Shown here piece by piece: positions 1 through 64,000 of a stretch of DNA of 64,000 nucleotides. The translations under genes were made by a program, and so were the position numbers. The notes below the pieces were generated by a model that saw nothing but the letters and a program-made list of their open reading frames with translations, searched no databases and was not told the DNA's origin. Location: assembly GCF_902806445.1 (NCBI RefSeq), contig NZ_LR760298.1, positions 806,001-870,000 of the forward strand. Direction: 5' to 3'. This DNA comes from Listeria sp. PSOL-1. GTDB taxonomy: Bacteria > Bacillota > Bacilli > Lactobacillales > Listeriaceae. Position 1 is the stretch's first letter. Every line of letters begins with the position of its first letter.

Positions 1-273
1 GCTATGAAGGATTTAGAAAAGTATCATGTGAATGAAATAGATATGACGAATTGGTACACTTATCGTCGTACCAATGAAGCTCTTTCTGCTGCGAAAATTA
101 TAACAGAAAAAACAACTGGCAAAGTGTGTGGTGTTTCTCTTATCAGCGAGGAAGCAGAGGAAATGATTAATTATTTTGTTTTGATTATAAATGCTCATTT
201 AACATTGGATGAGCTCAAGCAATATATTTTTGCTTATCCAGGAGCAGCGAATGATTTAACTTCTTTGCTGTAG
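1..273 (+). CDS. C-terminal end of a pyridine nucleotide-disulfide oxidoreductase (glutathione reductase-like), partial
   Basis: The reading frame is open to the left window edge, so only the last ~90 residues are seen. They resemble the dimerisation domain of FAD/NAD(P) disulfide reductases: a segment like KVCGVSLISEEAEEMIN (the usual 'G.hlig..a.E.I' helix start) followed by LTLDELKQYIFAYPGAAND, matching the family's 'lT..dL...i.aHPt..E' tail. The usual His-Pro of that tail is Tyr-Pro here, so the exact enzyme is uncertain. In L. monocytogenes a glutathione reductase gene precedes the same downstream membrane protein, which supports the call. The redox-active Cys pair and nucleotide-binding domains lie outside the window. 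Confidence 0.6.
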   Translation, partial: AMKDLEKYHVNEIDMTNWYTYRRTNEALSAAKIITEKTTGKVCGVSLISEEAEEMINYFVLIINAHLTLDELKQYIFAYPGAANDLTSLL

Positions 274-322
274 TTGAAACATATGTTATGATAAAGCTAA
301 TGATATGTGAAGGAGTTTAGAG

Positions 323-976
323 ATGATTACGTGGCTAATTATTGCTGTTTTTTCTTTTATCTTATTTTTAGTAGGGCTTGTTATTTTATTTTTTCAGACG
401 AAAAGAAAAATTGGCGCCATCATTATAAGTGTCAGTATGCTTTTTATGGTTGCTGCAATAATTGGCATTTTTCTTTCGATTAACAAGATCCAACAAGTCA
501 ATCATGATTTGCTGAATTATTCATCCGGGAAAGTGACACAAGATACCGGAGGAAATGCGAAACATACGTATAAAACGGATTATCAAAATAAAGAAGATGG
601 TTTTACAAAAAAAATTACAGCTGTCAAAGTGCAGAAAAAAGCAGTCTATTCAACAATAGAAGGTAAAGATGTTCCTGGAAGTATTTCAATTACATTAGAA
701 ATTAAAAATGATAGTTCGTCTGTTTTAAAAACTTATCCTAACCAGGGAGAATTGATAACACCAGAGGAGCAAATAACTGGTGGCGATGCGATTTTATCAG
801 ATTTTCCTGAGTCAGTGGTTAAACCCGGAAAAACAATTAAAGGCACGCTTGTTTTTCCCATAAAAAAAATCACAAAAGTCACAGCTATTGATCAGGTTTC
901 GCTTTCATGGCTAAGTTATTTTGGCGATTCTTCTACGCCACTAACAACGGAGACAGGAACAATTAAATTAAAATGA
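323..976 (+). CDS. Membrane-anchored protein with extracellular Ig-like (DUF4352-type) domain
   Basis: 217 residues. Two hydrophobic helices (about residues 3-23 and 32-53) are followed by a ~160-residue hydrophilic domain. Its later part (GSISITLEIKNDSSSVLKTY ... VVKPGKTIKGTLVFPI) has the beta-sandwich pattern of DUF4352/TRF2-like exported domains. The domain is predicted outside the cell. A ribosome site GAAGGAG lies 7-8 bases before ATG 323. The gene sits between the oxidoreductase and a strong bidirectional hairpin and looks monocistronic. No enzymatic motif is visible and the function is unknown. The position matches a hypothetical gene next to the glutathione reductase gene in L. monocytogenes. 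Confidence 0.7.
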   Translation: MITWLIIAVFSFILFLVGLVILFFQTKRKIGAIIISVSMLFMVAAIIGIFLSINKIQQVNHDLLNYSSGKVTQDTGGNAKHTYKTDYQNKEDGFTKKITAVKVQKKAVYSTIEGKDVPGSISITLEIKNDSSSVLKTYPNQGELITPEEQITGGDAILSDFPESVVKPGKTIKGTLVFPIKKITKVTAIDQVSLSWLSYFGDSSTPLTTETGTIKLK

Positions 977-977
977 C

Positions 978-1010
978 GCCAAGCTTAGTTAGGCCAAGAC
1001 TAAGCTTGGC
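978..1010. terminator. Bidirectional terminator hairpin
   Basis: A perfect 12-bp stem (978-989 with 999-1010) around a 9-base loop lies between two convergent genes, within 2 bases of the upstream stop and 5 bases of the LysR gene's stop. The T-runs are short on both sides, so efficiency is uncertain, but stem strength and position fit a shared terminator. Confidence 0.75.
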
Positions 1011-1014
1011 CTAT

Positions 1015-1887
1015 TTATTCTCTTTGGAGATTAGAATAAAACGCTTGAAATTCTTCAATCAATAGCTTTTGGAAAAAAGTCAGTTCGATTTGCTTATTCC
1101 AACAAAGATAGATACTACGCTGTAAAGGTTCTGCTGCAACTTTAATAAATTTCAAGTTGTTAAAAAGAAGGCCTTTCCATAAAATACTAGGGATAAAACC
1201 AATACCTAAACCGGATTCGATTAAACCACGGACGGTTGCTGGATCATCGCTTTCAAAGATATAATGACACTTGACATCATGCTTTTCAAGATAGGTATCG
1301 ATTGTTTTGCGTAATGGGGTATGTTTCGTTAAACCAATGAAATTTTGGCCATTTAAATCAGCCAGTGTAACGATATTGCGCTCGCTAAGTGGATGATTTG
1401 TTGGGATTGCGAGATGAAGGCTTTCTGTCAGTAAAGGAAGTGCTACATCTGCTTCGGAGGGGTTGGTTGTGATTGCTAAATCATAACATACGTTGTGGAT
1501 ATTTTTTTCAGAATGTTGGATTAATGTAATTTGAATCTCAGGAAATTTTTGCTTAAGTACTTTTACTAAATTAGGGAGTAATAAAGAGCCAACAGGTGTA
1601 TAGAGTGATAGTGAATTTTCTGAGCCTTTATTTAATTCTTGTAAAGCGGTTTTTCCTTGATCAATTAAGGCTAGCCCTTCATTAATATAGCTTAAATATA
1701 ATTTGCCAAAAGAATTTAATGAAATATTTTTACCATTACGATCAAATAAAGAGATGTCAAGTTCTTCTTCCAATTGATGGATAGTCTTACTTAAAGCCGG
1801 TTGTGAAATGTAGAGCTGATCAGCAGCTTTTGTGATATTTTGCGTGCTTGCGACCACTTGAAAATAACGTAAATGTAGTAGATTCAT
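1015..1887 (-). CDS. LysR-family transcriptional regulator, probable malonate-gene activator
   Basis: 290 residues, the usual LysR length. The N-terminal winged helix (residues 1-60) begins MNLLHLRYFQVVASTQNITK and contains the recognition segment with SQPALSKTIHQLEEEL. The rest is the periplasmic-binding-protein-like effector domain. A strong Shine-Dalgarno (AAGGAGG) sits 5 bases before ATG 1887. The gene is divergent from mdcH with ~115 bases between the starts, the classic arrangement for LysR control of the neighbouring operon. In other bacteria MdcR is a LysR protein that activates mdc genes, so regulation of malonate decarboxylase is inferred from context, not from sequence identity. 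Confidence 0.85.
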   Translation of the reverse strand: MNLLHLRYFQVVASTQNITKAADQLYISQPALSKTIHQLEEELDISLFDRNGKNISLNSFGKLYLSYINEGLALIDQGKTALQELNKGSENSLSLYTPVGSLLLPNLVKVLKQKFPEIQITLIQHSEKNIHNVCYDLAITTNPSEADVALPLLTESLHLAIPTNHPLSERNIVTLADLNGQNFIGLTKHTPLRKTIDTYLEKHDVKCHYIFESDDPATVRGLIESGLGIGFIPSILWKGLLFNNLKFIKVAAEPLQRSIYLCWNKQIELTFFQKLLIEEFQAFYSNLQRE

Positions 1888-2003
1888 AGATCCTCCTTAT
1901 AGCTAAATGGTTATTTAATATGCATAAATTTATATTTTTTATTATATTACTTTTCATTTAAAATGGGTAGTAGAAAAGAGGATTATAAAAAGGAGTGGAG
2001 AAG

Positions 2004-2909
2004 ATGTCACTTGCTTTTATTTTTGCAGGACAAGGCTCCCAAAAAGAAGGGATGCTTGCTGAAGTACCTAATGATGACAAAAAACTCGTTTTTCAAAAGG
2101 TAGGCGTGCTTTTACCAGATACAGCGAAATCTTATCAATCGACTGTAGTAACACAACTGAGCTTACTTCTTTTAGAAACCTTTCAAGCAAAGGAATTAGT
2201 CAATGCTGGTTTTATTCCAGAACAAGTAGCAGGTCATTCTATTGGCGCGTATCCGGCAGCAGTTATTGCTGGTGTTCTTTCTCTAGAGGAGGCCATTCAA
2301 CTTGTTTATATAAGAAGTACACAAATGGAGAAACTTTTTCCAAGTGGCTATGGGATGGCCGTTATTGTTGGTTTAGAAAAGAAAGAATTAGAACCACTTA
2401 TTCAAAAGCTTACTAAACGTGGAGAAATCCTTTATTTAGCAAATCAAAATGCAGCACAGCAATTTACTGTTTCTGGTGAAAATAGTGCTTTAACTGAACT
2501 TTTAACTATTGTTCAAAAAAATGGAGCGCCATATTCTAAAAAGCTCAACATCACTGTTCCTTCACATTCTCCGTTAATGAAACCTGCTGTCAAGGAATTA
2601 AAACAAGCGCTAGCTAAAGTAGAACTTCAAGAACCTAGCATAAAGTATGTGACCAATTATTCAGCTAGAAGCGTTCAAACAAAGGCTGCAGTTTGTGAAG
2701 ACTTAAGTGAAAATTTAGTCCATCCTGTTTTGTGGGATGAAATGACCGACGTCCTTATTGAAAATGGCGGCACTTTATATGTAGAATTTGGCCCAGGAAA
2801 TACACTAAGTAAACTAATCCAAGCAAAATCAACAGAAGTTAAAGCCGTTTCAATCAGCCAGATTGGAATAAGTGGAACAAAATTTTTTATAAGAAAATGG
2901 GGAAAATGA
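2004..2909 (+). CDS. mdcH: Malonyl-CoA:acyl carrier protein transacylase of malonate decarboxylase (MdcH)
   Basis: 301 residues from ATG 2004. An upstream in-frame GTG at 1995 is rejected because the ribosome site AAGGAG (1990-1995) overlaps it but is correctly spaced for 2004. FabD-type acyltransferase: the N-terminal FAGQGSQ, the nucleophile motif GHSIG (Ser79) and the catalytic His188 in VPSHSP are all present. MdcH charges the MdcC acyl carrier with malonyl from malonyl-CoA to start the decarboxylation cycle. It is the first gene of the cluster here, whereas in Klebsiella mdcH is last. mdcA follows one base later, so the two are probably translationally coupled. Confidence 0.9.
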   Translation: MSLAFIFAGQGSQKEGMLAEVPNDDKKLVFQKVGVLLPDTAKSYQSTVVTQLSLLLLETFQAKELVNAGFIPEQVAGHSIGAYPAAVIAGVLSLEEAIQLVYIRSTQMEKLFPSGYGMAVIVGLEKKELEPLIQKLTKRGEILYLANQNAAQQFTVSGENSALTELLTIVQKNGAPYSKKLNITVPSHSPLMKPAVKELKQALAKVELQEPSIKYVTNYSARSVQTKAAVCEDLSENLVHPVLWDEMTDVLIENGGTLYVEFGPGNTLSKLIQAKSTEVKAVSISQIGISGTKFFIRKWGK

Positions 2910-2910
2910 A

Positions 2911-4548
2911 ATGAAGCAAACATGGACAAAAAATCGTGATAACAAAGCAGAATTAATGAAAAAAATAGCGGGCTATCAAAAGGGAAAATTCATCGCTACA
3001 AAAGATATCGCTAAAGTGCTAGAAGAACTTCTTTTGCCGGGAACAAAAGTGGCGCTTGAAGGAAATAACCAAAAACAAGCTGATTTTCTTTCTCGTAGTT
3101 TGGCTGCTTTAAATCCTGAGAAAGTCTCAGGACTTCATATGATTATGTCAAGCGTTTCAAGAGCAGAACATTTAGACATTTTTGAAAAAAAACTCGCAAA
3201 AAAACTCGATTTTTCTTATTCAGGCGCACAAAGTGTTCGAATGGCGCAAATGATTAAAGACGGTTTAGTCCAAGTTGGAGATTTACATACTTATTTAGAA
3301 CTTTATGGGCGTTTATTTATTGATTTAACACCAAATGTCGCTTTAGTAGCTGCTGATAAAGCTGATAAAAATGGTAATTTATATACAGGGTTTAATACAG
3401 AAGAAACTCCAACGATTGTCGAAGCGACAGCATTTAAAGATGGGATTGTTATTTGCCAGGTCAATGAGATTGTAGATGAGTTACCGCGCGTTGATATTCC
3501 AGCATCTTGGGTAGACGTTATTGTTCCGGCAGATAGACCTTATCAATTAGAACCGCTTTTTACAAGGGATCCCCAAAATATTACTGAAATTCAAATTTTA
3601 ATGGCTATGTTAGCTATCCGTGGCATTTATGAAAAGCATCATGTTGAATCATTAAATCATGGGATTGGATTTAATACAGCAGCCATTGAATTATTATTAC
3701 CAACATATGGTCAAAAGCTTGGACTTAAAGGAAAAATTGCCAAACATTGGGCGTTAAATCCGCATCCAACGCTTATTCCTGCCATTGAATCTGGCTGGGT
3801 AAAAAGTATTCATAGCTTTGGTGGAGAAGTTGGTATGGAAAAATATATCGCAGCACGACCAGATATTTTCTTTGTTGGTGCAGACGGTTCAATGCGTTCG
3901 AATCGTGCGCTTAGCCAGATTGCTGGGCAGTATGCAGTCGATCTATTTATTGGCTCAACTTTACAAATCGATCAACAAGGAAATTCTTCAACAGTGACAA
4001 ATGGTCGCTTATCTGGATTTGGTGGAGCTCCTAATATGGGAAGTAACCCCAGTGGTAGAAGACATACAACGAAAGCTTGGCTTGATTTATGTAATTCTTC
4101 TAGTGAATTGGCACGTGGAAAAAAACTTGTTGTTCAAATGGTTGAAACTTATGGCACAAATAAAAAACCAACTTTTGTTTCTAAATTAGATGCTTTAGAG
4201 GTCCAAAAAGAAGCAGGCTTAAAAACAGCACCTGTCATGATTTACAGTGAAGACACCACGCATATTGTCACAGAAGAAGGGGTTGCTTACTTATATAAAA
4301 CAACAAGTGAAAGCGAGAAAGAGCAGGCAATATCAGCCATTGCAGGTGTGACGCCTGCTGGTTTAAAAAGCGATATTAAAAAGCTCAAAGATTTACAAAA
4401 AAGAGGCATAGTTGCTTTACCAGAAGATTTAGGTGTAAAACGTGGCCAAGCTAAGCGTTCTTTATTAGCAGCGCAAAGCATTGATGATCTTGTGGATTGG
4501 TCTGGTGGTTTGTACCAGCCACCTGCTCGTTTTAGGAACTGGTCTTGA
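2911..4548 (+). CDS. mdcA: Malonate decarboxylase alpha subunit (acetyl-S-ACP:malonate ACP transferase)
   Basis: 545 residues, full length for MdcA. It begins WTKNRDNKAELMKKI, and the CoA-transferase-like core carries conserved stretches such as NHGIGFNTAAIELLLPTYG and FGGAPNMGSNPSGRRH (near residues 250 and 370). The subunit exchanges acetyl for malonyl on the MdcC carrier, giving malonyl-S-ACP and acetate. It lies between mdcH (1-base gap) and mdcB (1-base TGATG overlap) and shows no frameshift or missing segment. Confidence 0.95.
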   Translation: MKQTWTKNRDNKAELMKKIAGYQKGKFIATKDIAKVLEELLLPGTKVALEGNNQKQADFLSRSLAALNPEKVSGLHMIMSSVSRAEHLDIFEKKLAKKLDFSYSGAQSVRMAQMIKDGLVQVGDLHTYLELYGRLFIDLTPNVALVAADKADKNGNLYTGFNTEETPTIVEATAFKDGIVICQVNEIVDELPRVDIPASWVDVIVPADRPYQLEPLFTRDPQNITEIQILMAMLAIRGIYEKHHVESLNHGIGFNTAAIELLLPTYGQKLGLKGKIAKHWALNPHPTLIPAIESGWVKSIHSFGGEVGMEKYIAARPDIFFVGADGSMRSNRALSQIAGQYAVDLFIGSTLQIDQQGNSSTVTNGRLSGFGGAPNMGSNPSGRRHTTKAWLDLCNSSSELARGKKLVVQMVETYGTNKKPTFVSKLDALEVQKEAGLKTAPVMIYSEDTTHIVTEEGVAYLYKTTSESEKEQAISAIAGVTPAGLKSDIKKLKDLQKRGIVALPEDLGVKRGQAKRSLLAAQSIDDLVDWSGGLYQPPARFRNWS

Positions 4549-5333
4549 TGGAAAATTTAGTTATAAGTAAAGATTTACAAATGGCCCAAAAAGTGACACA
4601 AGCTTTAATTGATGAGGTGACATTTACACCAAAGCCAGGACTTGTTGATTTGCGTGGCAATGGAAGTCATTCGGATATGGATGTTGCTCTTTTTAAGCGT
4701 TCGGCTGTTACACTTGAACCTTATTTTCAGCAGATGTATCAAGCTGGTGAAAAGTTACCATTTAATCAACTTTTACGAGAAGAAATTGCGGCTATTGGTC
4801 GTTCTGCAGAAAAAGCGATGTTGGTAACTACAAATGGAGTTAACACACATAAAGGAGCGATTTGGGCACTTGGTCTAATTATCACAACGGTTGCCGCTTT
4901 CCCTAGCAAATCGTATCTAGAGCTTTTGGCCAAAGCAGGGGAACTAGCCACTTATCCTGATCGCTATTTTAATGGTAAACAGTTAACACATGGAAGCTTA
5001 ATCAAGCAAAAATACTTCATAAATGGGGCAAAAGAAGAAGCAGAAGCAGGATTCCCCCATATTTTATTAGCACTAATAGAATACGAAAAAACACGTTCAT
5101 TTCAGCGGATATTACTTAAGTTAATCGCTACATTGGATGACACTTGCATCATCTATCGCGGCAGTTTAGCTGATCTAAGGCGTATTCAACAACTAGCACA
5201 ATTTAATTTAGCAGAAAACAGATTAGCTGATCAAGCGTTAGAAAATTATTTCCATGAAAAACGACTTTCACCAGGAGGAAGTGCAGATTTATTTGCTGCA
5301 AGTTTATTTTTGATTCATTTGTTTGATTTATAA
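4548..5333 (+). CDS. mdcB: Triphosphoribosyl-dephospho-CoA synthase (MdcB/CitG family)
   Basis: 261 residues from ATG 4548, which overlaps the mdcA stop as TGATG; a TTG three bases upstream is also possible. CitG/MdcB signatures are TPKPGLVD near the start, NTHKGAIW in the middle, LTHG, and SPGGSADLFAAS near the C-terminus. The enzyme makes 2'-(5''-triphosphoribosyl)-3'-dephospho-CoA from ATP and dephospho-CoA, the precursor of the MdcC prosthetic group. Its partner transferase MdcG is encoded four genes downstream, so the whole cofactor pathway is present. Confidence 0.93.
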   Translation: MENLVISKDLQMAQKVTQALIDEVTFTPKPGLVDLRGNGSHSDMDVALFKRSAVTLEPYFQQMYQAGEKLPFNQLLREEIAAIGRSAEKAMLVTTNGVNTHKGAIWALGLIITTVAAFPSKSYLELLAKAGELATYPDRYFNGKQLTHGSLIKQKYFINGAKEEAEAGFPHILLALIEYEKTRSFQRILLKLIATLDDTCIIYRGSLADLRRIQQLAQFNLAENRLADQALENYFHEKRLSPGGSADLFAASLFLIHLFDL

Positions 5334-5346
5334 GAGGAGGGTTATC

Positions 5347-5646
5347 TTGGAAAAATTAACATTTTCATATCGCGCAAATAATAAAGTTCAGAAAAAAGTC
5401 CATATCGGTGTTGTTGCTTCTGGAGATTTAGAAATTTTGATCCAACCAACAACAGAAAAAGAAACCGTTGTTCAAGTCATTACTGGAAGCGATGGCTTTC
5501 AAAAAATTTGGGAAAATGTCTTGCATCGTTTTTTTGATCGTTATCCTATTCTTTGTGCAATTGAAATTCATGATTTTGGAGCGACTCCAGGTGTTGTTTC
5601 TTTACGGTTAATGCAAGCAGTGGAGGTTTTAAACGATGAGAAATAG
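5347..5646 (+). CDS. mdcC: Malonate decarboxylase acyl carrier protein (delta subunit)
   Basis: 99 residues from a TTG start at 5347, preceded at 6 bases by AGGAGG (5335-5340); a longer frame from 5323 would swallow this ribosome site. The modification site is recognisable as VVASGDLEIL, Ser25, where the phosphoribosyl-dephospho-CoA arm is attached in MdcC proteins. The C-terminal half (EIHDFGATPGVVSLRL) is typical. The carrier holds acetyl or malonyl through the thiol of the arm. The last 11 bases overlap the start of mdcDE. Confidence 0.92.
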   Translation: MEKLTFSYRANNKVQKKVHIGVVASGDLEILIQPTTEKETVVQVITGSDGFQKIWENVLHRFFDRYPILCAIEIHDFGATPGVVSLRLMQAVEVLNDEK

Positions 5647-7285
5647 TTTTGTTGAGATAAGTGCGCGAAAACGGGCTTTTAGCTTGTTAGACGATCAAGA
5701 AGGGATTGAACTTTTAGGGCCGTTTGCTAATCTGATATCACCTCACTTAATGAAACAAAATATTGTTCCAGAAAGCGATGATGGCATCATTTTAGTAAGA
5801 GGAAAGATGAATCAAAAAGATGTTCTTATGATTTCAATTGAAGGTACATTCCAAGGAGGGGGAATTGGCGAAATAGGTGGTGCAAAAATTAGTGCTTCTT
5901 TAGAACTTGTACTTAAAGAAAACCAAAACGGACGCTTGCTTTATCCGATCTTGCTTTTAGATACAGGTGGCGTTCGTTTGCAAGAAGCGAACTATGGTTT
6001 ATTATCCATCTCGGAAATTCAAAATATGATCGTTGCTTTAAAAGAATATGTTCCAGTTATCGGTGTTATTCCAGGAATTGTTGGTTCATTTGGTGGTATG
6101 AGCATTACTTCTGCTTTACTTTCTTATTTGATTGTTACTAAAAAAGCACGAATTGGTTTAAATGGGCCAGAAGTTATCGAACAAGAAGCTGGTATTGAAG
6201 AATTTGATGCAAGTGATAAAGCACTTATTTGGAAAACAATTGGTGCAAAGCAAAGGCTAGCGACTGGATGTGTGGATGAATTAGTTGTGGATGACATTGA
6301 TACAATAAAGCAAGCCATTGTAAAAGCGATGGCGCCAAAAAAAGAAGGATATCGCAGCGAGCAGATCGATTTTTATCTTTCATTATTAGAAAAAATAGAT
6401 AGCAGCAAACCTTTAGAAATCGCACAATATAATCAGCTTTACAAAGAAAACACGTCGATTCAACATAAAATCCCGGAAGCGAGCGAAGGGAAAAATGATA
6501 ATCAGAGTTTAGGAAAAACATGGTTTTCCGCTTTTACAGGGATAAAAAATCCAGTTAGTCCAACAAAAACCGTCTTATATGCAAATAAAAAAATACAAAA
6601 CAAAGAAATCGCTTTTCTTACCATTATTCCTGATAAAAGAAATCGTTTTTCACGTGCCCAAAAAGGCGAAATGGGTCTTATGGAAGGATTCACATTAGCT
6701 AAGACCATTCAACAAATTATTTCTGAGGACCAAGAAAAAGCAAAAAAACGAGCGATTGTTGCCATTGTAGATGTGCCTAGTCAGGCTTATGGCTATAACG
6801 AAGAATTAATAGGTATTCATATGTCACTAGCTTCAAGTGTTGAACAGTATGCTAAAGCGCGCCAAAAAGGGCATGCTATCATTACATTAATCGTTGGCAA
6901 TGCCATTTCAGGTGGATTCTTAGCCCATGGTTTACAATCAAATTATATCCTTGCATTAAACGATTCTGCTGTAAATGTTCAAGCGATGTCAAAAGAAAGT
7001 GCGTCACGAATCACACAAAGAACCATACAAGAAATCGAAGCAGCTGCAGAAGAAGTCCCTGCAATTGGCTATGATATCCATAGCTTTTATCAATTAGGAG
7101 CTGTTTATCAGCTCATTGATGATTTGGAAATTAACCAAATAAATGCTATTTTAGTAGATACAATCAACCAAGCAGAAAATGGACCAAGAGACTTATCATT
7201 TCGCTACCAGTCAAAACTAGCAAAAGAGAATGGAAGAAAGGCGACGATTGAAGTGAGGAAGAAGTTGAAAAAAGAATGGAAATAA
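5636..7285 (+). CDS. mdcDE: Fused malonate decarboxylase beta-gamma subunit (MdcD-MdcE)
   Basis: 549 residues with an uninterrupted frame. Residues ~1-240 are MdcD (crotonase-fold malonyl-ACP decarboxylase: GGGIGEIGGAK near 74, DTGGVRLQEANYG near 110, PGIVGSFGGMS near 145). Residues ~295-549 are MdcE (TWFSAFTGIKNP, RAQKGEMGLMEGFTLAKTI, NAISGGFLAHG). A ~50-residue hydrophilic linker joins them. In Klebsiella and Pseudomonas these are separate genes. Together they decarboxylate malonyl-S-ACP to acetyl-S-ACP and CO2. GGAGG (5622-5626) lies 9 bases before ATG 5636. The start overlaps mdcC and the end overlaps mdcG by 10 bases. Confidence 0.92.
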   Translation: MRNSFVEISARKRAFSLLDDQEGIELLGPFANLISPHLMKQNIVPESDDGIILVRGKMNQKDVLMISIEGTFQGGGIGEIGGAKISASLELVLKENQNGRLLYPILLLDTGGVRLQEANYGLLSISEIQNMIVALKEYVPVIGVIPGIVGSFGGMSITSALLSYLIVTKKARIGLNGPEVIEQEAGIEEFDASDKALIWKTIGAKQRLATGCVDELVVDDIDTIKQAIVKAMAPKKEGYRSEQIDFYLSLLEKIDSSKPLEIAQYNQLYKENTSIQHKIPEASEGKNDNQSLGKTWFSAFTGIKNPVSPTKTVLYANKKIQNKEIAFLTIIPDKRNRFSRAQKGEMGLMEGFTLAKTIQQIISEDQEKAKKRAIVAIVDVPSQAYGYNEELIGIHMSLASSVEQYAKARQKGHAIITLIVGNAISGGFLAHGLQSNYILALNDSAVNVQAMSKESASRITQRTIQEIEAAAEEVPAIGYDIHSFYQLGAVYQLIDDLEINQINAILVDTINQAENGPRDLSFRYQSKLAKENGRKATIEVRKKLKKEWK

Positions 7286-7896
7286 GTCCACATGATCTAC
7301 TTCAAATTCATGTAAAACCTTATGAAAAAGAACTGACAAGCTGGGCATTACAATCGCTAAATAAAGCTCCATGGGTAGTCGTCCGAAGAGATGAAACCAC
7401 AAATATCCCAGTAGGTATTAGAGGACATAAGCGAAATCAACGTTTAGCTTTTGAAATTTCATTACAAGATGTCATTAAAAAAGTAACGCCTTATCATATT
7501 TTTAAACAAAAAATGTGGGAAAGATTACCAGTTGAAAGAAAATCTTTAACAGGAATTAAAGCGCTTAGTCACATCTATCAGCAATATCCAACCTTGCCAT
7601 TTGGTGTTGGCGGAAGCGTAGGATTCGAATGTGTGACCCATCAAGAAAGCATACAAAAGACGAGTGACTTAGATCTACTTCTTTATTTACCAGAAAAAGT
7701 ATCACAGGAAAATCTACAACAATGGCAGCTTTTTTTTGAAAAATATCCAGTTCATATCGATGTGCAAATCATAACTTTAGGAGGTGGTTTCTCTTTACAA
7801 GAATGGTTGAATAAAACAACACGTACAATTTTAGTAAAAACTAAATCAGGTCCAGTGTTAGTAGAAGATCCATGGAAAATAGAAGGAAAGAGATGA
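7276..7896 (+). CDS. mdcG: Phosphoribosyl-dephospho-CoA transferase (holo-ACP synthase, MdcG)
   Basis: 206 residues. The nucleotidyltransferase signature FGVGGSVGFECV followed by TSDLDLLLY (metal-binding Asp-x-Asp near residues 132-134) and the early WVVVRR and PVGIRGHKRNQR segments identify MdcG. It transfers the prosthetic group made by MdcB to Ser25 of MdcC, maturing the carrier. The start lies inside the end of mdcDE, so translation is probably coupled. This is the last recognisable mdc gene; no malonate transporter (mdcF, mdcLM or madLM type) follows. Confidence 0.9.
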   Translation: MEISPHDLLQIHVKPYEKELTSWALQSLNKAPWVVVRRDETTNIPVGIRGHKRNQRLAFEISLQDVIKKVTPYHIFKQKMWERLPVERKSLTGIKALSHIYQQYPTLPFGVGGSVGFECVTHQESIQKTSDLDLLLYLPEKVSQENLQQWQLFFEKYPVHIDVQIITLGGGFSLQEWLNKTTRTILVKTKSGPVLVEDPWKIEGKR

Positions 7897-7903
7897 TACG
7901 TTG

Positions 7904-9004
7904 ATGAATGTAAAAAATAATTTAAAAAAAACGTTAAAAACCTTAACAGGATTGAACGGGGGATCAGGACAAGAGCAACACGTCATCCGTGAAATTTTAA
8001 CTTTATTAAAATCAAACGCAGATGAGATTGAAGTAGATGTTTTAGGCAATATTATTGCACGAAAAAATGGTTACCAGAATGGGAAAAAAATGCTGGTCAT
8101 GTCACATATGGATGAAGTAGGGCTCGTTGTTAAAAATATTTTAGACAGTGGCTTTATTCTTTTCGATAAGGTAGGCGGAGTACCAGAACCTTTACTCCAA
8201 GGACGAAAAGTATCGGTTGGAAAAGGAGCTATTCCAGGCGTCATTGGTTCTAAACCAGGCCATTTACAAACGAGCGAAGAATTGAAAAAAGTAAAAACTG
8301 TAGAAGAATGCTATATTGATGTGGGTGCTTTTTCGAAACAAGAAGTGCTTGATATGGGAATTGATATTGGAGATCAAATTATTTGGCAAAGCGATTTTAT
8401 GGAATTTAAAAATCCGGATTTAATTTCAACTAAATCAATCGATGACCGAGTGGGCTGCACAGTTTTACTGGAGCTATTTAAGAATTTAAAAAGAGAAGAT
8501 TTTACAGGACAATTCATTGGTATTTTTAGTGTCCGAGAAGAGGTTGGCTTATACGGTGCCTTGTCTGTTCAAGAAAAGTGTCAAGCTGATCTGGCCATTG
8601 TGCTAGATACGATACCAGCAGGAGATACACCAGATGTAGACAGTGTGAAAGAACTTCCCGTAGCTCTCGGGAAAGGGCCAGTACTTTCAATAACAGACGG
8701 CGTTCAGGGTCAATTTTTCTCTAACTTCCATCCAGCGATTAAAAAATTAGTTACAGATCTTGCACAAACAAAAAACATAGCCCTTCAAAAAGCAGTTATT
8801 CTAAGTGGAGGGTATACAACAGATAATTCACGCTTAGCTTATGTCAATAACCAAATGGCAACAGCAACGATCGCCATCCCTAGACGATATTCTCACTCAC
8901 CCATTGAAACCGCACATATGGATGATATCGTAAATACTTATTTGTTACTTCATAGTATCGCTAAAAATAAAGATCAAATCGAATTTGATTTCTTAAATGA
9001 ATAA
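7904..9004 (+). CDS. M42-family metallo-aminopeptidase
   Basis: 366 residues from ATG 7904 (a TTG at 7901 is also possible). The M42 co-catalytic metal motifs are all visible: SHMDEVG near residue 67, SIDDRVG near 179, REEVGLYGA near 210 and HSPIE near the end, plus ILSGGYTTDNS. Relatives are cytoplasmic glutamyl or leucyl aminopeptidases that form dodecamers. The start is 8 bases after mdcG on the same strand, so it is probably co-transcribed with the malonate genes. That is unexpected, since no peptide step is known in malonate decarboxylation; it could have travelled with the cluster or belong to the recipient locus. Substrate unknown. Confidence 0.85.
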   Translation: MNVKNNLKKTLKTLTGLNGGSGQEQHVIREILTLLKSNADEIEVDVLGNIIARKNGYQNGKKMLVMSHMDEVGLVVKNILDSGFILFDKVGGVPEPLLQGRKVSVGKGAIPGVIGSKPGHLQTSEELKKVKTVEECYIDVGAFSKQEVLDMGIDIGDQIIWQSDFMEFKNPDLISTKSIDDRVGCTVLLELFKNLKREDFTGQFIGIFSVREEVGLYGALSVQEKCQADLAIVLDTIPAGDTPDVDSVKELPVALGKGPVLSITDGVQGQFFSNFHPAIKKLVTDLAQTKNIALQKAVILSGGYTTDNSRLAYVNNQMATATIAIPRRYSHSPIETAHMDDIVNTYLLLHSIAKNKDQIEFDFLNE

Positions 9005-9081
9005 AAAAGAACAAGTCTTTAACATCATGTGATTCAGCTATCTTTTTTTAGAAAATACGATTTAAAAAATGAGCGCAGACT

Positions 9082-9197
9082 CTACATTTCGAATACGATA
9101 AATCAAGCGAAAGCAGGGGGATTAACAGCAGCCGGGTGAGAACCGGAAGACTGATAATCCCCTTAAATGTGAGCGCTTGTCGCCGATTTATTTTGTT
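9082..9197. repeat. Intergenic hairpin element, copy A
   Basis: Copy of a dispersed element family. The outer left arm (9095-9115, ..AAATCAAGCGAAAGCA) is imperfectly complementary to the right arm (9171-9192, GAGCGCTTGTCGCCGATTTA). The inner stem pairs 9117-9124 with 9155-9162 (GGGGATTA/TAATCCCC), with a further CCGG/CCGG pair at 9132-9135 and 9143-9146. Flanks match copy D (CTACATTTC.AA.ACG; GATTTATTTTGT), as does GATTCAGCT at 9031. It lies between convergent genes. Confidence 0.75.
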
Positions 9198-9214
9198 TAT
9201 GTTAGCGTTCTTTT

Positions 9215-10816
9215 TTATTTATCAACGTGATAGGTTTCCTGTAAATATTCATCATAGGAAATCGCTTTATTGTAAAAAGCATCTTGATCGAGATTAATCA
9301 CACGCGTTGCTAAACTTTGAAGCAATTGATGGTCATGTGATGCGATAATAATAGCACCTTTAAAACCAAGCAATCCATTATTTAATGCAGTGATCGATTC
9401 TAAGTCAAGATGGTTTGTTGGTTCATCAAGAAGAAGAACATTTGCACCGCTAAGCATCATTTTTGAAAGCATGCAACGCACTTTTTCACCACCGGACAAA
9501 ACACGCACTTTTTTTAGAACTTCGTCGCCACTAAAAAGCATCCGACCTAAGAAGCCACGCAAGAAAGCCTCACTGTCTTCAGTTGGTGAAAATTGACGTA
9601 ACCACTGAACAAGATTAAGCTCATTTTCTTCAAAAAAAGCGGAGTTATCTTTTGGAAAATAACTGGTTGAAGTTGTGATACCAAAGCGAAAAGTACCAGA
9701 ATCAGGTTCCATTTCACCAGCTAAAATTTGTAATAGCGTTGTTTTCGCTACTTCATTATTACCAGCTAGTGCGACCTTATCATCTCGGTTAATTGTAAAG
9801 GATACGTTATCGAGAACTTTCACGCCATCAATTGTTTTGGTTAAATTTTCAACCGTTAATAGATCATTTCCGATTTCGCGATCGGGTTTAAATTGAATGA
9901 AAGGATATTTTCGGCTTGATGGCGCAATATCTTCAAGGGTAATTTTATCAAGCATTTTTTTCCGACTGGTTGCTTGTTTTGATTTTGAAGCATTGGCGCT
10001 GAAACGAGCAATGAAATCTTGGAGTTCTTTTATTTTCTCTTCTTTTTTCTTATTGCGATCGGACATCATGGTTTGAGCAAGTTGACTTGATTCATACCAA
10101 AAATCATAATTACCAACATAAAGTTTAATTTTACTGAAATCAAGATCAGCAATATGTGTACAAATTTTATTTAAAAAATGACGATCATGTGAAACAACAA
10201 TTACCGTATTTTCAAAGTTGATTAGAAATTCTTCTAGCCAATGAATTGCACGGATATCAAGGTGGTTGGTCGGTTCATCAAGTAACAGGATATCTGGCTT
10301 ACCAAATAAGGCTTGAGCAAGTAAGACTTTCACTTTCTCGCTTCCGCTTAAGTCTTTCATCAGTTTAGAATGGAGTTCGGATTCAATTCCTAAACCATTT
10401 AATAAAACAGCAGCGTCTGCTTCTGCTTCCCAACCATTTAACTCCGCAAACTCACCTTCTAGTTCAGCAGCACGAATCCCGTCTGCATCATTAAAGTCTT
10501 CTTTCATATAAATATCATTTTTTTCTTTCATGATTTTATAAAGTTGTTCATGACCCATAATGATAGTATCTAAAACGACTTCATCATCATATTGGAAGTG
10601 GTCTTGTTTCAAAACGGCTAGGCGTTCTCCAGGTGTAATGTGAACATTGCCGCTCTGTGAATCAAGTTCACCAGAAAGAATTTTTAAGAAAGTGGATTTT
10701 CCTGCACCATTTGCTCCGATTAGGCCATAACAATTTCCAGGAGTGAACTTAATCGATACATCTTCAAAAAGCTTTTTATCAGCAAAACGCAGACTAACGT
10801 TATTTACAGTTAACAT
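9215..10816 (-). CDS. ABC-F family ATP-binding protein (YkpA/YbiT type)
   Basis: 533 residues with two ABC domains and no membrane segments, so a soluble ABC-F protein rather than a transporter. Domain 1 has GANGAGKST (Walker A), an LSGSEKVK signature and LLLDEPTNHLDI; domain 2 has LSGGEKVRC and LLLDEPTNHLDL. The second Walker A is non-canonical (AGNNEVAKTT), which I recall as common in this subfamily. A charged linker (around residues 245-300) separates the domains. ABC-F members act on ribosomes. The gene is divergent from the TPP riboswitch-thiT unit, as in L. monocytogenes. Confidence 0.88.
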   Translation of the reverse strand: MLTVNNVSLRFADKKLFEDVSIKFTPGNCYGLIGANGAGKSTFLKILSGELDSQSGNVHITPGERLAVLKQDHFQYDDEVVLDTIIMGHEQLYKIMKEKNDIYMKEDFNDADGIRAAELEGEFAELNGWEAEADAAVLLNGLGIESELHSKLMKDLSGSEKVKVLLAQALFGKPDILLLDEPTNHLDIRAIHWLEEFLINFENTVIVVSHDRHFLNKICTHIADLDFSKIKLYVGNYDFWYESSQLAQTMMSDRNKKKEEKIKELQDFIARFSANASKSKQATSRKKMLDKITLEDIAPSSRKYPFIQFKPDREIGNDLLTVENLTKTIDGVKVLDNVSFTINRDDKVALAGNNEVAKTTLLQILAGEMEPDSGTFRFGITTSTSYFPKDNSAFFEENELNLVQWLRQFSPTEDSEAFLRGFLGRMLFSGDEVLKKVRVLSGGEKVRCMLSKMMLSGANVLLLDEPTNHLDLESITALNNGLLGFKGAIIIASHDHQLLQSLATRVINLDQDAFYNKAISYDEYLQETYHVDK

Positions 10817-10954
10817 GTTTTTCCTCCAATGCTTGCTTTTTATCTAAAAGCACAATTACTTTCATTTTAACATGTTCGTTTTATTAAAGAAAGTTTCTCT
10901 TAAAACTTTTATAATTGGAAAAGGCATGCTATAATATATTCGACAAATGAATAT

Positions 10955-11060
10955 GTTACCACAGGGGGAGCTTTAAGCTGAGATTGAGTCTTTCACTAGA
11001 TTTCTAACCCTTTGAACCTGTTCGTTAATACGAGCGTAGGGATTGTGGCAGGTAGCATTT
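10955..11060 (+). promoter_or_regulatory. TPP riboswitch (THI element)
   Basis: The thi-box hallmarks are present: an opening ACAGGGGGAGC, then GCTGAGATTGAG, later ACCCTTTGAACCTG, ending with GTAGGGATTGTGGCAGGT pairing back to the 5' strand. A TATAAT at 10930-10935 lies just upstream. The next gene encodes a thiamine-uptake component, which fits feedback control by thiamine pyrophosphate. No strong terminator follows before the ribosome site (AGAGGAG near 11112), so control of translation is possible. It accounts for most of the 312-base gene-free stretch 10817-11129. Confidence 0.92.
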
Positions 11061-11129
11061 TCCAAGTGAAACTGCTTTCTTCTGGGGTACGCTTTTGTCC
11101 ATTTATAGAAGAGAGGAGTTTATTTTTTT

Positions 11130-11690
11130 ATGAGAAATTTACGATTACTTATTTTGCTTGAATGCGCTATTTTTGCAGCAATCGCGATGGTTCTTAGCTT
11201 TATCCCGCTTGATATTGGTTCGAGTTTTGCGATATCGCTTGGGATGATTCCAATTTATATTTTGGCGATGAGAAGAGGTTTTTGGGCCGCTTGCTTTGCT
11301 GGACTGCTTTGGGGATTGTTACATTTCTTAACGGGAAAAGCTTATATTTTAACACTGTCTCAGGCAGGACTTGAATACATTGTTGCTTTTGTTTTTGTTG
11401 CTTTTTCTGGTGTATTTGCTGCTAATATTCGTTTACTAATTTCACAAAGTAAGATTAAACAAGCCATTGGTAAAGCCTGGGTTGCCATGCTTTTAGGTGG
11501 CATTGCCCGTTATTTTTGGCATTATGTAGCGGGTGTTATTTTCTGGGGTGCCTATGCTTTTAAAGGATGGAGCGCTCAGTTATTTTCGCTTGTTATGAAT
11601 GGGGCTAGTTGTTTAGCGACAATTATCGTTTGTGGAGTAGTTGTTTCGATTATGATAAAAGTCGCCCCCCGCTTATTTTTACCTAAATGA
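11130..11690 (+). CDS. thiT: Thiamine-specific S component of an ECF transporter
   Basis: 186 residues and six hydrophobic helices, typical of ThiT. It begins MRNLRLLILLECAIFAAIAM and contains the conserved aromatic-rich binding region AYILTLSQAGLEYIVAF and YFWHYVAGVIFWGAYAF (thiamine stacks on Tyr/Trp residues here in known structures). ThiT works with shared EcfA/EcfA'/EcfT encoded elsewhere. Control by the TPP riboswitch directly upstream confirms the substrate. A short terminator hairpin follows immediately. Confidence 0.93.
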   Translation: MRNLRLLILLECAIFAAIAMVLSFIPLDIGSSFAISLGMIPIYILAMRRGFWAACFAGLLWGLLHFLTGKAYILTLSQAGLEYIVAFVFVAFSGVFAANIRLLISQSKIKQAIGKAWVAMLLGGIARYFWHYVAGVIFWGAYAFKGWSAQLFSLVMNGASCLATIIVCGVVVSIMIKVAPRLFLPK

Positions 11691-11716
11691 CTCTGCTTTT
11701 ACGCAGAGTTTTTTTG
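11690..11716 (+). terminator. Terminator of thiT
   Basis: A 7-bp stem ACTCTGC/GCAGAGT (11690-11696 with 11703-11709), a 6-base loop and a run of eight T follow the thiT stop. Confidence 0.85.
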
Positions 11717-11720
11717 TGAG

Positions 11721-11745
11721 GTTTTATTTGAAAAAAGTAGGGAAA
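11721..11745 (+). promoter_or_regulatory. Candidate SigB promoter of opuC operon
   Basis: GTTT (11721-11724), a 15-base spacer and GGGAAA (11740-11745) match the Listeria/Bacillus SigB consensus GTTT-N13-15-GGGWWW. The opuC operon of L. monocytogenes is known to be SigB-dependent. The position is 65 bases before the opuCA start. Confidence 0.6.
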
Positions 11746-11809
11746 AATAAAAAGGTTATCTGGGAAAGTTGTATTTTCAACTAGATAAAGAAAAACGGAG
11801 GTGTAGCAT

Positions 11810-12973
11810 GTGTTAAGGTTTGAACACGTATCTAAAATATATAAAGGTGGTAAAAAAGCGGTTAACAACCTTAATTTAAATATTAAGGAAGGGGAATTTA
11901 TTTGTTTTATTGGCCCCAGTGGTTGCGGAAAAACAACGACGATGAAAATGATCAATCGCCTCATTGAACCAACTGAAGGGCAAATTTTTATTAATGATAA
12001 GGATATTATGCAAGAAGATGCGGTCAAACTTCGCCGTTCGATCGGCTACGTCATTCAACAAATTGGTTTGATGCCGCATATGACTATCCGTGATAATATT
12101 GTTCTTGTCCCTAGACTATTAAAATGGAAAGAAGAACGTAAAACAAAACGGGCAAAAGAACTGATTAAGTTGGTTGATTTACCTGAAGAATACTTAGATC
12201 GTTATCCATATGAGTTAAGCGGAGGACAGCAACAAAGAATTGGTGTTTTACGCGCACTCGCTGCAGAACAAAATTTGATCCTAATGGATGAGCCATTTGG
12301 CGCGCTTGATCCAATTACGCGTGATACTTTGCAAGAAGAATTTAAAAATTTACAACAAGAACTTGGGAAAACGATTATTTTTGTTACACATGATATGGAT
12401 GAGGCGCTTAAGCTTGCAGATCGAATTGTTATTATGCAGGAAGGAGAAGTCGTCCAATTTGATACGCCAGATGAGATTTTAAGAAGTCCAGCTAATACTT
12501 TTGTTGAAAATTTCATCGGCAAAGATCGACTTATCCAAGCGCAGCCAGATGTAACACAAGTAGGACAAATTATGAATACCAATCCAGTCTCCATTACAGC
12601 AGATAAATCATTACAAATTGCGATTCAAACAATGAAAGAACGACGCGTAGATACACTTCTTGTTGTTGATGAAAATCAAGTACTTAAAGGCTTCATTGAC
12701 GTGGAGCAAATTAATCTAAACAGAAAAACAGCTAAATCTGTTATCGATATCTTAGAAAAGAATGTGTTTTACGTTAATCAAAATACTTTGCTTCGTGATA
12801 CAGTGCAAAGAATATTAAAACGAGGTTATAAATATGTACCTGTCGTAGATGATAATAAACGTCTTGTTGGGATTGTAACGCGTGCTAGCTTAGTTGATAT
12901 GGTATATGATTCAATATGGGGCGAGGACGAAGAAGAGAAGACAACTGTGCCATCCGGACAGGGGGAAGACTAA
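11810..12973 (+). CDS. opuCA: Glycine betaine/carnitine/choline ABC importer, ATPase subunit
   Basis: 387 residues from a GTG start, with GGAGGT (11797-11802) 7 bases upstream. ABC domain: GPSGCGKTT (residue ~35), Q-loop QQIGLMPHM, LSGGQQQR (~136) and LILMDEPFGALDP (~156). Two C-terminal CBS modules (about 250-305 and 315-370) are characteristic of osmoregulated OpuA/OpuC ATPases, which sense ionic strength or c-di-AMP. The tail is acidic (EDEEEK). It energises uptake of quaternary-amine osmolytes. opuCB starts directly after its stop codon. Confidence 0.95.
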   Translation: MLRFEHVSKIYKGGKKAVNNLNLNIKEGEFICFIGPSGCGKTTTMKMINRLIEPTEGQIFINDKDIMQEDAVKLRRSIGYVIQQIGLMPHMTIRDNIVLVPRLLKWKEERKTKRAKELIKLVDLPEEYLDRYPYELSGGQQQRIGVLRALAAEQNLILMDEPFGALDPITRDTLQEEFKNLQQELGKTIIFVTHDMDEALKLADRIVIMQEGEVVQFDTPDEILRSPANTFVENFIGKDRLIQAQPDVTQVGQIMNTNPVSITADKSLQIAIQTMKERRVDTLLVVDENQVLKGFIDVEQINLNRKTAKSVIDILEKNVFYVNQNTLLRDTVQRILKRGYKYVPVVDDNKRLVGIVTRASLVDMVYDSIWGEDEEEKTTVPSGQGED

Positions 12974-13627
12974 ATGCAGACATTCATTAATTTCTTTCAA
13001 GAAAATGGACACAATCTCTTCGTTCAAACTTGGCAACACCTTTATATCTCGCTTGCATCGGTGCTTTTAGGTATCGTCATCGCTGTTCCTTTGGGAATCC
13101 TCCTCACGCGTTCGCCTAAAGTTGCTAATTTTGTTATCGGAATTGTTAGCGTTTTACAAACCGTTCCGTCGCTTGCTATTTTAGCATTTATTATTCCAAT
13201 TCTTGGAGTCGGGACACTTCCAGCGATTATTGCGTTATTTATTTACGCACTCTTACCAATTCTAAGAAATACGTTTATTGGCGTTAAATCTGTGGATAAA
13301 AATTTGATCGAATCAGGTCGCGGCATGGGGATGACAAATTTCCAGCTTATTATTTACGTAGAAATTCCAAATTCGATTTCTGTGATCATGGCTGGAATTC
13401 GCTTATCGGCAGTTTATATTATCGCTTGGGCAACACTTGCTTCTTACATTGGTGCAGGCGGACTTGGTGATTTTATTTTTAATGGTTTAAATTTATATCG
13501 TCCAGATTTGATTCTTGGAGGAGCCATTCCTGTTACTATTTTAGCGCTTATTGTTGAATTTGCACTTGGTAAACTCGAATTTCATTTAACACCAAAAGCG
13601 ATTCGTGAATCAAGAAGTGATGGGTGA
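12974..13627 (+). CDS. opuCB: OpuC permease subunit OpuCB
   Basis: 217 residues with about five to six membrane helices. It carries the binding-protein-dependent permease loop ([13 protein letters not shown] ... [10 protein letters not shown]), where the EAA-like motif docks to the ATPase. It is homologous to OpuCD (14583-15254) and to the N-terminal half of the BilEB-type protein at 18174-19688. The start immediately follows the opuCA stop. Confidence 0.93.
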
Positions 13628-13640
13628 GGAGGAAAACAAA

Positions 13641-14564
13641 ATGAAGAAGAAACTGATTTTATGTGTAAGCTTGTTGTTATCCTTCACCGTTATTTTGGCT
13701 GGATGTGCACTTCCTGGACTTGGAGGTGCTGGAAAGGATACGATTCGTATTGGCTCAATGACGACCACTGAATCCCAAATTGTTTCAAATATTGTCAAGG
13801 AACTAATTGAGCATGATACAGGTTTAAATGTTGAGCTTGTTAATAACCTAGGTTCATCCGTTGTACAGCACCAAGCAATGGTTAATGGAGATGTTGATAT
13901 TACCGCCACCCGCTATACAGGAACAGATCTTGTTGGTCCATTAAAAGAGGCACCCATCAAAGATCCTAAAAAAGCCCTTTTAGCTGTTCAAAAAGGCTTT
14001 CAAGAGAAATTTCATCAAACATGGTTTAATTCCTATGGATTCGCGAATAGCTATGCTTTTATGGTACGCGAGGATACCGCAAAAGAATATCATTTAAAAC
14101 AAATAAGTGATATGCACTCTGTACAAAATCAATTAGTGGCAGGCGTTGACAATTCTTGGATGGAAAGACAAGGCGATGGCTATAAAGCATTTTCCAGCGA
14201 TTATCATATCGACTTTAAAAAAATTTTTCCAATGCAAATCGGTTTGATTTACACCGCTTTAAAAGAAAAACAAATGGATGTTGCCTTAGGGTACTCAACA
14301 GATGGACGGATTCCAACATATCATTTACGCGTATTAAAAGATGATAAGAAATTTTTCCCTCCATACGACGCTTCACCGGTTGCAACAGATCAAATTTTGA
14401 AAAAACATCCTGCAATCAAAGAATCATTAAATAAGTTAGCAGGGACGATTTCAACAGAAGAAATGCAGCGTCTTAATTACCAAGCCGATGGGAAATTAAA
14501 AGAACCTGCAGTGGTTGCTAAAGAATTTCTACAAAAACATAACTACTTTGAGAAAAAGAAATAA
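13641..14564 (+). CDS. opuCC: OpuC substrate-binding lipoprotein
   Basis: 307 residues from ATG 13641, preceded by GAGGAGG (13626-13632); the longer frame from 13605 overlaps opuCB and lacks a ribosome site. The lipoprotein signal MKKKLILCVSLLLSFTVI ends in a lipobox LAGC (mature Cys at residue ~22). The mature part is an OpuAC-type type II binding protein (DTIRIGSMTTTESQIVSNI; ATRYTGTDLVGPL) that presents carnitine, betaine or choline to the permease. Confidence 0.94.
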   Translation: MKKKLILCVSLLLSFTVILAGCALPGLGGAGKDTIRIGSMTTTESQIVSNIVKELIEHDTGLNVELVNNLGSSVVQHQAMVNGDVDITATRYTGTDLVGPLKEAPIKDPKKALLAVQKGFQEKFHQTWFNSYGFANSYAFMVREDTAKEYHLKQISDMHSVQNQLVAGVDNSWMERQGDGYKAFSSDYHIDFKKIFPMQIGLIYTALKEKQMDVALGYSTDGRIPTYHLRVLKDDKKFFPPYDASPVATDQILKKHPAIKESLNKLAGTISTEEMQRLNYQADGKLKEPAVVAKEFLQKHNYFEKKK

Positions 14565-14582
14565 AGGAAGGGGCCCTAGAGC

Positions 14583-15254
14583 ATGGAGACATTAAAACAG
14601 TTAATCAATTATTATGATACAAATGGCAGTTATGTACTGATCGAATTCTGGCGCCACTTTCTGATGAGTATTTATGGTGTCCTTTTTGCGAGCATTGTGG
14701 CGATTCCAGTAGGTATTTACATTGCAAGAAATAAACGTTTAGCTGGTTGGGTGATTCAAATAGCGAATATCATCCAAACAATCCCTGCTTTAGCAATGCT
14801 TGCTGTGTTGATGTTAATCATGGGCTTAGGTACAAATACCGTTATTATCGCACTGTTCTTGTACTCTTTACTGCCCATTTTAAAAAACACATATACTGGG
14901 ATTAAAAATGTGGATGGGGCATTGCTTGAGTCTGGACGAGCCATGGGGATGACGAAATGGCAGGTGCTTAGGTTAGTTGAATTGCCACTTGCTTTATCTG
15001 TTATTATGGCTGGTATCAGAAATGCCCTTGTTATTGCTATTGGTGTTGCTGCCATTGGGACATTTATCGGCGCTGGTGGGCTTGGGGATATTATTGTTCG
15101 TGGTACAAATGCGACCAATGGAACGGCTATTATTTTAGCAGGAGCCATTCCAACAGCAATCATGGCCATTCTAGCTGATATTCTACTCGGTTTTGTTGAG
15201 CGTTTACTAAGTCCTATTAAAAATAAGAAAAAATCGTTTACACAAGCTTTATGA
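14583..15254 (+). CDS. opuCD: OpuC permease subunit OpuCD
   Basis: 223 residues and about six helices, with the permease signature ESGRAMGMTKWQVLRL and GAGGLGDIIV. A ribosome site (AAAGGAAGGGG) lies before ATG 14583, 18 bases after opuCC. With OpuCB it forms the membrane channel of the importer. It ends the opuCABCD operon; no clear intrinsic terminator is visible in the 97 bases before the next gene. Confidence 0.93.
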   Translation: METLKQLINYYDTNGSYVLIEFWRHFLMSIYGVLFASIVAIPVGIYIARNKRLAGWVIQIANIIQTIPALAMLAVLMLIMGLGTNTVIIALFLYSLLPILKNTYTGIKNVDGALLESGRAMGMTKWQVLRLVELPLALSVIMAGIRNALVIAIGVAAIGTFIGAGGLGDIIVRGTNATNGTAIILAGAIPTAIMAILADILLGFVERLLSPIKNKKKSFTQAL

Positions 15255-15351
15255 TTTTTAATAAACATTAAAAATAACTCATCTCTTTCCCTCGAAATTT
15301 TCACTTCAATCCTTTATAATAAAGATATATAAGAATAAAGGTGTGATGAAA

Positions 15352-16182
15352 ATGACGAATAAATTTGCAAAACAGCAGAAAAAGTTATTAGAGCAAGAGC
15401 ATCGTTTGCCGTATACATTGAGTGATGAAAATCAACGTTATTCAATTACCATTTATCGAATGCTTGGCAAAATTTCTGGAATCGTTATTTTTAATCAAGA
15501 GGGGAACGTAGCAACATCGGATGAAGCTAAACGAATTGCGCATCAACTACAGAAATATACATTCTACTTTGATTATTTAAGTAAACGAGCGCATTCTGTT
15601 AAAGAACGAGATAGTGTTGTAGCTAAAAAGATTGAGCAATCCCAGTTCATCTTAAATGAACAACACCTATTCGGCCAAAAGATGCAAGTGGTGGTAAACG
15701 AGCTTGCTTTAGGACTTGAAGTCTACAAGCAAGAGCAACATAAGCTTGATATCTACCAAGATGATATTTCATTATTAAACGAAAAAATCAAAGAACAAAA
15801 AGAAATCCTCTCAGAAGACTGGAAAACAGCAGAAAATCTTTCTATTGAGTATAAAACAACAGCTTATGCACAAAGTATTGCTTTAGAACAAACACGTAAA
15901 AATCGGCATCAATTGATAAAATGGTATCACGAAAATCAAAAACAGCTTCCAAATCGTGAACGTAAAGATCTTGGAAAACTAGTATCTCTTTTAAGTGATA
16001 TGAGCGCAGGACTTGTTTTCGATCAAATTATTTCACTGATTCCTTTACTTGAAAAAGGCTTAATGCTAGATAAAGAGCAAATACTAACAAAGCGTATTTT
16101 TGAATTTAATAAAGAATATGCAGCACGTTGCCATTTCTTTAAACCAAATACAAATAAAATAAGCCATTTAATCCGAAATTGA
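15352..16182 (+). CDS. Conserved coiled-coil protein of unknown function
   Basis: 276 residues. ATG 15352 is chosen because AAAGGTG (15338-15344) lies 7 bases upstream; earlier GTG/ATG codons at 15343 and 15346 overlap that site. The protein is hydrophilic, without signal peptide or membrane helix. Residues ~95-180 are rich in charged heptad-like helices (KQEQHKLDIYQDDISLLNEK), suggesting a coiled coil. A TATAAT at 15315-15320 suggests its own promoter, and a strong terminator follows directly, so it is a single-gene unit. I recognise no family. Confidence 0.65.
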   Translation: MTNKFAKQQKKLLEQEHRLPYTLSDENQRYSITIYRMLGKISGIVIFNQEGNVATSDEAKRIAHQLQKYTFYFDYLSKRAHSVKERDSVVAKKIEQSQFILNEQHLFGQKMQVVVNELALGLEVYKQEQHKLDIYQDDISLLNEKIKEQKEILSEDWKTAENLSIEYKTTAYAQSIALEQTRKNRHQLIKWYHENQKQLPNRERKDLGKLVSLLSDMSAGLVFDQIISLIPLLEKGLMLDKEQILTKRIFEFNKEYAARCHFFKPNTNKISHLIRN

Positions 16183-16222
16183 ACCTTGAAACTAAGACCT
16201 TTTTCTTAGTTCAAGGTTTTTT
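16182..16222 (+). terminator. Terminator
   Basis: A 14-bp stem with one bulged base (16182-16196 with 16205-16218), an 8-base loop and TTTTTT. It overlaps the stop of the coiled-coil gene. Confidence 0.9.
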
Positions 16223-16321
16223 ATTTATGATAATTTAATGTCATTGGATCCTAATTGATTTGTTGGGAAGCAAATTCATGGTACAATGAGCTCAATCATG
16301 CACAGAAAGGGAGTTTTTCAG

Positions 16322-17974
16322 ATGAAACGCTTAACAAAATATGTATCCTTTTTAATGGCCATTGTTTTTTTATTCATTACTTTTACAGCTTGTGAAAATA
16401 AAAGTAACAAGGGAAATGGAAGCAGTAAAGAAGCAAACTTTCTTGAGACAAGCGAACTTTTGACATTAAATACAACGGCTGATGAAGACTTTGCTAGTTT
16501 TACAGCTCAAAATCAAGTATTTGAAGGATTATATGGATTAAATGAAAAAGATGAGTTTGTACCAGCTGTCGCAAAGGCAATGCCAGTCATTTCTGAGGAC
16601 CAAAAAACGTATACCATTCATTTGCGCTCTAATGCAAAATGGTCAGATGGTTCAAAACTTACAGCAGCTGATTTTGTTTATGCGTGGAGAAGAGCAGTCG
16701 ATCCAAAAACAGCAACTGGATATGCATCGCTTTTCAAAGACACAGTCAAAAATGCCACAGAAATCAATGCTGGAAAACTCCCTGCAACACAATTGGGTGT
16801 AAAGGCAGTAGATGAAGAAACACTTAAAATAGAACTTAAAAAGCCTGTTCCTTATTTCCTTTCACTGCTTTCTTTTGAAACATTTTTTCCACAAAAAGAA
16901 GCTTTTCTCAAAAAACAAGGAGATAAATATGGAACAACAGCTAGTCATACATTGTACAATGGTCCTTTTATCATGAAAGAATGGCAGGGAAATACTGCTA
17001 AATCATGGGTTTATGCAAAAAACAAAAATTATTGGGATAAAGATAACGTAAAAATAGATATGATTCATGTGAATGTGTCCAAAGATATTAATGCTGGGAT
17101 TAATTTATTTGAAACAAAAGAAGCTGATCTTGCTCCTTTATCAGGAGAATATGCAAAACGCTATAAAAACCGCACTGATTTTAAAACAGAGAAAGATTCG
17201 ATGATCACTTATTTACGACTCAACCAAAAACGTGATGGCGAAAAGACACCACTTGCAAATAATGCTTTACGTCATGCAATAAACTTAGCGATTGATAAAG
17301 ATCAGTTAACAAAAGAAATCCTTGGTGATGGCTCTTTTGCTGCCAATGGTTGGATTCCAAAAGATTTCACACAAAACCCCGAAACAGGTGCTGATTTCAG
17401 GAAAGATAGCGGGTCCCATTTAGTTTATAACAAAAGCAAGGCCAAAGAATACTTCCAGCAAGCCAAAAAAGAATTAAATATGAAGCAAATATCACTTGAA
17501 CTTCTTGGCGATGATCAGGAAGTAACGAAAACACTATTTACTTATTTAAAAGATAAGTGGGAAGCAAACCTTCCTGGCTTAACTGTCAACATCAAAACGA
17601 TGCCTGCAAAAGCGGCGATGCAGCTTACGCTTGATGGCCATTACGATATGTCACTTAGTTCATGGCTTCCAGATTTTAAAGATCCGTGGACGTATAGCAG
17701 CTTATTTTTATCGGATTATTATAACAACAGCATGAGCTATAGTAGCCCTAAATATGATCAGCTTGTGAAATCAACCGATACTGAACTTGCAACAAAGAAA
17801 CAGGAGCGCTATCAAGCATTTATTGCGTCTGAAAAAGTTTTACTTGATGAAGATGCGGCAATTGTGCCTCTTTATCAGCATCAAACAGCTGTTTTACAAA
17901 ATCCTAAGTTAACAGGAGTTAGAAAGCATTCATTTGGCTCTCCTTATAGTTTTAAATATGTAAGATTAAAATAA
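16322..17974 (+). CDS. Oligopeptide-type ABC substrate-binding lipoprotein (OppA family)
   Basis: 550 residues from ATG 16322; AAAGGGAG lies about 9 bases upstream, and the longer frame from 16286 would precede the signal peptide. Lys/Arg-led hydrophobic signal MKRLTKYVSFLMAIVFLF ends at a slightly atypical lipobox (TFTAC). SBP family 5 features include LNTTADEDFASFTAQNQVFEGLYG, YTIHLRSNAKWSDG, TAADFVYAWRRAVDP and AINLAIDKDQLTK. It binds peptides outside the membrane. No permease or ATPase genes adjoin it, so it must use components encoded elsewhere or act as a signal receptor. Confidence 0.9.
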   Translation: MKRLTKYVSFLMAIVFLFITFTACENKSNKGNGSSKEANFLETSELLTLNTTADEDFASFTAQNQVFEGLYGLNEKDEFVPAVAKAMPVISEDQKTYTIHLRSNAKWSDGSKLTAADFVYAWRRAVDPKTATGYASLFKDTVKNATEINAGKLPATQLGVKAVDEETLKIELKKPVPYFLSLLSFETFFPQKEAFLKKQGDKYGTTASHTLYNGPFIMKEWQGNTAKSWVYAKNKNYWDKDNVKIDMIHVNVSKDINAGINLFETKEADLAPLSGEYAKRYKNRTDFKTEKDSMITYLRLNQKRDGEKTPLANNALRHAINLAIDKDQLTKEILGDGSFAANGWIPKDFTQNPETGADFRKDSGSHLVYNKSKAKEYFQQAKKELNMKQISLELLGDDQEVTKTLFTYLKDKWEANLPGLTVNIKTMPAKAAMQLTLDGHYDMSLSSWLPDFKDPWTYSSLFLSDYYNNSMSYSSPKYDQLVKSTDTELATKKQERYQAFIASEKVLLDEDAAIVPLYQHQTAVLQNPKLTGVRKHSFGSPYSFKYVRLK

Positions 17975-17987
17975 AAATCTTTGATAG

Positions 17988-18108
17988 ACACAAAATAAAT
18001 CGGCGACAAGCGCTTGCAGTTCGCATTAAAAAAGTTTGCCAGGCTTTCGGTTTCTGGCAAACTTCTTTAGTACAAACGCTTTCGTTCGATTTGTCGTGTT
18101 CAAAATGT
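17988..18108. repeat. Intergenic hairpin element, copy B
   Basis: The most complete copy. Left arm AAATCGGCGACAAGCGCTTGC (from 17998) and right arm ACGCTTTCGTTCGATTTG (18075-18092) are imperfect inverted repeats; many differences are G-to-A and would still pair as G-U in RNA. The inner stem is perfect over 11 bp (18032-18042 with 18054-18064, AAGTTTGCCAG/CTGGCAAACTT). It lies between convergent genes next to a separate terminator. Confidence 0.8.
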
Positions 18109-18110
18109 AA

Positions 18111-18149
18111 AATCCAAGCTCTATTTTTCAAGAAAATAGAGCTTGGATT
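18111..18149. terminator. Bidirectional terminator
   Basis: A perfect 17-bp stem (18111-18127 with 18133-18149) with a 5-base loop lies between the converging peptide-binding gene and the bilEB-like gene. Confidence 0.85.
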
Positions 18150-18173
18150 GCATGATATCCTAGATTTTTTTAT

Positions 18174-19688
18174 TTATTTTAATAAATGATGCGTTTTTAG
18201 AAATTGTTTAGCCACTTCATTTGCTGATTTATTTTCAACGTTCACTTCATAATTCATCTTGCGCATTTCAGCATCAGTTATTTTTCCGGCTAATTTATTT
18301 AGTGGTTTTTTTAATTCAGGGTATTTTTTTAATGTTTTAGTGAGCATTAACGGAGCGCCCTGGTAAGGTGGGAAGAGCTTTTTGTCATCGGTTAATACTT
18401 TAAGATGATACTGTTCTAACTCACTATCCGTTGAGTAGGCATCTAAAAGATCGATGTCGCCTTCTTTAACGGCTGTATAACGCAATTTAGGCTCCATTGT
18501 TTTTAAATTAGCAAATTGAATGCCATATTTATCTTGAATCCCTTTGTAACCATCATTACGATCTTTGAATTCAAGTGTAAAGCCCGCTTTTACTTGATCT
18601 TCAACAGGAGCTAGGTCACTAATTTTTTCCAGATGATGTTGTTTAGCAAATTGACTAGAAACAGCTAGCGTATAAGTATTGTTATATTTCATCGGCTCAA
18701 GATAGCTCATTGCGAATTTTTTATTTAAGCCTTCTTTTGCTTGTTGATAAACTGCTTTAGCGTTATGCGTTTTAACTTTCTCTTTAAGGAAAGTCTCAAG
18801 CACCGTACCCGTGAACTCAGGATAAATATCAATATTTCCAGATTGCACAGCATTGAATAAAAAACTTGTTTTCCCCATATTGGGTTTTAAATTAACTTTT
18901 AAATCAGTTTCGTCTTCAATGACAAGTTTGTACATATTAATTAAGATTTCAGGTTCAGATCCAAGTTTTCCTGCAATTGTAATTTCTTTTTTGTTTGTCG
19001 TTAGATGAGGAACAATGACAATGGCTGCTGTAAGTAGAATGCCAATTGAAATTGTAATTAAAGTGCTTTTAAAGGAGGCTTTTTCCAAGAAGCGTAAAAT
19101 GAAATCAAATAAAATCGCAAGTAACGCAGCTGGAATGGCACCAAGTAAAATCAAGCTATTGTTATTCCGATCAATTCCAAGTAAAATCAAATCCCCAAGC
19201 CCACCAGCACCAATTAAAGCGGCCAGAGTTGCTGTCCCAATGATAAGAACCATCGCTGTTCGAATTCCAGCCATAATCACAGGCATAGCAAGAGGTAGTT
19301 GTACTTTGTAAAGTCTGCGCCATCTGTTCATCCCCATTGCATGAGCGGCTTCCATGAGGGCAGGGTCTACTTCTTTAATGCCAGTATATGTATTTCGTAA
19401 AATTGGCAAGAGCGCGTAAATAACAAGTGCTACGATTGCAGGAAGAGTTCCAATTCCGACAATCGGTATAAGTAAGCCAAGTAATGCGAGTGAGGGTATC
19501 GTTTGAAAAATAGCTGCAATTTGAATAATGGGTTCGGATAAGCGCTTATGTCTTGTTAAAAAAATTCCAAGCGGTAAAGCGATTAAAACAGCAATAAATA
19601 ATGAAATAAATGAAATCTGCATATGCTCAATAAGCGCTGTTAACAAGCTATCTTTACGTTCGATAAATGTTTGAAAAAGCGTATTCAT
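18174..19688 (-). CDS. bilEB: BilEB-type fused permease/substrate-binding protein of the quaternary-amine ABC family
   Basis: 504 residues. The first ~215 are a permease domain like OpuCB/OpuCD (AAHAMGMNRWRRLYKVQL, GAGGLGDLIL). After another helix, residues ~238-504 form an OpuAC-type binding domain (KKEITIAGKLGSEPEILINM ... FTGTVLETFL) held outside the membrane. In L. monocytogenes the orthologous system next to murB (lmo1421-1422, BilE) contributes to bile exclusion rather than osmolyte uptake. Same-strand 4-base overlap with the upstream ATPase gene. Assignment as bilE rests on domain structure and the murB neighbour. Confidence 0.85.
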   Translation of the reverse strand: MNTLFQTFIERKDSLLTALIEHMQISFISLFIAVLIALPLGIFLTRHKRLSEPIIQIAAIFQTIPSLALLGLLIPIVGIGTLPAIVALVIYALLPILRNTYTGIKEVDPALMEAAHAMGMNRWRRLYKVQLPLAMPVIMAGIRTAMVLIIGTATLAALIGAGGLGDLILLGIDRNNNSLILLGAIPAALLAILFDFILRFLEKASFKSTLITISIGILLTAAIVIVPHLTTNKKEITIAGKLGSEPEILINMYKLVIEDETDLKVNLKPNMGKTSFLFNAVQSGNIDIYPEFTGTVLETFLKEKVKTHNAKAVYQQAKEGLNKKFAMSYLEPMKYNNTYTLAVSSQFAKQHHLEKISDLAPVEDQVKAGFTLEFKDRNDGYKGIQDKYGIQFANLKTMEPKLRYTAVKEGDIDLLDAYSTDSELEQYHLKVLTDDKKLFPPYQGAPLMLTKTLKKYPELKKPLNKLAGKITDAEMRKMNYEVNVENKSANEVAKQFLKTHHLLK

Positions 19689-20665
19689 TGCTTGTGACCT
19701 CCTGCTAGTTCTTCAGCCATAAATTTCATAACATGCTGTGCAGAAATGGCGCCAACCATTTGTTTTTTCTCATCCATAACAGGAATAATATGCTCATTTG
19801 CTAAGCGTTTTACTAATGTTTCAACGGTTTCGTCTAATGAAATGGTCGCTTCGCCATCGTTTTTTTTGTAAGGTAAGAAGAAGTCGCGTTCAACTAAGTC
19901 TCGTACAAACACATCATTTGGCGTAAGCTGTGGGGTTACGATATTACCTGATTCTAAAAAATCACGTACAAAGTCAGTTTCAGGATTTTTTAAGATATTT
20001 TCTGGCGTGTCACATTGCACAATTTCTCCGTCCTGCATTAAACAAATCCGATCACCAAGCGCAATCGCTTCTTGCATATCATGCGTTACAAAGACAATTG
20101 TTTTTTTTATTTTCTTCTGTAAATTGGAAATATCTTGTTGTAATTTTTGCCGTGAAAGGGGATCAAGCGCACTAAATGGTTCATCCATCAAAATAATACT
20201 TGGATTAGCAGCAAGCGCTCGAACGACGCCAACGCGCTGTTGTTCACCACCGGACAATTCTTCTGGCTTCCGAGTTCGGTAGCTAGCAGGATCAAGTCCA
20301 ACCATTTCAAGTAATTCGGTGGTTCTGTTATAAATTTCTTCTTTTGACCATTTTTTCATTTCTGGAACGATAGCAATATTTTCTTCAATCGTCATATGCG
20401 GAAAAAGAGCAATTTGTTGTAGAACATAACCGATATTATAGCGCAATTCATGAATGTCATAATCACTGATTGGTCTTTCTTTAATATAGATCGTTCCATC
20501 TGTGAGGGAGATAAGCCGATTGATCATTTTAAGCGTCGTTGTTTTTCCGCAACCACTTGGGCCGATAAATACAAAAAATTCTCCATCTTTAATATCAAGA
20601 TTGATATGATCAACAGCTATTTTATCTTCTATATATTCCTTTGTAACGTTTTCAAAGCGAATCAT
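19685..20665 (-). CDS. bilEA: BilEA-type ATPase subunit
   Basis: 326 residues from ATG 20665, preceded by AAGGAGGAACTT; a longer frame to 20707 has no ribosome site. Walker A GPSGCGKT at residues 35-42, then LSGGEQQRVG and IILMDEPFSALDP. The C-terminus holds a CBS region (HIIPVMDEKKQMVGAIS), shorter than in OpuCA. It forms an operon with bilEB and is divergent from murB. A SigB-like promoter lies upstream (20706-20730). Confidence 0.87.
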   Translation of the reverse strand: MIRFENVTKEYIEDKIAVDHINLDIKDGEFFVFIGPSGCGKTTTLKMINRLISLTDGTIYIKERPISDYDIHELRYNIGYVLQQIALFPHMTIEENIAIVPEMKKWSKEEIYNRTTELLEMVGLDPASYRTRKPEELSGGEQQRVGVVRALAANPSIILMDEPFSALDPLSRQKLQQDISNLQKKIKKTIVFVTHDMQEAIALGDRICLMQDGEIVQCDTPENILKNPETDFVRDFLESGNIVTPQLTPNDVFVRDLVERDFFLPYKKNDGEATISLDETVETLVKRLANEHIIPVMDEKKQMVGAISAQHVMKFMAEELAGGHKQ

Positions 20666-20705
20666 AAGTTCCTCCTTTTTATGCCAGAAAGCGAATATCT
20701 GTTCC

Positions 20706-20730
20706 ATACCCGAATTTACCAGTTTTTAAC
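20706..20730 (-). promoter_or_regulatory. Candidate SigB promoter of bilE operon
   Basis: On the minus strand GTTA (20730-20727), a 15-base spacer and GGGTAT (20711-20706) differ from the SigB consensus GTTT-N13-15-GGGWWW by one base. BilE of L. monocytogenes is reported as SigB-controlled, which fits. Confidence 0.5.
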
Positions 20731-20801
20731 CATAAATACAAATATTTAACTTCGCTTTATCTTTATAATCATGTTAAAATGAAAAAAGGAGACACATATT
20801 G

Positions 20802-21755
20802 ATGAGAGGTTTTGAAAGAGTAATGATGATACTTAATGATTTAAAAAGAATAAATGCGAAACTTTTGATACAAGAAAATGAACCATTAGCTCATTACACA
20901 TATACAAAAACGGGCGGTAATGCTGATTACTTCATCAGACCAAAAACAAGTGAAGAAGCGGCACAAGTTGTAAAGTACTGCCATGATAATCATGTGCCAC
21001 TCACTGTTCTTGGAAACGGCTCGAATTTAATTATAAAAGATGGTGGCATTCGTGGCGTTGTTCTCCATCTTGATTTACTAGATCATATTAAACGTGAAAA
21101 TACTACGATTATTGCTGGAAGTGGGGCAAAGCTAATTCAAGTTTCTAAAGCAGCACTTGATTTTCAGTTAAGCGGGCTAGAGTTTGCGTGTGGCATTCCA
21201 GGATCAGTAGGGGGCGCATTATATATGAACGCTGGTGCTTATGGTGGTGAGATTAGTGATGTATTAGAAGAGGCTACCGTCCTCACCATGTCTGGTGAGT
21301 TGCTTCAGCTTAATCGTAAACAACTAAAAGCGCAATACCGACATAGTACAATTGCTGAAAAAAACTATATCGTCTTAGAAGGAAAATTTGCTCTTACGCT
21401 TAAAGAACATGTAATCATTGAAGCGAAAATGGCAGAGTTAACAGAAGCGCGCGAATCGAAACAACCACTTGAATATCCTTCTTGCGGAAGTGTCTTTAAA
21501 CGACCACCAGGCTTTTTTGCTGGTAAATTAATTCAAGACTCAAAACTTCAAGGAGAGTCGATCGGTGGGGCACAAGTATCCATGAAGCATGCTGGATTTA
21601 TCGTCAATACAGGGGATGCAACGGCGACTGACTATTTGCGACTAATTCAACACGTGCAACAGATTGTTTTCGATAAATTTGGTGTGTTACTTGAAACCGA
21701 AGTAAAAATCATCGGAGAAGATGCTAAAGAGAGGACGAAGAATTTTGATAAATGA
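20802..21755 (+). CDS. murB: UDP-N-acetylenolpyruvoylglucosamine reductase
   Basis: 317 residues from ATG 20802, 10 bases after AAGGAG (20786-20791); a TTG at 20799 is an alternative. MurB signatures: HYTYTKTGGNADYF, VLGNGSNLIIKDGGIRGVV (FAD-binding), GIPGSVGGALYMNAGAYGGE, YPSCGSVFKRP (catalytic Ser region) and GGAQVSMKHAGFIVN. It is a cytoplasmic FAD enzyme making UDP-MurNAc in peptidoglycan synthesis. The N-terminus is slightly longer than in many homologues. It overlaps the next gene. Confidence 0.95.
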   Translation: MRGFERVMMILNDLKRINAKLLIQENEPLAHYTYTKTGGNADYFIRPKTSEEAAQVVKYCHDNHVPLTVLGNGSNLIIKDGGIRGVVLHLDLLDHIKRENTTIIAGSGAKLIQVSKAALDFQLSGLEFACGIPGSVGGALYMNAGAYGGEISDVLEEATVLTMSGELLQLNRKQLKAQYRHSTIAEKNYIVLEGKFALTLKEHVIIEAKMAELTEARESKQPLEYPSCGSVFKRPPGFFAGKLIQDSKLQGESIGGAQVSMKHAGFIVNTGDATATDYLRLIQHVQQIVFDKFGVLLETEVKIIGEDAKERTKNFDK

Positions 21756-22785
21756 ATTAACAGAGCTATTTAAAAAACGTGGCGTAAGAAGGATATTTGT
21801 TTTTATTTTACTTGCTTTTGTTCTTTATTTACTGCGTAGCATGATGAATATTATTTTACTAACTTTTATTTTTTCATTTTTAATTACTCGTTTAGAGAAT
21901 TTTATTTTAAAAAGGGTATCGATTTATCGACCAATTATCGTCCTTGTTTTATATGTGCTTATTGCAACTGGGCTAACGTTTGTCGTTGTTACGTATTCGC
22001 CTGTTTTAGCTGACCAGCTTAGCCAGTTGTTTAAATTTGTTAATACTTTTTTTACAACAAATACGAATAACGACTTCGTGAATTATCTTATCAAAACAGC
22101 GAATGAAATTGACTTTATGAAATATACTGAACAAGGTGTACAAGTGGCCATTACCTACTTAAAGAATCTTGGTGCAGTAGCTATGAATGTTTTTATCGCG
22201 CTTATTTTAAGTTTATTTTTCTCACTTGGAAGAACGCATTTAATTCGTTTTACAGAACAATTTGCTACAAGTAAAATTGATTTTATTTATGAAGAAATGA
22301 AATATTTTGGTAGTAAATTTACTGCGACATTTGGTAAAGTGATTGAAGCACAGTTTCTGATTGCGATTGTAAATTGTGTGCTGACAACAATTGCATTATG
22401 GATCCTTGGTTTCCCGCAGCTAGTCACACTTTCGATTATGGTCTTTTTACTTGGCTTGATCCCTGTTGCTGGAGTAATTATTTCAATGATTCCACTTGTT
22501 ATCATCGCCTACACCATTGGAGACATCCAATATGTTATTTATATTCTTATTGTTGTTGTTGTGATTCATGCGCTTGAATCCTATATTTTAAACCCAAAGT
22601 TGATGTCAGCAAAAACGGATTTACCGGTGTTTTACACATTTATTATTTTAATATTTGGTGAGCACTTGTTTGGCGTTTGGGGTCTGATTATTGGGATTCC
22701 TGTTGTGATGTTTTTCTTAGATATTCTTGGTGTCACAGATCGTGCTGAACATTTACTTGAAAAAACCCCTAAAGTGAAAAAATAA
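21721..22785 (+). CDS. AI-2E family (PerM/YtvI-like) membrane protein
   Basis: 354 residues and seven to eight hydrophobic helices. C-terminal family motifs are GLIPVAGVIISMIPLVIIA, HALESYILNPKLMS and FGVWGLIIGIPVVMF. Members are putative exporters with varied roles (sodium/proton antiport, autoinducer release), so the substrate is not inferable. Two starts are possible: ATG 21721 (GGAG only 3 bases away) or TTG 21745 (GAGG 10 bases away, smaller overlap with murB). The overlap suggests co-expression with murB. A terminator follows. Confidence 0.82.
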   Translation: MLKRGRRILINELTELFKKRGVRRIFVFILLAFVLYLLRSMMNIILLTFIFSFLITRLENFILKRVSIYRPIIVLVLYVLIATGLTFVVVTYSPVLADQLSQLFKFVNTFFTTNTNNDFVNYLIKTANEIDFMKYTEQGVQVAITYLKNLGAVAMNVFIALILSLFFSLGRTHLIRFTEQFATSKIDFIYEEMKYFGSKFTATFGKVIEAQFLIAIVNCVLTTIALWILGFPQLVTLSIMVFLLGLIPVAGVIISMIPLVIIAYTIGDIQYVIYILIVVVVIHALESYILNPKLMSAKTDLPVFYTFIILIFGEHLFGVWGLIIGIPVVMFFLDILGVTDRAEHLLEKTPKVKK

Positions 22786-22795
22786 GTGGTTGATG

Positions 22796-22822
22796 CCTCT
22801 AGCAAATGTGCTAGAGGTTTTT
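22796..22822 (+). terminator. Terminator
   Basis: An 8-bp stem CCTCTAGC/GCTAGAGG (22796-22803 with 22810-22817), a 6-base loop and TTTTT follow the AI-2E gene. Confidence 0.85.
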
Positions 22823-22837
22823 ATTTTGATAATTACT

Positions 22838-22880
22838 TTGACAGATAGAGTAATTGATGTTAAACTCTACCAGGTAGAGT
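22838..22880 (+). promoter_or_regulatory. Promoter with PadR-type operator
   Basis: TTGACA (22838-22843), a 17-base spacer and TAAACT (22861-22866). A palindrome ACTCTACC-A-GGTAGAGT (22864-22880) covers the -10, and a further TAGAGT half-site sits at 22846-22851, so three half-sites span the promoter. This is the expected form of an autoregulatory operator for the PadR gene that follows 25 bases later. Confidence 0.75.
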
Positions 22881-22904
22881 AATTTTTTGTTTTAGGAGGG
22901 GATC

Positions 22905-23243
22905 ATGATAAGAAGTGATATCTTGCGAGGCCATGTGGATTCGATTATTTTACGTATTTTACTAGATCATGATTCTTATGGATATGAAATTTCAAAAGAG
23001 ATTAGTGAACGGACAAACGAGCGATTTCAAATCAAAGAAGCAACATTATACGCTGTTTTTCAGCGCTTGGAAAAGAAGAACTTTATCAAAAGTTACTATG
23101 GGGATCGAAGTCATGGTGGAAAAAGAAAGTATTACACAATAACGGCGCAAGGAAAAATGTATCTAGATGATATGACCCAAGAATGGCAAGAAATTAAAGA
23201 AATTATGGCTGTGTTTTTGGAGGAGAGAGAAAATTGGAAATAA
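22905..23243 (+). CDS. PadR-family transcriptional regulator
   Basis: 112 residues, the short PadR-s2 type. The winged helix begins RSDILRGHVDSIILRILLDH and includes the YGYEISKEI, KEATLYAVFQRLEKK and GGKRKYYTITAQGK signatures. AGGAGGGG precedes ATG 22905. It probably represses its own three-gene operon (see the operator at 22838-22880); inducers of such regulators are often cell-envelope stressors. The last 10 bases overlap the next gene's TTG start. Confidence 0.9.
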   Translation: MIRSDILRGHVDSIILRILLDHDSYGYEISKEISERTNERFQIKEATLYAVFQRLEKKNFIKSYYGDRSHGGKRKYYTITAQGKMYLDDMTQEWQEIKEIMAVFLEERENWK

Positions 23244-23644
23244 TATATGAATTTGTTGATAAACTTTTTAAAGATGTACCTGATAGTCATCATGCTAAGC
23301 AAATGAAAGAAGAGATATTACTTGATATGGAAGAGAAAGCACATGACTTAATGAACGAAGGGAAGTCAAAAGAAGATGCAATCAATAAAGTATTGGTCGA
23401 TTTTGGCGATTTTGATGAGGTTAAGGAAGCGCTTAAAATTGGAGACAGTAAAAAATTGGCTTTTGCAAAACTAAATTTAGATTTTTCAATTTGGGGAAGT
23501 GGGCTATTTATTCTGTTATTTGTTTTTATTAATTTTTACTATACACCAAAAACAATTTGGTTTATTTATCCCACCTTTACCATTTTATGGTGGCCACTCG
23601 CCATGTTTTATTACTGGCATCGTAAAAAAGAGGAGGTAAAATAG
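23234..23644 (+). CDS. HAAS/DUF1700-like membrane protein, partner of the PadR regulator
   Basis: 136 residues from a TTG start (23234), supported by GGAGGAGAG about 6-8 bases upstream. Residues 1-70 are an acidic helical domain (ILLDMEEKAHDLMNEGKSKE, INKVLVDFGD) like the HAAS signalling domain commonly encoded after PadR genes. Residues ~85-130 form two membrane helices with the module TPKTIWFIYPTFTILWWPLA, also found repeatedly in the next protein. It probably senses or relays an envelope signal; function unproven. Confidence 0.75.
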   Translation: MEIIYEFVDKLFKDVPDSHHAKQMKEEILLDMEEKAHDLMNEGKSKEDAINKVLVDFGDFDEVKEALKIGDSKKLAFAKLNLDFSIWGSGLFILLFVFINFYYTPKTIWFIYPTFTILWWPLAMFYYWHRKKEEVK

Positions 23645-24430
23645 ATGGATAAAAGTATACGTAGCTTTTTATTTTTTAGCTGCTGCTTGGTCATTGCTTT
23701 TCTTGTTGCATTGAATTTGCTTGTTTTTGATAAGGGACATTGGTCTATTTATTTATCTATTTTACTTTTATCACCCGCTTATTTCTTTTTATTTGGGAAA
23801 AAATATTTTAAAAGCCATGCTGTTTTTTCTAGTTTATTCGTTTTGACCGCACTTACCTTAGTCAATTATTTTGAATCACCAATATACGCCTGGGTGGTAT
23901 TTGCGATTCCTGCAGTATGTGCATGGCCGGCGGTTATTATTGGCGGAAAGAAGAGCGGGGAGTCTGGCTATGCTTTTCTTATAAGTACAATGCTTGCCCT
24001 TAGTTATATTGGTTTAAATTTGTCTTTTGAAACTCGATTTCCATTTAGTATTTTTACCACTTTTGTCATCTATTGGTGGCCACTTGCCGTTACTTTTGCA
24101 AGGTTTTTGCGAATATTCTCTGTTGTGGGTACAATTTGGACGACTCTTTTTTTTATGGTTACAAATCTAGTCACAACTGATACAATCTGGTGGATTTATC
24201 CTGTTTTTGCCTTATTATTTTGGCCGCTTTCGTTGTTTTTTGCACGTTATCTTTTTGCATATTCGATTTTAGCCACTTTGCTTCTTAGTATTTTCTTTAT
24301 TACGGTGAATGTGATTACAACCCCTCATGTGATTTGGGCCATTTATCCAATTTTTGGCATCCTATTTTGGCCGCTTGCTATGTATTTTTTTGTTTATCGG
24401 AGGAGGGGGGTTAGAAGGCTTTTTTCTTGA
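23645..24430 (+). CDS. Polytopic membrane protein made of repeated two-helix modules
   Basis: 261 residues, almost entirely hydrophobic. A module of ~45-60 residues recurs with the pattern x-IW-IYP-x-F-x-LLFWPLxxxFxxY: WWIYPVFALLFWPLSLFFARY and WAIYPIFGILFWPLAMYFFVY are clear, and FVIYWWPLAVTFARF and the AWVVFAIPAVCAWPAV segment are degenerate copies. The preceding protein carries one more. It resembles Pfam-type '2TM' domains. The start codon lies directly after the upstream stop. No transport or enzymatic motif is visible. Confidence 0.7.
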   Translation: MDKSIRSFLFFSCCLVIAFLVALNLLVFDKGHWSIYLSILLLSPAYFFLFGKKYFKSHAVFSSLFVLTALTLVNYFESPIYAWVVFAIPAVCAWPAVIIGGKKSGESGYAFLISTMLALSYIGLNLSFETRFPFSIFTTFVIYWWPLAVTFARFLRIFSVVGTIWTTLFFMVTNLVTTDTIWWIYPVFALLFWPLSLFFARYLFAYSILATLLLSIFFITVNVITTPHVIWAIYPIFGILFWPLAMYFFVYRRRGVRRLFS

Positions 24431-24451
24431 TTTATTGTAATTTATAGTTTT

Positions 24452-24491
24452 AAAAACGGTAAGGGGTAAGTAATCTCCCTTACTGTTTTTT
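24452..24491 (+). terminator. Terminator of PadR operon
   Basis: A 14-bp stem AAAAACGGTAAGGG/CCCTTACTGTTTTT with one G-U (24452-24465 with 24477-24490), 11-base loop, T-rich tail. Confidence 0.85.
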
Positions 24492-24637
24492 ATATTCTTA
24501 TTTTTTAATGAAAACAATTTCATGAATCAAATATTTAAAGACAATCATTATTTTATGGAAATTATCATAAAATTTTCATATTATGTACTATTTTTACTTA
24601 ACTATTATAAGCTTTATACACGATCATTTATTATAAT

Positions 24638-24785
24638 GAAGATAGTGCCAAAACGTGTGAAATAAAACGATTTTTTAGTATTATATTCTATAAACTATTA
24701 TTTTGACCGCTCACTGGGTGTTTTTTTAGATTAAAATAAAAAACAGCAAGGGAAAATAGTATTTCTTCTTTTGCTGTTTTTATAT
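24638..24785 (+). ncRNA. Possible small RNA ending in an orphan terminator
   Basis: In the 604-base gene-free stretch 24431-25034 a terminator-like hairpin (24738-24749 with 24770-24781, AAAAACAGCAA/TTGCTGTTTTT, then T/A-rich) has no gene before it. A TATAAT at 24632-24637 could start a ~145-base transcript, but no good -35 is visible. The rest of the stretch is very AT-rich with no ORF of note. Speculative. Confidence 0.3.
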
Positions 24786-24917
24786 TATATCCTATTTTTA
24801 TTGATCTCTTTATTTTTCATTGACAGTAAATTTTATTTTACAAGGATATCTATATTTTTTATATTCTACAAATTTTAAAATTAAATGTCAAATTTATTGT
24901 CTTTTATCGAAAAATTC

Positions 24918-24960
24918 TTGTTATGATTTATGAAATGTGTTATCCTAACAATCATAACAA
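24918..24960 (+). promoter_or_regulatory. Promoter overlapped by an 11-bp inverted repeat, upstream of polysaccharide genes
   Basis: TTGTTA (24918-24923), 17-base spacer, TATCCT (24941-24946). A perfect inverted repeat TTGTTATGATT/AATCATAACAA (24918-24928 with 24950-24960) starts at the -35 and ends near the expected start site, as an operator or a leader hairpin would. It leaves a ~75-base leader before the dehydrogenase gene. Confidence 0.5.
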
Positions 24961-25034
24961 TTAGATAATTTCCACTACATAAAAAACGATTGGTTCTTTC
25001 TCAAGGAATTATTGCCTAAATACAAGCGAAAGGA

Positions 25035-26384
25035 ATGATTAATATAGCGGTCAATATTCAAGAACAACCAAAAGAATTATTATTGTCAAAAATTAAAGCA
25101 CGAGAAGCTAAGGTAGGTGTTATTGGTCTTGGTTATGTAGGTTTACCACTTGCGATGGAGCTTGTTTTTGCCGGATATACAGTCGTTGGAATTGATATTG
25201 ATTTAACTAAGGTAGAAAGTTTAAATCAAGGAAAATCACATATTTTAGATGTGCCAGAAGAGCATATTGAAAAAGCAATTCAAAGAGGTCAGTTTCAAGC
25301 AACTGATGATTTTTCAATGATAGGTGAATTGGATACGGTGAGTGTATGTGTGCCAACGCCACTCAATGAAAACCAAGAACCAGATATAAGTTTTATTACC
25401 TTTACAGCAGAAAAAATCCTTGCTCATATGAAGAACCCACTATTAATTTTACTTGAAAGTACAACCTATCCAGGAACGACACGTGAACTGTTTGCTGATA
25501 AATTTGAATATTCCGGAAAAAGGGTAGATGAAGATTATTTTTTATGTTTTTCACCAGAAAGAGTAGATCCAGGAAATGAGAAATTCCAAACAAAAAGTAT
25601 TCCAAAAGTTATCGGTGGATTGACTCCAGGAAGTTCTGAATTAGCAGAATCATTGTACAGTAAAGTGCTTGATGAAGTTGTACTTGTAAGTTCACCAGAG
25701 ACAGCGGAAATGAGTAAATTACTTGAAAATACATTCCGAAGTGTAAATATTGCATTTGTGAATGAAATGGCATTGATGTGTGAGCGAATGGGACTTGATA
25801 TTTGGGAAGCAATTGATGCAGCAGCGACAAAGCCTTTTGGATTTATGCCATTTTATCCAGGTCCTGGTGTTGGTGGACACTGTATTCCTTTAGATCCAAT
25901 GTACCTTCATTGGAAAGGAAAACAAAATAAGTTTTTTAATAAATTTATTGAAACAGCACAAGAAATTAATATGAATATGCCATATCATGTAGTGAATAAA
26001 ATTCAAGATGCACTGAATACACAGGGGAAATCGCTGAAAGATTCACAGGTACTTTTAGTTGGAGCCGCTTATAAAGCTGATATTAATGATGTTCGTGAAT
26101 CGCCATCCTTAGATATATATGAAATTTTAAAAAAACAAGAGGCCGTTGTTTCAGTATTAGATCCCTTCGTTGCGAATTTTCGTGACCAAAACGGAAAGCT
26201 TGTCCATGTCGCAAAAAGTGATATGTGTCAATTCAGTCAATATGACTGTGTGGTCCTTTTAACGAAACACAGTACGATCAACTATGATGAATTAATGAAA
26301 GAAAGTAAGATCATTGTTGATATGTGTCATGTTTATAAAGAGCAAAAGATAGATAAAGTTCATAGAATTGGTGGAGGGTGTTAA
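25035..26384 (+). CDS. UDP-N-acetylhexosamine 6-dehydrogenase (WecC/WbpA type)
   Basis: 449 residues. N-terminal Rossmann motif GVIGLGYVGLPLAM near residue 28; ILLESTTYPGTTREL is typical of UDP-GlcNAc/UDP-ManNAc dehydrogenases rather than UDP-glucose dehydrogenases; the catalytic Cys lies in GVGGHCIPLDP (residue ~283); the C-terminal UDP-binding part has AYKADINDVRESPSLDI. It oxidises a UDP-HexNAc to the uronic acid with two NAD+. ATG 25035 has its ribosome site (AAAGGA) directly adjacent, so the exact start is uncertain. It overlaps the glycosyltransferase gene by one base. Confidence 0.87.
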   Translation: MINIAVNIQEQPKELLLSKIKAREAKVGVIGLGYVGLPLAMELVFAGYTVVGIDIDLTKVESLNQGKSHILDVPEEHIEKAIQRGQFQATDDFSMIGELDTVSVCVPTPLNENQEPDISFITFTAEKILAHMKNPLLILLESTTYPGTTRELFADKFEYSGKRVDEDYFLCFSPERVDPGNEKFQTKSIPKVIGGLTPGSSELAESLYSKVLDEVVLVSSPETAEMSKLLENTFRSVNIAFVNEMALMCERMGLDIWEAIDAAATKPFGFMPFYPGPGVGGHCIPLDPMYLHWKGKQNKFFNKFIETAQEINMNMPYHVVNKIQDALNTQGKSLKDSQVLLVGAAYKADINDVRESPSLDIYEILKKQEAVVSVLDPFVANFRDQNGKLVHVAKSDMCQFSQYDCVVLLTKHSTINYDELMKESKIIVDMCHVYKEQKIDKVHRIGGGC

Positions 26385-27664
26385 TGGAAAAAGAGAACAA
26401 AAAGGGAACACACATATTTTTGTCGCTATTTACTTTTGTGTTATGTGCTTTATTAATCGGTATGATAGGATTCTGGAGAACAGGTGCTGTTTCAACAGCT
26501 TTCAGTATTTATGGATGGGGAATGATCATTTACCTTGTCATTAAAACTGGTTTATCAATGTTATATAAAGTAGATAAAAGTACGCCACCTGATTTAAAAG
26601 TTACGGTTGTGATCCCTTTGTATAATGAATCGAAAGAGGCCCTTTTTAAGCTTTTAGTTGGGCTTGAAAAGCAGACCTATCCAGTACAAGAAATTTTTAT
26701 TGTCGATGATGGAAGCCCAGTAGATATTATTGATGATTTGAAACAAGATTTAAAGAAGAACATGAATCCAGCTTTTATAGAAAAAATCCATATGCACAAA
26801 TTAAAGGAAAATCAAGGGAAGCGAGTTGCTCAAGCCTATGCTTTTAAGCGAGGTAAAGGAGAGATTTTTTTCACAATGGATTCAGATGGTGAAATTTATC
26901 CGGATACCCTTTATGAACTCATGCGCCCATTTAGTAATCCAAAAGTTCAGGCAGTTACAGGACACATCAATGCGCGTAATCGTAAAAATTCTTTACTATC
27001 CTATTTACTGGATATGAGATATGATAATGCGTTTCGAGTGGAGCGTGCTTCACAATCTGTAACAGGGAATATTTTGGTTTGCTCTGGTCCGATTAGCTGT
27101 TATCGTCGCTCTGTTGTTATAGACAACTTGGATCGATATTTAAATCAGACGGTCCTAGGAGCTCCAGCACATGTTGGGGATGATCGTTGTTTAACCAATT
27201 ACGCTAATGAGCTTGGTAAAACCGTATATCAAGAAACGGCTAAATGTATTACAGACGTTCCTGAAAAAATAGGTGTTTTTTTGAAACAACAAACAAGATG
27301 GAGCAAATCATTTTTTAGAGAAACCTTTATTTCGATGAAGCTAGTTAAAAAGAAACCTGTTATTTTTATTTGGTCAGTGATAGAACTTGGACTTTGGCTT
27401 GTTTTTTTATTGGCCATTTCTTATAATCTTATCTTTTACTTTTTTGATCTTACATGGCAAGATTGGTTATTTTACTTGGTTTTAGCTTGCTTATCCGCTT
27501 ATGCGCGAAACGTTCATTATATGCTTAAGTATCCGTTTTGTTATTTACTAGCACCGATCTATGGACTATTTCATTTCTTTACGATTCATATTGTTAGACT
27601 TATTGCTCTTTGTACGCTTCGAGTGAATAAATGGGGAACTCGTTCAAATAGCATTGGAGAATGA
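26384..27664 (+). CDS. Processive family-2 glycosyltransferase, hyaluronan/chitin-synthase-like
   Basis: 426 residues from ATG 26384, 6 bases after GGAGG (26373-26377). Two N-terminal helices are followed by a cytoplasmic GT-A domain with DDGSP (~107), DSDGE (~166), GDDR (~265) and QQTRW (~301), the D,D,D,QxxRW set of processive synthases. About four C-terminal helices (from ~325) would form the export channel. With the dehydrogenase supplying a UDP-HexNAc-uronate, it could polymerise and secrete an acidic polysaccharide. No transporter or modifying genes adjoin. A terminator follows. Confidence 0.85.
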   Translation: MEKENKKGTHIFLSLFTFVLCALLIGMIGFWRTGAVSTAFSIYGWGMIIYLVIKTGLSMLYKVDKSTPPDLKVTVVIPLYNESKEALFKLLVGLEKQTYPVQEIFIVDDGSPVDIIDDLKQDLKKNMNPAFIEKIHMHKLKENQGKRVAQAYAFKRGKGEIFFTMDSDGEIYPDTLYELMRPFSNPKVQAVTGHINARNRKNSLLSYLLDMRYDNAFRVERASQSVTGNILVCSGPISCYRRSVVIDNLDRYLNQTVLGAPAHVGDDRCLTNYANELGKTVYQETAKCITDVPEKIGVFLKQQTRWSKSFFRETFISMKLVKKKPVIFIWSVIELGLWLVFLLAISYNLIFYFFDLTWQDWLFYLVLACLSAYARNVHYMLKYPFCYLLAPIYGLFHFFTIHIVRLIALCTLRVNKWGTRSNSIGE

Positions 27665-27681
27665 TGAAACTGAAAAAGAGC

Positions 27682-27711
27682 CCTCTACCTTTTGCAAGGG
27701 TAGAGGTTTTT
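27682..27711 (+). terminator. Terminator of the polysaccharide gene pair
   Basis: CCTCTACC (27682-27689) pairs with GGTAGAGG (27699-27706), then TTTTT. Confidence 0.88.
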
Positions 27712-27849
27712 AATGTAAGAAAAGAAAATTATCAATATTTCTGTAGTTATGTTTTTAATTGTTACTTATGAATAAAAATGGGCATTTTTGGTTTTTATTT
27801 TCTCTTTGTGCTATGCTTAAATTACCATATACAAAAAGGTGGAGAAGTA

Positions 27850-28077
27850 ATGAATCATATGTTACTGTTAGGAACACTTGTATTATCGTTGTTAATTGGT
27901 TTTTTAAATAGTTTGAATACTTTTTATAGTTATTTAGCTGTTCCAGTGGGCATTATTATTGCGGCTATATTTCTATGGAGAAGGGAAACAAAAGAAACCC
28001 CTGTAGAGTTTGTTTTGGATATTATTATTGCAGTTTTTGGCTTTGCCATAGGAACATTTTTTGCAAATCTAATTTGA
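27850..28077 (+). CDS. Small membrane protein, 75 residues, unknown function
   Basis: ATG 27850 is preceded by AAAGGTGGAGA; the longer frame from 27778 includes that ribosome site and is rejected. Three hydrophobic stretches (about 3-20, 25-43, 53-72) with a short charged loop RRETKETPVE. No recognised family. Pairs with a second small membrane protein 36 bases downstream on the same strand. Confidence 0.6.
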   Translation: MNHMLLLGTLVLSLLIGFLNSLNTFYSYLAVPVGIIIAAIFLWRRETKETPVEFVLDIIIAVFGFAIGTFFANLI

Positions 28078-28113
28078 GAAATAAGAAGATTTGTAAAAGA
28101 AAGGTGTGTTTAA

Positions 28114-28344
28114 ATGGATAAACTAAGTAAAATGTATAGTTACATAAATTGGCCCATTGTTATGTTTATAGTTTTATTGTTTGTTTTATTTTTTGATTTA
28201 AAATTATGGGTAGCCTTAGCGATATATATAATTATTGTATTGATTGACTCTGCTGTTATGTATATTCGAAAAGATACGAAGAAATTTAAATGGAATATTT
28301 TATTTGCACTTGTATTAGTAGTATTATTATTTCTTTTTGGTTAA
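28114..28344 (+). CDS. Small membrane protein, 76 residues, unknown function
   Basis: AAAGGTGTG precedes ATG 28114. Three hydrophobic helices (about 13-29, 30-48, 58-75) with a basic loop RKDTKKFKWN. Not obviously homologous to the preceding protein but of the same size and layout. Probably co-transcribed with it; they share the bidirectional hairpin at 28496. No family recognised. Confidence 0.6.
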   Translation: MDKLSKMYSYINWPIVMFIVLLFVLFFDLKLWVALAIYIIIVLIDSAVMYIRKDTKKFKWNILFALVLVVLLFLFG

Positions 28345-28448
28345 TTGATTTTCAACTTGCTTTATTCTAAATAAAATAGAGCAGGAGAAGTAAAGCAAAT
28401 GATTTTTAGAATTTTTTTAATGGGATCCGGCTATCGAATATTAATTCA

Positions 28449-28489
<41 letters not shown>

Positions 28490-28495
28490 CGAAAT

Positions 28496-28523
28496 AAAAA
28501 CCTGAATAACTGATCAGGTTTTT
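28496..28523. terminator. Bidirectional terminator
   Basis: AAAAACCTGA (28496-28505) pairs with TCAGGTTTTT (28514-28523), giving T-runs on both strands; it serves mdrL (minus) and possibly the small-protein pair (plus). Confidence 0.85.
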
Positions 28524-28546
28524 ACTCAAACCAAACTCACTTTCAC

Positions 28547-29743
28547 TTATGAAGCCTGGTGTATGGAATGGATTTTATCTTTCACTTTTTCTTCAATCGG
28601 TTTAATTTTTAAAAATAAAAGTGCTATTGCTGCTATACATAATACGGCAGCGACAATAAATGGTATGTTAGCACCAAACATTTCGCTAATAAGCCCTGAC
28701 ATTAACGGTGCAAATGCAGCGCCTAACCAACGAACAAAATTATACGCACCACTTGTGATACTACGCTCATGTGGTGAATGTTCCATGACGGTTGTTGTAA
28801 ATAACGCATTGTTAACACCTAATACAAGACCAGACAAAATAATTAAGCATATATCGACCCAGCGTATATCAATCACTCCAAGGAACAGCAAGATTAAGGC
28901 GCATATACATAAAGAAAACTTAAGAATTAGTTTAGGATTTAAATACTGTTCAAGTAGATGTGAAATTTTTGCAGAGCCTAAAGCTAAGCATAATCCCCAT
29001 GCAAAAAATACAAATCCAATTTGGATAGCTGATAACCCTAAAATAAGTGGCGAATAAGCTAAAATGGTAAAAAAACAATAATAATAAAACATACCACTTA
29101 ATGCAATTTGGAGAAAAGGTTTATGTGTAAATAAGTGTAGCATTTGTTTAATAGGAACGTTTTGTTTCGTCTTCTTAACAACTCTTCTGTCAGGTTCTTT
29201 TACTTTGAATAAAATTAATAAAAAGGCGATAAAAATTAATGTTGCTGTAGCGTAAAATGGATAACGCCATGAAATATTTCCAAGTATACCACCAAGTAAT
29301 GGGCCAAATGCCATTCCGAGCCCCATTGCTGCTTCATAGAGACCAATCGCATGGCTTGGTGTGATAGAAAGTCCAATTAGCATAGTCATTGCAGTGGCTA
29401 AAAACATTGCATTCCCAAATCCCCAACCAGCTCGAAAAATAGAAAGCGCTGTTATACTATCTGAAAAACCACATAGTAAGGCAAAAATCGTTACAATAAA
29501 TAAACCCATGACAATTAAGCGCTTATCTCCTAATCTTCCAGCGACAATACCAATTGGAATCATCATAATTGCCATTGTGAAAATATAAGCTGTAAATAGC
29601 ATTTCCACTTGTGAATGTGTAGCGCCAATATTTGCTGCAATCGATGGTAATAATGGGTCTACAATGCCTATCCCCATAAACGCTAGCAAAGATGCAAGTG
29701 CTGTAATCCATTTCCCTAATTTTTTTTCTTGTTCATCTAACAT
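28547..29743 (-). CDS. mdrL: Major facilitator superfamily multidrug efflux protein, MdrL-like
   Basis: 398 residues and about 12 membrane helices. Motif A is present as GRLGDKRLIVMG after helix 2, and motif C-like GAAMGLGMAFGPLLGGILG lies in helix 5, the marks of a DHA1 drug/proton antiporter. It is divergent from a PadR gene, the arrangement of mdrL (lmo1409) and its repressor ladR (lmo1408) in L. monocytogenes. On the minus strand TTGACA-17-TAAACT overlaps the operator palindrome, so repression is direct. Substrate range cannot be read from sequence. Confidence 0.8.
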   Translation of the reverse strand: MLDEQEKKLGKWITALASLLAFMGIGIVDPLLPSIAANIGATHSQVEMLFTAYIFTMAIMMIPIGIVAGRLGDKRLIVMGLFIVTIFALLCGFSDSITALSIFRAGWGFGNAMFLATAMTMLIGLSITPSHAIGLYEAAMGLGMAFGPLLGGILGNISWRYPFYATATLIFIAFLLILFKVKEPDRRVVKKTKQNVPIKQMLHLFTHKPFLQIALSGMFYYYCFFTILAYSPLILGLSAIQIGFVFFAWGLCLALGSAKISHLLEQYLNPKLILKFSLCICALILLFLGVIDIRWVDICLIILSGLVLGVNNALFTTTVMEHSPHERSITSGAYNFVRWLGAAFAPLMSGLISEMFGANIPFIVAAVLCIAAIALLFLKIKPIEEKVKDKIHSIHQAS

Positions 29744-29812
29744 ATTTTGTATGCACTTCTTTCCCCTAAAATAATTTTCTTACTTATTATTAAGTTTACG
29801 GCAAAGAGTTAT

Positions 29813-29848
29813 ATATGTCAATAATTACATATATAATTATTGACATAT
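29813..29848. promoter_or_regulatory. LadR/PadR operator between divergent promoters
   Basis: A perfect 15-bp inverted repeat (29813-29827 with 29834-29848) separated by 6 bases. Within it ATGT-N8-ACAT (29815-29830) is the classical PadR box. It overlaps the minus-strand -35 TTGACA for mdrL and lies just before the plus-strand promoter TTGTTT (29852-29857)-17-TACAAT (29875-29880) for ladR. Confidence 0.8.
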
Positions 29849-29912
29849 AATTTGTTTTCTTTAAATTTTTGTCATACAATAAAAGTATTGAAATGCTAAA
29901 GGTGGTTAGAAG

Positions 29913-30440
29913 ATGCCAAATATTTTAGGGTTTACTCTACTGGAAATGATTGCACGTGAAGCATCTAGTGGCTATGAGCTTGCCCATCAACTTAAAATCA
30001 TGCAAAATACGCATCATAGTCAAATTTATCCTTCTCTTTCGGATCTTGAGGAAAAAGGCTTTCTCATTGTTCATGTGCAAAAGCAAGAAGGAAAACCAAA
30101 TAAAAAAGTTTATTCCATTACGGAGCTAGGCTTGAATGCGCTTAAAGAATGGGCTAATAGTACTTTAAAGCCCCCTGTTATTCGTGATGAATTTATTATT
30201 AAACTACAATTAGATTGGTTGGAACCTGAACAGACCAATGAACTACTACATGAGCGAAAAAAATATTTAGAAAATCAAAAAAGTTTGATCACAGAAACGC
30301 TTTTTAAATTTAAAAAAACACTGGGTTTAACTACGGAAGCTGAATGCAATCAAAATATGCCATATCAGATTTATGCCCGGCGGTTAGATTTAGTTACAGC
30401 TGAGATAGAATGGTGTGATCGCTTATTGCAACGTAAATAA
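29913..30440 (+). CDS. ladR: PadR-family repressor, LadR-like
   Basis: 175 residues. The winged helix (LGFTLLEMIAREASSGYELA, HSQIYPSLSDLEEKGFL, KPNKKVYSITELGLNALKEW) is followed by a C-terminal dimerising coiled coil (Vir_act_alpha_C type, ~95-175), so it is a long PadR-s1 member like LadR. LadR of L. monocytogenes represses mdrL. AAAGGTGG precedes ATG 29913. Both gene order and the palindromic operator in the shared intergenic region support the call. Confidence 0.83.
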   Translation: MPNILGFTLLEMIAREASSGYELAHQLKIMQNTHHSQIYPSLSDLEEKGFLIVHVQKQEGKPNKKVYSITELGLNALKEWANSTLKPPVIRDEFIIKLQLDWLEPEQTNELLHERKKYLENQKSLITETLFKFKKTLGLTTEAECNQNMPYQIYARRLDLVTAEIEWCDRLLQRK

Positions 30441-30448
30441 AACAAAGT

Positions 30449-30520
30449 AGAAAGCGCTCGCAGTTAATATTAAACAATTTGCCAGACTTCCGGTTCTCCG
30501 GTTTCTGGCAAATTGTTTCT
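30449..30520. repeat. Intergenic hairpin element, copy C (right arm lost)
   Basis: The left arm GAAAGCGCTCGCAGTTAATATTAA matches copy B (AAGCGCTTGCAGTTCGCATTAA). The inner stem is a perfect 13 bp (30473-30485 with 30505-30517, AACAATTTGCCAG/CTGGCAAATTGTT) with a CCGG..CCGG loop. The outer right arm is not recognisable. It lies between convergent ladR and pflA. Confidence 0.7.
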
Positions 30521-30550
30521 TAAAAAATATAGCTATGTCTTAGGCTCATT

Positions 30551-31318
30551 TTACTTTTTATTGACTTGAACTTTAGCATACTTATCAGTTTCTAAGATTT
30601 TGTTAGCTAGTTTAATCATCTCTTTGTTTGGTGTAGGGGTTCCTTCTAGTGGATAGCGAATACCTAACTGTTCCCACTTATAAACACCCATTGTATGATA
30701 AGGCAGTACTTCTACTTTTTTTACATTGGGTAGTTTTGAGATGAAATCATGGAGTTTTTGTAAATCAGTTGGGTCATCGGTTTTTGCTGGAATTAATACA
30801 TGGCGAACCCAAATGGGCTGGTTTTTGTCACGTAAATAATGTGCAAAATCAAGAACGGGTGCATTAGATTTTGTAGTAAGTTTGAGATGTTTCTCGGGAT
30901 CTATCTGTTTAATATCAAGCAAGATTAAATCGGTTAATGCTAGCAGCTTATCTAGCTTTGAAATGAAGATAGGGTCACGAGTAAAACAGCCACCGCAGCT
31001 ATCAATTGTAGTATGGACACCTGCTTTTTTGCAGAGTGTAAACAATTCAATTAAAAAATCAATTTGAAGTAACGGTTCCCCGCCGCTTACTGTGATTCCA
31101 CCACCAGAGTTATCCCAAAATTCACGATAACGAATCGCTTCCTTAAATACATCCTCTGCTGTTCGTTTTGTCCCAGTGCCAATTTTCCAAGTATCTGGAT
31201 TATGGCAAAACTGGCAGCGTAATAAACACCCTTGCATAAATATAATATATCTAATTCCTGGGCCATCCACAGTTCCCATTGTTTCTACTGAGTGGATTCC
31301 ACCAAAAATCGTTGTCAT
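30551..31318 (-). CDS. pflA: Pyruvate formate-lyase activating enzyme (radical SAM)
   Basis: 255 residues. The radical-SAM cluster motif CxxxCxxC is Cys31-Cys35-Cys38 (GCLLRCQFCHNPDTW), followed by GGGITVSGGEPLLQ and the family WVRHVLIP and LPYHTMGVYKWE. It installs the glycyl radical on PflB under anaerobic conditions using SAM and flavodoxin. The start overlaps the glpP stop (ATGA), so it is translationally coupled to glpP. The usual partner pflB is not in this window. Confidence 0.92.
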   Translation of the reverse strand: MTTIFGGIHSVETMGTVDGPGIRYIIFMQGCLLRCQFCHNPDTWKIGTGTKRTAEDVFKEAIRYREFWDNSGGGITVSGGEPLLQIDFLIELFTLCKKAGVHTTIDSCGGCFTRDPIFISKLDKLLALTDLILLDIKQIDPEKHLKLTTKSNAPVLDFAHYLRDKNQPIWVRHVLIPAKTDDPTDLQKLHDFISKLPNVKKVEVLPYHTMGVYKWEQLGIRYPLEGTPTPNKEMIKLANKILETDKYAKVQVNKK

Positions 31319-31902
31319 AACGAATCGCTTCCTTTTAACAGACTTTTAGACCAGAGTTCTTTGTTTGAAGTGGTGATGGCTTTAGCTCCAGCAGCAAGTG
31401 CTTGATCAATTTGCTTTTTTGTTGTAATAAGTCCACCGGCAATAATTGGGATGGAAACTTTTGTTGTCATTTTTTTTATTTCAGTTGGAATGATCCCAGG
31501 TAAAAGCTCAATGGCGTCGGGTTTTATTTTTTCAACGAATGAAATCCCTTTTTCATAAGCGCTGGAATCGATCATAAAAAGACGCTGAATAGCAAAAACA
31601 CCCTGTTGTTTCGCTTTAGCCACAACATTTGCTCGGGTTGAAATAATTCCTGCTGGTCTTACTTCTTGGCAAAGAAACTCAACGCCATAATCATCATTTT
31701 TTAGTCCAGCAATTAAGTCCGCGTGCAATAAAACCTTTTTATGGTTTCGTTGTGCTAATTTTAGTAACGGCTTTAACTGGGCAATATGACTTTCTAGCAT
31801 GACGAAGTATTGTATATTGGCATTTTGACAAATTTTTTCAATATCTTTTTGATGTCTTGCTGCTGGGATAATAGGTTGATTTATGAATTGTAATTTTTTC
31901 AT
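31315..31902 (-). CDS. glpP: Glycerol uptake operon antiterminator GlpP
   Basis: 195 residues, TIM-barrel GlpP family: INQPIIPAARHQKDIEKI at the start, FVMLESHIAQLKPLL, VLLHADLIAGLKNDDYG, LLPGIIPTEIKKM, IPIIAGGLITTKKQI. In Bacillus GlpP binds glycerol-3-phosphate and leader RNA to allow expression of glpFK and glpD. The glpF-glpK operon lies 9 kb away in this window (40374-42707). Here it is coupled to pflA downstream and follows mutL. Confidence 0.9.
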   Translation of the reverse strand: MKKLQFINQPIIPAARHQKDIEKICQNANIQYFVMLESHIAQLKPLLKLAQRNHKKVLLHADLIAGLKNDDYGVEFLCQEVRPAGIISTRANVVAKAKQQGVFAIQRLFMIDSSAYEKGISFVEKIKPDAIELLPGIIPTEIKKMTTKVSIPIIAGGLITTKKQIDQALAAGAKAITTSNKELWSKSLLKGSDSL

Positions 31903-31906
31903 TATT

Positions 31907-33721
31907 CTACATCACGCGTTTAAACATTTTTTCAAGCTCATAAGTTGTGTACTGAATGATAACGGGTCTACCATGTGGACAAGTAAATGGATCACTTGCC
32001 GCGCGAAGAGTATCTAGAAGAACTTCCATATCTTTATTGGTCAAATAATGATTGGCTTTGATTGATTTTTTGCAACTCATCATAATGGCTGTATCTTCGC
32101 GTAATTTGTGAATGCTAATATTTGGTGAGTGAATAGCTTCATCAATAATATCACGTAGCATCTCTTCTTCTTCTCCTTTTGGAAACCAGGTAGGATGTGA
32201 ACGAATAATATAACTATTTTGGCCAAAGTCTTCTAAAAATACGCCAACTTCCTCTAACTTTGCCTTTTGTTCAGCTAGTCGTATATATTCATCATTTGAA
32301 AATTCAAGGACAATAGGAACAAGTAACTCCTGCAATTCGCGTGCAACTTCTCCAATTTTTTCTCTGAAAAATTCATATTTTATCCGTTCTTGGGCGGCGT
32401 GTTGATCAATGATATAAAGACCGTTTTCATTTTGCGCTAGAATATAAGTCGCATGCATTTGGCCGATGGGGTACATTTTTGGCATTCTATTCACTTGCTC
32501 TTTTGTCGCAGGTGCGGGCTCTAATGTTTCTTCTGATTGATAAAGTGTTTCTTGTTCTTTTATTACTGGGACGTCTGGATCTGGCACAAAGTCAGGAATA
32601 TTTGGTTTTTGAAAAAGTACGGGTGCTGGTTTTTCATCTTGTTGTTCCACATTTTTAGGAGGATCAAAATTCATATTTAATTGCTCAGAATCTTGTTTTT
32701 GCTTTTTCGAAATTTCTCCTTCTGGAATGAGTTGTAATTTATGAAATGCTTTTTTGAGCATATCTGTTATTAAAGCGCTAAGTTCTTTCTCTTTGCTAAG
32801 CCGTACTTCAAGTTTTGCTGGATGAACATTAACATCAACAATGGTTGGGTCCATTTCAATTTGTAAAATAATAATCGGAAAACGGCCAATGGGTAAAAGC
32901 GTATGGTAGCCTTCTTGGATTGCTTTAACTAGTGCAAAGTTTTTGATGTAGCGGCCGTTGATGATGGTTGAAATATAATTTCTATTTGAACGATTTATTT
33001 CTGGCAGAACAGCGTAACCGGAAATTGTAAAATCAAGGGAACGCGCATGAACAGAAGCAGCTTTTTTAGCAATAGAAACCCCATAGATTGCTGCAATCAC
33101 TTGCCGTAAATCGCCATTTCCATTTGTTGATAAAATGGCTTTGCCGTTATGGCTTAGTCTAAAGCTGATATCAGGGTGTGCGAGTGCTAAGCGATTAATA
33201 ATGTCTGTGATATTACCAAGTTCGGTTGGCAAGCTTTTTAAATATTTTAGTCGAGCGGGTGTATTAAAAAATAACTGACTCACTTCAATTTGTGTCCCTT
33301 TACGTGAAGTGCTGCTTTGTAGTTCTTTTTGTTTGCCGCCTTCGAGAATAATTTTTGTACCAGGGCCCTCTCCAGTTGACGTGGTCATTTCTAGATGTGA
33401 AACAGAAGCGATACTTGGCAAAGCTTCACCGCGAAAGCCAAGGGTATGAACGTGAAAAAGGTCATGTTCATTTTTAATTTTACTTGTTGCGTGTCGTAAA
33501 AAAGCCGTTGGAACATCTTCTGGATTGATTCCGATTCCATTGTCAATGACAGTGATTTTGTTTAAGCCGGCTTCTTCAATTAAGATATCAATAACCGTAC
33601 TATCTGCATCAATCGCATTCTCTAGTAGTTCTTTAACGACAGAAGAAGGACGTTCCACAACTTCTCCTGCCGCAATTTTATTTGATAGTGCATCGGTTAG
33701 TTCAATGATTTTATGAGGCAT
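31907..33721 (-). CDS. mutL: DNA mismatch repair protein MutL
   Basis: 604 residues. The GHKL ATPase N-domain has [18 protein letters not shown] and [12 protein letters not shown]; a linker rich in Pro/Glu/Gln spans ~340-410; the C-terminal endonuclease domain has the metal motif [21 protein letters not shown] and the Cys-Pro-His-Gly motif. So it is a nicking MutL like those of other Gram-positives that lack MutH. One base separates it from mutS, so the pair is co-expressed. Confidence 0.95.
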
Positions 33722-33722
33722 A

Positions 33723-36299
33723 TTATTCGTCCTCCAATTTATTTTGTAACTCGTAAAGTTTATTTATCGCATCAAGTGGTGTCATTTGCATTAATTTTAA
33801 GGTGCGAATTTGGTTAAGAATTTTATTGGCTTGTTTTGTATCTGTTTTTGTTTCTTCAAGTGGAAACATGGCAAGTTGGGTTTCTTGTTGACGTGGTGCC
33901 TTTTCTTTTGTTTTTTCGTTTTTTGTTTCAAGCTGATTTAAAATTTCACTGGCACGCTTAATTAAAGCTTTTGGAAGTCGTGCAAGTTCTGCCACATGAA
34001 TCCCATAACTTTTATCGGCAGGACCTTCTTTGATTTTGTGTAAAAAGACAACTTTGCCATTTTCTTCAACAGCACTCACATGAATATTGTTTAGGTTTGG
34101 CAAGGTTTTTTCTAAGACGGTTAGCTCATGGTAGTGTGTTGAAAATAATGTTTTGGCATGAACGTTTTCATGAATATACTCGATGATTGCTTGTGCTAGT
34201 GCCATCCCGTCATAGGTGGCTGTTCCGCGTCCAATTTCATCAAAAAGAATCAAACTGTTTTCTGTAGCGTTAACAATCGCGTTTTGCGCTTCTAACATTT
34301 CTACCATAAAGGTACTTTGACCAGCAATTAAATCATCCGCAGCGCCAATCCTTGTAAAAATTTGATCAAAAATCGGTAAGGTTGCTTCTTCTGCTGGGAC
34401 AAAGCAACCGATTTGCGCACAGATTGCTGTTAAAGCGATTTGACGCATGTAGGTGCTTTTACCAGACATATTAGGTCCAGTGATTAAGAGAAGCTCTCGT
34501 TCATTATTCATTTCGCAATCGTTGGCTACATAACTCTGGATGCCCATTACTTTTTCCACCACTGGATGTCTGCCAGATTTGATCGATAGCTTGCCTGTTT
34601 CACTTAATATGGGGCGGATAAAGTGATTTTTTTCGCTGATTTCAGCAAAGCTTTGTAAACAATCCACTTCACTGATTAGTTTCGCTAGTTTTTGTAAACG
34701 TTCGATAAATTGTTTAACGACTTCACGGACTTCTGTGAAAAGTTGATATTCAAGCTCTATGCTTTTTTCTTCAGCTTCTAGGATTAATTTTTCTTTTTCT
34801 TTTAATTCGGGTGTAATGTAGCGTTCTGCATTGGCAAGCGTTTGTTTTCGTTCATAGCGCCCTTCTTCAAGCAGATGCGTATTGGCACGTGTAACTTCAA
34901 TATAATAGCCAAATACTCGATTAAAGCCTACTTTAAGCGATTTGATATTGGTTCGTTCGCGTTCTTTTTTTTCAAGTTCTGCAATCCAGTGTTTACCATT
35001 TCTGCTGGCGTCGCGATACGTGTCTAAATTTTGATGATAGCCATCTTTAATAATTCCTCCTTCTCGAATTGAAAGCGGTGGCAAATCAATGATGGCTCGT
35101 TCTAGTAATTCTGTAAGCTCAGTGCATGGATCAAGATTATTTGCCAGGTCTGTGAGGTTTTTAGCGTCTTTCATCGAGGTCAGGGTGGCTTTAATTTTAG
35201 GGATTTGATAAAGTGAATTACGCAATTGGATTAAATCGCGTGCGTTAACGTTCCCGTAAGCAACACGACCGGCTAAGCGTTCTAAATCATACACATTTTT
35301 TAAATTTTCTACAAGTTCAACGCGTTCAAAAAAATGATCCATCAATTCATTGACATCCTTTTGTCTTGTTTCGATCATTGTTCGATCAATTAAAGGTCTA
35401 TCAATCCACTGTTTCATTTGCCTTGCGCCCATGGCAGTTTTTGTATTATCTAAAAGCCAAAGTAGTGTGCCTTGACGTCCTTTCCCACGAATGGATTCAG
35501 AAAGTTCAAGGTTGCGCTTTGAATAATAATCTATTTTCATAAAATGATTGGTTTCGTAATGAATCGCTTTTTGTAAATGGCCAAGGTCCCGTTTTTGTGT
35601 TGCGATTAAGTAATTTAAGAGTTTGCTGATGGCTTTTTTTTCAGTTAATGTCATTGATCGATCAATAAGATTTGTAAAGGCTTCCGTTGGTTCTTCATTT
35701 TCATAAATAGAAAGGGTTAAACCGAGCTGTTCCTTTAGTGTTTCATCCATGATGAGTGCATCATTTGAAGATGCAACTAGTTCTTTAACTGAAAGCGTTG
35801 TTAACTCATTTGTTAAGCGTCCAATTTCTGGCTTTAATAACGTTGATTTTAATTCACCCGTAGATAGATCACAATAAGCAAAACCATATTCTTTATTTTC
35901 ATAGATAAACAAAGAGGCAATATAATTATTTTCTTTTTCTTTTAACCCTTTTTCATCCATAACCATTCCAGGCGAAATTAATTGAACAACTTCTCGCTTA
36001 ACCATGCCTTTTGTTGTTTTAGGATCTTCTACCTGTTCACAAATGGCGACTTTATAACCTTTTTCGATTAATGTATCAATATAGCCACTGGCAGAATGAT
36101 ACGGAACACCACACATTGGAATTTTTTCTGTTCCTCCACCTTCTCGTCCTGTAAGTGTAATTTCTAGAATTTGTGAAGCTCTTAGTGCATCATCGAAGAA
36201 CATTTCATAAAAATCACCCAATCTAAAGAACAGAAAGGCATCTTGATAATTTTCTTTAATACTAAGATATTGTTTCATCATTGGTGTGTATTCTGTCAT
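33723..36299 (-). CDS. mutS: DNA mismatch recognition protein MutS
   Basis: 858 residues from ATG 36299 ([15 protein letters not shown]), the start that fits homologues; an ATG four codons earlier is possible. The mismatch-binding motif [11 protein letters not shown] contains the Phe-x-Glu reader near residue 38. The C-terminal ABC ATPase has [30 protein letters not shown] and STHYHELT. A dimerisation helix ends the protein. It scans DNA for mispairs and recruits MutL, encoded next. Confidence 0.95.
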
Positions 36300-36346
36300 C
36301 TTCCTCATCATCCCTTACTTTTGTTTATTAAAAGAAAAACAGTTTT

Positions 36347-36700
36347 TTATTTCTCAATATGTTGCGAGATTTGTTTTGCTATCTCTTTTGTTAAAAGTTG
36401 GATGAGATCATTCGCTTCTAATTGTGCTCTCCTATATTCAGTGACGATCGGCAAACGATCTATTTCCTCGTTTAATTCCTTAATTTGTTGTTCTACTTGA
36501 CGTAGTGCTTCGTGTTTTTGGTAATGCTCTAAATTAACGGCTTGTTTTTGTAAATCTTTAATGGCTGCTATTTTTTGTTTGATTTTTTCGTTTTCATGAA
36601 TACGAGCCTCAGCAGTCCGGTAAAAAGCTACTTCATCAGTTTCGGCAAGTTTATCGCGTAATTGCTCTGCTTGCTTGATAATTTTTTCTTTTTGATCCAA
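36347..36700 (-). CDS. ymcA: YlbF/YmcA-family protein (RicA)
   Basis: 117 residues, entirely helical and charged, with the YlbF/YmcA pattern (VAFYRTAEARIHENEKIKQK; QQIKELNEEIDRLPIVTEYR). In Bacillus YmcA (RicA) forms a complex with YlbF and YaaT that steers RNase Y mRNA processing and competence/biofilm development. Its place between mutS and ymdB matches L. monocytogenes and B. subtilis gene order. Confidence 0.85.
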   Translation of the reverse strand: MDQKEKIIKQAEQLRDKLAETDEVAFYRTAEARIHENEKIKQKIAAIKDLQKQAVNLEHYQKHEALRQVEQQIKELNEEIDRLPIVTEYRRAQLEANDLIQLLTKEIAKQISQHIEK

Positions 36701-36715
36701 GAGATTTCCTCCAAA

Positions 36716-37513
36716 TTAATAAAATGGGTGATCTTCATTGATTAAAATGCGTTCTATTTTCTTGGCTTTTCCAGTCGTTGCATCAAGTGAGATTAAGCAA
36801 GCAGAAAGGACTGGACGCCCGTTTTTTGGTACTTCAAAACGCGTTGGCAGTGAACTTAGAAAACGTCTTATAACTGCTTCTTTTTCCATGCCTAAAATAG
36901 CATCATAAGGTCCTGTCATTCCAACATCAGTTAAATAAGCCGTGCCTTTTGGTAAGATGCGATTATCGGAGGTTTGGACATGAGTATGTGTTCCGATAAC
37001 AGCTGAAACTTGTCCGTCTAAATACCATCCCATTGCTTCTTTTTCGCTTGTCGTTTCCGCATGAAAATCGATGAAAATAATATTCGTTCGTTTTTTTGTC
37101 TCTTCAATAAGCTCTCTCGCTTTGCGGAATGGATCATCTAAATCTGCCATAAATGTTCGTCCTTGTAAATTTATCACAGCGACTTCGTGGTCATTACTTT
37201 TGATAAACACCATCCCAGATCCTGGTGTTGTATCATTTGGAAAATTAGCAGGGCGAACGAGATATTTTGCTGTATCAATAAATTCAAAAATATCACGATT
37301 GTCAAAGCTATGATTGCCTAGTGTGACTGCATTTGCACCTTGTTCTAAGAATTGTTTGTAAATCTTTTCGGTGATTCCTCTACCTGAAGCTGCATTTTCT
37401 CCATTAATGATGGTGACAGTTGGCTTATATTTCTGCTTTAATTTTGGTAAATAGTCAGTAATTGCATCGCGTCCAATCGAACCAACGACATCACCGATAA
37501 ATAAAATCTTCAT
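36716..37513 (-). CDS. ymdB: YmdB-type metallophosphoesterase (2',3'-cyclic nucleotide phosphodiesterase)
   Basis: 265 residues. Dinuclear metal ligands are in FIGDVVGSIGRDA, INGENAASGRG, LGNHSFDNRDI, IDFHAETTSEK and IGTHTHVQTSD. B. subtilis YmdB hydrolyses 2',3'-cyclic nucleotides and affects biofilm and motility decisions. The start overlaps the GNAT gene's stop by 4 bases (ATGA), so translation is coupled. The usual upstream rny (RNase Y) and recA are absent here. Confidence 0.9.
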   Translation of the reverse strand: MKILFIGDVVGSIGRDAITDYLPKLKQKYKPTVTIINGENAASGRGITEKIYKQFLEQGANAVTLGNHSFDNRDIFEFIDTAKYLVRPANFPNDTTPGSGMVFIKSNDHEVAVINLQGRTFMADLDDPFRKARELIEETKKRTNIIFIDFHAETTSEKEAMGWYLDGQVSAVIGTHTHVQTSDNRILPKGTAYLTDVGMTGPYDAILGMEKEAVIRRFLSSLPTRFEVPKNGRPVLSACLISLDATTGKAKKIERILINEDHPFY

Positions 37514-38007
37514 TTTCCATTACTCCCTATCATTTGACTACGGCGTTCTAGCAAAATGACATCACGAAATTGTCCATTCATTTCGCCAAGTTTATCATAC
37601 GTACATTTTTTCTGAAAACCAAATTTATCATGTAAGTGTAAACTAGCTTTGTTTTCAGGGAAAACCAATGAAAGAAGCGTCCAGAAACCAGAGCGCTCAC
37701 TTTCTGTTATTAAATGTTCCATAAGTGCGACACCGATCTTTCTTCCACGTGCTTTTTCTGCAATGTAAATGCTTAATTCAGCAACACCGCGATAACTATG
37801 CATCGAGGAAAATGGTAAAAGTGCAGCAAAGCCAAGCACATCTTTCCCTTCTACTGCGACTAACCGACACTCATTTAAATATTTTTTATCCCAATCAAAA
37901 AACGTTGGGACATGTTGTTCGAAAGTTGCGTTCCTTGTTGCAATTCCTTCTTGGTAAATTTGTTGCATTAGTGGATAATGCGCTTTTTTCATTAATGTAA
38001 TTTCCAT
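37510..38007 (-). CDS. GNAT acetyltransferase, phosphinothricin/methionine-sulfone type
   Basis: 165 residues. The acetyl-CoA loop is visible as EKARGRKIGVALMEHLI, with GVAELSIYIA and ENKASLHLHDKFGF as in the PAT/YwnH/MddA subfamily that acetylates phosphinothricin, methionine sulfoximine or sulfone. AGGAAATCACT precedes ATG 38007. The gene sits at the edge of a gene-order break: next to ymdB as in Listeria, but on the other side it faces pheA instead of rny. Confidence 0.82.
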   Translation of the reverse strand: MEITLMKKAHYPLMQQIYQEGIATRNATFEQHVPTFFDWDKKYLNECRLVAVEGKDVLGFAALLPFSSMHSYRGVAELSIYIAEKARGRKIGVALMEHLITESERSGFWTLLSLVFPENKASLHLHDKFGFQKKCTYDKLGEMNGQFRDVILLERRSQMIGSNGK

Positions 38008-38026
38008 AGTGATTTCCTAACTTTCT

Positions 38027-38875
38027 TTACAAGGTATCGATTCGGTAAACGTAATACGTGCCAAGAATATGTGTTTTCCCACCGAGAAGCTCAATTTCTT
38101 CTAAGGCATTTTCAATTAATTTATTGGCATTATTCGATAATAAATCAATGAAAAAGAAATATTCGCCAAGTGATGTTTTGAGTGGCCTTGATTCAATTTT
38201 ACTCATATCGATATTTCGCCAAGCAAACGCGGCTAATACTTTGTGAAGTGCACCAGGTAGATTATTCGGTAAAATCACACTAACCGATGTTTTTTCTTCT
38301 TGTTGCTTTAATGGGATATGCACTTGTTTTCGGCTTAATACAAAAAACCTAGTTTGGTTTAGTTCGATATCTTGCGCATTTTCTTTAACAATTTTTAGGT
38401 GATATTCTTTTGCAGCCATTTTCGGAGCGATTGCTGCAATAAGTTTAGTTGGGTGATCGCTTACCCATTTAGCAGCATAGGCGGTTGATGGGGTCGCTTC
38501 TCTTTCTGCTCCGTATAATTCATTTTGCAAAAAACGATGACATTGTGCTAATCCTTGTGGGTGGCTCATGACTTTTTGGACGGATTGCCACGCGGATTCA
38601 TTGCCTGGATGAACCATAACATGTTGTGCTATAGGTAAAACAAGCTCAGCTACAACAGGTACATTTGAAAAATGAAATAAGTAATCAAGTGTCACATTCA
38701 CGCTTCCTTCAATTGTATTTTCAATTGGGACAATGGCGATGTCTACTTCTGACTTTTCAAGTGCAACAATACAATCAGGAATCGTGCTTTTAGCAACCAT
38801 TTCTTCATGTGGAAATGCTTCTTTTGCCCCGCTATGCGTAAAAGAAGCAACGGGACCTAAATAAGCCACTTTCAT
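38027..38875 (-). CDS. pheA: Prephenate dehydratase
   Basis: 282 residues. Periplasmic-binding-fold catalytic domain: AYLGPVASFTHSGAKEAF, PIENTIEGSVNVTLDYL and the catalytic Thr in LNQTRFFVL (~residue 178). C-terminal ACT domain (~198-280; LPGALHKVLAAFAWRNIDM, ESRPLKTSLGEYFFFID) gives phenylalanine feedback. It makes phenylpyruvate for Phe synthesis. It follows obgE on the same strand, as in L. monocytogenes. A strong GGGGGC-like ribosome site is present. Confidence 0.94.
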   Translation of the reverse strand: MKVAYLGPVASFTHSGAKEAFPHEEMVAKSTIPDCIVALEKSEVDIAIVPIENTIEGSVNVTLDYLFHFSNVPVVAELVLPIAQHVMVHPGNESAWQSVQKVMSHPQGLAQCHRFLQNELYGAEREATPSTAYAAKWVSDHPTKLIAAIAPKMAAKEYHLKIVKENAQDIELNQTRFFVLSRKQVHIPLKQQEEKTSVSVILPNNLPGALHKVLAAFAWRNIDMSKIESRPLKTSLGEYFFFIDLLSNNANKLIENALEEIELLGGKTHILGTYYVYRIDTL

Positions 38876-38912
38876 AATATGAAGCCCCCTTTTTCTCTTT
38901 TGTTAACAGCTT

Positions 38913-40205
38913 CTATTCTTGAAATTCAAATTCATAATCAAGTAAGCGAACGGTATCGCCATCTTCGGCTCCTTTTTTCCGTAATGCTTCATCGACACCC
39001 ATTGCTCTAAGTTGACGAGCGAAACGATTGATTGAAGCATCGCGTTCAAAATTGGTCATTGCGAATAAACGCTCGATCTTAGCTCCTGTAAGTACGTAAG
39101 CTCCGTCGTCATCACGACTGATTTCAAAATCAGGTTCTTCTGCTTGATATTTATATAAAACCGTATTTTCCTCTTCTTTTTCAAGTAGTTCATCGAGTGG
39201 GAATTCAGGGGTCTTTTCAAGCGTATCAATCGTATCAAGAAGAAGCTCTTTTAAACCTGTTTTTGTTAGTGCTGAGATCGGAAAAATGGTTATATCGTTG
39301 CCTATTTTCTCTTTAAAAATAGCAAGATTTTCTTCAGCTTCTGGCATGTCCATTTTATTAGCAACGATGATTTGTGGCCTTTCAAGTAGGCGTAAATTAT
39401 ATTCTTCTAACTCTTTATTGATAGCTAAATAATCTTCATAAGGATCTCGACCTTCAGCACCTGACATATCAATCACGTGAACGATAACACGTGTCCGCTC
39501 AATATGACGTAAAAATTGAAATCCTAGCCCTACTCCTTGGCTAGCTCCTTCGATTAATCCAGGTAAATCAGCCATAACAAAGCTTCTGCCATCGCCTGTA
39601 TCTACCATCCCTAAATTAGGGACAATTGTTGTAAAATGATAGGCAGCAATTTTTGGTCGAGCTGCTGAAACAACAGATAGCAAGGTTGATTTACCAACGC
39701 TTGGAAAGCCTACCAAACCGACATCTGCTAATACTTTTAGCTCAAGTTGGACATCACGTTCTTGTCCTGGTTCGCCGTTTTCCGATAATTCAGGAGCAGG
39801 GTTCGCTGGTGTAGCAAAACGTTTGTTACCGCGACCGCCTCGGCCACCTTTTGCAATAATGGCTGTTTGACCGTGAGCTACTAAATCGGCAACCGTTTCT
39901 CCTGTATTCACATCTTTTACAATGGTACCTGGTGGAACTTTCACAACTAAATCTTCAGCGCCGCGACCATGCATGCTCTTACTCATTCCATTTTCGCCAT
40001 CTTCAGCTTTGAACTTTCTCTTATAGCGAAAATCAACTAATGTTCTCATACCCTCGTCAACGATAAAAACTACATTTGCGCCTTTACCACCATCCCCGCC
40101 AGCAGGACCCCCATTTGGTACAAATTTTTCACGTCGAAAAGCAACCATTCCGTTGCCGCCAGATCCAGCTTTTACAAAAATTTTGACCTGATCTACAAAC
40201 ATCAT
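38913..40205 (-). CDS. obgE: Obg GTPase
   Basis: 430 residues. N-terminal Gly-rich OBG fold ([33 protein letters not shown]), a GTPase domain with GFPSVGKST (~166), DLPGLIEGA and NKMD, and a C-terminal OCT domain (~350-430). It is a ribosome-associated GTPase needed for 50S assembly and stress sensing. ATG 40205 has GGAG 9 bases upstream; a second ATG at 40202 is equally compatible with homologues. Confidence 0.95.
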
Positions 40206-40334
40206 TATATAATTCTCCGTTCTTTAAAGTCTTATCTTTCATTATATCAGTAAATTGTCGATTCGCAAACCATAAAAAAGGAGATTTCTAACTTTTTAGC
40301 TCTGCTATTTTCACAATCTTTTTCTTTATAAAAT

Positions 40335-40362
40335 AAGGAGGCCAACATGAACTGGCCTCCTT
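40335..40362 (-). terminator. Terminator of glpFK
   Basis: A perfect 10-bp GC-rich stem AAGGAGGCCA/TGGCCTCCTT (40335-40344 with 40353-40362) 11 bases after the glpK stop. The T-run on the minus strand is short (TTTT). Confidence 0.8.
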
Positions 40363-40373
40363 GGTTTATACAT

Positions 40374-41888
<1,515 letters not shown>

Positions 41889-42707
41889 TTAAGCTAATCC
41901 TTTTTTCTTATCAAGTGTCATTGTTAGAATGATGATTAAAATAAATAAAACAACAAAAAGCCAGAACCAAGTAGTGATATGGCCATGAATTATCGCATTA
42001 TAAGATAATCCACCTAGCCCTCCTCCGATGAGTGGACCAAAAACAGGAACAAGAGCATAGCTCCAATCTGACTTACCTTTTCCGGCAATAGGCCAGACAA
42101 AATGAGCAATTCTTGGTCCTAAGTCACGCGCGGGATTGATCGCATAACCGGTTGTTCCACCAAGGCTCATACCAATGACAATGATTAAGGCACCTACAAC
42201 GAGCGGATTTAAACCTTCCGTAAATTTAGTTGATCCAAGCGAAAGTAGTCCAAAAACGAGTATAAAGGTTCCTAATGCTTCACCAAAAAAATTGGAGGTA
42301 TAATGTCGAATCGCAGGCGCTGTTGAAAACACGCCTAGCTTTGTTGCTTGATCTTTTGTCTCTTTCCAATGTGGATAATAGTGTAACCACACAAGTGTTG
42401 CCCCAATAAATGCTCCTAAAAATTGAGCAATGATATATGGTAGAACATGATCCCACGGAAAATCGCCAACAAGAGCCATACTGAGCGTTACGGCTGGATT
42501 TAAATGCCCCATGCTCATATAACTTGATATGTATACACCCATTGTAACAGCTAGCCCCCAAGCGAGCGATATGAGTACCCAGCCGCTATTTTCAGCTTTT
42601 GATTTTTTCAAGACGACGCCTGCAACGACGCCACCACCAAATAATACAAGAACAGCTGTACCGAGTAATTCCCCAAGAAATTGTGTTGCTAAACTTGTGT
42701 CTATCAT
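41889..42707 (-). CDS. glpF: Glycerol uptake facilitator
   Basis: 272 residues from ATG 42707, 9 bases after AAGGAG; a TTG at 42716 is rejected. Six helices plus two half-helices. The NPA boxes are HLNPAVTLS and YAINPARDLGPR; the Asp after the second NPA marks a glycerol-conducting channel rather than a water channel. Operon with glpK. Presumably under GlpP antitermination and carbon catabolite repression (weak cre-like site in the leader). Confidence 0.94.
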   Translation of the reverse strand: MIDTSLATQFLGELLGTAVLVLFGGGVVAGVVLKKSKAENSGWVLISLAWGLAVTMGVYISSYMSMGHLNPAVTLSMALVGDFPWDHVLPYIIAQFLGAFIGATLVWLHYYPHWKETKDQATKLGVFSTAPAIRHYTSNFFGEALGTFILVFGLLSLGSTKFTEGLNPLVVGALIIVIGMSLGGTTGYAINPARDLGPRIAHFVWPIAGKGKSDWSYALVPVFGPLIGGGLGGLSYNAIIHGHITTWFWLFVVLFILIIILTMTLDKKKGLA

Positions 42708-42740
42708 TTTCCTCAACTCCTTTTTGTGTCACCTCAAATA

Positions 42741-42754
42741 AGAAAGCGCTATTA
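42741..42754 (-). promoter_or_regulatory. Candidate cre site in glpFK leader
   Basis: Read on the minus strand, TAATAGCGCTTTCT fits the CcpA cre consensus TGWNANCGNTNWCA with two mismatches at the ends. It lies 34 bases before glpF. Glycerol genes are a usual CcpA target; the match is weak. A TCACCTC/GAGGTGA pairing flanks it in the leader, but no clear T-tailed GlpP terminator is visible. Confidence 0.35.
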
Positions 42755-42915
42755 TAAAGTTATATAGGAAGAGGTGATTTTCTTTTTTTCCCTAATCTCA
42801 TAGGTGTAAAACTTTATACTTCTATTTTCGTAATAAATGCTTAATAAAGCAAGTGAAACGCATTGATAGAAAAGGAAAAAGGCTAAGATTTTATTAAAAA
42901 TCTTAGCCTTTGAAA

Positions 42916-43206
42916 TTAAGCTTCTTGTGCTGCAGGGTAGACACTAACTTTTTTCTTGTCACGACCCATACGTTCAAAACGTACAACGCCATCAACTTTA
43001 GCAAAAAGTGTATCATCTCCACCACGACCCACGTTATTCCCTGGGTAAATTTTTGTACCACGTTGACGATAAAGGATAGATCCGCCAGTAACGAATTGAC
43101 CGTCTGCACGTTTCGCACCTAGTCGTTTGGATTCGGAATCACGACCATTGGAAGTGGAACCGCCCCCTTTTTTGTGGGCAAAATGTTGAATATCAAATTT
43201 TAACAT
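42916..43206 (-). CDS. rpmA: Ribosomal protein L27 with cleavable N-terminal extension
   Basis: 96 residues from ATG 43206 (AGGAGG upstream). Begins [18 protein letters not shown]: Firmicute L27 is made with an N-terminal extension that the Prp protease removes before the AHKKG terminus, which reaches the peptidyl-transferase centre. The consensus cleavage site is preserved. The Prp gene lies 12 bases upstream in the same operon. Confidence 0.95.
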
Positions 43207-43218
43207 AAAAGACACCTC

Positions 43219-43536
43219 CTATTTGGAGCTTATTTTTATATGATCAGGATAGCTATACGCCAATGATCGTAGTTGATTCACCATGCCTGTAAGCAGAATT
43301 TGGACTGTTTCATTCTTTATATATGCTTCTGGTAAAGTATAACGAAGGAAGCCTTCACTTTTTTTTATAATCGGATCAAAATCACATACTTCAGAAATGG
43401 CATTCACCATCCCAAATGCAATCGATGAAGCTCCGGCACAAACCAAATCACTACCATGTTCGGCGTAATTAGCGTGCCCATTCATTGTAAAAGAAATGAT
43501 ATGGTCATTTTTCTGTTCAACAGTCACTTGAATCAT
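43219..43536 (-). CDS. prp: L27 N-terminal processing cysteine protease Prp (YsxB)
   Basis: 105 residues. The catalytic pair lies in NGHANYAEHGSDLVCAGASS: His21 and Cys33. It cleaves the N-terminal extension of L27, encoded next. Standard gene order rplU-prp-rpmA. Confidence 0.92.
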   Translation of the reverse strand: MIQVTVEQKNDHIISFTMNGHANYAEHGSDLVCAGASSIAFGMVNAISEVCDFDPIIKKSEGFLRYTLPEAYIKNETVQILLTGMVNQLRSLAYSYPDHIKISSK

Positions 43537-43552
43537 AAGTTCGTCCTTTCAA

Positions 43553-43861
43553 TTAAGCGTTGATCGCTTCAATTGTTAATTTTGTATAAGGTTGACGATG
43601 ACCTTGTTTTTTGTGGTAATTCTTTTTAGGTTTATATTTGAAAACCGTAAGCTTCTTAGCGCGACCTTGTTTTTCAACTTTAGCAGTAACTGTTGCTCCA
43701 TCAACAAATGGGGCACCTACTTTGGTAGCATCGCCAGAAACAAAAAGAACCTTATCCAAAGTGATCACATCACCAACTTCACCATTTAGTTTTTCAACAT
43801 AGATTTCTTGGCCAGCTTCAACTTTGATTTGTTTACCACCTGTTTCAATAATTGCGTACAT
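43553..43861 (-). CDS. rplU: Ribosomal protein L21
   Basis: 102 residues. Begins [20 protein letters not shown] and ends with [20 protein letters not shown], both diagnostic of bacterial L21. First gene of rplU-prp-rpmA. GAGGAGG lies 8 bases before the start. Preceded by an L21-type leader RNA and a strong promoter. Confidence 0.97.
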
Positions 43862-43869
43862 ACTTGCAC

Positions 43870-43972
43870 CTCCTCATACTCAGACTCGCCAGCGATGGGG
43901 ATTTAACTTAAAGCTAAATAACTTGACCCATTTTTGAGCGGTTGTAGCCATGGTGCGCTACAAACATAACAT
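43870..43972 (-). promoter_or_regulatory. L21 leader RNA
   Basis: The ~100-base untranslated region before rplU folds with a hairpin TGTAGC/GCTACA (minus strand, about 43943-43962) and further pairings, as in the conserved L21 leader of Firmicutes, thought to mediate autogenous control by L21. Called from position and the hairpin, not from a covariance search. Confidence 0.6.
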
Positions 43973-43976
43973 TAAA

Positions 43977-44006
43977 ATAATAGCATATTTCGCTTGAAAC
44001 TGTCAA
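43977..44006 (-). promoter_or_regulatory. Promoter of rplU-prp-rpmA
   Basis: Minus strand TTGACA (44006-44001), 18-base spacer, TATTAT (43982-43977). Starts the transcript at about 43970. It sits just beyond the rng stop region. Confidence 0.7.
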
Positions 44007-44012
44007 TATCTT

Positions 44013-45353
44013 CTATTTAATCCTGCTAATTTGATAAAACGGTGTCTCTTGATTCGCAATTTCAAAGTTAAGAGGGAAATCATTTAAAGTGTTTAAATCG
44101 TGAAAAGCCTTCAAGACAGCTTCTGTTGAAATAATATTGATATAGTCTACATCAGTAGAAATGATTTCGGTTAGCTCGCGTTCTAAGCGATACGCGCATG
44201 TAGTGGCGCTTTCAACATAACCGTTTCCATGACAAAGCGAACATAATGAATGCGTTTCTTCTAATAAAGATTTTGTCTTTTTTCGGCGTGTGATTTGCAT
44301 TAGCCCAGATTTTGTTAAGCCAGCAATTTGTGTGGTAATGTATTCATTTAAAACGACAGCTTCTGCTTGGTCTTTAAAATCTGCTAATGTTTTTTCTGAA
44401 AACTGACCGATAAAATCAATCACAATTAATCCTGATAAGTTACGCAACCGAATTTGGCGCATGATTTCTGGAAGGGCTTCTGTATTAATTTGCATGATAA
44501 CTTTATCTTTTTCAAGTTGTTTATTAAATTGTCCTGAATTAATGTCAATGACCCACATGGCCTCGGTTTTTTCAATAACAAGTGAGGCACCATTTGCCAA
44601 ACGAACAATTGGCCTAGACAGTTGCTTGATTTGCGATTCGATTTTATAATCTTTAAAAATGTTTTTTGTATATTTGTAAATGGCATTTTCGAACTTTAAT
44701 TGTCTGTTGTCACAAATAATTTCACCAGGATGATAACGTTTTATCCATCCTTCTATTTGTCCTAAAAAATGATGATTTGTTTGTGAAATGAGGCCAGTTT
44801 TTTTTTGAACCGCTATTTTTTTTTGAAGTTCTTTAAAAGTGATTTTGATTTCATCTAAATGGTTAATTAATGTTTCTTTTGATAAGTTTTCAGCAGCAGA
44901 ACGAATAATAACGGCTTCATTTTTATTTAATTCAGGGGTAATGATTTGTGTGAGTCGCGTTTTTTCTGTGTCATTCAATCGTTTTGAAACAGAAACATGA
45001 TGGTTTCCAAAAATATAAATAAAAAAATCTGAACTGATTTCAATAAAAGCTGTGGCAAGTGGTAGTTTCGTTTTTGTACCTTCTCTAACGATCATGACAG
45101 GAATTTTTGCACCTTGCGTCGGATTTATTGTTTTGGGGAAATCTTTCAAATGAATAAATGCCTTTTTTCGGTCAATTGTAAGAAAAGCAGCAGCAATTTT
45201 TTTATCAATTTTATCGATTTGAGCTAAATAAATATCGCCGGGAAGTAATTTTTCTAAATTAGGTTGTTCGATGAGGTATTCGATAAGTTTTCCATTTTCT
45301 AGGAGTGCAGCTCTTTTTTCAGTTGTTAGTGCATTTATGATCAACTGTTTCAT
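44013..45353 (-). CDS. rng: Ribonuclease G/E family protein
   Basis: 446 residues. S1-like N-terminal part (LLPGDIYLAQIDKIDKKIAA), then the RNase E/G core with catalytic Asp in MWVIDINSGQF and in LSGLIVIDFIGQF, and a Zn-link-like CSLCHGNGYVE. Shorter than E. coli RNase G (489). This Firmicute version lies between minD and rplU in Listeria. Likely an endoribonuclease for rRNA/mRNA processing; activity inferred from the intact catalytic residues. Confidence 0.85.
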   Translation of the reverse strand: MKQLIINALTTEKRAALLENGKLIEYLIEQPNLEKLLPGDIYLAQIDKIDKKIAAAFLTIDRKKAFIHLKDFPKTINPTQGAKIPVMIVREGTKTKLPLATAFIEISSDFFIYIFGNHHVSVSKRLNDTEKTRLTQIITPELNKNEAVIIRSAAENLSKETLINHLDEIKITFKELQKKIAVQKKTGLISQTNHHFLGQIEGWIKRYHPGEIICDNRQLKFENAIYKYTKNIFKDYKIESQIKQLSRPIVRLANGASLVIEKTEAMWVIDINSGQFNKQLEKDKVIMQINTEALPEIMRQIRLRNLSGLIVIDFIGQFSEKTLADFKDQAEAVVLNEYITTQIAGLTKSGLMQITRRKKTKSLLEETHSLCSLCHGNGYVESATTCAYRLERELTEIISTDVDYINIISTEAVLKAFHDLNTLNDFPLNFEIANQETPFYQISRIK

Positions 45354-45375
45354 TTTAAATTCTCCTTATAACAAA

Positions 45376-45419
45376 AATTGGGCACATAAACGAATCAATC
45401 GTTATGCCCCAATTCTTAT
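45376..45419 (-). terminator. Terminator after minD
   Basis: A 16-18-bp stem with a small internal mismatch (45376-45393 with 45399-45414), followed on the minus strand by TTTTTG. It separates minCD from rng, which starts 23 bases further on. Confidence 0.82.
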
Positions 45420-46219
45420 TTATTCCTAGTAAATAATTTTTTAATCCGGCTGAAAAAGCCTGTTTTTTTCGTCTCAATGGACATTAACGGAATCGATTCA
45501 CCTAATAGCCTACGAGCGATATTACGATAACCTTGAGAAGCTGAGTTATTTGGAATCATAGCCACGGGGTCTCCACTGTTAGAGGAACGAATGACCTCAT
45601 CATCATCAATGATAATGCCGAGAAGCTCAATGGATAAATGCGTTGTAATGTCATCAATGTCCATAACATCGCCATTTTCCATCATTTGTGTTCTGATTCG
45701 ATTAATGATCAGTTTAGGTGCTTCAATATCTTCTTTTTCAAGCAAACCAATAATACGATCAGCATCACGTACAGCAGATATCTCTGGTGTTGTTACAACG
45801 ATTGCTTTATCAGCGCCAGCAACAGCATTTTTATAGCCTGTTTCAATACCTGCAGGACAATCAATAAGAATAAAATCAAATTCTGGGCGAAGTTCAGTAA
45901 TTAACTGCATCATTTGTTCCCCGTTAACGGCAGATTTATCCGTTGTTTGCGCAGCAGGAAGTAAGAATAGTAAATCACCAAATCGTTTATCCTTAATGAT
46001 GGCTTGATGTATTTTACAGCGGCCATTTATGACATCTACTAAATCATAAATAATACGGTTTTCAAGACCTAGTACAACATCCAGATTTCTGAGACCAATA
46101 TCCATATCGATCAAGCAGACTTTCTTGCCTTGAAGCGCAAGTGCTGTCCCTAGATTGGCAGTAGAAGTAGTTTTACCTACACCGCCTTTCCCAGAAGTAA
46201 TGACTATAGCTTCCCCCAT
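45416..46219 (-). CDS. minD: Septum site-determining ATPase MinD
   Basis: 267 residues. Deviant Walker A SGKGGVGKTTSTANLG at residues ~9-24; IDMDIGLRNLD; DCPAGIETGY. The C-terminus FFSRIKKLFTR forms the amphipathic membrane-targeting helix. It activates MinC at the membrane to block polar division. Directly follows minC (2-base gap). Confidence 0.96.
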   Translation of the reverse strand: MGEAIVITSGKGGVGKTTSTANLGTALALQGKKVCLIDMDIGLRNLDVVLGLENRIIYDLVDVINGRCKIHQAIIKDKRFGDLLFLLPAAQTTDKSAVNGEQMMQLITELRPEFDFILIDCPAGIETGYKNAVAGADKAIVVTTPEISAVRDADRIIGLLEKEDIEAPKLIINRIRTQMMENGDVMDIDDITTHLSIELLGIIIDDDEVIRSSNSGDPVAMIPNNSASQGYRNIARRLLGESIPLMSIETKKTGFFSRIKKLFTRNK

Positions 46220-46221
46220 AT

Positions 46222-46899
46222 TTAACGCCCTCCTTGAAAATTAGATATTTCTGGTCTAATTTTTCTAATCTTATGTATTTCATCAATGACTATCTCATTT
46301 TTTTCAGAAATGTAAGCTGAGAATAGTTCTGTGTCTTCTATTTCTTTGTAATCTTCGCTATCAAAACCAAAAAACTTATCTGCAATGCGAACTTGTGAAG
46401 GATATAAAAATTTTCCAGCAATAACGGCTTGTTTATTTCCTTCAAAACCAGCATGAATAATGCCTTTAATATCACCTAAGACAAAAACATTACCATTTGC
46501 ACGAATTTGGCCACCTGGATTTACGTCACCAATTAAAAGGAAATCTCCTGGAACATGAAGAACCTGCCCAGAGCGTACAATTGTTGCCATCGAGTAAACT
46601 TGTTCACGCTCTTTCCATTCGCGTGCTTCTTTTTTAGTTATTACGTCGCTATAAAACGCGCTGATTTGCATCTGACTATTTTCATTGATAATATTTGTAA
46701 TTCGTGTTTCTTCTTCTGGTGAAAACAGACGATTGCCTAATTGAACTTTCACTAGCAGCTTCTCTTCTTTTTCGGTAGCTTGGTTTTGTTCTTTTAAGCG
46801 TTCAAATAGTTCAGTTTCAATTTCTGACACGCTAGCTTCATCATCTAAAAAAACAACGATACCATCTTTTGTGCCTTTGATTTGCACATTTTTTTTCAT
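46222..46899 (-). CDS. minC: Septum site-determining protein MinC
   Basis: 225 residues. The N-domain (KGTKDGIVVFLDDEA) inhibits FtsZ; the C-terminal beta-helix has SGQVLHVPGDFLLIGDVNPG, ANGNVFVLGDIKGIIHAG and AGKFLYPSQVRIAD. Operon with minD. AAGGGATCAC lies before ATG 46899. Confidence 0.93.
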   Translation of the reverse strand: MKKNVQIKGTKDGIVVFLDDEASVSEIETELFERLKEQNQATEKEEKLLVKVQLGNRLFSPEEETRITNIINENSQMQISAFYSDVITKKEAREWKEREQVYSMATIVRSGQVLHVPGDFLLIGDVNPGGQIRANGNVFVLGDIKGIIHAGFEGNKQAVIAGKFLYPSQVRIADKFFGFDSEDYKEIEDTELFSAYISEKNEIVIDEIHKIRKIRPEISNFQGGR

Positions 46900-47000
46900 G
46901 TGATCCCTTCACCCCACAAGCAAATTTTTAAGTTGTCATCCGTTCGTTTCGTTGTCAGCTTTTATTATACCAGAAAACCATCAATTAGCGGTAATTTTTA

Positions 47001-47038
47001 AAGAAAAAGCAGCTAAATCCAAATACATTGGATAAGCT
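47001..47038 (-). terminator. Terminator after mreD
   Basis: AGCTAAATCCAA (47011-47022) pairs with TTGGATAAGCT (47028-47038), with minus-strand tail GCTTTTTCTTT. It separates mreBCD from minCD. Confidence 0.75.
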
Positions 47039-47042
47039 ACTT

Positions 47043-47567
47043 TTAAATTTTTTCCGATTTTTTTAGTTTATCAATAAAGAATTGAAACGGAAAGAAAACA
47101 AGCAGAAAAAAGGCTAAGTTAAGCAGTAGAGTTGTAACAAGTCGCGTATCTACAAAAGTGCTAATACTCATTGTTGTTGCTCCGATTAAAGTATAAAAAA
47201 GATAAACTAAGCTTTCCGTTAAAATAATATTGAAAAGTGTCACTAAACCTACAAGAATAATATTGTCATGAAGCACCTTCATAAACTTGTCTGTAAGGTA
47301 AACGATGAGTGGGAAAATAGCAAAGTAAATTCCCATGATACTTGTGTAATAAATATCAAACACTATGCCTAAAATGAAAGCATAAAGAAGTGCATGATTT
47401 CGCCGATAAAAAACAGTTAATAAGATAAGTAAGACAAGGAGAAAGTGAGGAATAAATTGCCTTGTCTCACCAAATAGTGGTTTAGCAAAGAATAAGCCAA
47501 TGATCCCTTCCAAAATGAAAGTACCTATCATAATTACTGGAAGCCAAATGTTTTTTTTAACATCCAT
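47043..47567 (-). CDS. mreD: Rod shape-determining membrane protein MreD
   Basis: 174 residues, five to six hydrophobic helices, no hydrophilic domain; typical MreD size and position after mreC (3-base gap). Part of the elongasome with MreB/MreC. Sequence conservation in MreD is low, so the call leans on context. Confidence 0.88.
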   Translation of the reverse strand: MDVKKNIWLPVIMIGTFILEGIIGLFFAKPLFGETRQFIPHFLLVLLILLTVFYRRNHALLYAFILGIVFDIYYTSIMGIYFAIFPLIVYLTDKFMKVLHDNIILVGLVTLFNIILTESLVYLFYTLIGATTMSISTFVDTRLVTTLLLNLAFFLLVFFPFQFFIDKLKKSEKI

Positions 47568-47570
47568 GCT

Positions 47571-48461
47571 TTACTCTCCTCCAGTCGTCATTTTACCTTT
47601 GTCATCACTAGCACTACTATCCGTTGTTTGTGCTGTGCGCTTTAATATGATGATATGATCTAGTTGATATAAATCAGCACCAGGCTTGATATAGGCTGTT
47701 TGCGATAGACCCATTTTGTCTGTTTCGGCTTTTTCAATAGTACCGATAAAGATTCCAGCTGGGAATTTTCCTCCCAAACCAGATGTTACAACTTTTCCTC
47801 CTTTTTTAAAGCTCATGTTATAAGGAAGTTGCTTTAATTGAAGGAGCTTGTCTTTGTTACTATAACCATTAATGATTCCATAAGCATTAGGATCGCTTTG
47901 AACCATTGCCGAAGCACGATTTCGTGTATCAGAGGAAGATAATAATTCAACGGTTGAAGATTTTGCTCCAGTCGATGTGATTTTACCGATTAAACCACCT
48001 GGCACCATGACAGCCATATCGGGTTTTACCCCATCTCTTGATCCCTTGTCAATTTCAACTTGTTCATTCCAATTTGTTGGGTTTCGTGAAATGACTGTAG
48101 CATTGATTGGATCAAAATCACGAATGCTATCTTGAATGTTAAGTGATTCTTTTAAATCCTTATTTTCTTTTGTTAAATCTGCTACTTTACTTTCCAGTTG
48201 CGTTAATCCTTCTAAACGTTTTTTTAACCGTTCATTTTCTTGATACGTATTTTTTAGGTTAGAGAGGCTGCCGATTGTTCCAGAAACAAAAGATACTGGT
48301 TTTGAAACAATATTTTCACCAAAGCCAACAACATCTTTTACGAATTGTTCAGGCCAGGAAGCATTTTCTCTATCTCGTAATGAAAAGCCGACAAGAGCCA
48401 CCAAAACAATGATGGAAATTAATAAAATGATTAAACGTTTATTTAGAAAAAATTGCGGCAT
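47571..48461 (-). CDS. mreC: Rod shape-determining protein MreC
   Basis: 296 residues from ATG 48461 (GAGG 8 bases upstream; a GTG at 48470 is rejected). One N-terminal membrane helix (~8-26), a coiled coil (~60-110, LKNTYQENERLKKRLEGL), then the extracytoplasmic beta domain with RNPTNWNEQVEIDKGSRDGV and GGLIGKI. A Thr/Ser-rich tail ends it. It links MreB to cell-wall synthases. Confidence 0.93.
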   Translation of the reverse strand: MPQFFLNKRLIILLISIIVLVALVGFSLRDRENASWPEQFVKDVVGFGENIVSKPVSFVSGTIGSLSNLKNTYQENERLKKRLEGLTQLESKVADLTKENKDLKESLNIQDSIRDFDPINATVISRNPTNWNEQVEIDKGSRDGVKPDMAVMVPGGLIGKITSTGAKSSTVELLSSSDTRNRASAMVQSDPNAYGIINGYSNKDKLLQLKQLPYNMSFKKGGKVVTSGLGGKFPAGIFIGTIEKAETDKMGLSQTAYIKPGADLYQLDHIIILKRTAQTTDSSASDDKGKMTTGGE

Positions 48462-48534
48462 GACGAACACCTCATCTCGATAATCCTCTTTTTTCGTTCT
48501 AGTATTTGTTGTAATAAAATGAGTATGCTCTGCT

Positions 48535-49554
48535 TTAATTCATTTTTTTCTTTTTATATAAGTCCATGTTTTCAAGAGATTTCCCTGTACCGATAGCGAC
48601 ACAATCAAGTGGATCATCGGCAATAAGCACAGGTATTTTTGCCTCTTCTGCAATGACAGAATCTAAATTGCGAAGAAGTGCACCGCCTCCTGTAAGAACG
48701 ATTCCCTTATCCATGATATCAGCAGACAACTCAGGTGGCGTGCTTTCAAGTGTGCTTTTTACTGCGTCAACAATTGCTGCTACAGTGTCAGCAAGCGCTT
48801 CTGCTATTTCTTCTTTAGTCACTTCAATTGTTTTTGGTAACCCGGTAACTAAATCACGCCCACGAATACTAAATGGAGCAAGCTCTACTCCCGGTGAACC
48901 ATCAGCTGTACCAATTTCAATTTTAAGGTTTTCAGCTGTGCGTTCTCCGATCAAAAGGTTATATTTTTTACGAATATGTTGGATAATTGCAGCATCCATG
49001 TTATCGCCAGCAGTGCGCACCGAACAACTTGTTACGATGCCTCCTAAGGAAATAACCGCTACCTCGGTTGTTCCACCACCAATATCCACAACCATGCTAC
49101 CTGTTGGCTCCCAAACTCGCAGATCAGCCCCAATTGCAGCTGCAAATGGTTCTTCAATGACATAGGCTTCTTTTGCCCCAGCCTGGCGAGTGGCATCAAT
49201 GACTGCACGTCTTTCTACACCTGTAATACCAGAAGGCACACAAATCACGGCACGAGGTTTTCTAGCACTCATTCCTTTTGGCATTGCTTTTTGAATGTAG
49301 TATTTCAGCATCGCAGCAGTTGTATCATAGTCAGCTATAACGCCATCTTTCATTGGACGAATGGCAACAATATTTCCAGGGGTTCTCCCAATCATATTTT
49401 TTGCCTCGCTACCAACAGCAACGATTTCCTGTGTAACTTTATTCATCGCTACAACAGAAGGTTCTCTAAGTACAATATTTTTTCCTTTTGACCAAACAAG
49501 TGTGTTGACGGTGCCTAAATCAATTCCAATATCGCTGTTTCTAAATCCAAGCAT
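48535..49554 (-). CDS. mreB: Cell shape-determining actin homologue MreB
   Basis: 339 residues. Actin-fold phosphate motifs: [31 protein letters not shown] and [15 protein letters not shown]. The N-terminal [12 protein letters not shown] suits membrane binding. First gene of mreBCD. AAAGGAGAATATAG precedes ATG 49554. Confidence 0.96.
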
Positions 49555-49743
49555 CTATATTCTCCTTTTCTCTCAAATTAATCTTTTGTATATACGATGG
49601 GTTTTACACAGTTTAGTTCACTTATTCCTCATGTCAAGTTTCGATCTAAGTGTATAGACAACCATTTCATTATAACATAAGTGTTGGATTCAGACATTAA
49701 TTTTTAATTAGAAGCTTAAAATTTATATTTTTCTTGAACTCTT

Positions 49744-50415
49744 TTATAAATAACCTTGTTCTTTTAAACTTAAATATTTGTATCGAGCAATAATAATGTG
49801 ATCGATAATGTTAATACCAACTAAGTCGCCTACTTCTTGCAGCCTTTTTGTTACGAGGATATCTTCACTTGATGGGGTTGGATCTCCTGATGGGTGATTA
49901 TGAAAACACATAATAGAAGCTGCTGACTTTCTCAGTGCCAGTTTAAAAACTTCACGAGGATGGACGATGCTCATATTTAAGCTACCGATAAAAATAGTTT
50001 CCCTGTGAATAATTTGATTTTTAGTATTTAAGAAAAGGCAATGAAAGTGTTCTTGATATAAAAAGCTAAGTTCCGGTTGAACAATTTTCACAGCATCACG
50101 TGGTGTTCGGATGACAATGCTCTCTTGTTCGTTCACTAAGTTTATTCTTTTGCCAAGCTCAATAGCAGCCATTATCTTAACTGCTTTGGCAAGCCCAATG
50201 CCATTAATTTTTTGAAATTCTTCGATTGTTGCATATTGCATTTCAGTCACATGGCGAAATTGCATGATCATTCGTGTTGCAACTTCGATTACATTTTCTT
50301 TTTTTGTACCAGTTTCAAGGATTAAGGCAATTAATTCCGTTGTAAGCAATGACTCTATGCCAAGGCTTTGTGCTTTTTCTCGAGGTCTTTCTGATTTTTT
50401 AATGTTTTTTAACAT
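49744..50415 (-). CDS. radC: RadC-family JAB1/MPN domain protein
   Basis: 223 residues from ATG 50415; AAGGGG lies 11 bases upstream, while the GTG at 50424 is too close to it. An N-terminal helix-hairpin-helix part ([19 protein letters not shown]) and a C-terminal JAB domain with the zinc motif [14 protein letters not shown]. Historically linked to DNA repair, but the role is unsettled. Lies between comC and mreB as in L. monocytogenes. Confidence 0.9.
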
Positions 50416-50433
50416 GCCTATCACAACCCCTTT

Positions 50434-51150
50434 CTATGATTCATATGGATAGATAATTTGAATGATGTATCCAATATAAATAAAGGGTATAAAAGGGATT
50501 TTGGTTTTTTTATTTATTTTACGCATCAATAAAGCAGCGGTGACTGCAACCAGTGCTATAATGAGTGCAGTGAGGAAGATGTATTGTCCCTTTTTGAAAC
50601 CAAATCCTAGTGTTAGGATGATCATCAGTTTAATATCCCCTAAGCCAATATTACGTTTGACAAGGAAAAAGAGGAGCATAAATAAACTAAAGCTACTCAT
50701 TAATAGATAAAGATAGCTGCTCCAAGTTAGTTCAAATGATAAACGATAAATAGAAATATAGAAAAATAAGCCAATTAACAAGGAGTTCGGGACAAAGAGA
50801 TAGTAAAGATCACTGATGACAAAAAAGGTTAAAACTAAAAAGATAATACTCAGGTGCCAAAAAGGTTGACTGAATTGATATTTTAAATAGAGAAAAACGA
50901 CGACGCTAGGTGTGAAAACTTCTCCAAATAAATAAATGAATGCTAGTTTTTTCTGACAACACCTTGTCTTACCCTTTTGGTATAAAAAAGAAAAGATAGG
51001 AATTTTTTCAAGGACGGTGAGCTTTTTTTTACAATAATCACAATGTGAAAATCTAAATAAGAAAGGTTGCTGAATTGAGAAGTTTTGGGCAGCTACTTGG
51101 ATAAAAGAATATAAAATGGACGTATAGACAAAAATAAGAAAAATGATCAC
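50434..51150 (-). CDS. comC: Type IV prepilin peptidase/methylase ComC
   Basis: 238 residues from GTG 51150, 7 bases after AGGAGG; the longer frame to 51219 lacks a ribosome site. Membrane aspartyl peptidase with the two catalytic Asp in VISDLYYLFVPN and GLGDIKLM. The cytoplasmic zinc loop has CDYC as first pair, but the expected second CxxC reads TRCC, so one Cys is displaced. It processes ComG pseudopilins for DNA uptake. Frame intact. Confidence 0.88.
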   Translation of the reverse strand: MIIFLIFVYTSILYSFIQVAAQNFSIQQPFLFRFSHCDYCKKKLTVLEKIPIFSFLYQKGKTRCCQKKLAFIYLFGEVFTPSVVVFLYLKYQFSQPFWHLSIIFLVLTFFVISDLYYLFVPNSLLIGLFFYISIYRLSFELTWSSYLYLLMSSFSLFMLLFFLVKRNIGLGDIKLMIILTLGFGFKKGQYIFLTALIIALVAVTAALLMRKINKKTKIPFIPFIYIGYIIQIIYPYES

Positions 51151-51357
51151 GTATATTCCTCCTATCTTAGCGTTGCATATGATTAACATGATTGTATCAA
51201 TAGGAAGAAAAACTTGCATCTTGCGGAAAACTAATTTTAGGGCGAAAAGTGCTCATAAAATCCTTTTTTCCATACAAAAAACGAATACTTTCAGAACTTT
51301 TTTGCTGTTAAAAAACGATTTCATGTATTTAGGGATTAGAAACAGCCCTATAAATGG

Positions 51358-52653
51358 TTAATCTAAAATATTTTCTGTTAATAATTGTCTAACTTCAGCA
51401 ATAAAATAAAGAGAACCTGTTATGAGTAGACATGTTGAGTCTAGCGAAGAAATTTGTTCTTTGATAAAAACTTGCCAATCCTCTACTTTCTCAATTTGGT
51501 TGTTTAAAGCAACTTCTGTTAGGATTTCTTTTGTCATTGCTCGTGGATAATCGAAAGTTGTTAAACACAACTTGCTGTTTGGAATCGTTTTTAATTCTTT
51601 GATCATCTCTTGATAATTTTTGTCTTGTAATGCACTAAACAAGATGATTTTTTCCTCATTTATTTGCTTTACCGTTTCTTTAAATGCACGTATGCCTTCT
51701 GGGTTATGCGCCCCATCAAGAATAATCAAGGGCTCTTTAGAAAGTGTTTCCATCCTTCCTTTCCATGCTGCATTTATGAGGCCACTACGTATGGCTTCTA
51801 CAGACAGATGAATTTGGCCGCTATTCTTTAGTTCTAGTAACGTTGCAATAGCTACAGCCGCATTATTCACCTGATGAGGACCTTCTAGACTAACCGTTAG
51901 ATCAGGCAACCTTTTTGTTTCACCGATAAAAGTAAATGTGTTTTGTCTTCTGGATTTTACTTGGAAGTCTACGCCTAACTGCTTTATTTTGGCATGTTTT
52001 TTTTGACTAATGTCATGAAGGACTGTTTGCGCTTCTGGTTGTAAAACGCCTGAAATAATGGGGATTTCTTGCTTGATTATTCCGCCCTTTTCAGCTGTGA
52101 TTTGTTCAAGTGTATTACCTAAGAATTCCATGTGGTCTAAGCCAACTGTTGTGATGACAGAAATAAGTGGTTGTAAAACATTGGTTGAATCTAGCCTTCC
52201 GCCAAGGCCTACCTCGATAACACCAAAGTCAATCGCCGTATGATACTTTGCGAAATAAAGGAACATCATCGCTGTAATGATTTCAAATTCAGATGGAGGG
52301 CCGAATTTGCTGTTTGCGATTTCTTCTACAATTGGCTTAATATGTTGAACGAGAAGGAGAATTTCATCATTAGAAATTGGTTTTCCATTCACGCTAATGC
52401 GTTCGTTAAAAGATTCGATATAAGGCGAAGTAAATGTGCCCACTTGATAACCTTCTGCTTCAAGCATTGAGCGGATGAATGTTAAGGTAGAACCTTTGCC
52501 ATTTGTACCAGCGACATGAATCCATGAATGTGCTTTTTCTGGATGTCCTAATTTTTCAAGCATCAATTGCATACGACTTAATCCTGGCTTAATTCCTAAT
52601 CTAAGTGTGCCATGGATCCATTCTAGCGCTTTTTCATACGTATGAATTTCCAT
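51358..52653 (-). CDS. folC: Folylpolyglutamate/dihydrofolate synthase
   Basis: 431 residues. Mur-ligase-like ATPase with GTNGKGSTLTFIRSML near residue 50, FTSPYIESFNERISVNG, GLGGRLDSTN and LDGAHNPEG. It adds glutamates to folates. It lies downstream of valS with copy D of the hairpin element between them. Confidence 0.95.
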   Translation of the reverse strand: MEIHTYEKALEWIHGTLRLGIKPGLSRMQLMLEKLGHPEKAHSWIHVAGTNGKGSTLTFIRSMLEAEGYQVGTFTSPYIESFNERISVNGKPISNDEILLLVQHIKPIVEEIANSKFGPPSEFEIITAMMFLYFAKYHTAIDFGVIEVGLGGRLDSTNVLQPLISVITTVGLDHMEFLGNTLEQITAEKGGIIKQEIPIISGVLQPEAQTVLHDISQKKHAKIKQLGVDFQVKSRRQNTFTFIGETKRLPDLTVSLEGPHQVNNAAVAIATLLELKNSGQIHLSVEAIRSGLINAAWKGRMETLSKEPLIILDGAHNPEGIRAFKETVKQINEEKIILFSALQDKNYQEMIKELKTIPNSKLCLTTFDYPRAMTKEILTEVALNNQIEKVEDWQVFIKEQISSLDSTCLLITGSLYFIAEVRQLLTENILD

Positions 52654-52714
52654 TTTCTTCCTCCTCTATAAAAAATGAGATTCAGCTCTATTTTTTAAGA
52701 AATAGCGTATAGGT

Positions 52715-52830
52715 TCTACATTTCAAACACGGCAAATCGAGCGAAAGCATTTGTATTGAAGAAGGCTGCATGTGAGAGTCGAAGAGCCTTCTTCAATTGC
52801 GAACACTTGTCACTCGATTTATTTTGTCTT
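52715..52830. repeat. Intergenic hairpin element, copy D
   Basis: Outer arms GGCAAATCGAGCGAAAGC (52731-52748) and GAACACTTGTCACTCGATTT (52801-52820) are imperfect inverted repeats. Inner stem perfect 12 bp, TTGAAGAAGGCT/AGCCTTCTTCAA (52756-52767 with 52785-52796). A second small hairpin AGCTCTATTTTTTAAGAAATAGC precedes it at 52684. The right end touches the valS stop codon. Its flanks match copy A directly and copy B in reverse. Confidence 0.78.
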
Positions 52831-55480
52831 AACGATTTTCCCTGAGTGTCGTCATGCGTTCCTCAACAGAAGCTTTTTTCGCAAGATAGTCCTGTTCTTT
52901 TTCGCGTTCTTCTTGAACTACTTTTTCAGGCGCCTTAGCAACAAAACGTTCGTTGTTAAGCTTATTTTGAACGCGTGTGATTTCTTTCTGCCATTTCTCA
53001 CGTTCTTTTTCTAGGCGACTAAGCTCTTCATCGATGTTAATTAATCCTTCAAGTGGTAAATAAATTTCAGCGCCAGTAATTATTGCTGACATCGCCGTAT
53101 TACTTGGTTTAACTTCAGAAGAAATCGTTAATTTTTCTGGATTGCAGAATCGTTCAATATAAGATGCGTTTTCTGCAATAATTTGTTTATAGTGTTCGTT
53201 TGTTGGCTTAATTTCAATCGCTACGGGTTTGCTTAATGGTGTTCCTACTTCAGCTCGAATATTACGGACCGAACGGATGATTTCAACCAATACTTTCATT
53301 GCTTCCGAGGCATCTTGATCAATGTGATTTGCATTTACTTCTGGCCAAGAGCTAATTGTAATCGATTTTCCGTTGTGAGGTAAATTTTGCCATATTTCTT
53401 CTGTAACAAAAGGCATAAATGGATGAAGCAAGCGCATCGTTTGATCCAATACGTAAGCAAGTATTGATTTGGTTGTTAACTTAGCTTTTTCGTCTTCCCC
53501 ATAAAGTGAGATCTTAGCAATTTCAATATACCAGTCACAGAATTCATCCCAAATGAAATTATAAAGTGTCCGTCCCACTTCTCCAAATTCATATTTTTCT
53601 GCTAAGATTGTTACGGTTTCAATCGTTTCATTTAATCTTGTCAAAATCCATTTATCGCTTACTGCAGTTATATTGGTTAAATTAATTTGATCGTAGCTTA
53701 ATCCATCCATGTTAATTAAAGCAAAGCGAGAGGCATTCCATATTTTATTAATAAAATTCCAAGTGGATTCTACTTTTTCAAAACTAAATTTTAAATCTTG
53801 TCCGGGCGCTGTTCCAGTTGATAGTGTATAACGCAGTGAATCTGCTCCATACTTATTAATCACATCGATAGGATCTACACCATTTCCAAGTGATTTCGAC
53901 ATTTTTTTTCCTTCAGCATCGCGAACTAATCCATGAATCAGTGTATCTTTAAATGGACGTTTTCCAGTAAATTCAACAGACTCAAAAATCATGCGTGAAA
54001 CCCAAAAATAAATAATATCATAACCCGTTACAAGCGTACTTGTTGGGAAAAAATGGTTAAAATCTTGATTGTCGATATTTGGCCATCCAAGCGTAGAAAA
54101 TGGCCATAGTGCGGAACTAAACCATGTATCTAAAACGTCTTCATCTTGCCGCCACTCTGTTACGTTTTCTGGAGGATTTTCGCCAACGTAAATTTCGCCA
54201 GTTTCATGATGATACCACGCTGGGATACGATGGCCCCACCAAAGCTGACGTGAGATGCACCAATCGTGGATATTTTCCATCCAGGTGACATACATTTTTT
54301 CAAAGCGTTTTGGAATGAAGTGTACTTTATCTTCACTTTCTTGTAACTCAAGTGCTTTTTTGGCAAGTGGGGCCATTTTAACGAACCATTGTTTGGATAA
54401 ATAAGGTTCAACAACAGCACCAGTTCTTTCGGAATGACCAACAGAATGAAGATGAGGCTCTTGTTTGATAAATAGGCCTAATTCTTTAAAGTCTTGAATA
54501 ATGGCTTTGCGCGCTTCTAATCTGCTCATTCCATGATATTTACCAGCACTTTCATTCATCGTTGCCTCTTCATTCATAACGATAATGCGTGGCAAATCAT
54601 GTCTATTCCCCACTTCAAAATCGTTTGGGTCGTGTGCAGGAGTAATTTTTACAGCTCCTGAACCAAAATCACGCTCAACATATTCGTCTCCTACAATCGG
54701 AATTTCACGCCCTAATATTGGGAGTGTAATGGTTTTCCCGATCAAATGTTGATATCTTTCATCTTTTGGATGAACTGCTACAGCTGTGTCTCCAGGTATG
54801 GTTTCTGGTCTTGTTGTCGCAACTTCTAAATAACCAGAGCCATCAGTTAATGGATATTTTAGATGAAAAAATTGTCCTTCGACATCTTTATGAATAACCT
54901 CAATATCTGATAAAGCCGTTTTAGCTACTGGATCCCAGTTAATAATATATTGTCCGCGGTAAATTAGTCCTTTTTCATAAAGCGAAATAAATACTTTCTT
55001 TACTGCGTCTGAAAGCCCCTCATCTAAAGTAAAACGTTCGCGTGAATAATCAAGCCCAAGCCCTAACTTCTCCCATTGTTCACGGATAAAAGAAGCATAT
55101 TCTTCTTTCCAGTCCCACACTTGCTTAACAAATTTTTCACGTCCTAGGTCGTGTCTTGTGATGTTTGTTTCACGTAATTTTTCTTCCACTTTTGCTTGTG
55201 TGGCAATACCAGCATGATCCATACCGGGAAGATAAAGGGTATCATAGCCTTGCATTCGTTTCATACGTGTAATAATATCTTGCAAAGTTGTATCCCAAGC
55301 ATGTCCTAAATGTAGTTTTCCAGTAACATTTGGTGGTGGTATAACAACACTAAATGATTTTTTTGACGGATTCCCTTCAGCTTTAAAAAATTGATTTTCT
55401 AACCACCACTGATATTTACCTTTTTCAACAGTTTGTGGATCATATTTAGTGGGCATGTTTATCTCACTATTTTCGGTCAT
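52829..55480 (-). CDS. valS: Valyl-tRNA synthetase
   Basis: 883 residues from ATG 55480 (AAAGGAGGG upstream). The open frame extends to 55612 but runs through the T-box leader and is not translated. Class I signatures: [13 protein letters not shown] (HIGH) and [10 protein letters not shown] (KMSKS). An editing domain is inserted between them, and a C-terminal coiled-coil tRNA arm (~820-883, [17 protein letters not shown]) follows. Regulated by the valine T-box leader directly upstream. Confidence 0.96.
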
Positions 55481-55502
55481 ATAAAACCCTCCTTTTTCAA
55501 TA

Positions 55503-55762
55503 AAAAAACCCTTTTCATCCTTAAAATAAAGGACGAAAAGGGTATGTTTTCGCGGTACCACCTTTTTACTTGTTAAAACAAGCACTTCATTGAAATAACG
55601 ACGCATAAGCACCGGCTTTTCCTACTAAATATCATTTCAGAAAAGCTGCTTCAAGGCTACCTTCAATTAGACATTTTGAAAGTTTTCACCAACCACTTTC
55701 TCTCTACATAAAATTGTGCTAATTTACTCTTCCTTGTCATGGCATTTAAAAAGTATGATAAT
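55503..55762 (-). promoter_or_regulatory. T-box riboswitch of valS
   Basis: Minus-strand leader. Stem I with AGTGGTTGGTGAAAAC distal loop and a specifier loop GAAGGTAG, giving codon GTA (Val) at 55660-55658; the T-box AAGGTGGTACCGCG lies at ~55566-55551; then a terminator stem (55531-55543 with 55508-55520) followed by TTTTTTT. Uncharged tRNA-Val would favour the antiterminator. Confidence 0.92.
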
Positions 55763-55768
55763 GTTTGT

Positions 55769-55797
55769 AGTTTACCAGAAGAAAGCCATTTCGTCAA
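55769..55797 (-). promoter_or_regulatory. Promoter of valS leader
   Basis: Minus strand TTGACG (55797-55792), 17-base spacer, TAAACT (55774-55769), placed immediately after the hemL stop, so valS-folC have their own start site. Confidence 0.65.
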
Positions 55798-55798
55798 T

Positions 55799-57088
55799 TT
55801 AATTAGTTAGTACCTTAAACGTGTGTTCAAAGGCCTCTAAAGTATCATCAATTTCTTTTTCTGTATGTTCTGTTGAAATGAAAATTCCTTCAAATTGCGA
55901 AGGTGGTAAGAAAATCCCTTGTTTTAGCATTTCACGATAATAATTGCTGAAAAACTTTAAATCACTCGTCTTAGCTGATTCAAAGTCGATTACTTGTTGT
56001 TCAGTAAAGAAAAAGCCAAACATTGATCCAGCCTGATTTATTGTAAGTGGAACATTGTATTTTCTCCCAAGCGTGGTTAACCCATTTTCCATTCGTTTAA
56101 TTAGCCTTCTAAATTGATCGTAATGCTCTGGTGTCAATTGTTTTAATGTTTCGTAACCAGCAGTCATAGCTAAAGGATTTCCTGAAAGTGTCCCGGCTTG
56201 ATAAATCGGGCCACTAGGTGCAATCTGCTCCATAATTTTTCGTTTTCCACCATAAGCACCGACTGGAAGCCCTCCGCCGATGACTTTTCCTAAACAAGTT
56301 AAGTCGGGCGTAACAACAAAATAACCTTGTGCGGAATAATAATCGACACGAAAGCCGCTCATTACTTCATCAAAAATTAATAAACTATCATATTGTGTTG
56401 TTATCTTGCGTAAGCCTTCCAAGAAACCTTCAATTGGTGGTACAACACCCATATTTCCAGCAACAGGTTCAACAATAACAGCGGCAATTTCTTCACCAAA
56501 ATGATCAAAAGCTAATTTAACACCTTCTAAATCATTATAAGGAACCGTGATTGTATCTTGTGCAAGCCCTTTTGTTACGCCAGGAGAATCAGGTAATCCA
56601 AGTGTTGCAATACCTGAGCCGGCCTTAATTAAAAGCGAATCACCGTGTCCGTGATAACTGCCTTCAAATTTAAGGATTTTATCTCTTTTAGTATAACCAC
56701 GTGCTAAGCGAATAGCGCTCATTGTTGCTTCTGTACCAGAGGAAACCATGCGAATAACTTCAATGGAGGGAACGCGTTCAATAACTAACTTGGCTAACTC
56801 ATTTTCGATTTCAGTAGGTGTTCCAAAACTTGTTCCTTTTTGAGCAGCTTCTGTTAAAGCAAAGATGACTTGTGGGTTAGCATGTCCTAAAATTAAAGGC
56901 CCCCAGGATAAAACATAATCAATATAGCGATTGCCATCAATATCTGTAAGGTAAGCGCCTTTCCCATGATCCATAAAAAGTGGTTTTGCGTCAACAGATT
57001 TAAAAGCACGTACTGGGCTATTAACACCGCCAGGCATTAATTTTTTTGCTTCAGAAAAAGCTTTTTTTGATTTTGAATACTGATTCAT
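55799..57088 (-). CDS. hemL: Glutamate-1-semialdehyde 2,1-aminomutase
   Basis: 429 residues, PLP fold type I aminotransferase: [41 protein letters not shown] and the PLP Lys in [17 protein letters not shown] (~266). It converts GSA from HemA into 5-aminolevulinate. Last gene of hemACDBL. Confidence 0.95.
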
Positions 57089-57103
57089 TCTAGTCCCTCC
57101 TTT

Positions 57104-58075
57104 TTATTTTAGATAGTTTGCCATGTCTTTTGCGAAGTAAGTAATAATAAGTGTTGCTCCTGCTCTTTTCATGCTTGTTAACATTTCAATAACGATTGCT
57201 TTTTCATCAATCCAGCCATTTTGTGCAGCAGCTTTTACCATAGCATACTCCCCACTTACATTATAAGCAACAAGTGGTAAGTGAGTGGTGTTTTTAATAT
57301 CACGCATAATATCAAGATACGAAAGTGCTGGTTTGATAATTAAGAAATCTGCTCCTTCTGCTTCGTCGCTTGCTGCTTCAAGAAATGCTTCGCTACGGTT
57401 TGCTGAATCCATTTGATAGGTTTTGCGATCGCCAAATTGTGGTGCCCCATTTGCTGCATCACGAAAGGGGCCATAAAAGGAAGAAGCATATTTAACTGTA
57501 TAAGACATGATAGGAATATGGGTATATCCCGCTTGATCTAAGCATGAACGAATGGCTTGGACAAAACCATCCATCATATTAGAAGGGGCAATAATATCTG
57601 CACCAGCGCGGGCTTGGCTTAAGGCTGTTTGTTTTAAAATAGCAAGCGATTCGTCATTAAGAATCTGTCCATCCTCTACTAATCCACAATGTCCATGATC
57701 CGTAAATTCACAAAGACAAGTATCAGCAATAACAAGCATTTCTGGATACTTTTGTTTAATTAAACGGGTGGCTTCTTGAACAATGCCATGATCATGAAAA
57801 GCCCCTGTCCCAACAGCATCTTTTTCATGCGGAATACCAAATAAAATGACCGCTTTAATGCCTAATGCAAGAATTGAATCAATCTCTTTTTCTAAGTGAT
57901 GAAGTGGAAATTGAAAAACGCCGGGCATGGATGCGACTTCTGTTACCTCTTCTCCATTTTCTTTAATAAAAAGTGGATAAATAAAATCATCCATCGAAAG
58001 TCTCGTTTCTCGCACTAACTCACGAATTGTGCTTGAACTTCTTAAGCGACGATGCCGATCAAAGTCTAAAGTCAT
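57104..58075 (-). CDS. hemB: Delta-aminolevulinic acid dehydratase (porphobilinogen synthase)
   Basis: 323 residues. Zinc-type Cys cluster [14 protein letters not shown] (~120-133), and Schiff-base Lys regions [15 protein letters not shown] and [12 protein letters not shown]. It condenses two ALA to porphobilinogen. In the hem operon between hemD and hemL. Confidence 0.95.
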
Positions 58076-58077
58076 CT

Positions 58078-58803
58078 TTATCTCTCCTTTACTACTTTCT
58101 TAATTAGAGCTTCCATTGTATAAACATCAGGTTGATAATCTACGGTAAAACCAGATTCTTCGATGGCTTTAGCAGTTATCGGACCGATGGCGGCAATTTT
58201 AAAATGAAAAGGAAATGGTTGTTTTTTTGATATCCGTTCAAAGTTTTGCCAAGCAGAAGGACTTGCAAAAGTAAAAATCACTTGATCGTTTTGCGTGATT
58301 TTTTTTACAAGATGGATAAAATGGGCTTCTAAATTCGTTGGTAAACGATTTTTATAAATAGCAAAACTAAAAATCGGATAGCCTTTTTGTTCTAAATTTT
58401 TTTGAATGACTGGACGCCCTAATTCACTTTGTGGGAATAAAACAGATACTGGGGTTGGATTTTCCAGCAACCAATCTTTTAAAAAAGCTTCTGCTTGAAA
58501 TTTACTTGCTGTAAAGTTGACTGGAATAGCCTTTTCATTCAAGGCTTTCGCTGTTTTAGTTCCAATTGCGGCAATTTTTCCTGTAATAGAAGTACGATTT
58601 ACTTGTTCGAAAAAAAACTTCACTGCATTTTGACTTGTGAAAAATAGCCAATCTGTTTTACGTGTCAAGATCGATTGTGGGACTGATATTTTTTCGATCT
58701 CAATCAATGGTAAGCTAAAATATTCAAGGCCCGCTTGATTAACCAGATCACGAAAAATTTTATTTTGCTCCTCTTCCCTTGTTAAAATGATCCAATTAGC
58801 CAT
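58078..58803 (-). CDS. hemD: Uroporphyrinogen-III synthase
   Basis: 241 residues from ATG 58803, which overlaps the end of hemC by 8 bases (a longer frame to 58899 is rejected). Begins [17 protein letters not shown]; two-domain HemD fold with [42 protein letters not shown] and [11 protein letters not shown]. It cyclises hydroxymethylbilane. Sequence varies widely in this family; context settles the call. Confidence 0.92.
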
Positions 58804-59725
58804 TTTCTCTAGCGTCCTTAATGAGAGTAGCCGCTCCTTTTTCAAGTAAAATTTCTGCGGCGCGCTTGCCGACTTGAATCGGATTACTTCCAGATTCAAA
58901 TACGTTTAAAATCGTTGAGCCGTCGATAGAGGACACGAGTCCGGCTAGTTGAATATGATCTGCTTGTTTTGTTGCAAAACAAGCGACAGGCACTTCACAT
59001 CCGCCATCAAGTTCTCTAAGGAAAGTTCGCTCTGCTTGGACGCAGTACGCTGTTTCTAAATCGTGAATAGCTTTTAACATTTGCCTTGTTTCTTGATCAT
59101 TTTCACGACATTCTATTGCTAACGCGCCTTGTCCAACAGCAGGTAAACAAATGTTTTCTGATAGCCTTTCAACCTTTAATTCGGTTGTTAACCAGCCCAT
59201 TCTTTTTAAACCAGCTTCAGCTAAAACGATGGCATCAAAATTTTCTTCTTTTAATTTTTTTAAGCGAGTATCAATATTTCCCCGGATTGTATGGATATTT
59301 AAATCTGGTCGTACTTTTCTTAGTTGGGCTGCTCTTCGTAAGCTGCTTGTTCCAATGGTAGCGCCTTTTTTTAGTTCGGACAAGCGATTTGCTTTGTCAA
59401 AAACGAGGCAATCAAATGGTGTTTCTCGTTTAGGGATGGAGGCAATAACGAGGCCTTTTGCTAATTCAGCAGGAACGTCTTTCATGCTATGTACAGCAAA
59501 GTCGATCACTCCATCAAGAAGCGCCTGTTCTATTTCAGAGATAAACAGCCCTTTTCCACCCACTTTGCTAAGCGTTACATCAAGAATTTGATCGCCTTTT
59601 GTGATTATTTCATGAATCTTAAAGTGTTGGTCAGGAAATTTGGCTTGTAGTTGCTTGATGACCCAATTAGTTTGAGTAAGAGCTAGTTTGCTTTTCCGAC
59701 TGCCAACGATGATTTCCCGTTTCAT
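58796..59725 (-). CDS. hemC: Porphobilinogen deaminase (hydroxymethylbilane synthase)
   Basis: 309 residues. VGSRKSKLALTQTNWV at the start, HSMKDVPAELAKGL, RGNIDTRLKKL, and the dipyrromethane-cofactor Cys in LDGGCEVPV (~242). The ATG at 59725 lies inside the hemA coding region, giving a 59-base overlap. It polymerises four porphobilinogens. Confidence 0.95.
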   Translation of the reverse strand: MKREIIVGSRKSKLALTQTNWVIKQLQAKFPDQHFKIHEIITKGDQILDVTLSKVGGKGLFISEIEQALLDGVIDFAVHSMKDVPAELAKGLVIASIPKRETPFDCLVFDKANRLSELKKGATIGTSSLRRAAQLRKVRPDLNIHTIRGNIDTRLKKLKEENFDAIVLAEAGLKRMGWLTTELKVERLSENICLPAVGQGALAIECRENDQETRQMLKAIHDLETAYCVQAERTFLRELDGGCEVPVACFATKQADHIQLAGLVSSIDGSTILNVFESGSNPIQVGKRAAEILLEKGAATLIKDARENG

Positions 59726-61010
59726 TGATTAATTCCTCATTTCTATTTTCTTCGCTTAAATCGAAAATTTGTTTAAAGGCTTCAATCTTTAATTCCGATT
59801 GATCATGTACTGCCATTTCTTTAATTTCGGTTACAGGATGCTTTAACATTTGGTTAATGACGCTTTTCATATGTTTTCCTATAATCAGATATTCATGGTC
59901 AGTTAATCTTGGCAGCTTATTTTTAAGGCTGTGCATCGTTTCTTCCTGGATTTTTAAAGCATTTTCACGCAATTCACGAATCAATGGGATAACGCCAAGC
60001 TGCTTTTCCCATTCATAAAAAGCGATAACCGCTTGTTCAATTTCTTGTTGTACTTTTTGAACGATGCGTTTCCGTTCTGTTGTATTGGCTGTGACCACAC
60101 CATTTAAATCATCAAGGTCATACAAAAATAAATTGGGAAGATCTGCACAATTTGGGTTAACGTTCCGAGGTAATGCAATATCAATCATTAACAGTTCTTT
60201 ATTCCGCTTTTTAAGTGCATCTTGCATCATCTTTTTGTTGATAATATACTCACTAGAAGCCGTTGAAACTAAGATAATATCAATGGAAGGCAAAATATCT
60301 TTTATTTGTCCAAAATCGATTGTCTTTGCAGAGAACTCTTTTGCTAATTTCTCTGATTTTTCATTTGTTCGGTTGGTGATCGTTATATTCCCTACACCGC
60401 TACCGTGTAAATTTTTCAAAGCAAGCTTTCCCATTTTACCTGCACCAATAAGGAGAACACTTTTCTTTTCGATGTCAGTGTAAAGCTGCTTGGCAATTTC
60501 TACAGCAGCATAACTCACAGAAACTGCATTTTCATTTATTTTAAATTGATGGTGCGCTTTTTTGGCAAAGAAAATAGCTTCACGAAATAAGTAATTAAGG
60601 ATCGTGCCGGTTGTTTTTGCCAAATGCGCTTCGTTAAATGCTTTTTTTACTTGACCGAGAATTTGCGTTTCCCCAAGCACAAGAGAATCTAAACCAGCAG
60701 TAACCTGATATAGATGTCTAACAGCAGCTATTTCCTCATGAAAAAAAAGATAGGGCTCTAAGTCATGAATACTACAATCAAACCAATTGGCTAAAAAACG
60801 TTTTAAATAATAACGACCCGTATGGATTTGATCCACTACAGCAATGATTTCAGTGCGATTGCAAGTCGAGATAATAACGTTTTCTAATAGGCTTTTTTCT
60901 TTGAGCAAAGCGGACTCTGCTTGTATTTTTTCATCATCTGTAAAAATAAATTTTTCTCTTATATTAATGGGTGCTGTTTTGTGATTTAGCCCAGTGGAGA
61001 GAATATACAT
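59667..61010 (-). CDS. hemA: Glutamyl-tRNA reductase
   Basis: 447 residues. Catalytic Cys50 in IISTCNRTE, LGLNH-like start STGLNHKTAPINIREKF, LVLGETQILGQVK, the NADPH fold VLLIGAGKMG, and a C-terminal dimerisation helix. It reduces Glu-tRNA to GSA, the committed haem step. The C-terminal ~20 residues (NETGNHRWQSEKQTSSYSN) are encoded in the overlap with hemC and look non-conserved. No hemX follows, unlike B. subtilis. Confidence 0.95.
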   Translation of the reverse strand: MYILSTGLNHKTAPINIREKFIFTDDEKIQAESALLKEKSLLENVIISTCNRTEIIAVVDQIHTGRYYLKRFLANWFDCSIHDLEPYLFFHEEIAAVRHLYQVTAGLDSLVLGETQILGQVKKAFNEAHLAKTTGTILNYLFREAIFFAKKAHHQFKINENAVSVSYAAVEIAKQLYTDIEKKSVLLIGAGKMGKLALKNLHGSGVGNITITNRTNEKSEKLAKEFSAKTIDFGQIKDILPSIDIILVSTASSEYIINKKMMQDALKKRNKELLMIDIALPRNVNPNCADLPNLFLYDLDDLNGVVTANTTERKRIVQKVQQEIEQAVIAFYEWEKQLGVIPLIRELRENALKIQEETMHSLKNKLPRLTDHEYLIIGKHMKSVINQMLKHPVTEIKEMAVHDQSELKIEAFKQIFDLSEENRNEELINETGNHRWQSEKQTSSYSN

Positions 61011-61084
61011 GAAACAATCCTCCTAAACTTATCAATTGCTTTTATCTTATCATTTTTAAATGTGCTTTTAAACTCGTCTGCCTT

Positions 61085-61669
61085 TTACTGCATTTTAACT
61101 TCAATCGCTTGCCATGCTTCTTCTTTTCCCATGCCAGTTTCAGATGAAAAGACAATGAAATCATCATTTGAATCAAAATCTAGTGTTTCTCGAATAATTT
61201 TAGCGTTTTTTTGCCATTTACTACGTGGTATTTTATCCGCTTTCGTAGCGATAATAATCGTTGGTATCTGGTAATACTTGAGAAATTCATACATCATCAC
61301 ATCGTCATTTGTTGGCTTGTGTCTTAAATCAACAATTTGCACAACTGCTTTTAACTGCTCACGTGAAGTGATATAAGTCTCAATCATTTCTCCCCATTTT
61401 TCACGTTCACGCTTAGAAACTTTGGCAAAACCATAACCAGGGACGTCAACAAAATAAAGAGCATTTTCGATTTTATAAAAGTTTAATGTTTGTGTTTTTC
61501 CCGGCTTTTGTGAAATACGAGCCATGCTTTTCCTTCGAATCATTTTATTAATAAATGAAGATTTCCCGACATTTGACCGTCCTGCTAGTGCAAATTCAGG
61601 GAGCAAACCTTCTGGATATTGTTCTTTCCATACCGCACTAATTACTAATTCTACATTATTTACATCCAT
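61085..61669 (-). CDS. engB: Ribosome biogenesis GTPase YsxC/EngB
   Basis: 194 residues. G1 [14 protein letters not shown]3 [12 protein letters not shown]4 IIATKADKI. Acts in 50S assembly. Located between thrS and hemA; B. subtilis has lon-ysxC-hemA, with thrS elsewhere, so this matches Listeria order. Confidence 0.95.
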
Positions 61670-61759
61670 AAATTTTTGTCCACCCTTATTTTTAATCTTT
61701 CTTTAGTATAACGGATAAACGTTTAAAATGCACGATTTGAAAAAGAGTTTAGGACATAA

Positions 61760-61840
61760 ATGAGACAAGCGTTCGTTATTTAAGTGTTGGATAGAAAATT
61801 TTCCCACTAACCACTTAAAATAAAAACGCTTGTCATCCGG
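61760..61840. repeat. Intergenic hairpin element, copy E (compact)
   Basis: Perfect outer arms GACAAGCGTT/AACGCTTGTC (61764-61773 with 61825-61834) enclose an inner stem TTATTTAAGTG..GG/CC.CACTTAAAATAA. The left arm GACAAGCGTTCG..ATT.AAG matches copy D in reverse. Shorter than the other copies and without their flanks. It lies between thrS and engB, after the thrS stop side. Confidence 0.6.
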
Positions 61841-61859
61841 TTATCCCAAATTGTTAAGA

Positions 61860-63782
61860 TTAATATTTATTTACTTCACTAGCTACTCTTTGGATGAAAT
61901 CAGCCAATTTTAATGTAGTTGACTCTTTTTCTCCGTATTTACGTACATTGACTTCATTTGCTTCTTTTTCCTGATCGCCAAGAACAAGTGCATAAGGGAT
62001 TTTATGCGTTTGTGCTTCTCGAATTTTATAGCCTAATTTTTCGTTCCGATCATCAATTTCAACACGGAATCCAGCACGTTGGAGTTGTTCTTGTACAGAT
62101 TTTGCATAATCAAGATGCGATTCAACGTTGACAGGAACAATTTCCATTTGAATTGGTGCTAACCAGGTAGGAAATGCGCCTTTATATTCTTCAATTAAAT
62201 AAGCGACAAAGCGTTCCATTGTCGAAACAACGCCTCGGTGGATAACAACAGGACGATGTTTTTCACCATCTTCACCAATATAAGTTAAATCAAAGCGTTC
62301 TGGTAATAGAAAATCTAGCTGTACAGTAGAAAGCGTTTCTTCTTTACCGATTGCCGTTTTTACTTGAACATCAAGTTTAGGTCCGTAAAATGCTGCTTCA
62401 CCTTCAGCTTCAAAGTAATCCATATTCATTTCATCCATTGCGTCTTTAAGCATTTTTTGCGCTTTTTCCCACATTGCATCATCATCGAAATATTTCTCGG
62501 TATTTTCTGGGTCGCGATAGCTTAAACGGAAGCTGTAGTCCGTGATATTAAAATCTTTATATACTTCAAGAATAAGTTCAAGTACACGTTTAAATTCATC
62601 TTTAATTTGATCAGGGCGAACAAAAACATGCGCATCATTTAAAGTCATCCCACGAACACGTTGTAAACCAGAAAGTGCCCCACTCATTTCATAGCGATGC
62701 ATCAAGCCAAGTTCAGCAATGCGAATCGGAAGTTCCCGGTAACTATGAATATCATTTTTATAAATCATCATGTGGTGCGGGCAATTCATTGGACGAAGAA
62801 CAAGTTCTTCATTATCCATTTTCATCGTTGGGAACATATCTTCGTGATAATGATCCCAGTGACCACTTGTTTTATAAAGTTTAACATTGGCCATAACTGG
62901 TGTATAAACATGGTTATAGCCTAAGCGTTCTTCTTTATCAACAATATAGCGCTCAATGACGCGGCGAATGGTTGCGCCTTTTGGTAACCAAAGTGGTAAG
63001 CCTTGGCCAACTTCTTGTGAGTTAGTAAATAAATCAAGCTCTTTACCTAATTTACGATGATCGCGTTCTTTTGCCTCTTCTTGCATTTTCAAAAATTCTT
63101 TTAAAGCTTGTTTGTCGAAGAAAGCCGTACCGTAAATGCGTTGCAACATCTTATTATCGCTATTCCCACGCCAATAAGCACCTGCTACACTAAGAAGTTT
63201 GAATACCTGAATCTTACCGGTGGAAGGGACATGAATACCACGGCAAAGATCAAAAAATTCACCTTGTGTATAAATTGTTACGGTTTCGTCTTCAGGAATG
63301 GCTTCAATAAGCTCTAATTTGTAAGAATCATCAATCGCTTTAAAACGTTTAATCGCTTCGTTGCGTGATACAACTTCACGGGTAATAGGTAAGTTTTCAC
63401 GGACAATCGCTTGCATTTCTTTTTCAATGGTTGAAAATGATTCTTCACTAATGGTTTCTTCTGTATCAACATCATAATAAAATCCAGTTTCAATGCTTGG
63501 ACCAACGCCAAATTTAATATCTGGATATAGACGCTTTAACGCTTGAGCCATGAGGTGTGCTGTACTATGGCGCAAAATCCCAAGTGCTTCAGGATGGTCT
63601 GGTGTTATAATTTCAATTGCACCATCTTCTTCAATGGGTGTTACAAGATCAACTAAGCGGCCATTAATGCTACCTGCAAGGGCTTTTTTCTTTAAACTTG
63701 GGCTGATTGATTCAGCAATATCAGCAGTGGAAGCGCCTTTTTCAAAATCTTTTATCGCGCCATCTGGAAAAGTAATTTTCAT
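61860..63782 (-). CDS. thrS: Threonyl-tRNA synthetase
   Basis: 640 residues. N-terminal TGS domain ([16 protein letters not shown]), editing domain with [10 protein letters not shown], class II core with NCPHHMMIY (zinc Cys/His), [17 protein letters not shown] (motif 2) and [17 protein letters not shown] (motif 3), and anticodon-binding C-domain. Complete within the window; controlled by the T-box leader upstream. Confidence 0.96.
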
Positions 63783-63837
63783 TTTAATCTACTCCTTAAA
63801 TTTTTTTAAAAGTGAGGGACATTTTCCTAGAAAAAAC

Positions 63838-64000
63838 AAAAAAGCCCGCCCCAGAAATTGGGACGAGCTTGACTCGTGGTTCCACCCAAGATTTTAAACA
63901 ACGATGAATTAGGTTGTTTTCTCTTGTCGCCTATAACGGGAGCGAATCGTCTGATATTACTAGCACAAAAGCATTCCTATCAGAAGTTCAAAGGTGGTCC
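63838..64000 (-). promoter_or_regulatory. T-box riboswitch of thrS, 3' part
   Basis: Minus strand: the T-box sequence GGGTGGAACCACGAG at 63887-63873, followed by a terminator stem with GGGGCGGGCTTTTTTG at ~63869-63838. The 5' part with Stem I and the specifier codon lies partly or wholly beyond the window edge. Regulates thrS in response to uncharged tRNA-Thr. Confidence 0.88.

Follow-up and report, generated by a model that had tools for sequence, protein, structure and literature searches.

The window analysed here is a stretch of 64,000 nucleotides from the genome of Listeria sp. PSOL-1, in which four intergenic gaps hold copies of one folded repeat (E1 to E4) and a fifth holds a separate hairpin (E5). 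E1 and E2 lie between convergent genes, with core hairpins at 9080..9200 on the minus strand and 17986..18112 on the plus strand, respectively; E1 folds on both strands and retains pairing in an inner stem of the GGGGATTA type, and the inner stem of E2 is AAGTTTGCCAG. E3 (30433..30556, plus strand), also in a convergent gap, is a weak, truncated or divergent copy that has lost its outer arms and retained the long inner stem. The core of E4 (52714..52831, minus strand) stands behind valS in a tandem arrangement. Reading the sequence beyond the cores revealed a right tail of E1 at 9012..9079 (minus strand), with an AT-rich second hairpin region and a ...ATGTTAAAGACTTG end (end motif 12/15), a second hairpin of E2 formed by AATCCAAGCTCTATTTT..AAATAGAGCTTGGATT with the end GATATCCTAGATTTTTTT at 18112..18171 (plus strand; end motif 13/15), and a right tail of E4 with an AT-rich second hairpin at 52671..52713 (minus strand). 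E5, at 61745..61850 on the plus strand, has the end GAGTTTAGGACATAAA and the arms GACAAGCG/CGCTTGTC, with an end motif at genome position 867746 bearing one mismatch.

All five fold stably: z-scores ranged from -3.3 to -7.7 across ten folds (five copies on both strands, 200 shuffles each), including -5.5 for E3 and -4.6 and -7.7 for E5, and no shuffle was as low as the native sequence in nine of the ten, with 1/200 for E4 on the plus strand. The first-pass annotation had placed related elements in all five gaps. With the R1 family model, built from 28 sequences, E2, E4 and E1 score 123.2, 101.5 and 99.1 bits, by construction since all three are model sequences, and E3, which is not among them, scores 35.8 bits (E 1.3e-5). 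The grouping thus stands for E1 to E4 but not for E5, where the R1 search gave no match at E<=5 (61760-61840). The same annotation had described the inner stems as unrelated in sequence; once more copies are compared, those of E1 to E4 are seen to be homologous and covarying, each being a version of ...AAGAAGTTTGCCAG with changes in both arms.

The R1 covariance model matched the 2.1 Mb home genome at 100 non-overlapping places, 98 of them at E<=0.002, and blastn seeded with E2 showed copies at unrelated loci to be 70-95% identical; as short repeats dispersed in this manner they resemble MITEs (miniature inverted-repeat transposable elements). In a second Listeriaceae genus, six genomes contain 42, 55, 36, 56, 54 and 17 copies, which are near-identical to one another. 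Such a search had been proposed as the check on the family, and it recovered further copies both in this genome and in the second genus. No copy was found at E<=1e-5 under strict filters in 24 other genomes of the home genus, and plasmid and phage collections gave no match for either form of the element; viral contigs gave one exact pattern match. The end pattern matched 12 times in the home genome against once in a backward control, and across the rest of the genus it was mostly close to control, with 6-9 against 1-3 matches in three genomes (G020, G017 and G024). No Rfam 15 family reached its gathering score on the elements, either in the window or at ten second-genus loci, and an e-value search of one copy and six loci gave nothing at elements, the single match of one copy (E 1.6) being to a human lncRNA family; the earlier remark was that no named family was recognised. 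A literature search for Listeria or Brochothrix, with subscription journals mostly outside its coverage, found no paper on such a repeat.

In the whole element a stem, GAGTCTGGGACA.../...TGTCYCAGACTC, closes the fold, is flanked by A- and T-tracts and bears two arms: a long arm with conserved outer arms, a middle stem free to vary and a conserved apex, and a second arm that is a shorter hairpin. The full form measures about 240 bp and the core about 120-150 bp. One full second-genus copy folded at -125.6 kcal/mol (z -10.8), and its fold has two adjacent stem-loops on both strands, as in the EFAR repeats discussed below. The second-genus consensus (30 rows, one cut at the wrong place) has clear terminal inverted repeats, and both ends were recognised in 49 of 147 copies there. 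The left end was recognised in 29/100 home-genome copies (control 56/2000), the right end in 43/100 (control 68/2000) and both in 13/100. Complementarity of the ends within as against between home-genome copies was not above shuffles (608/2000 as high with 13 copies; 20/100 with 99 copies).

Paired cells in the home genome amount to 87.8%, against 84.1 +/- 0.4 in shuffles, and two-sided changes to 43 cells, against 15.9 +/- 3.0, with no shuffle of 500 as high in either measure. The second genus has 439 two-sided cells, against 103.6 in shuffles with a maximum of 142, and there the middle stem of about 8-10 bp is hypervariable yet paired, flanked by near-invariant arms. Each inner stem had been said to pair with its own partner, and this pairing is indeed above chance; the covariation exceeds both shuffled and slid controls in the two genera, and the first-pass reading survives this second check proposed for it.

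All 98 classified home-genome copies lie behind a gene, 47 in convergent and 51 in tandem gaps, with none in divergent ones. With ORFs of at least 70 aa a first pass placed 8/100 copies inside an ORF, two of which on inspection were ORFs of 60-73 aa; the contexts used ORFs of at least 90 aa, with which 0/99 copies fall inside one. In the inner stems of tandem copies, read on the sense strand of the gene, G.U pairs outnumber A.C mismatches 58 to 26 (p 6e-4), or 28 to 9 with 14 ties when counted per element (p 0.003). Unpaired columns have no such bias (C>T 78 / G>A 74, A>G 55 / T>C 50). The folding energies agree, the mean dG(+)-dG(-) being -1.2 for elements running with the gene, +8.8 for those against it (p 7.6e-5) and +3.6 for convergent copies. 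Leading-strand bias was rejected as the cause of the inner-stem asymmetry: convergent copies give a non-significant 33:22 (p 0.18), and their energies likewise have no leading-strand effect (p 0.54). The sense-strand bias is not significant in the outer arms (63:48, p 0.18), which in convergent copies favour the leading strand by 49:31 (p 0.057), and there a replication-strand effect of some size may exist. Given that the wobbles track the transcribed strand and that unpaired columns are unbiased, the mutation pattern indicates that the fold is kept by selection in the RNA of the neighbouring gene, which bears out and sharpens the earlier suggestion of selection on structure.

The second genus presents a different asymmetry. 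Across 144 of its 147 copies, stem mismatches on the plus strand are A.C in 60 cases against G.T in 4, in every gene context, a count that leaves out one fixed site (there C.A 112, T.G 1); the G.U/G.T wobble thus sits on the minus strand. Internal loops, wobble pairs and the unpaired apex are conserved, and fixed U.G pairs stand directly beside the hypervariable stem (128/131 at one pair). Gene contexts from the same kind of caller put 11/142 of these copies in divergent gaps, and were not used as evidence because the call at one locus (L311) clashes with the tandem reading of that locus in L240.

Comparison of insertion sites revealed that occupancy differs between species, the insertion polymorphism expected of a MITE: by flank spacing in the genome G101, five loci are empty, three occupied and two filled by another hairpin repeat, with four left unresolved. 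By eye, L310, L355 and L293 compared with G101 have a terminator in one species and terminator-like feet flanking the element in the other. This terminator pattern holds for only 3/6 of the compared sites: L269 adjoins a terminator rather than occupying one, and L327 has a direct repeat of about 12 bp and an empty site without a terminator. At L225 the pattern was not readable either way. Sequence and folds, again judged by eye, place a short hairpin with a T-tract in the gap corresponding to E4 in L. grandensis and L. kieliensis. The outermost feet match better within an element than between elements (5.55 against 5.03 +/- 0.17, 1/300 as high); the same test in the home genome gave 20/100. 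Insertion at terminators formed no part of the first-pass reading.

A hairpin with a T-tract follows the core at 95/145 transcript-element junctions, by a lax home-made rule without a shuffle control. Conservation of the U-tract did not depend on the transcribed side, and no terminator-like site emerged when the E4 gap (52600-52900) was scanned with a consensus; these two tests of termination, a role that the elements might have, were both negative. Ordinary bidirectional intrinsic terminators, alike by descent and convergence and never mobile, would share the gene-end location in both orientations and the closing stem with A/T tracts of the young copies. We nevertheless regard this explanation as unlikely, given the 70-95% identity at unrelated loci, the near-identity of second-genus copies and the presence or absence of copies at the same locus between species, along with the negative U-tract context test and with the fixation of G.U pairs and conservation of the unpaired apex, neither of which termination requires.

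The symmetry of the arms could also have arisen by mutation, through template switching between the arms of a quasi-palindrome, rather than by selection on RNA. Neighbouring asymmetric outer sites are indeed symmetrised in one and the same direction more often than expected (25 against 12.7, 0/5000 shuffles, in the 55/99 home-genome copies scorable at all three sites), and the share of transitions does not differ significantly between two-sided (79:43) and one-sided (121:48) changes (p 0.25). However, template switching is unable to make mismatches follow the sense strand of the gene, and copying between arms would erase the fixed U.G pairs beside the hypervariable stem. Arm copying as the sole cause is ruled out by these two features, and we hold the mutational account to be improbable, although arm copying may add to change in the outer arms. 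Finally, the copies could be small RNAs, each transcribed on its own, or else hairpins of single-stranded DNA for a structure-specific enzyme, with their gene-end position incidental. This would suit the second-genus mismatches and the conserved internal loops and wobble pairs, but we consider it unlikely: in the home genome the inner stem has no intrinsic strand preference (G.U 69, A.C 71) and follows the host gene instead.

We consider the repeat to be probably a non-autonomous mobile element of Listeriaceae, which often settles in terminators and is kept in this genome as a 3'-end RNA hairpin. It takes its place behind genes, in many cases inside or next to the transcription terminator. The second-genus copies look young and share an intrinsic strand asymmetry through G.U pairs conserved on one strand; those of the home genome are old and diverged, and their evolution is that of a hairpin in the adjacent gene's RNA, in which compensatory substitutions and a tolerance for sense-strand G.U preserve the inner stem. 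Movement would depend on a transposase acting in trans: searches of the home genome with Y1_Tnp and DDE_Tnp_1 gave no match and one with rve gave two partial matches, neither fitting, so that these three Pfam families tie no transposase to the element. The host role might lie in generating the 3' ends of mRNAs or in protecting them. More tentatively, the element may have two lives, with a locus-specific, hypervariable but paired middle stem between near-invariant recognition arms. In an active host the minus strand would act as its own structured RNA or single-stranded DNA hairpin, with fixed G.U pairs and an apex common to a second repeat family; with amplification over, copies would be taken over as host mRNA 3'-end hairpins and the selected strand would switch to that of the neighbouring gene.

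With about 100 replicate hairpins in both orientations, this one genome constitutes a natural experiment, in which the strand that tolerates wobble pairs tells selection on RNA from selection on DNA. Whether a dispersed bacterial repeat works at the RNA level can thereby be tested directly by computation, for ERIC, BOX, bcr and EFAR as well. The family also adds an example from Listeriaceae in which insertions fall at terminators and a probable mobile element has been recruited as RNA at gene ends.

The EFAR (Enterococcus faecalis repeats) insert into stem-loops, portions of whose stem they retain at the repeat ends. They are probably the Efa-1 repeats of PMC2267715, which describes a type I element of 163 bp in 65 copies with a pair of adjacent stem-loops, and PMC3733652 counts EFAR among bacterial MITEs. 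By description, the two adjacent stem-loops are shared with the Listeriaceae element, whereas the hypervariable self-paired stem, the fixed wobble asymmetry and the sense-strand effect are, as far as those descriptions go, features of the latter only. IS1272 of the IS1182 family recognises stem-loops by their structure and takes their place, in the inverted-repeat-replacing transposition outlined in PMC5678879. The frequent seat of our element in terminators is similar, but IS1272 carries its own transposase, with none tied to our element by the three families above, and not every compared Listeriaceae insertion sits in a stem-loop. REP and REPIN sequences, with their RAYT transposases, are likewise extragenic palindromes in high copy; they differ in that the home genome lacks a Y1_Tnp (HUH) match and in unit size, about 120-240 bp here against 20-40 bp for REPs (PMC3733652). 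ERIC forms a single long stem-loop (PMC2267715) and bcr1-3, of the bcr1-bcr18 series, are MITE-like and often lie in untranslated parts of mRNAs (PMC3446304). Compared by description only, ERIC and bcr1-bcr18 resemble the Listeriaceae element as dispersed folding intergenic repeats, from which it is set apart by a closing stem with two arms.

The hairpins of the five gaps of the window (E1, 9080-9200; E2, 17986-18112; E3, 30433-30556; E4, 52714-52831; E5, 61745-61850) fold more stably than shuffled sequences on both strands (z-scores of -3.3 to -7.7), and in only one of the ten folds did a shuffle, one of 200, reach as low an energy. A blastn search with E2 against the PSOL-1 genome (one contig of 2,096,749 bases, with the window at positions 806001-870000) recovered at least 78 matching pieces, with 40 of 110 candidates scored. 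An alignment of 28 PSOL-1 copies, including E1, E2 and E4, was scored with a 40-pair structure against 500 shuffled and a series of slid controls. The first-pass annotation had proposed conserved outer arms and inner stems that are unrelated in sequence yet each paired. With more copies the inner stems of E1-E4 prove to be variants of one another, and the pairing is borne out by the alignment: 87.8% of cells are paired as against 84.1% in the shuffles, and 43 cells show two-sided change as against 15.9 in the shuffles and 8-16 in the slid controls. Such change is seen in 14 pairs (8.3 when shuffled; 1 of 500 shuffles as high), and in 10 of the 18 inner pairs. The covariance-model search of the genome that the annotation had suggested, seeded with this alignment, yielded, from the 150 of 1332 candidates that were scored, at least 137 matches at E<=1, which reduce to at least 100 places once opposite-strand duplicates are dropped, 98 of them at E<=0.002; a further copy at genome position 1461113 emerged in a later search. 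Within the window the family model matches E1-E4 and does not find E5, so that four of the five gaps said to hold related hairpins are retained. Hairpins with AGTYTRGGACATA-like ends and other interiors occur at genome positions 1027420-1027565, 1151715-1151845 and 867735-867855 (E5); at 286910-286965 and 657105-657175 the same ends bound short hairpins that look like plain terminators.

Of 165 realigned matches the best 150 were taken, and removal of opposite-strand and repeated rows left 99 copies. Their inner stems are Watson-Crick paired in 86.2% of cells, a share that falls to 72.3% (at most 75.8% in 500 trials) when each copy is given the right arm of another; they have 157 two-sided cells and 215 that are one-sided or unpaired. 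The corresponding values for the outer arms are 73.7% and 69.2% (maximum 71.2%).

In a survey of 395 genomes of the order, using strict filters and scoring 8 candidates each, matches at E<=1e-5 were confined to PSOL-1 and nine genomes of one other Listeriaceae genus; none was found in 24 genomes of PSOL-1's own genus. One own-genus genome (G015) has a match at 7e-4, and it shares with another (G016) a single locus bearing a distant relative of the element, the two being 86% identical to each other. With 150 candidates scored, five second-genus genomes yielded at least 42, 55, 36, 56 and 54 copies and Listeria grandensis FSL F6-0971 at least 17; L. kieliensis yielded none. The L. grandensis genome is counted with the second genus, its matches having contig coordinates identical to those in G213 of that genus. 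A full-looking copy is also present at about 640-860 of an IMG/VR contig filed as viral, which may be host or prophage flank. A separate sequence, AGGCTGGGACATA, occurs six times in the own-genus genome G024 (contigs C8, C11 twice, C15, C22 and C38), and is perhaps another terminator or repeat family.

In the second genus a regular-expression search of both strands matched 278 times; the chosen orientation accounted for 148 of these, and 147 copies were unique. Their consensus order (30 rows, one wrongly cut) is an A-tract, GAGTCTGGGACATAACCC, the core, a second hairpin, TTTTGTCYCAGACTC and a T-tract, and the whole copy L252 folds as a closing stem with two arms on both strands (minus, -125.6 kcal/mol, z -10.8; plus, -122.8 kcal/mol, z -12.7). 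Pair counts rest on the 131 copies that are 123 nt long, among which there are 124 distinct sequences. The distinct cores are paired in 98.3% of cells (shuffled 91.4, maximum 92.0), and 439 cells show two-sided change, as against 103.6 (at most 142) in the shuffles and 41-81 in the slid controls. Two-sided change affects 18 of 19 middle-stem pairs as against 2 of 20 outer-stem pairs; 83 distinct middle 12-mers are found among the 147 copies, and fixed U.G pairs persist beside the middle stem, one in 128 of 131 copies.

Matching of both flanks across species gave 29 clusters, three of which repeat a locus from the other strand, leaving about 26 loci. At several of these the stems are identical, while at others they differ wholesale yet still pair, as in L335 versus L356 and in L228, L275 and L251, in front of a gene that we take to be gpsA. 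Stretches of one compared genome, G101, were fetched by expected position and both flanks matched to copies in other genomes. By flank spacing, G101 is empty at five loci (L225, L269, L310, L327 and L355), occupied at three (L279 and those of its own copies L342 and L349) and bears another hairpin repeat at two (those of L291 and L261); spacing gave no call at L277, L320, L293 and L227. By eye, L310 reads AAAAGAGCAGTGATC..GATCACTGCTCTTTTT in G101, and in G175 the element lies there, flanked by AAAAGGG and CTGCTTTTTT; G101 again has a terminator-like hairpin at L355 and L293, where elsewhere complementary A/T-tract feet flank the element; at L269 the element lies beside a terminator; and L225 has no clear target pattern. 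At L327 in G175 the element is flanked by a direct repeat of ~12 bp, TTTTAAAGAATA, that overlaps the upstream gene's stop codon, and no terminator is seen by eye at the empty site in G101; G087 has the same element at this locus (L361). In the 49 of 147 second-genus copies with both ends recognized, the outermost feet match more within than between elements (5.55 versus 5.03 +/- 0.17; 1 of 300 shuffles), and the same test on 99 PSOL-1 copies was not significant (20 of 100). The E4 gap in L. grandensis and L. kieliensis holds short hairpins with T-tracts. A second dispersed hairpin family (AAATGCTTAGTTTCTAGGCAAAAGCGAGTACC..), seen at six G207 and G101 loci (L306, L345, L384, L387, L389 and L390), has the apical motif GCGGAGCRTAC..GTAYGTGAGNACYGGAA in common with the present family and occupies its place at two loci; a similar apex is found in a distant Firmicute MAG (L109).

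Genes were called by a simple rule (ORFs >=90 aa) in 60 PSOL-1 stretches around matches, and this classified 98 of the 99 copies, one lacking a called gene on one side. There are 47 copies between convergent genes, 51 between tandem genes (23 oriented with the gene, 28 against) and none between divergent genes, one apparently divergent copy behind an 81-aa ORF having been reassigned to tandem; a first pass at another ORF threshold likewise gave 0 of 100. In the window 4 of the 26 gaps >60 nt are divergent. The core lies a median of 26 nt from the stop codon (range -37 to 555; 146 gene sides). The window also contains Rfam matches to a TPP riboswitch (10954-11060, plus strand), an L21 leader (43872-43953, minus) and a T-box (55526-55749, minus) upstream of valS, whose product is 80% identical to ValS of L. 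grandensis and L. kieliensis.

A stem maintained as RNA should tolerate changes leaving G.U, and not those leaving A.C, on the transcribed strand. In the inner stems of 50 tandem copies the sense strand has 58 G.U and 26 A.C (p 6e-4), and wobble-making changes of both types are favored (C>T 29 versus G>A 10; A>G 18 versus T>C 7). Fifty unpaired columns of the same copies give 78 versus 74 and 55 versus 50, respectively (Fisher p 0.002 for the comparison). Because cells within one element are not independent, elements were counted as well: the sense strand is favored in 28 and the other in 9, with 14 ties (p 0.003). The outer arms of the tandem copies, with fixed asymmetric sites removed, give 63 versus 48 (p 0.18). 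Copying of one arm onto the other may have added symmetry to the outer arms of PSOL-1 copies, but it cannot account for the sense-strand effect. In the 47 convergent copies the leading-strand ratios are 33:22 in inner stems (p 0.18) and 49:31 in outer arms (p 0.057), and their energies do not depend on replication strand (p 0.54). GC skew and gene direction flip at about 30000-34000 of the window (genome about 838 kb), and the skew returns between 1.8 and 1.92 Mb; the replication terminus probably lies within the window.

The predicted energy difference between strands follows gene direction in PSOL-1 (-1.2 kcal/mol with, +3.6 convergent and +8.8 against; p 7.6e-5 for the contrast of with and against). 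Of the two strands, it is the sense RNA that is more stable in 12 of 23 copies with the gene and 25 of 28 against. In 144 second-genus copies, one fixed site omitted, plus-strand stem mismatches are A.C in 60 cases and G.T in 4 in any gene context, which is wobble on the minus strand, an intrinsic preference. This preference is gone from PSOL-1 inner stems (G.U 69, A.C 71). In the second genus energies depend weakly on gene direction, with the sign found in PSOL-1 (16.3 with versus 18.2 against, p 0.03).

We consider it reasonably probable that the family is a mobile, non-autonomous element residing at gene ends, often in terminators, which is young-looking in the second genus and old in PSOL-1, and that the PSOL-1 copies are maintained as hairpins in host RNA transcripts. 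No transposase is assigned to it, the PSOL-1 genome giving no match to Y1_Tnp or DDE_Tnp_1 and two partial ones to rve. The PSOL-1 hairpins may act in termination, in blocking 3' exonucleases, or in both; two tests of termination, for U-tract dependence on the transcribed side and by a consensus scan of the E4 gap, were negative. In the literature consulted, two systems come nearest: IS1272, which replaces stem-loops when it transposes (PMC5678879), and Efa-1 of E. faecalis, a double-hairpin family (PMC2267715) taken to be the same as EFAR (cf. PMC3733652).
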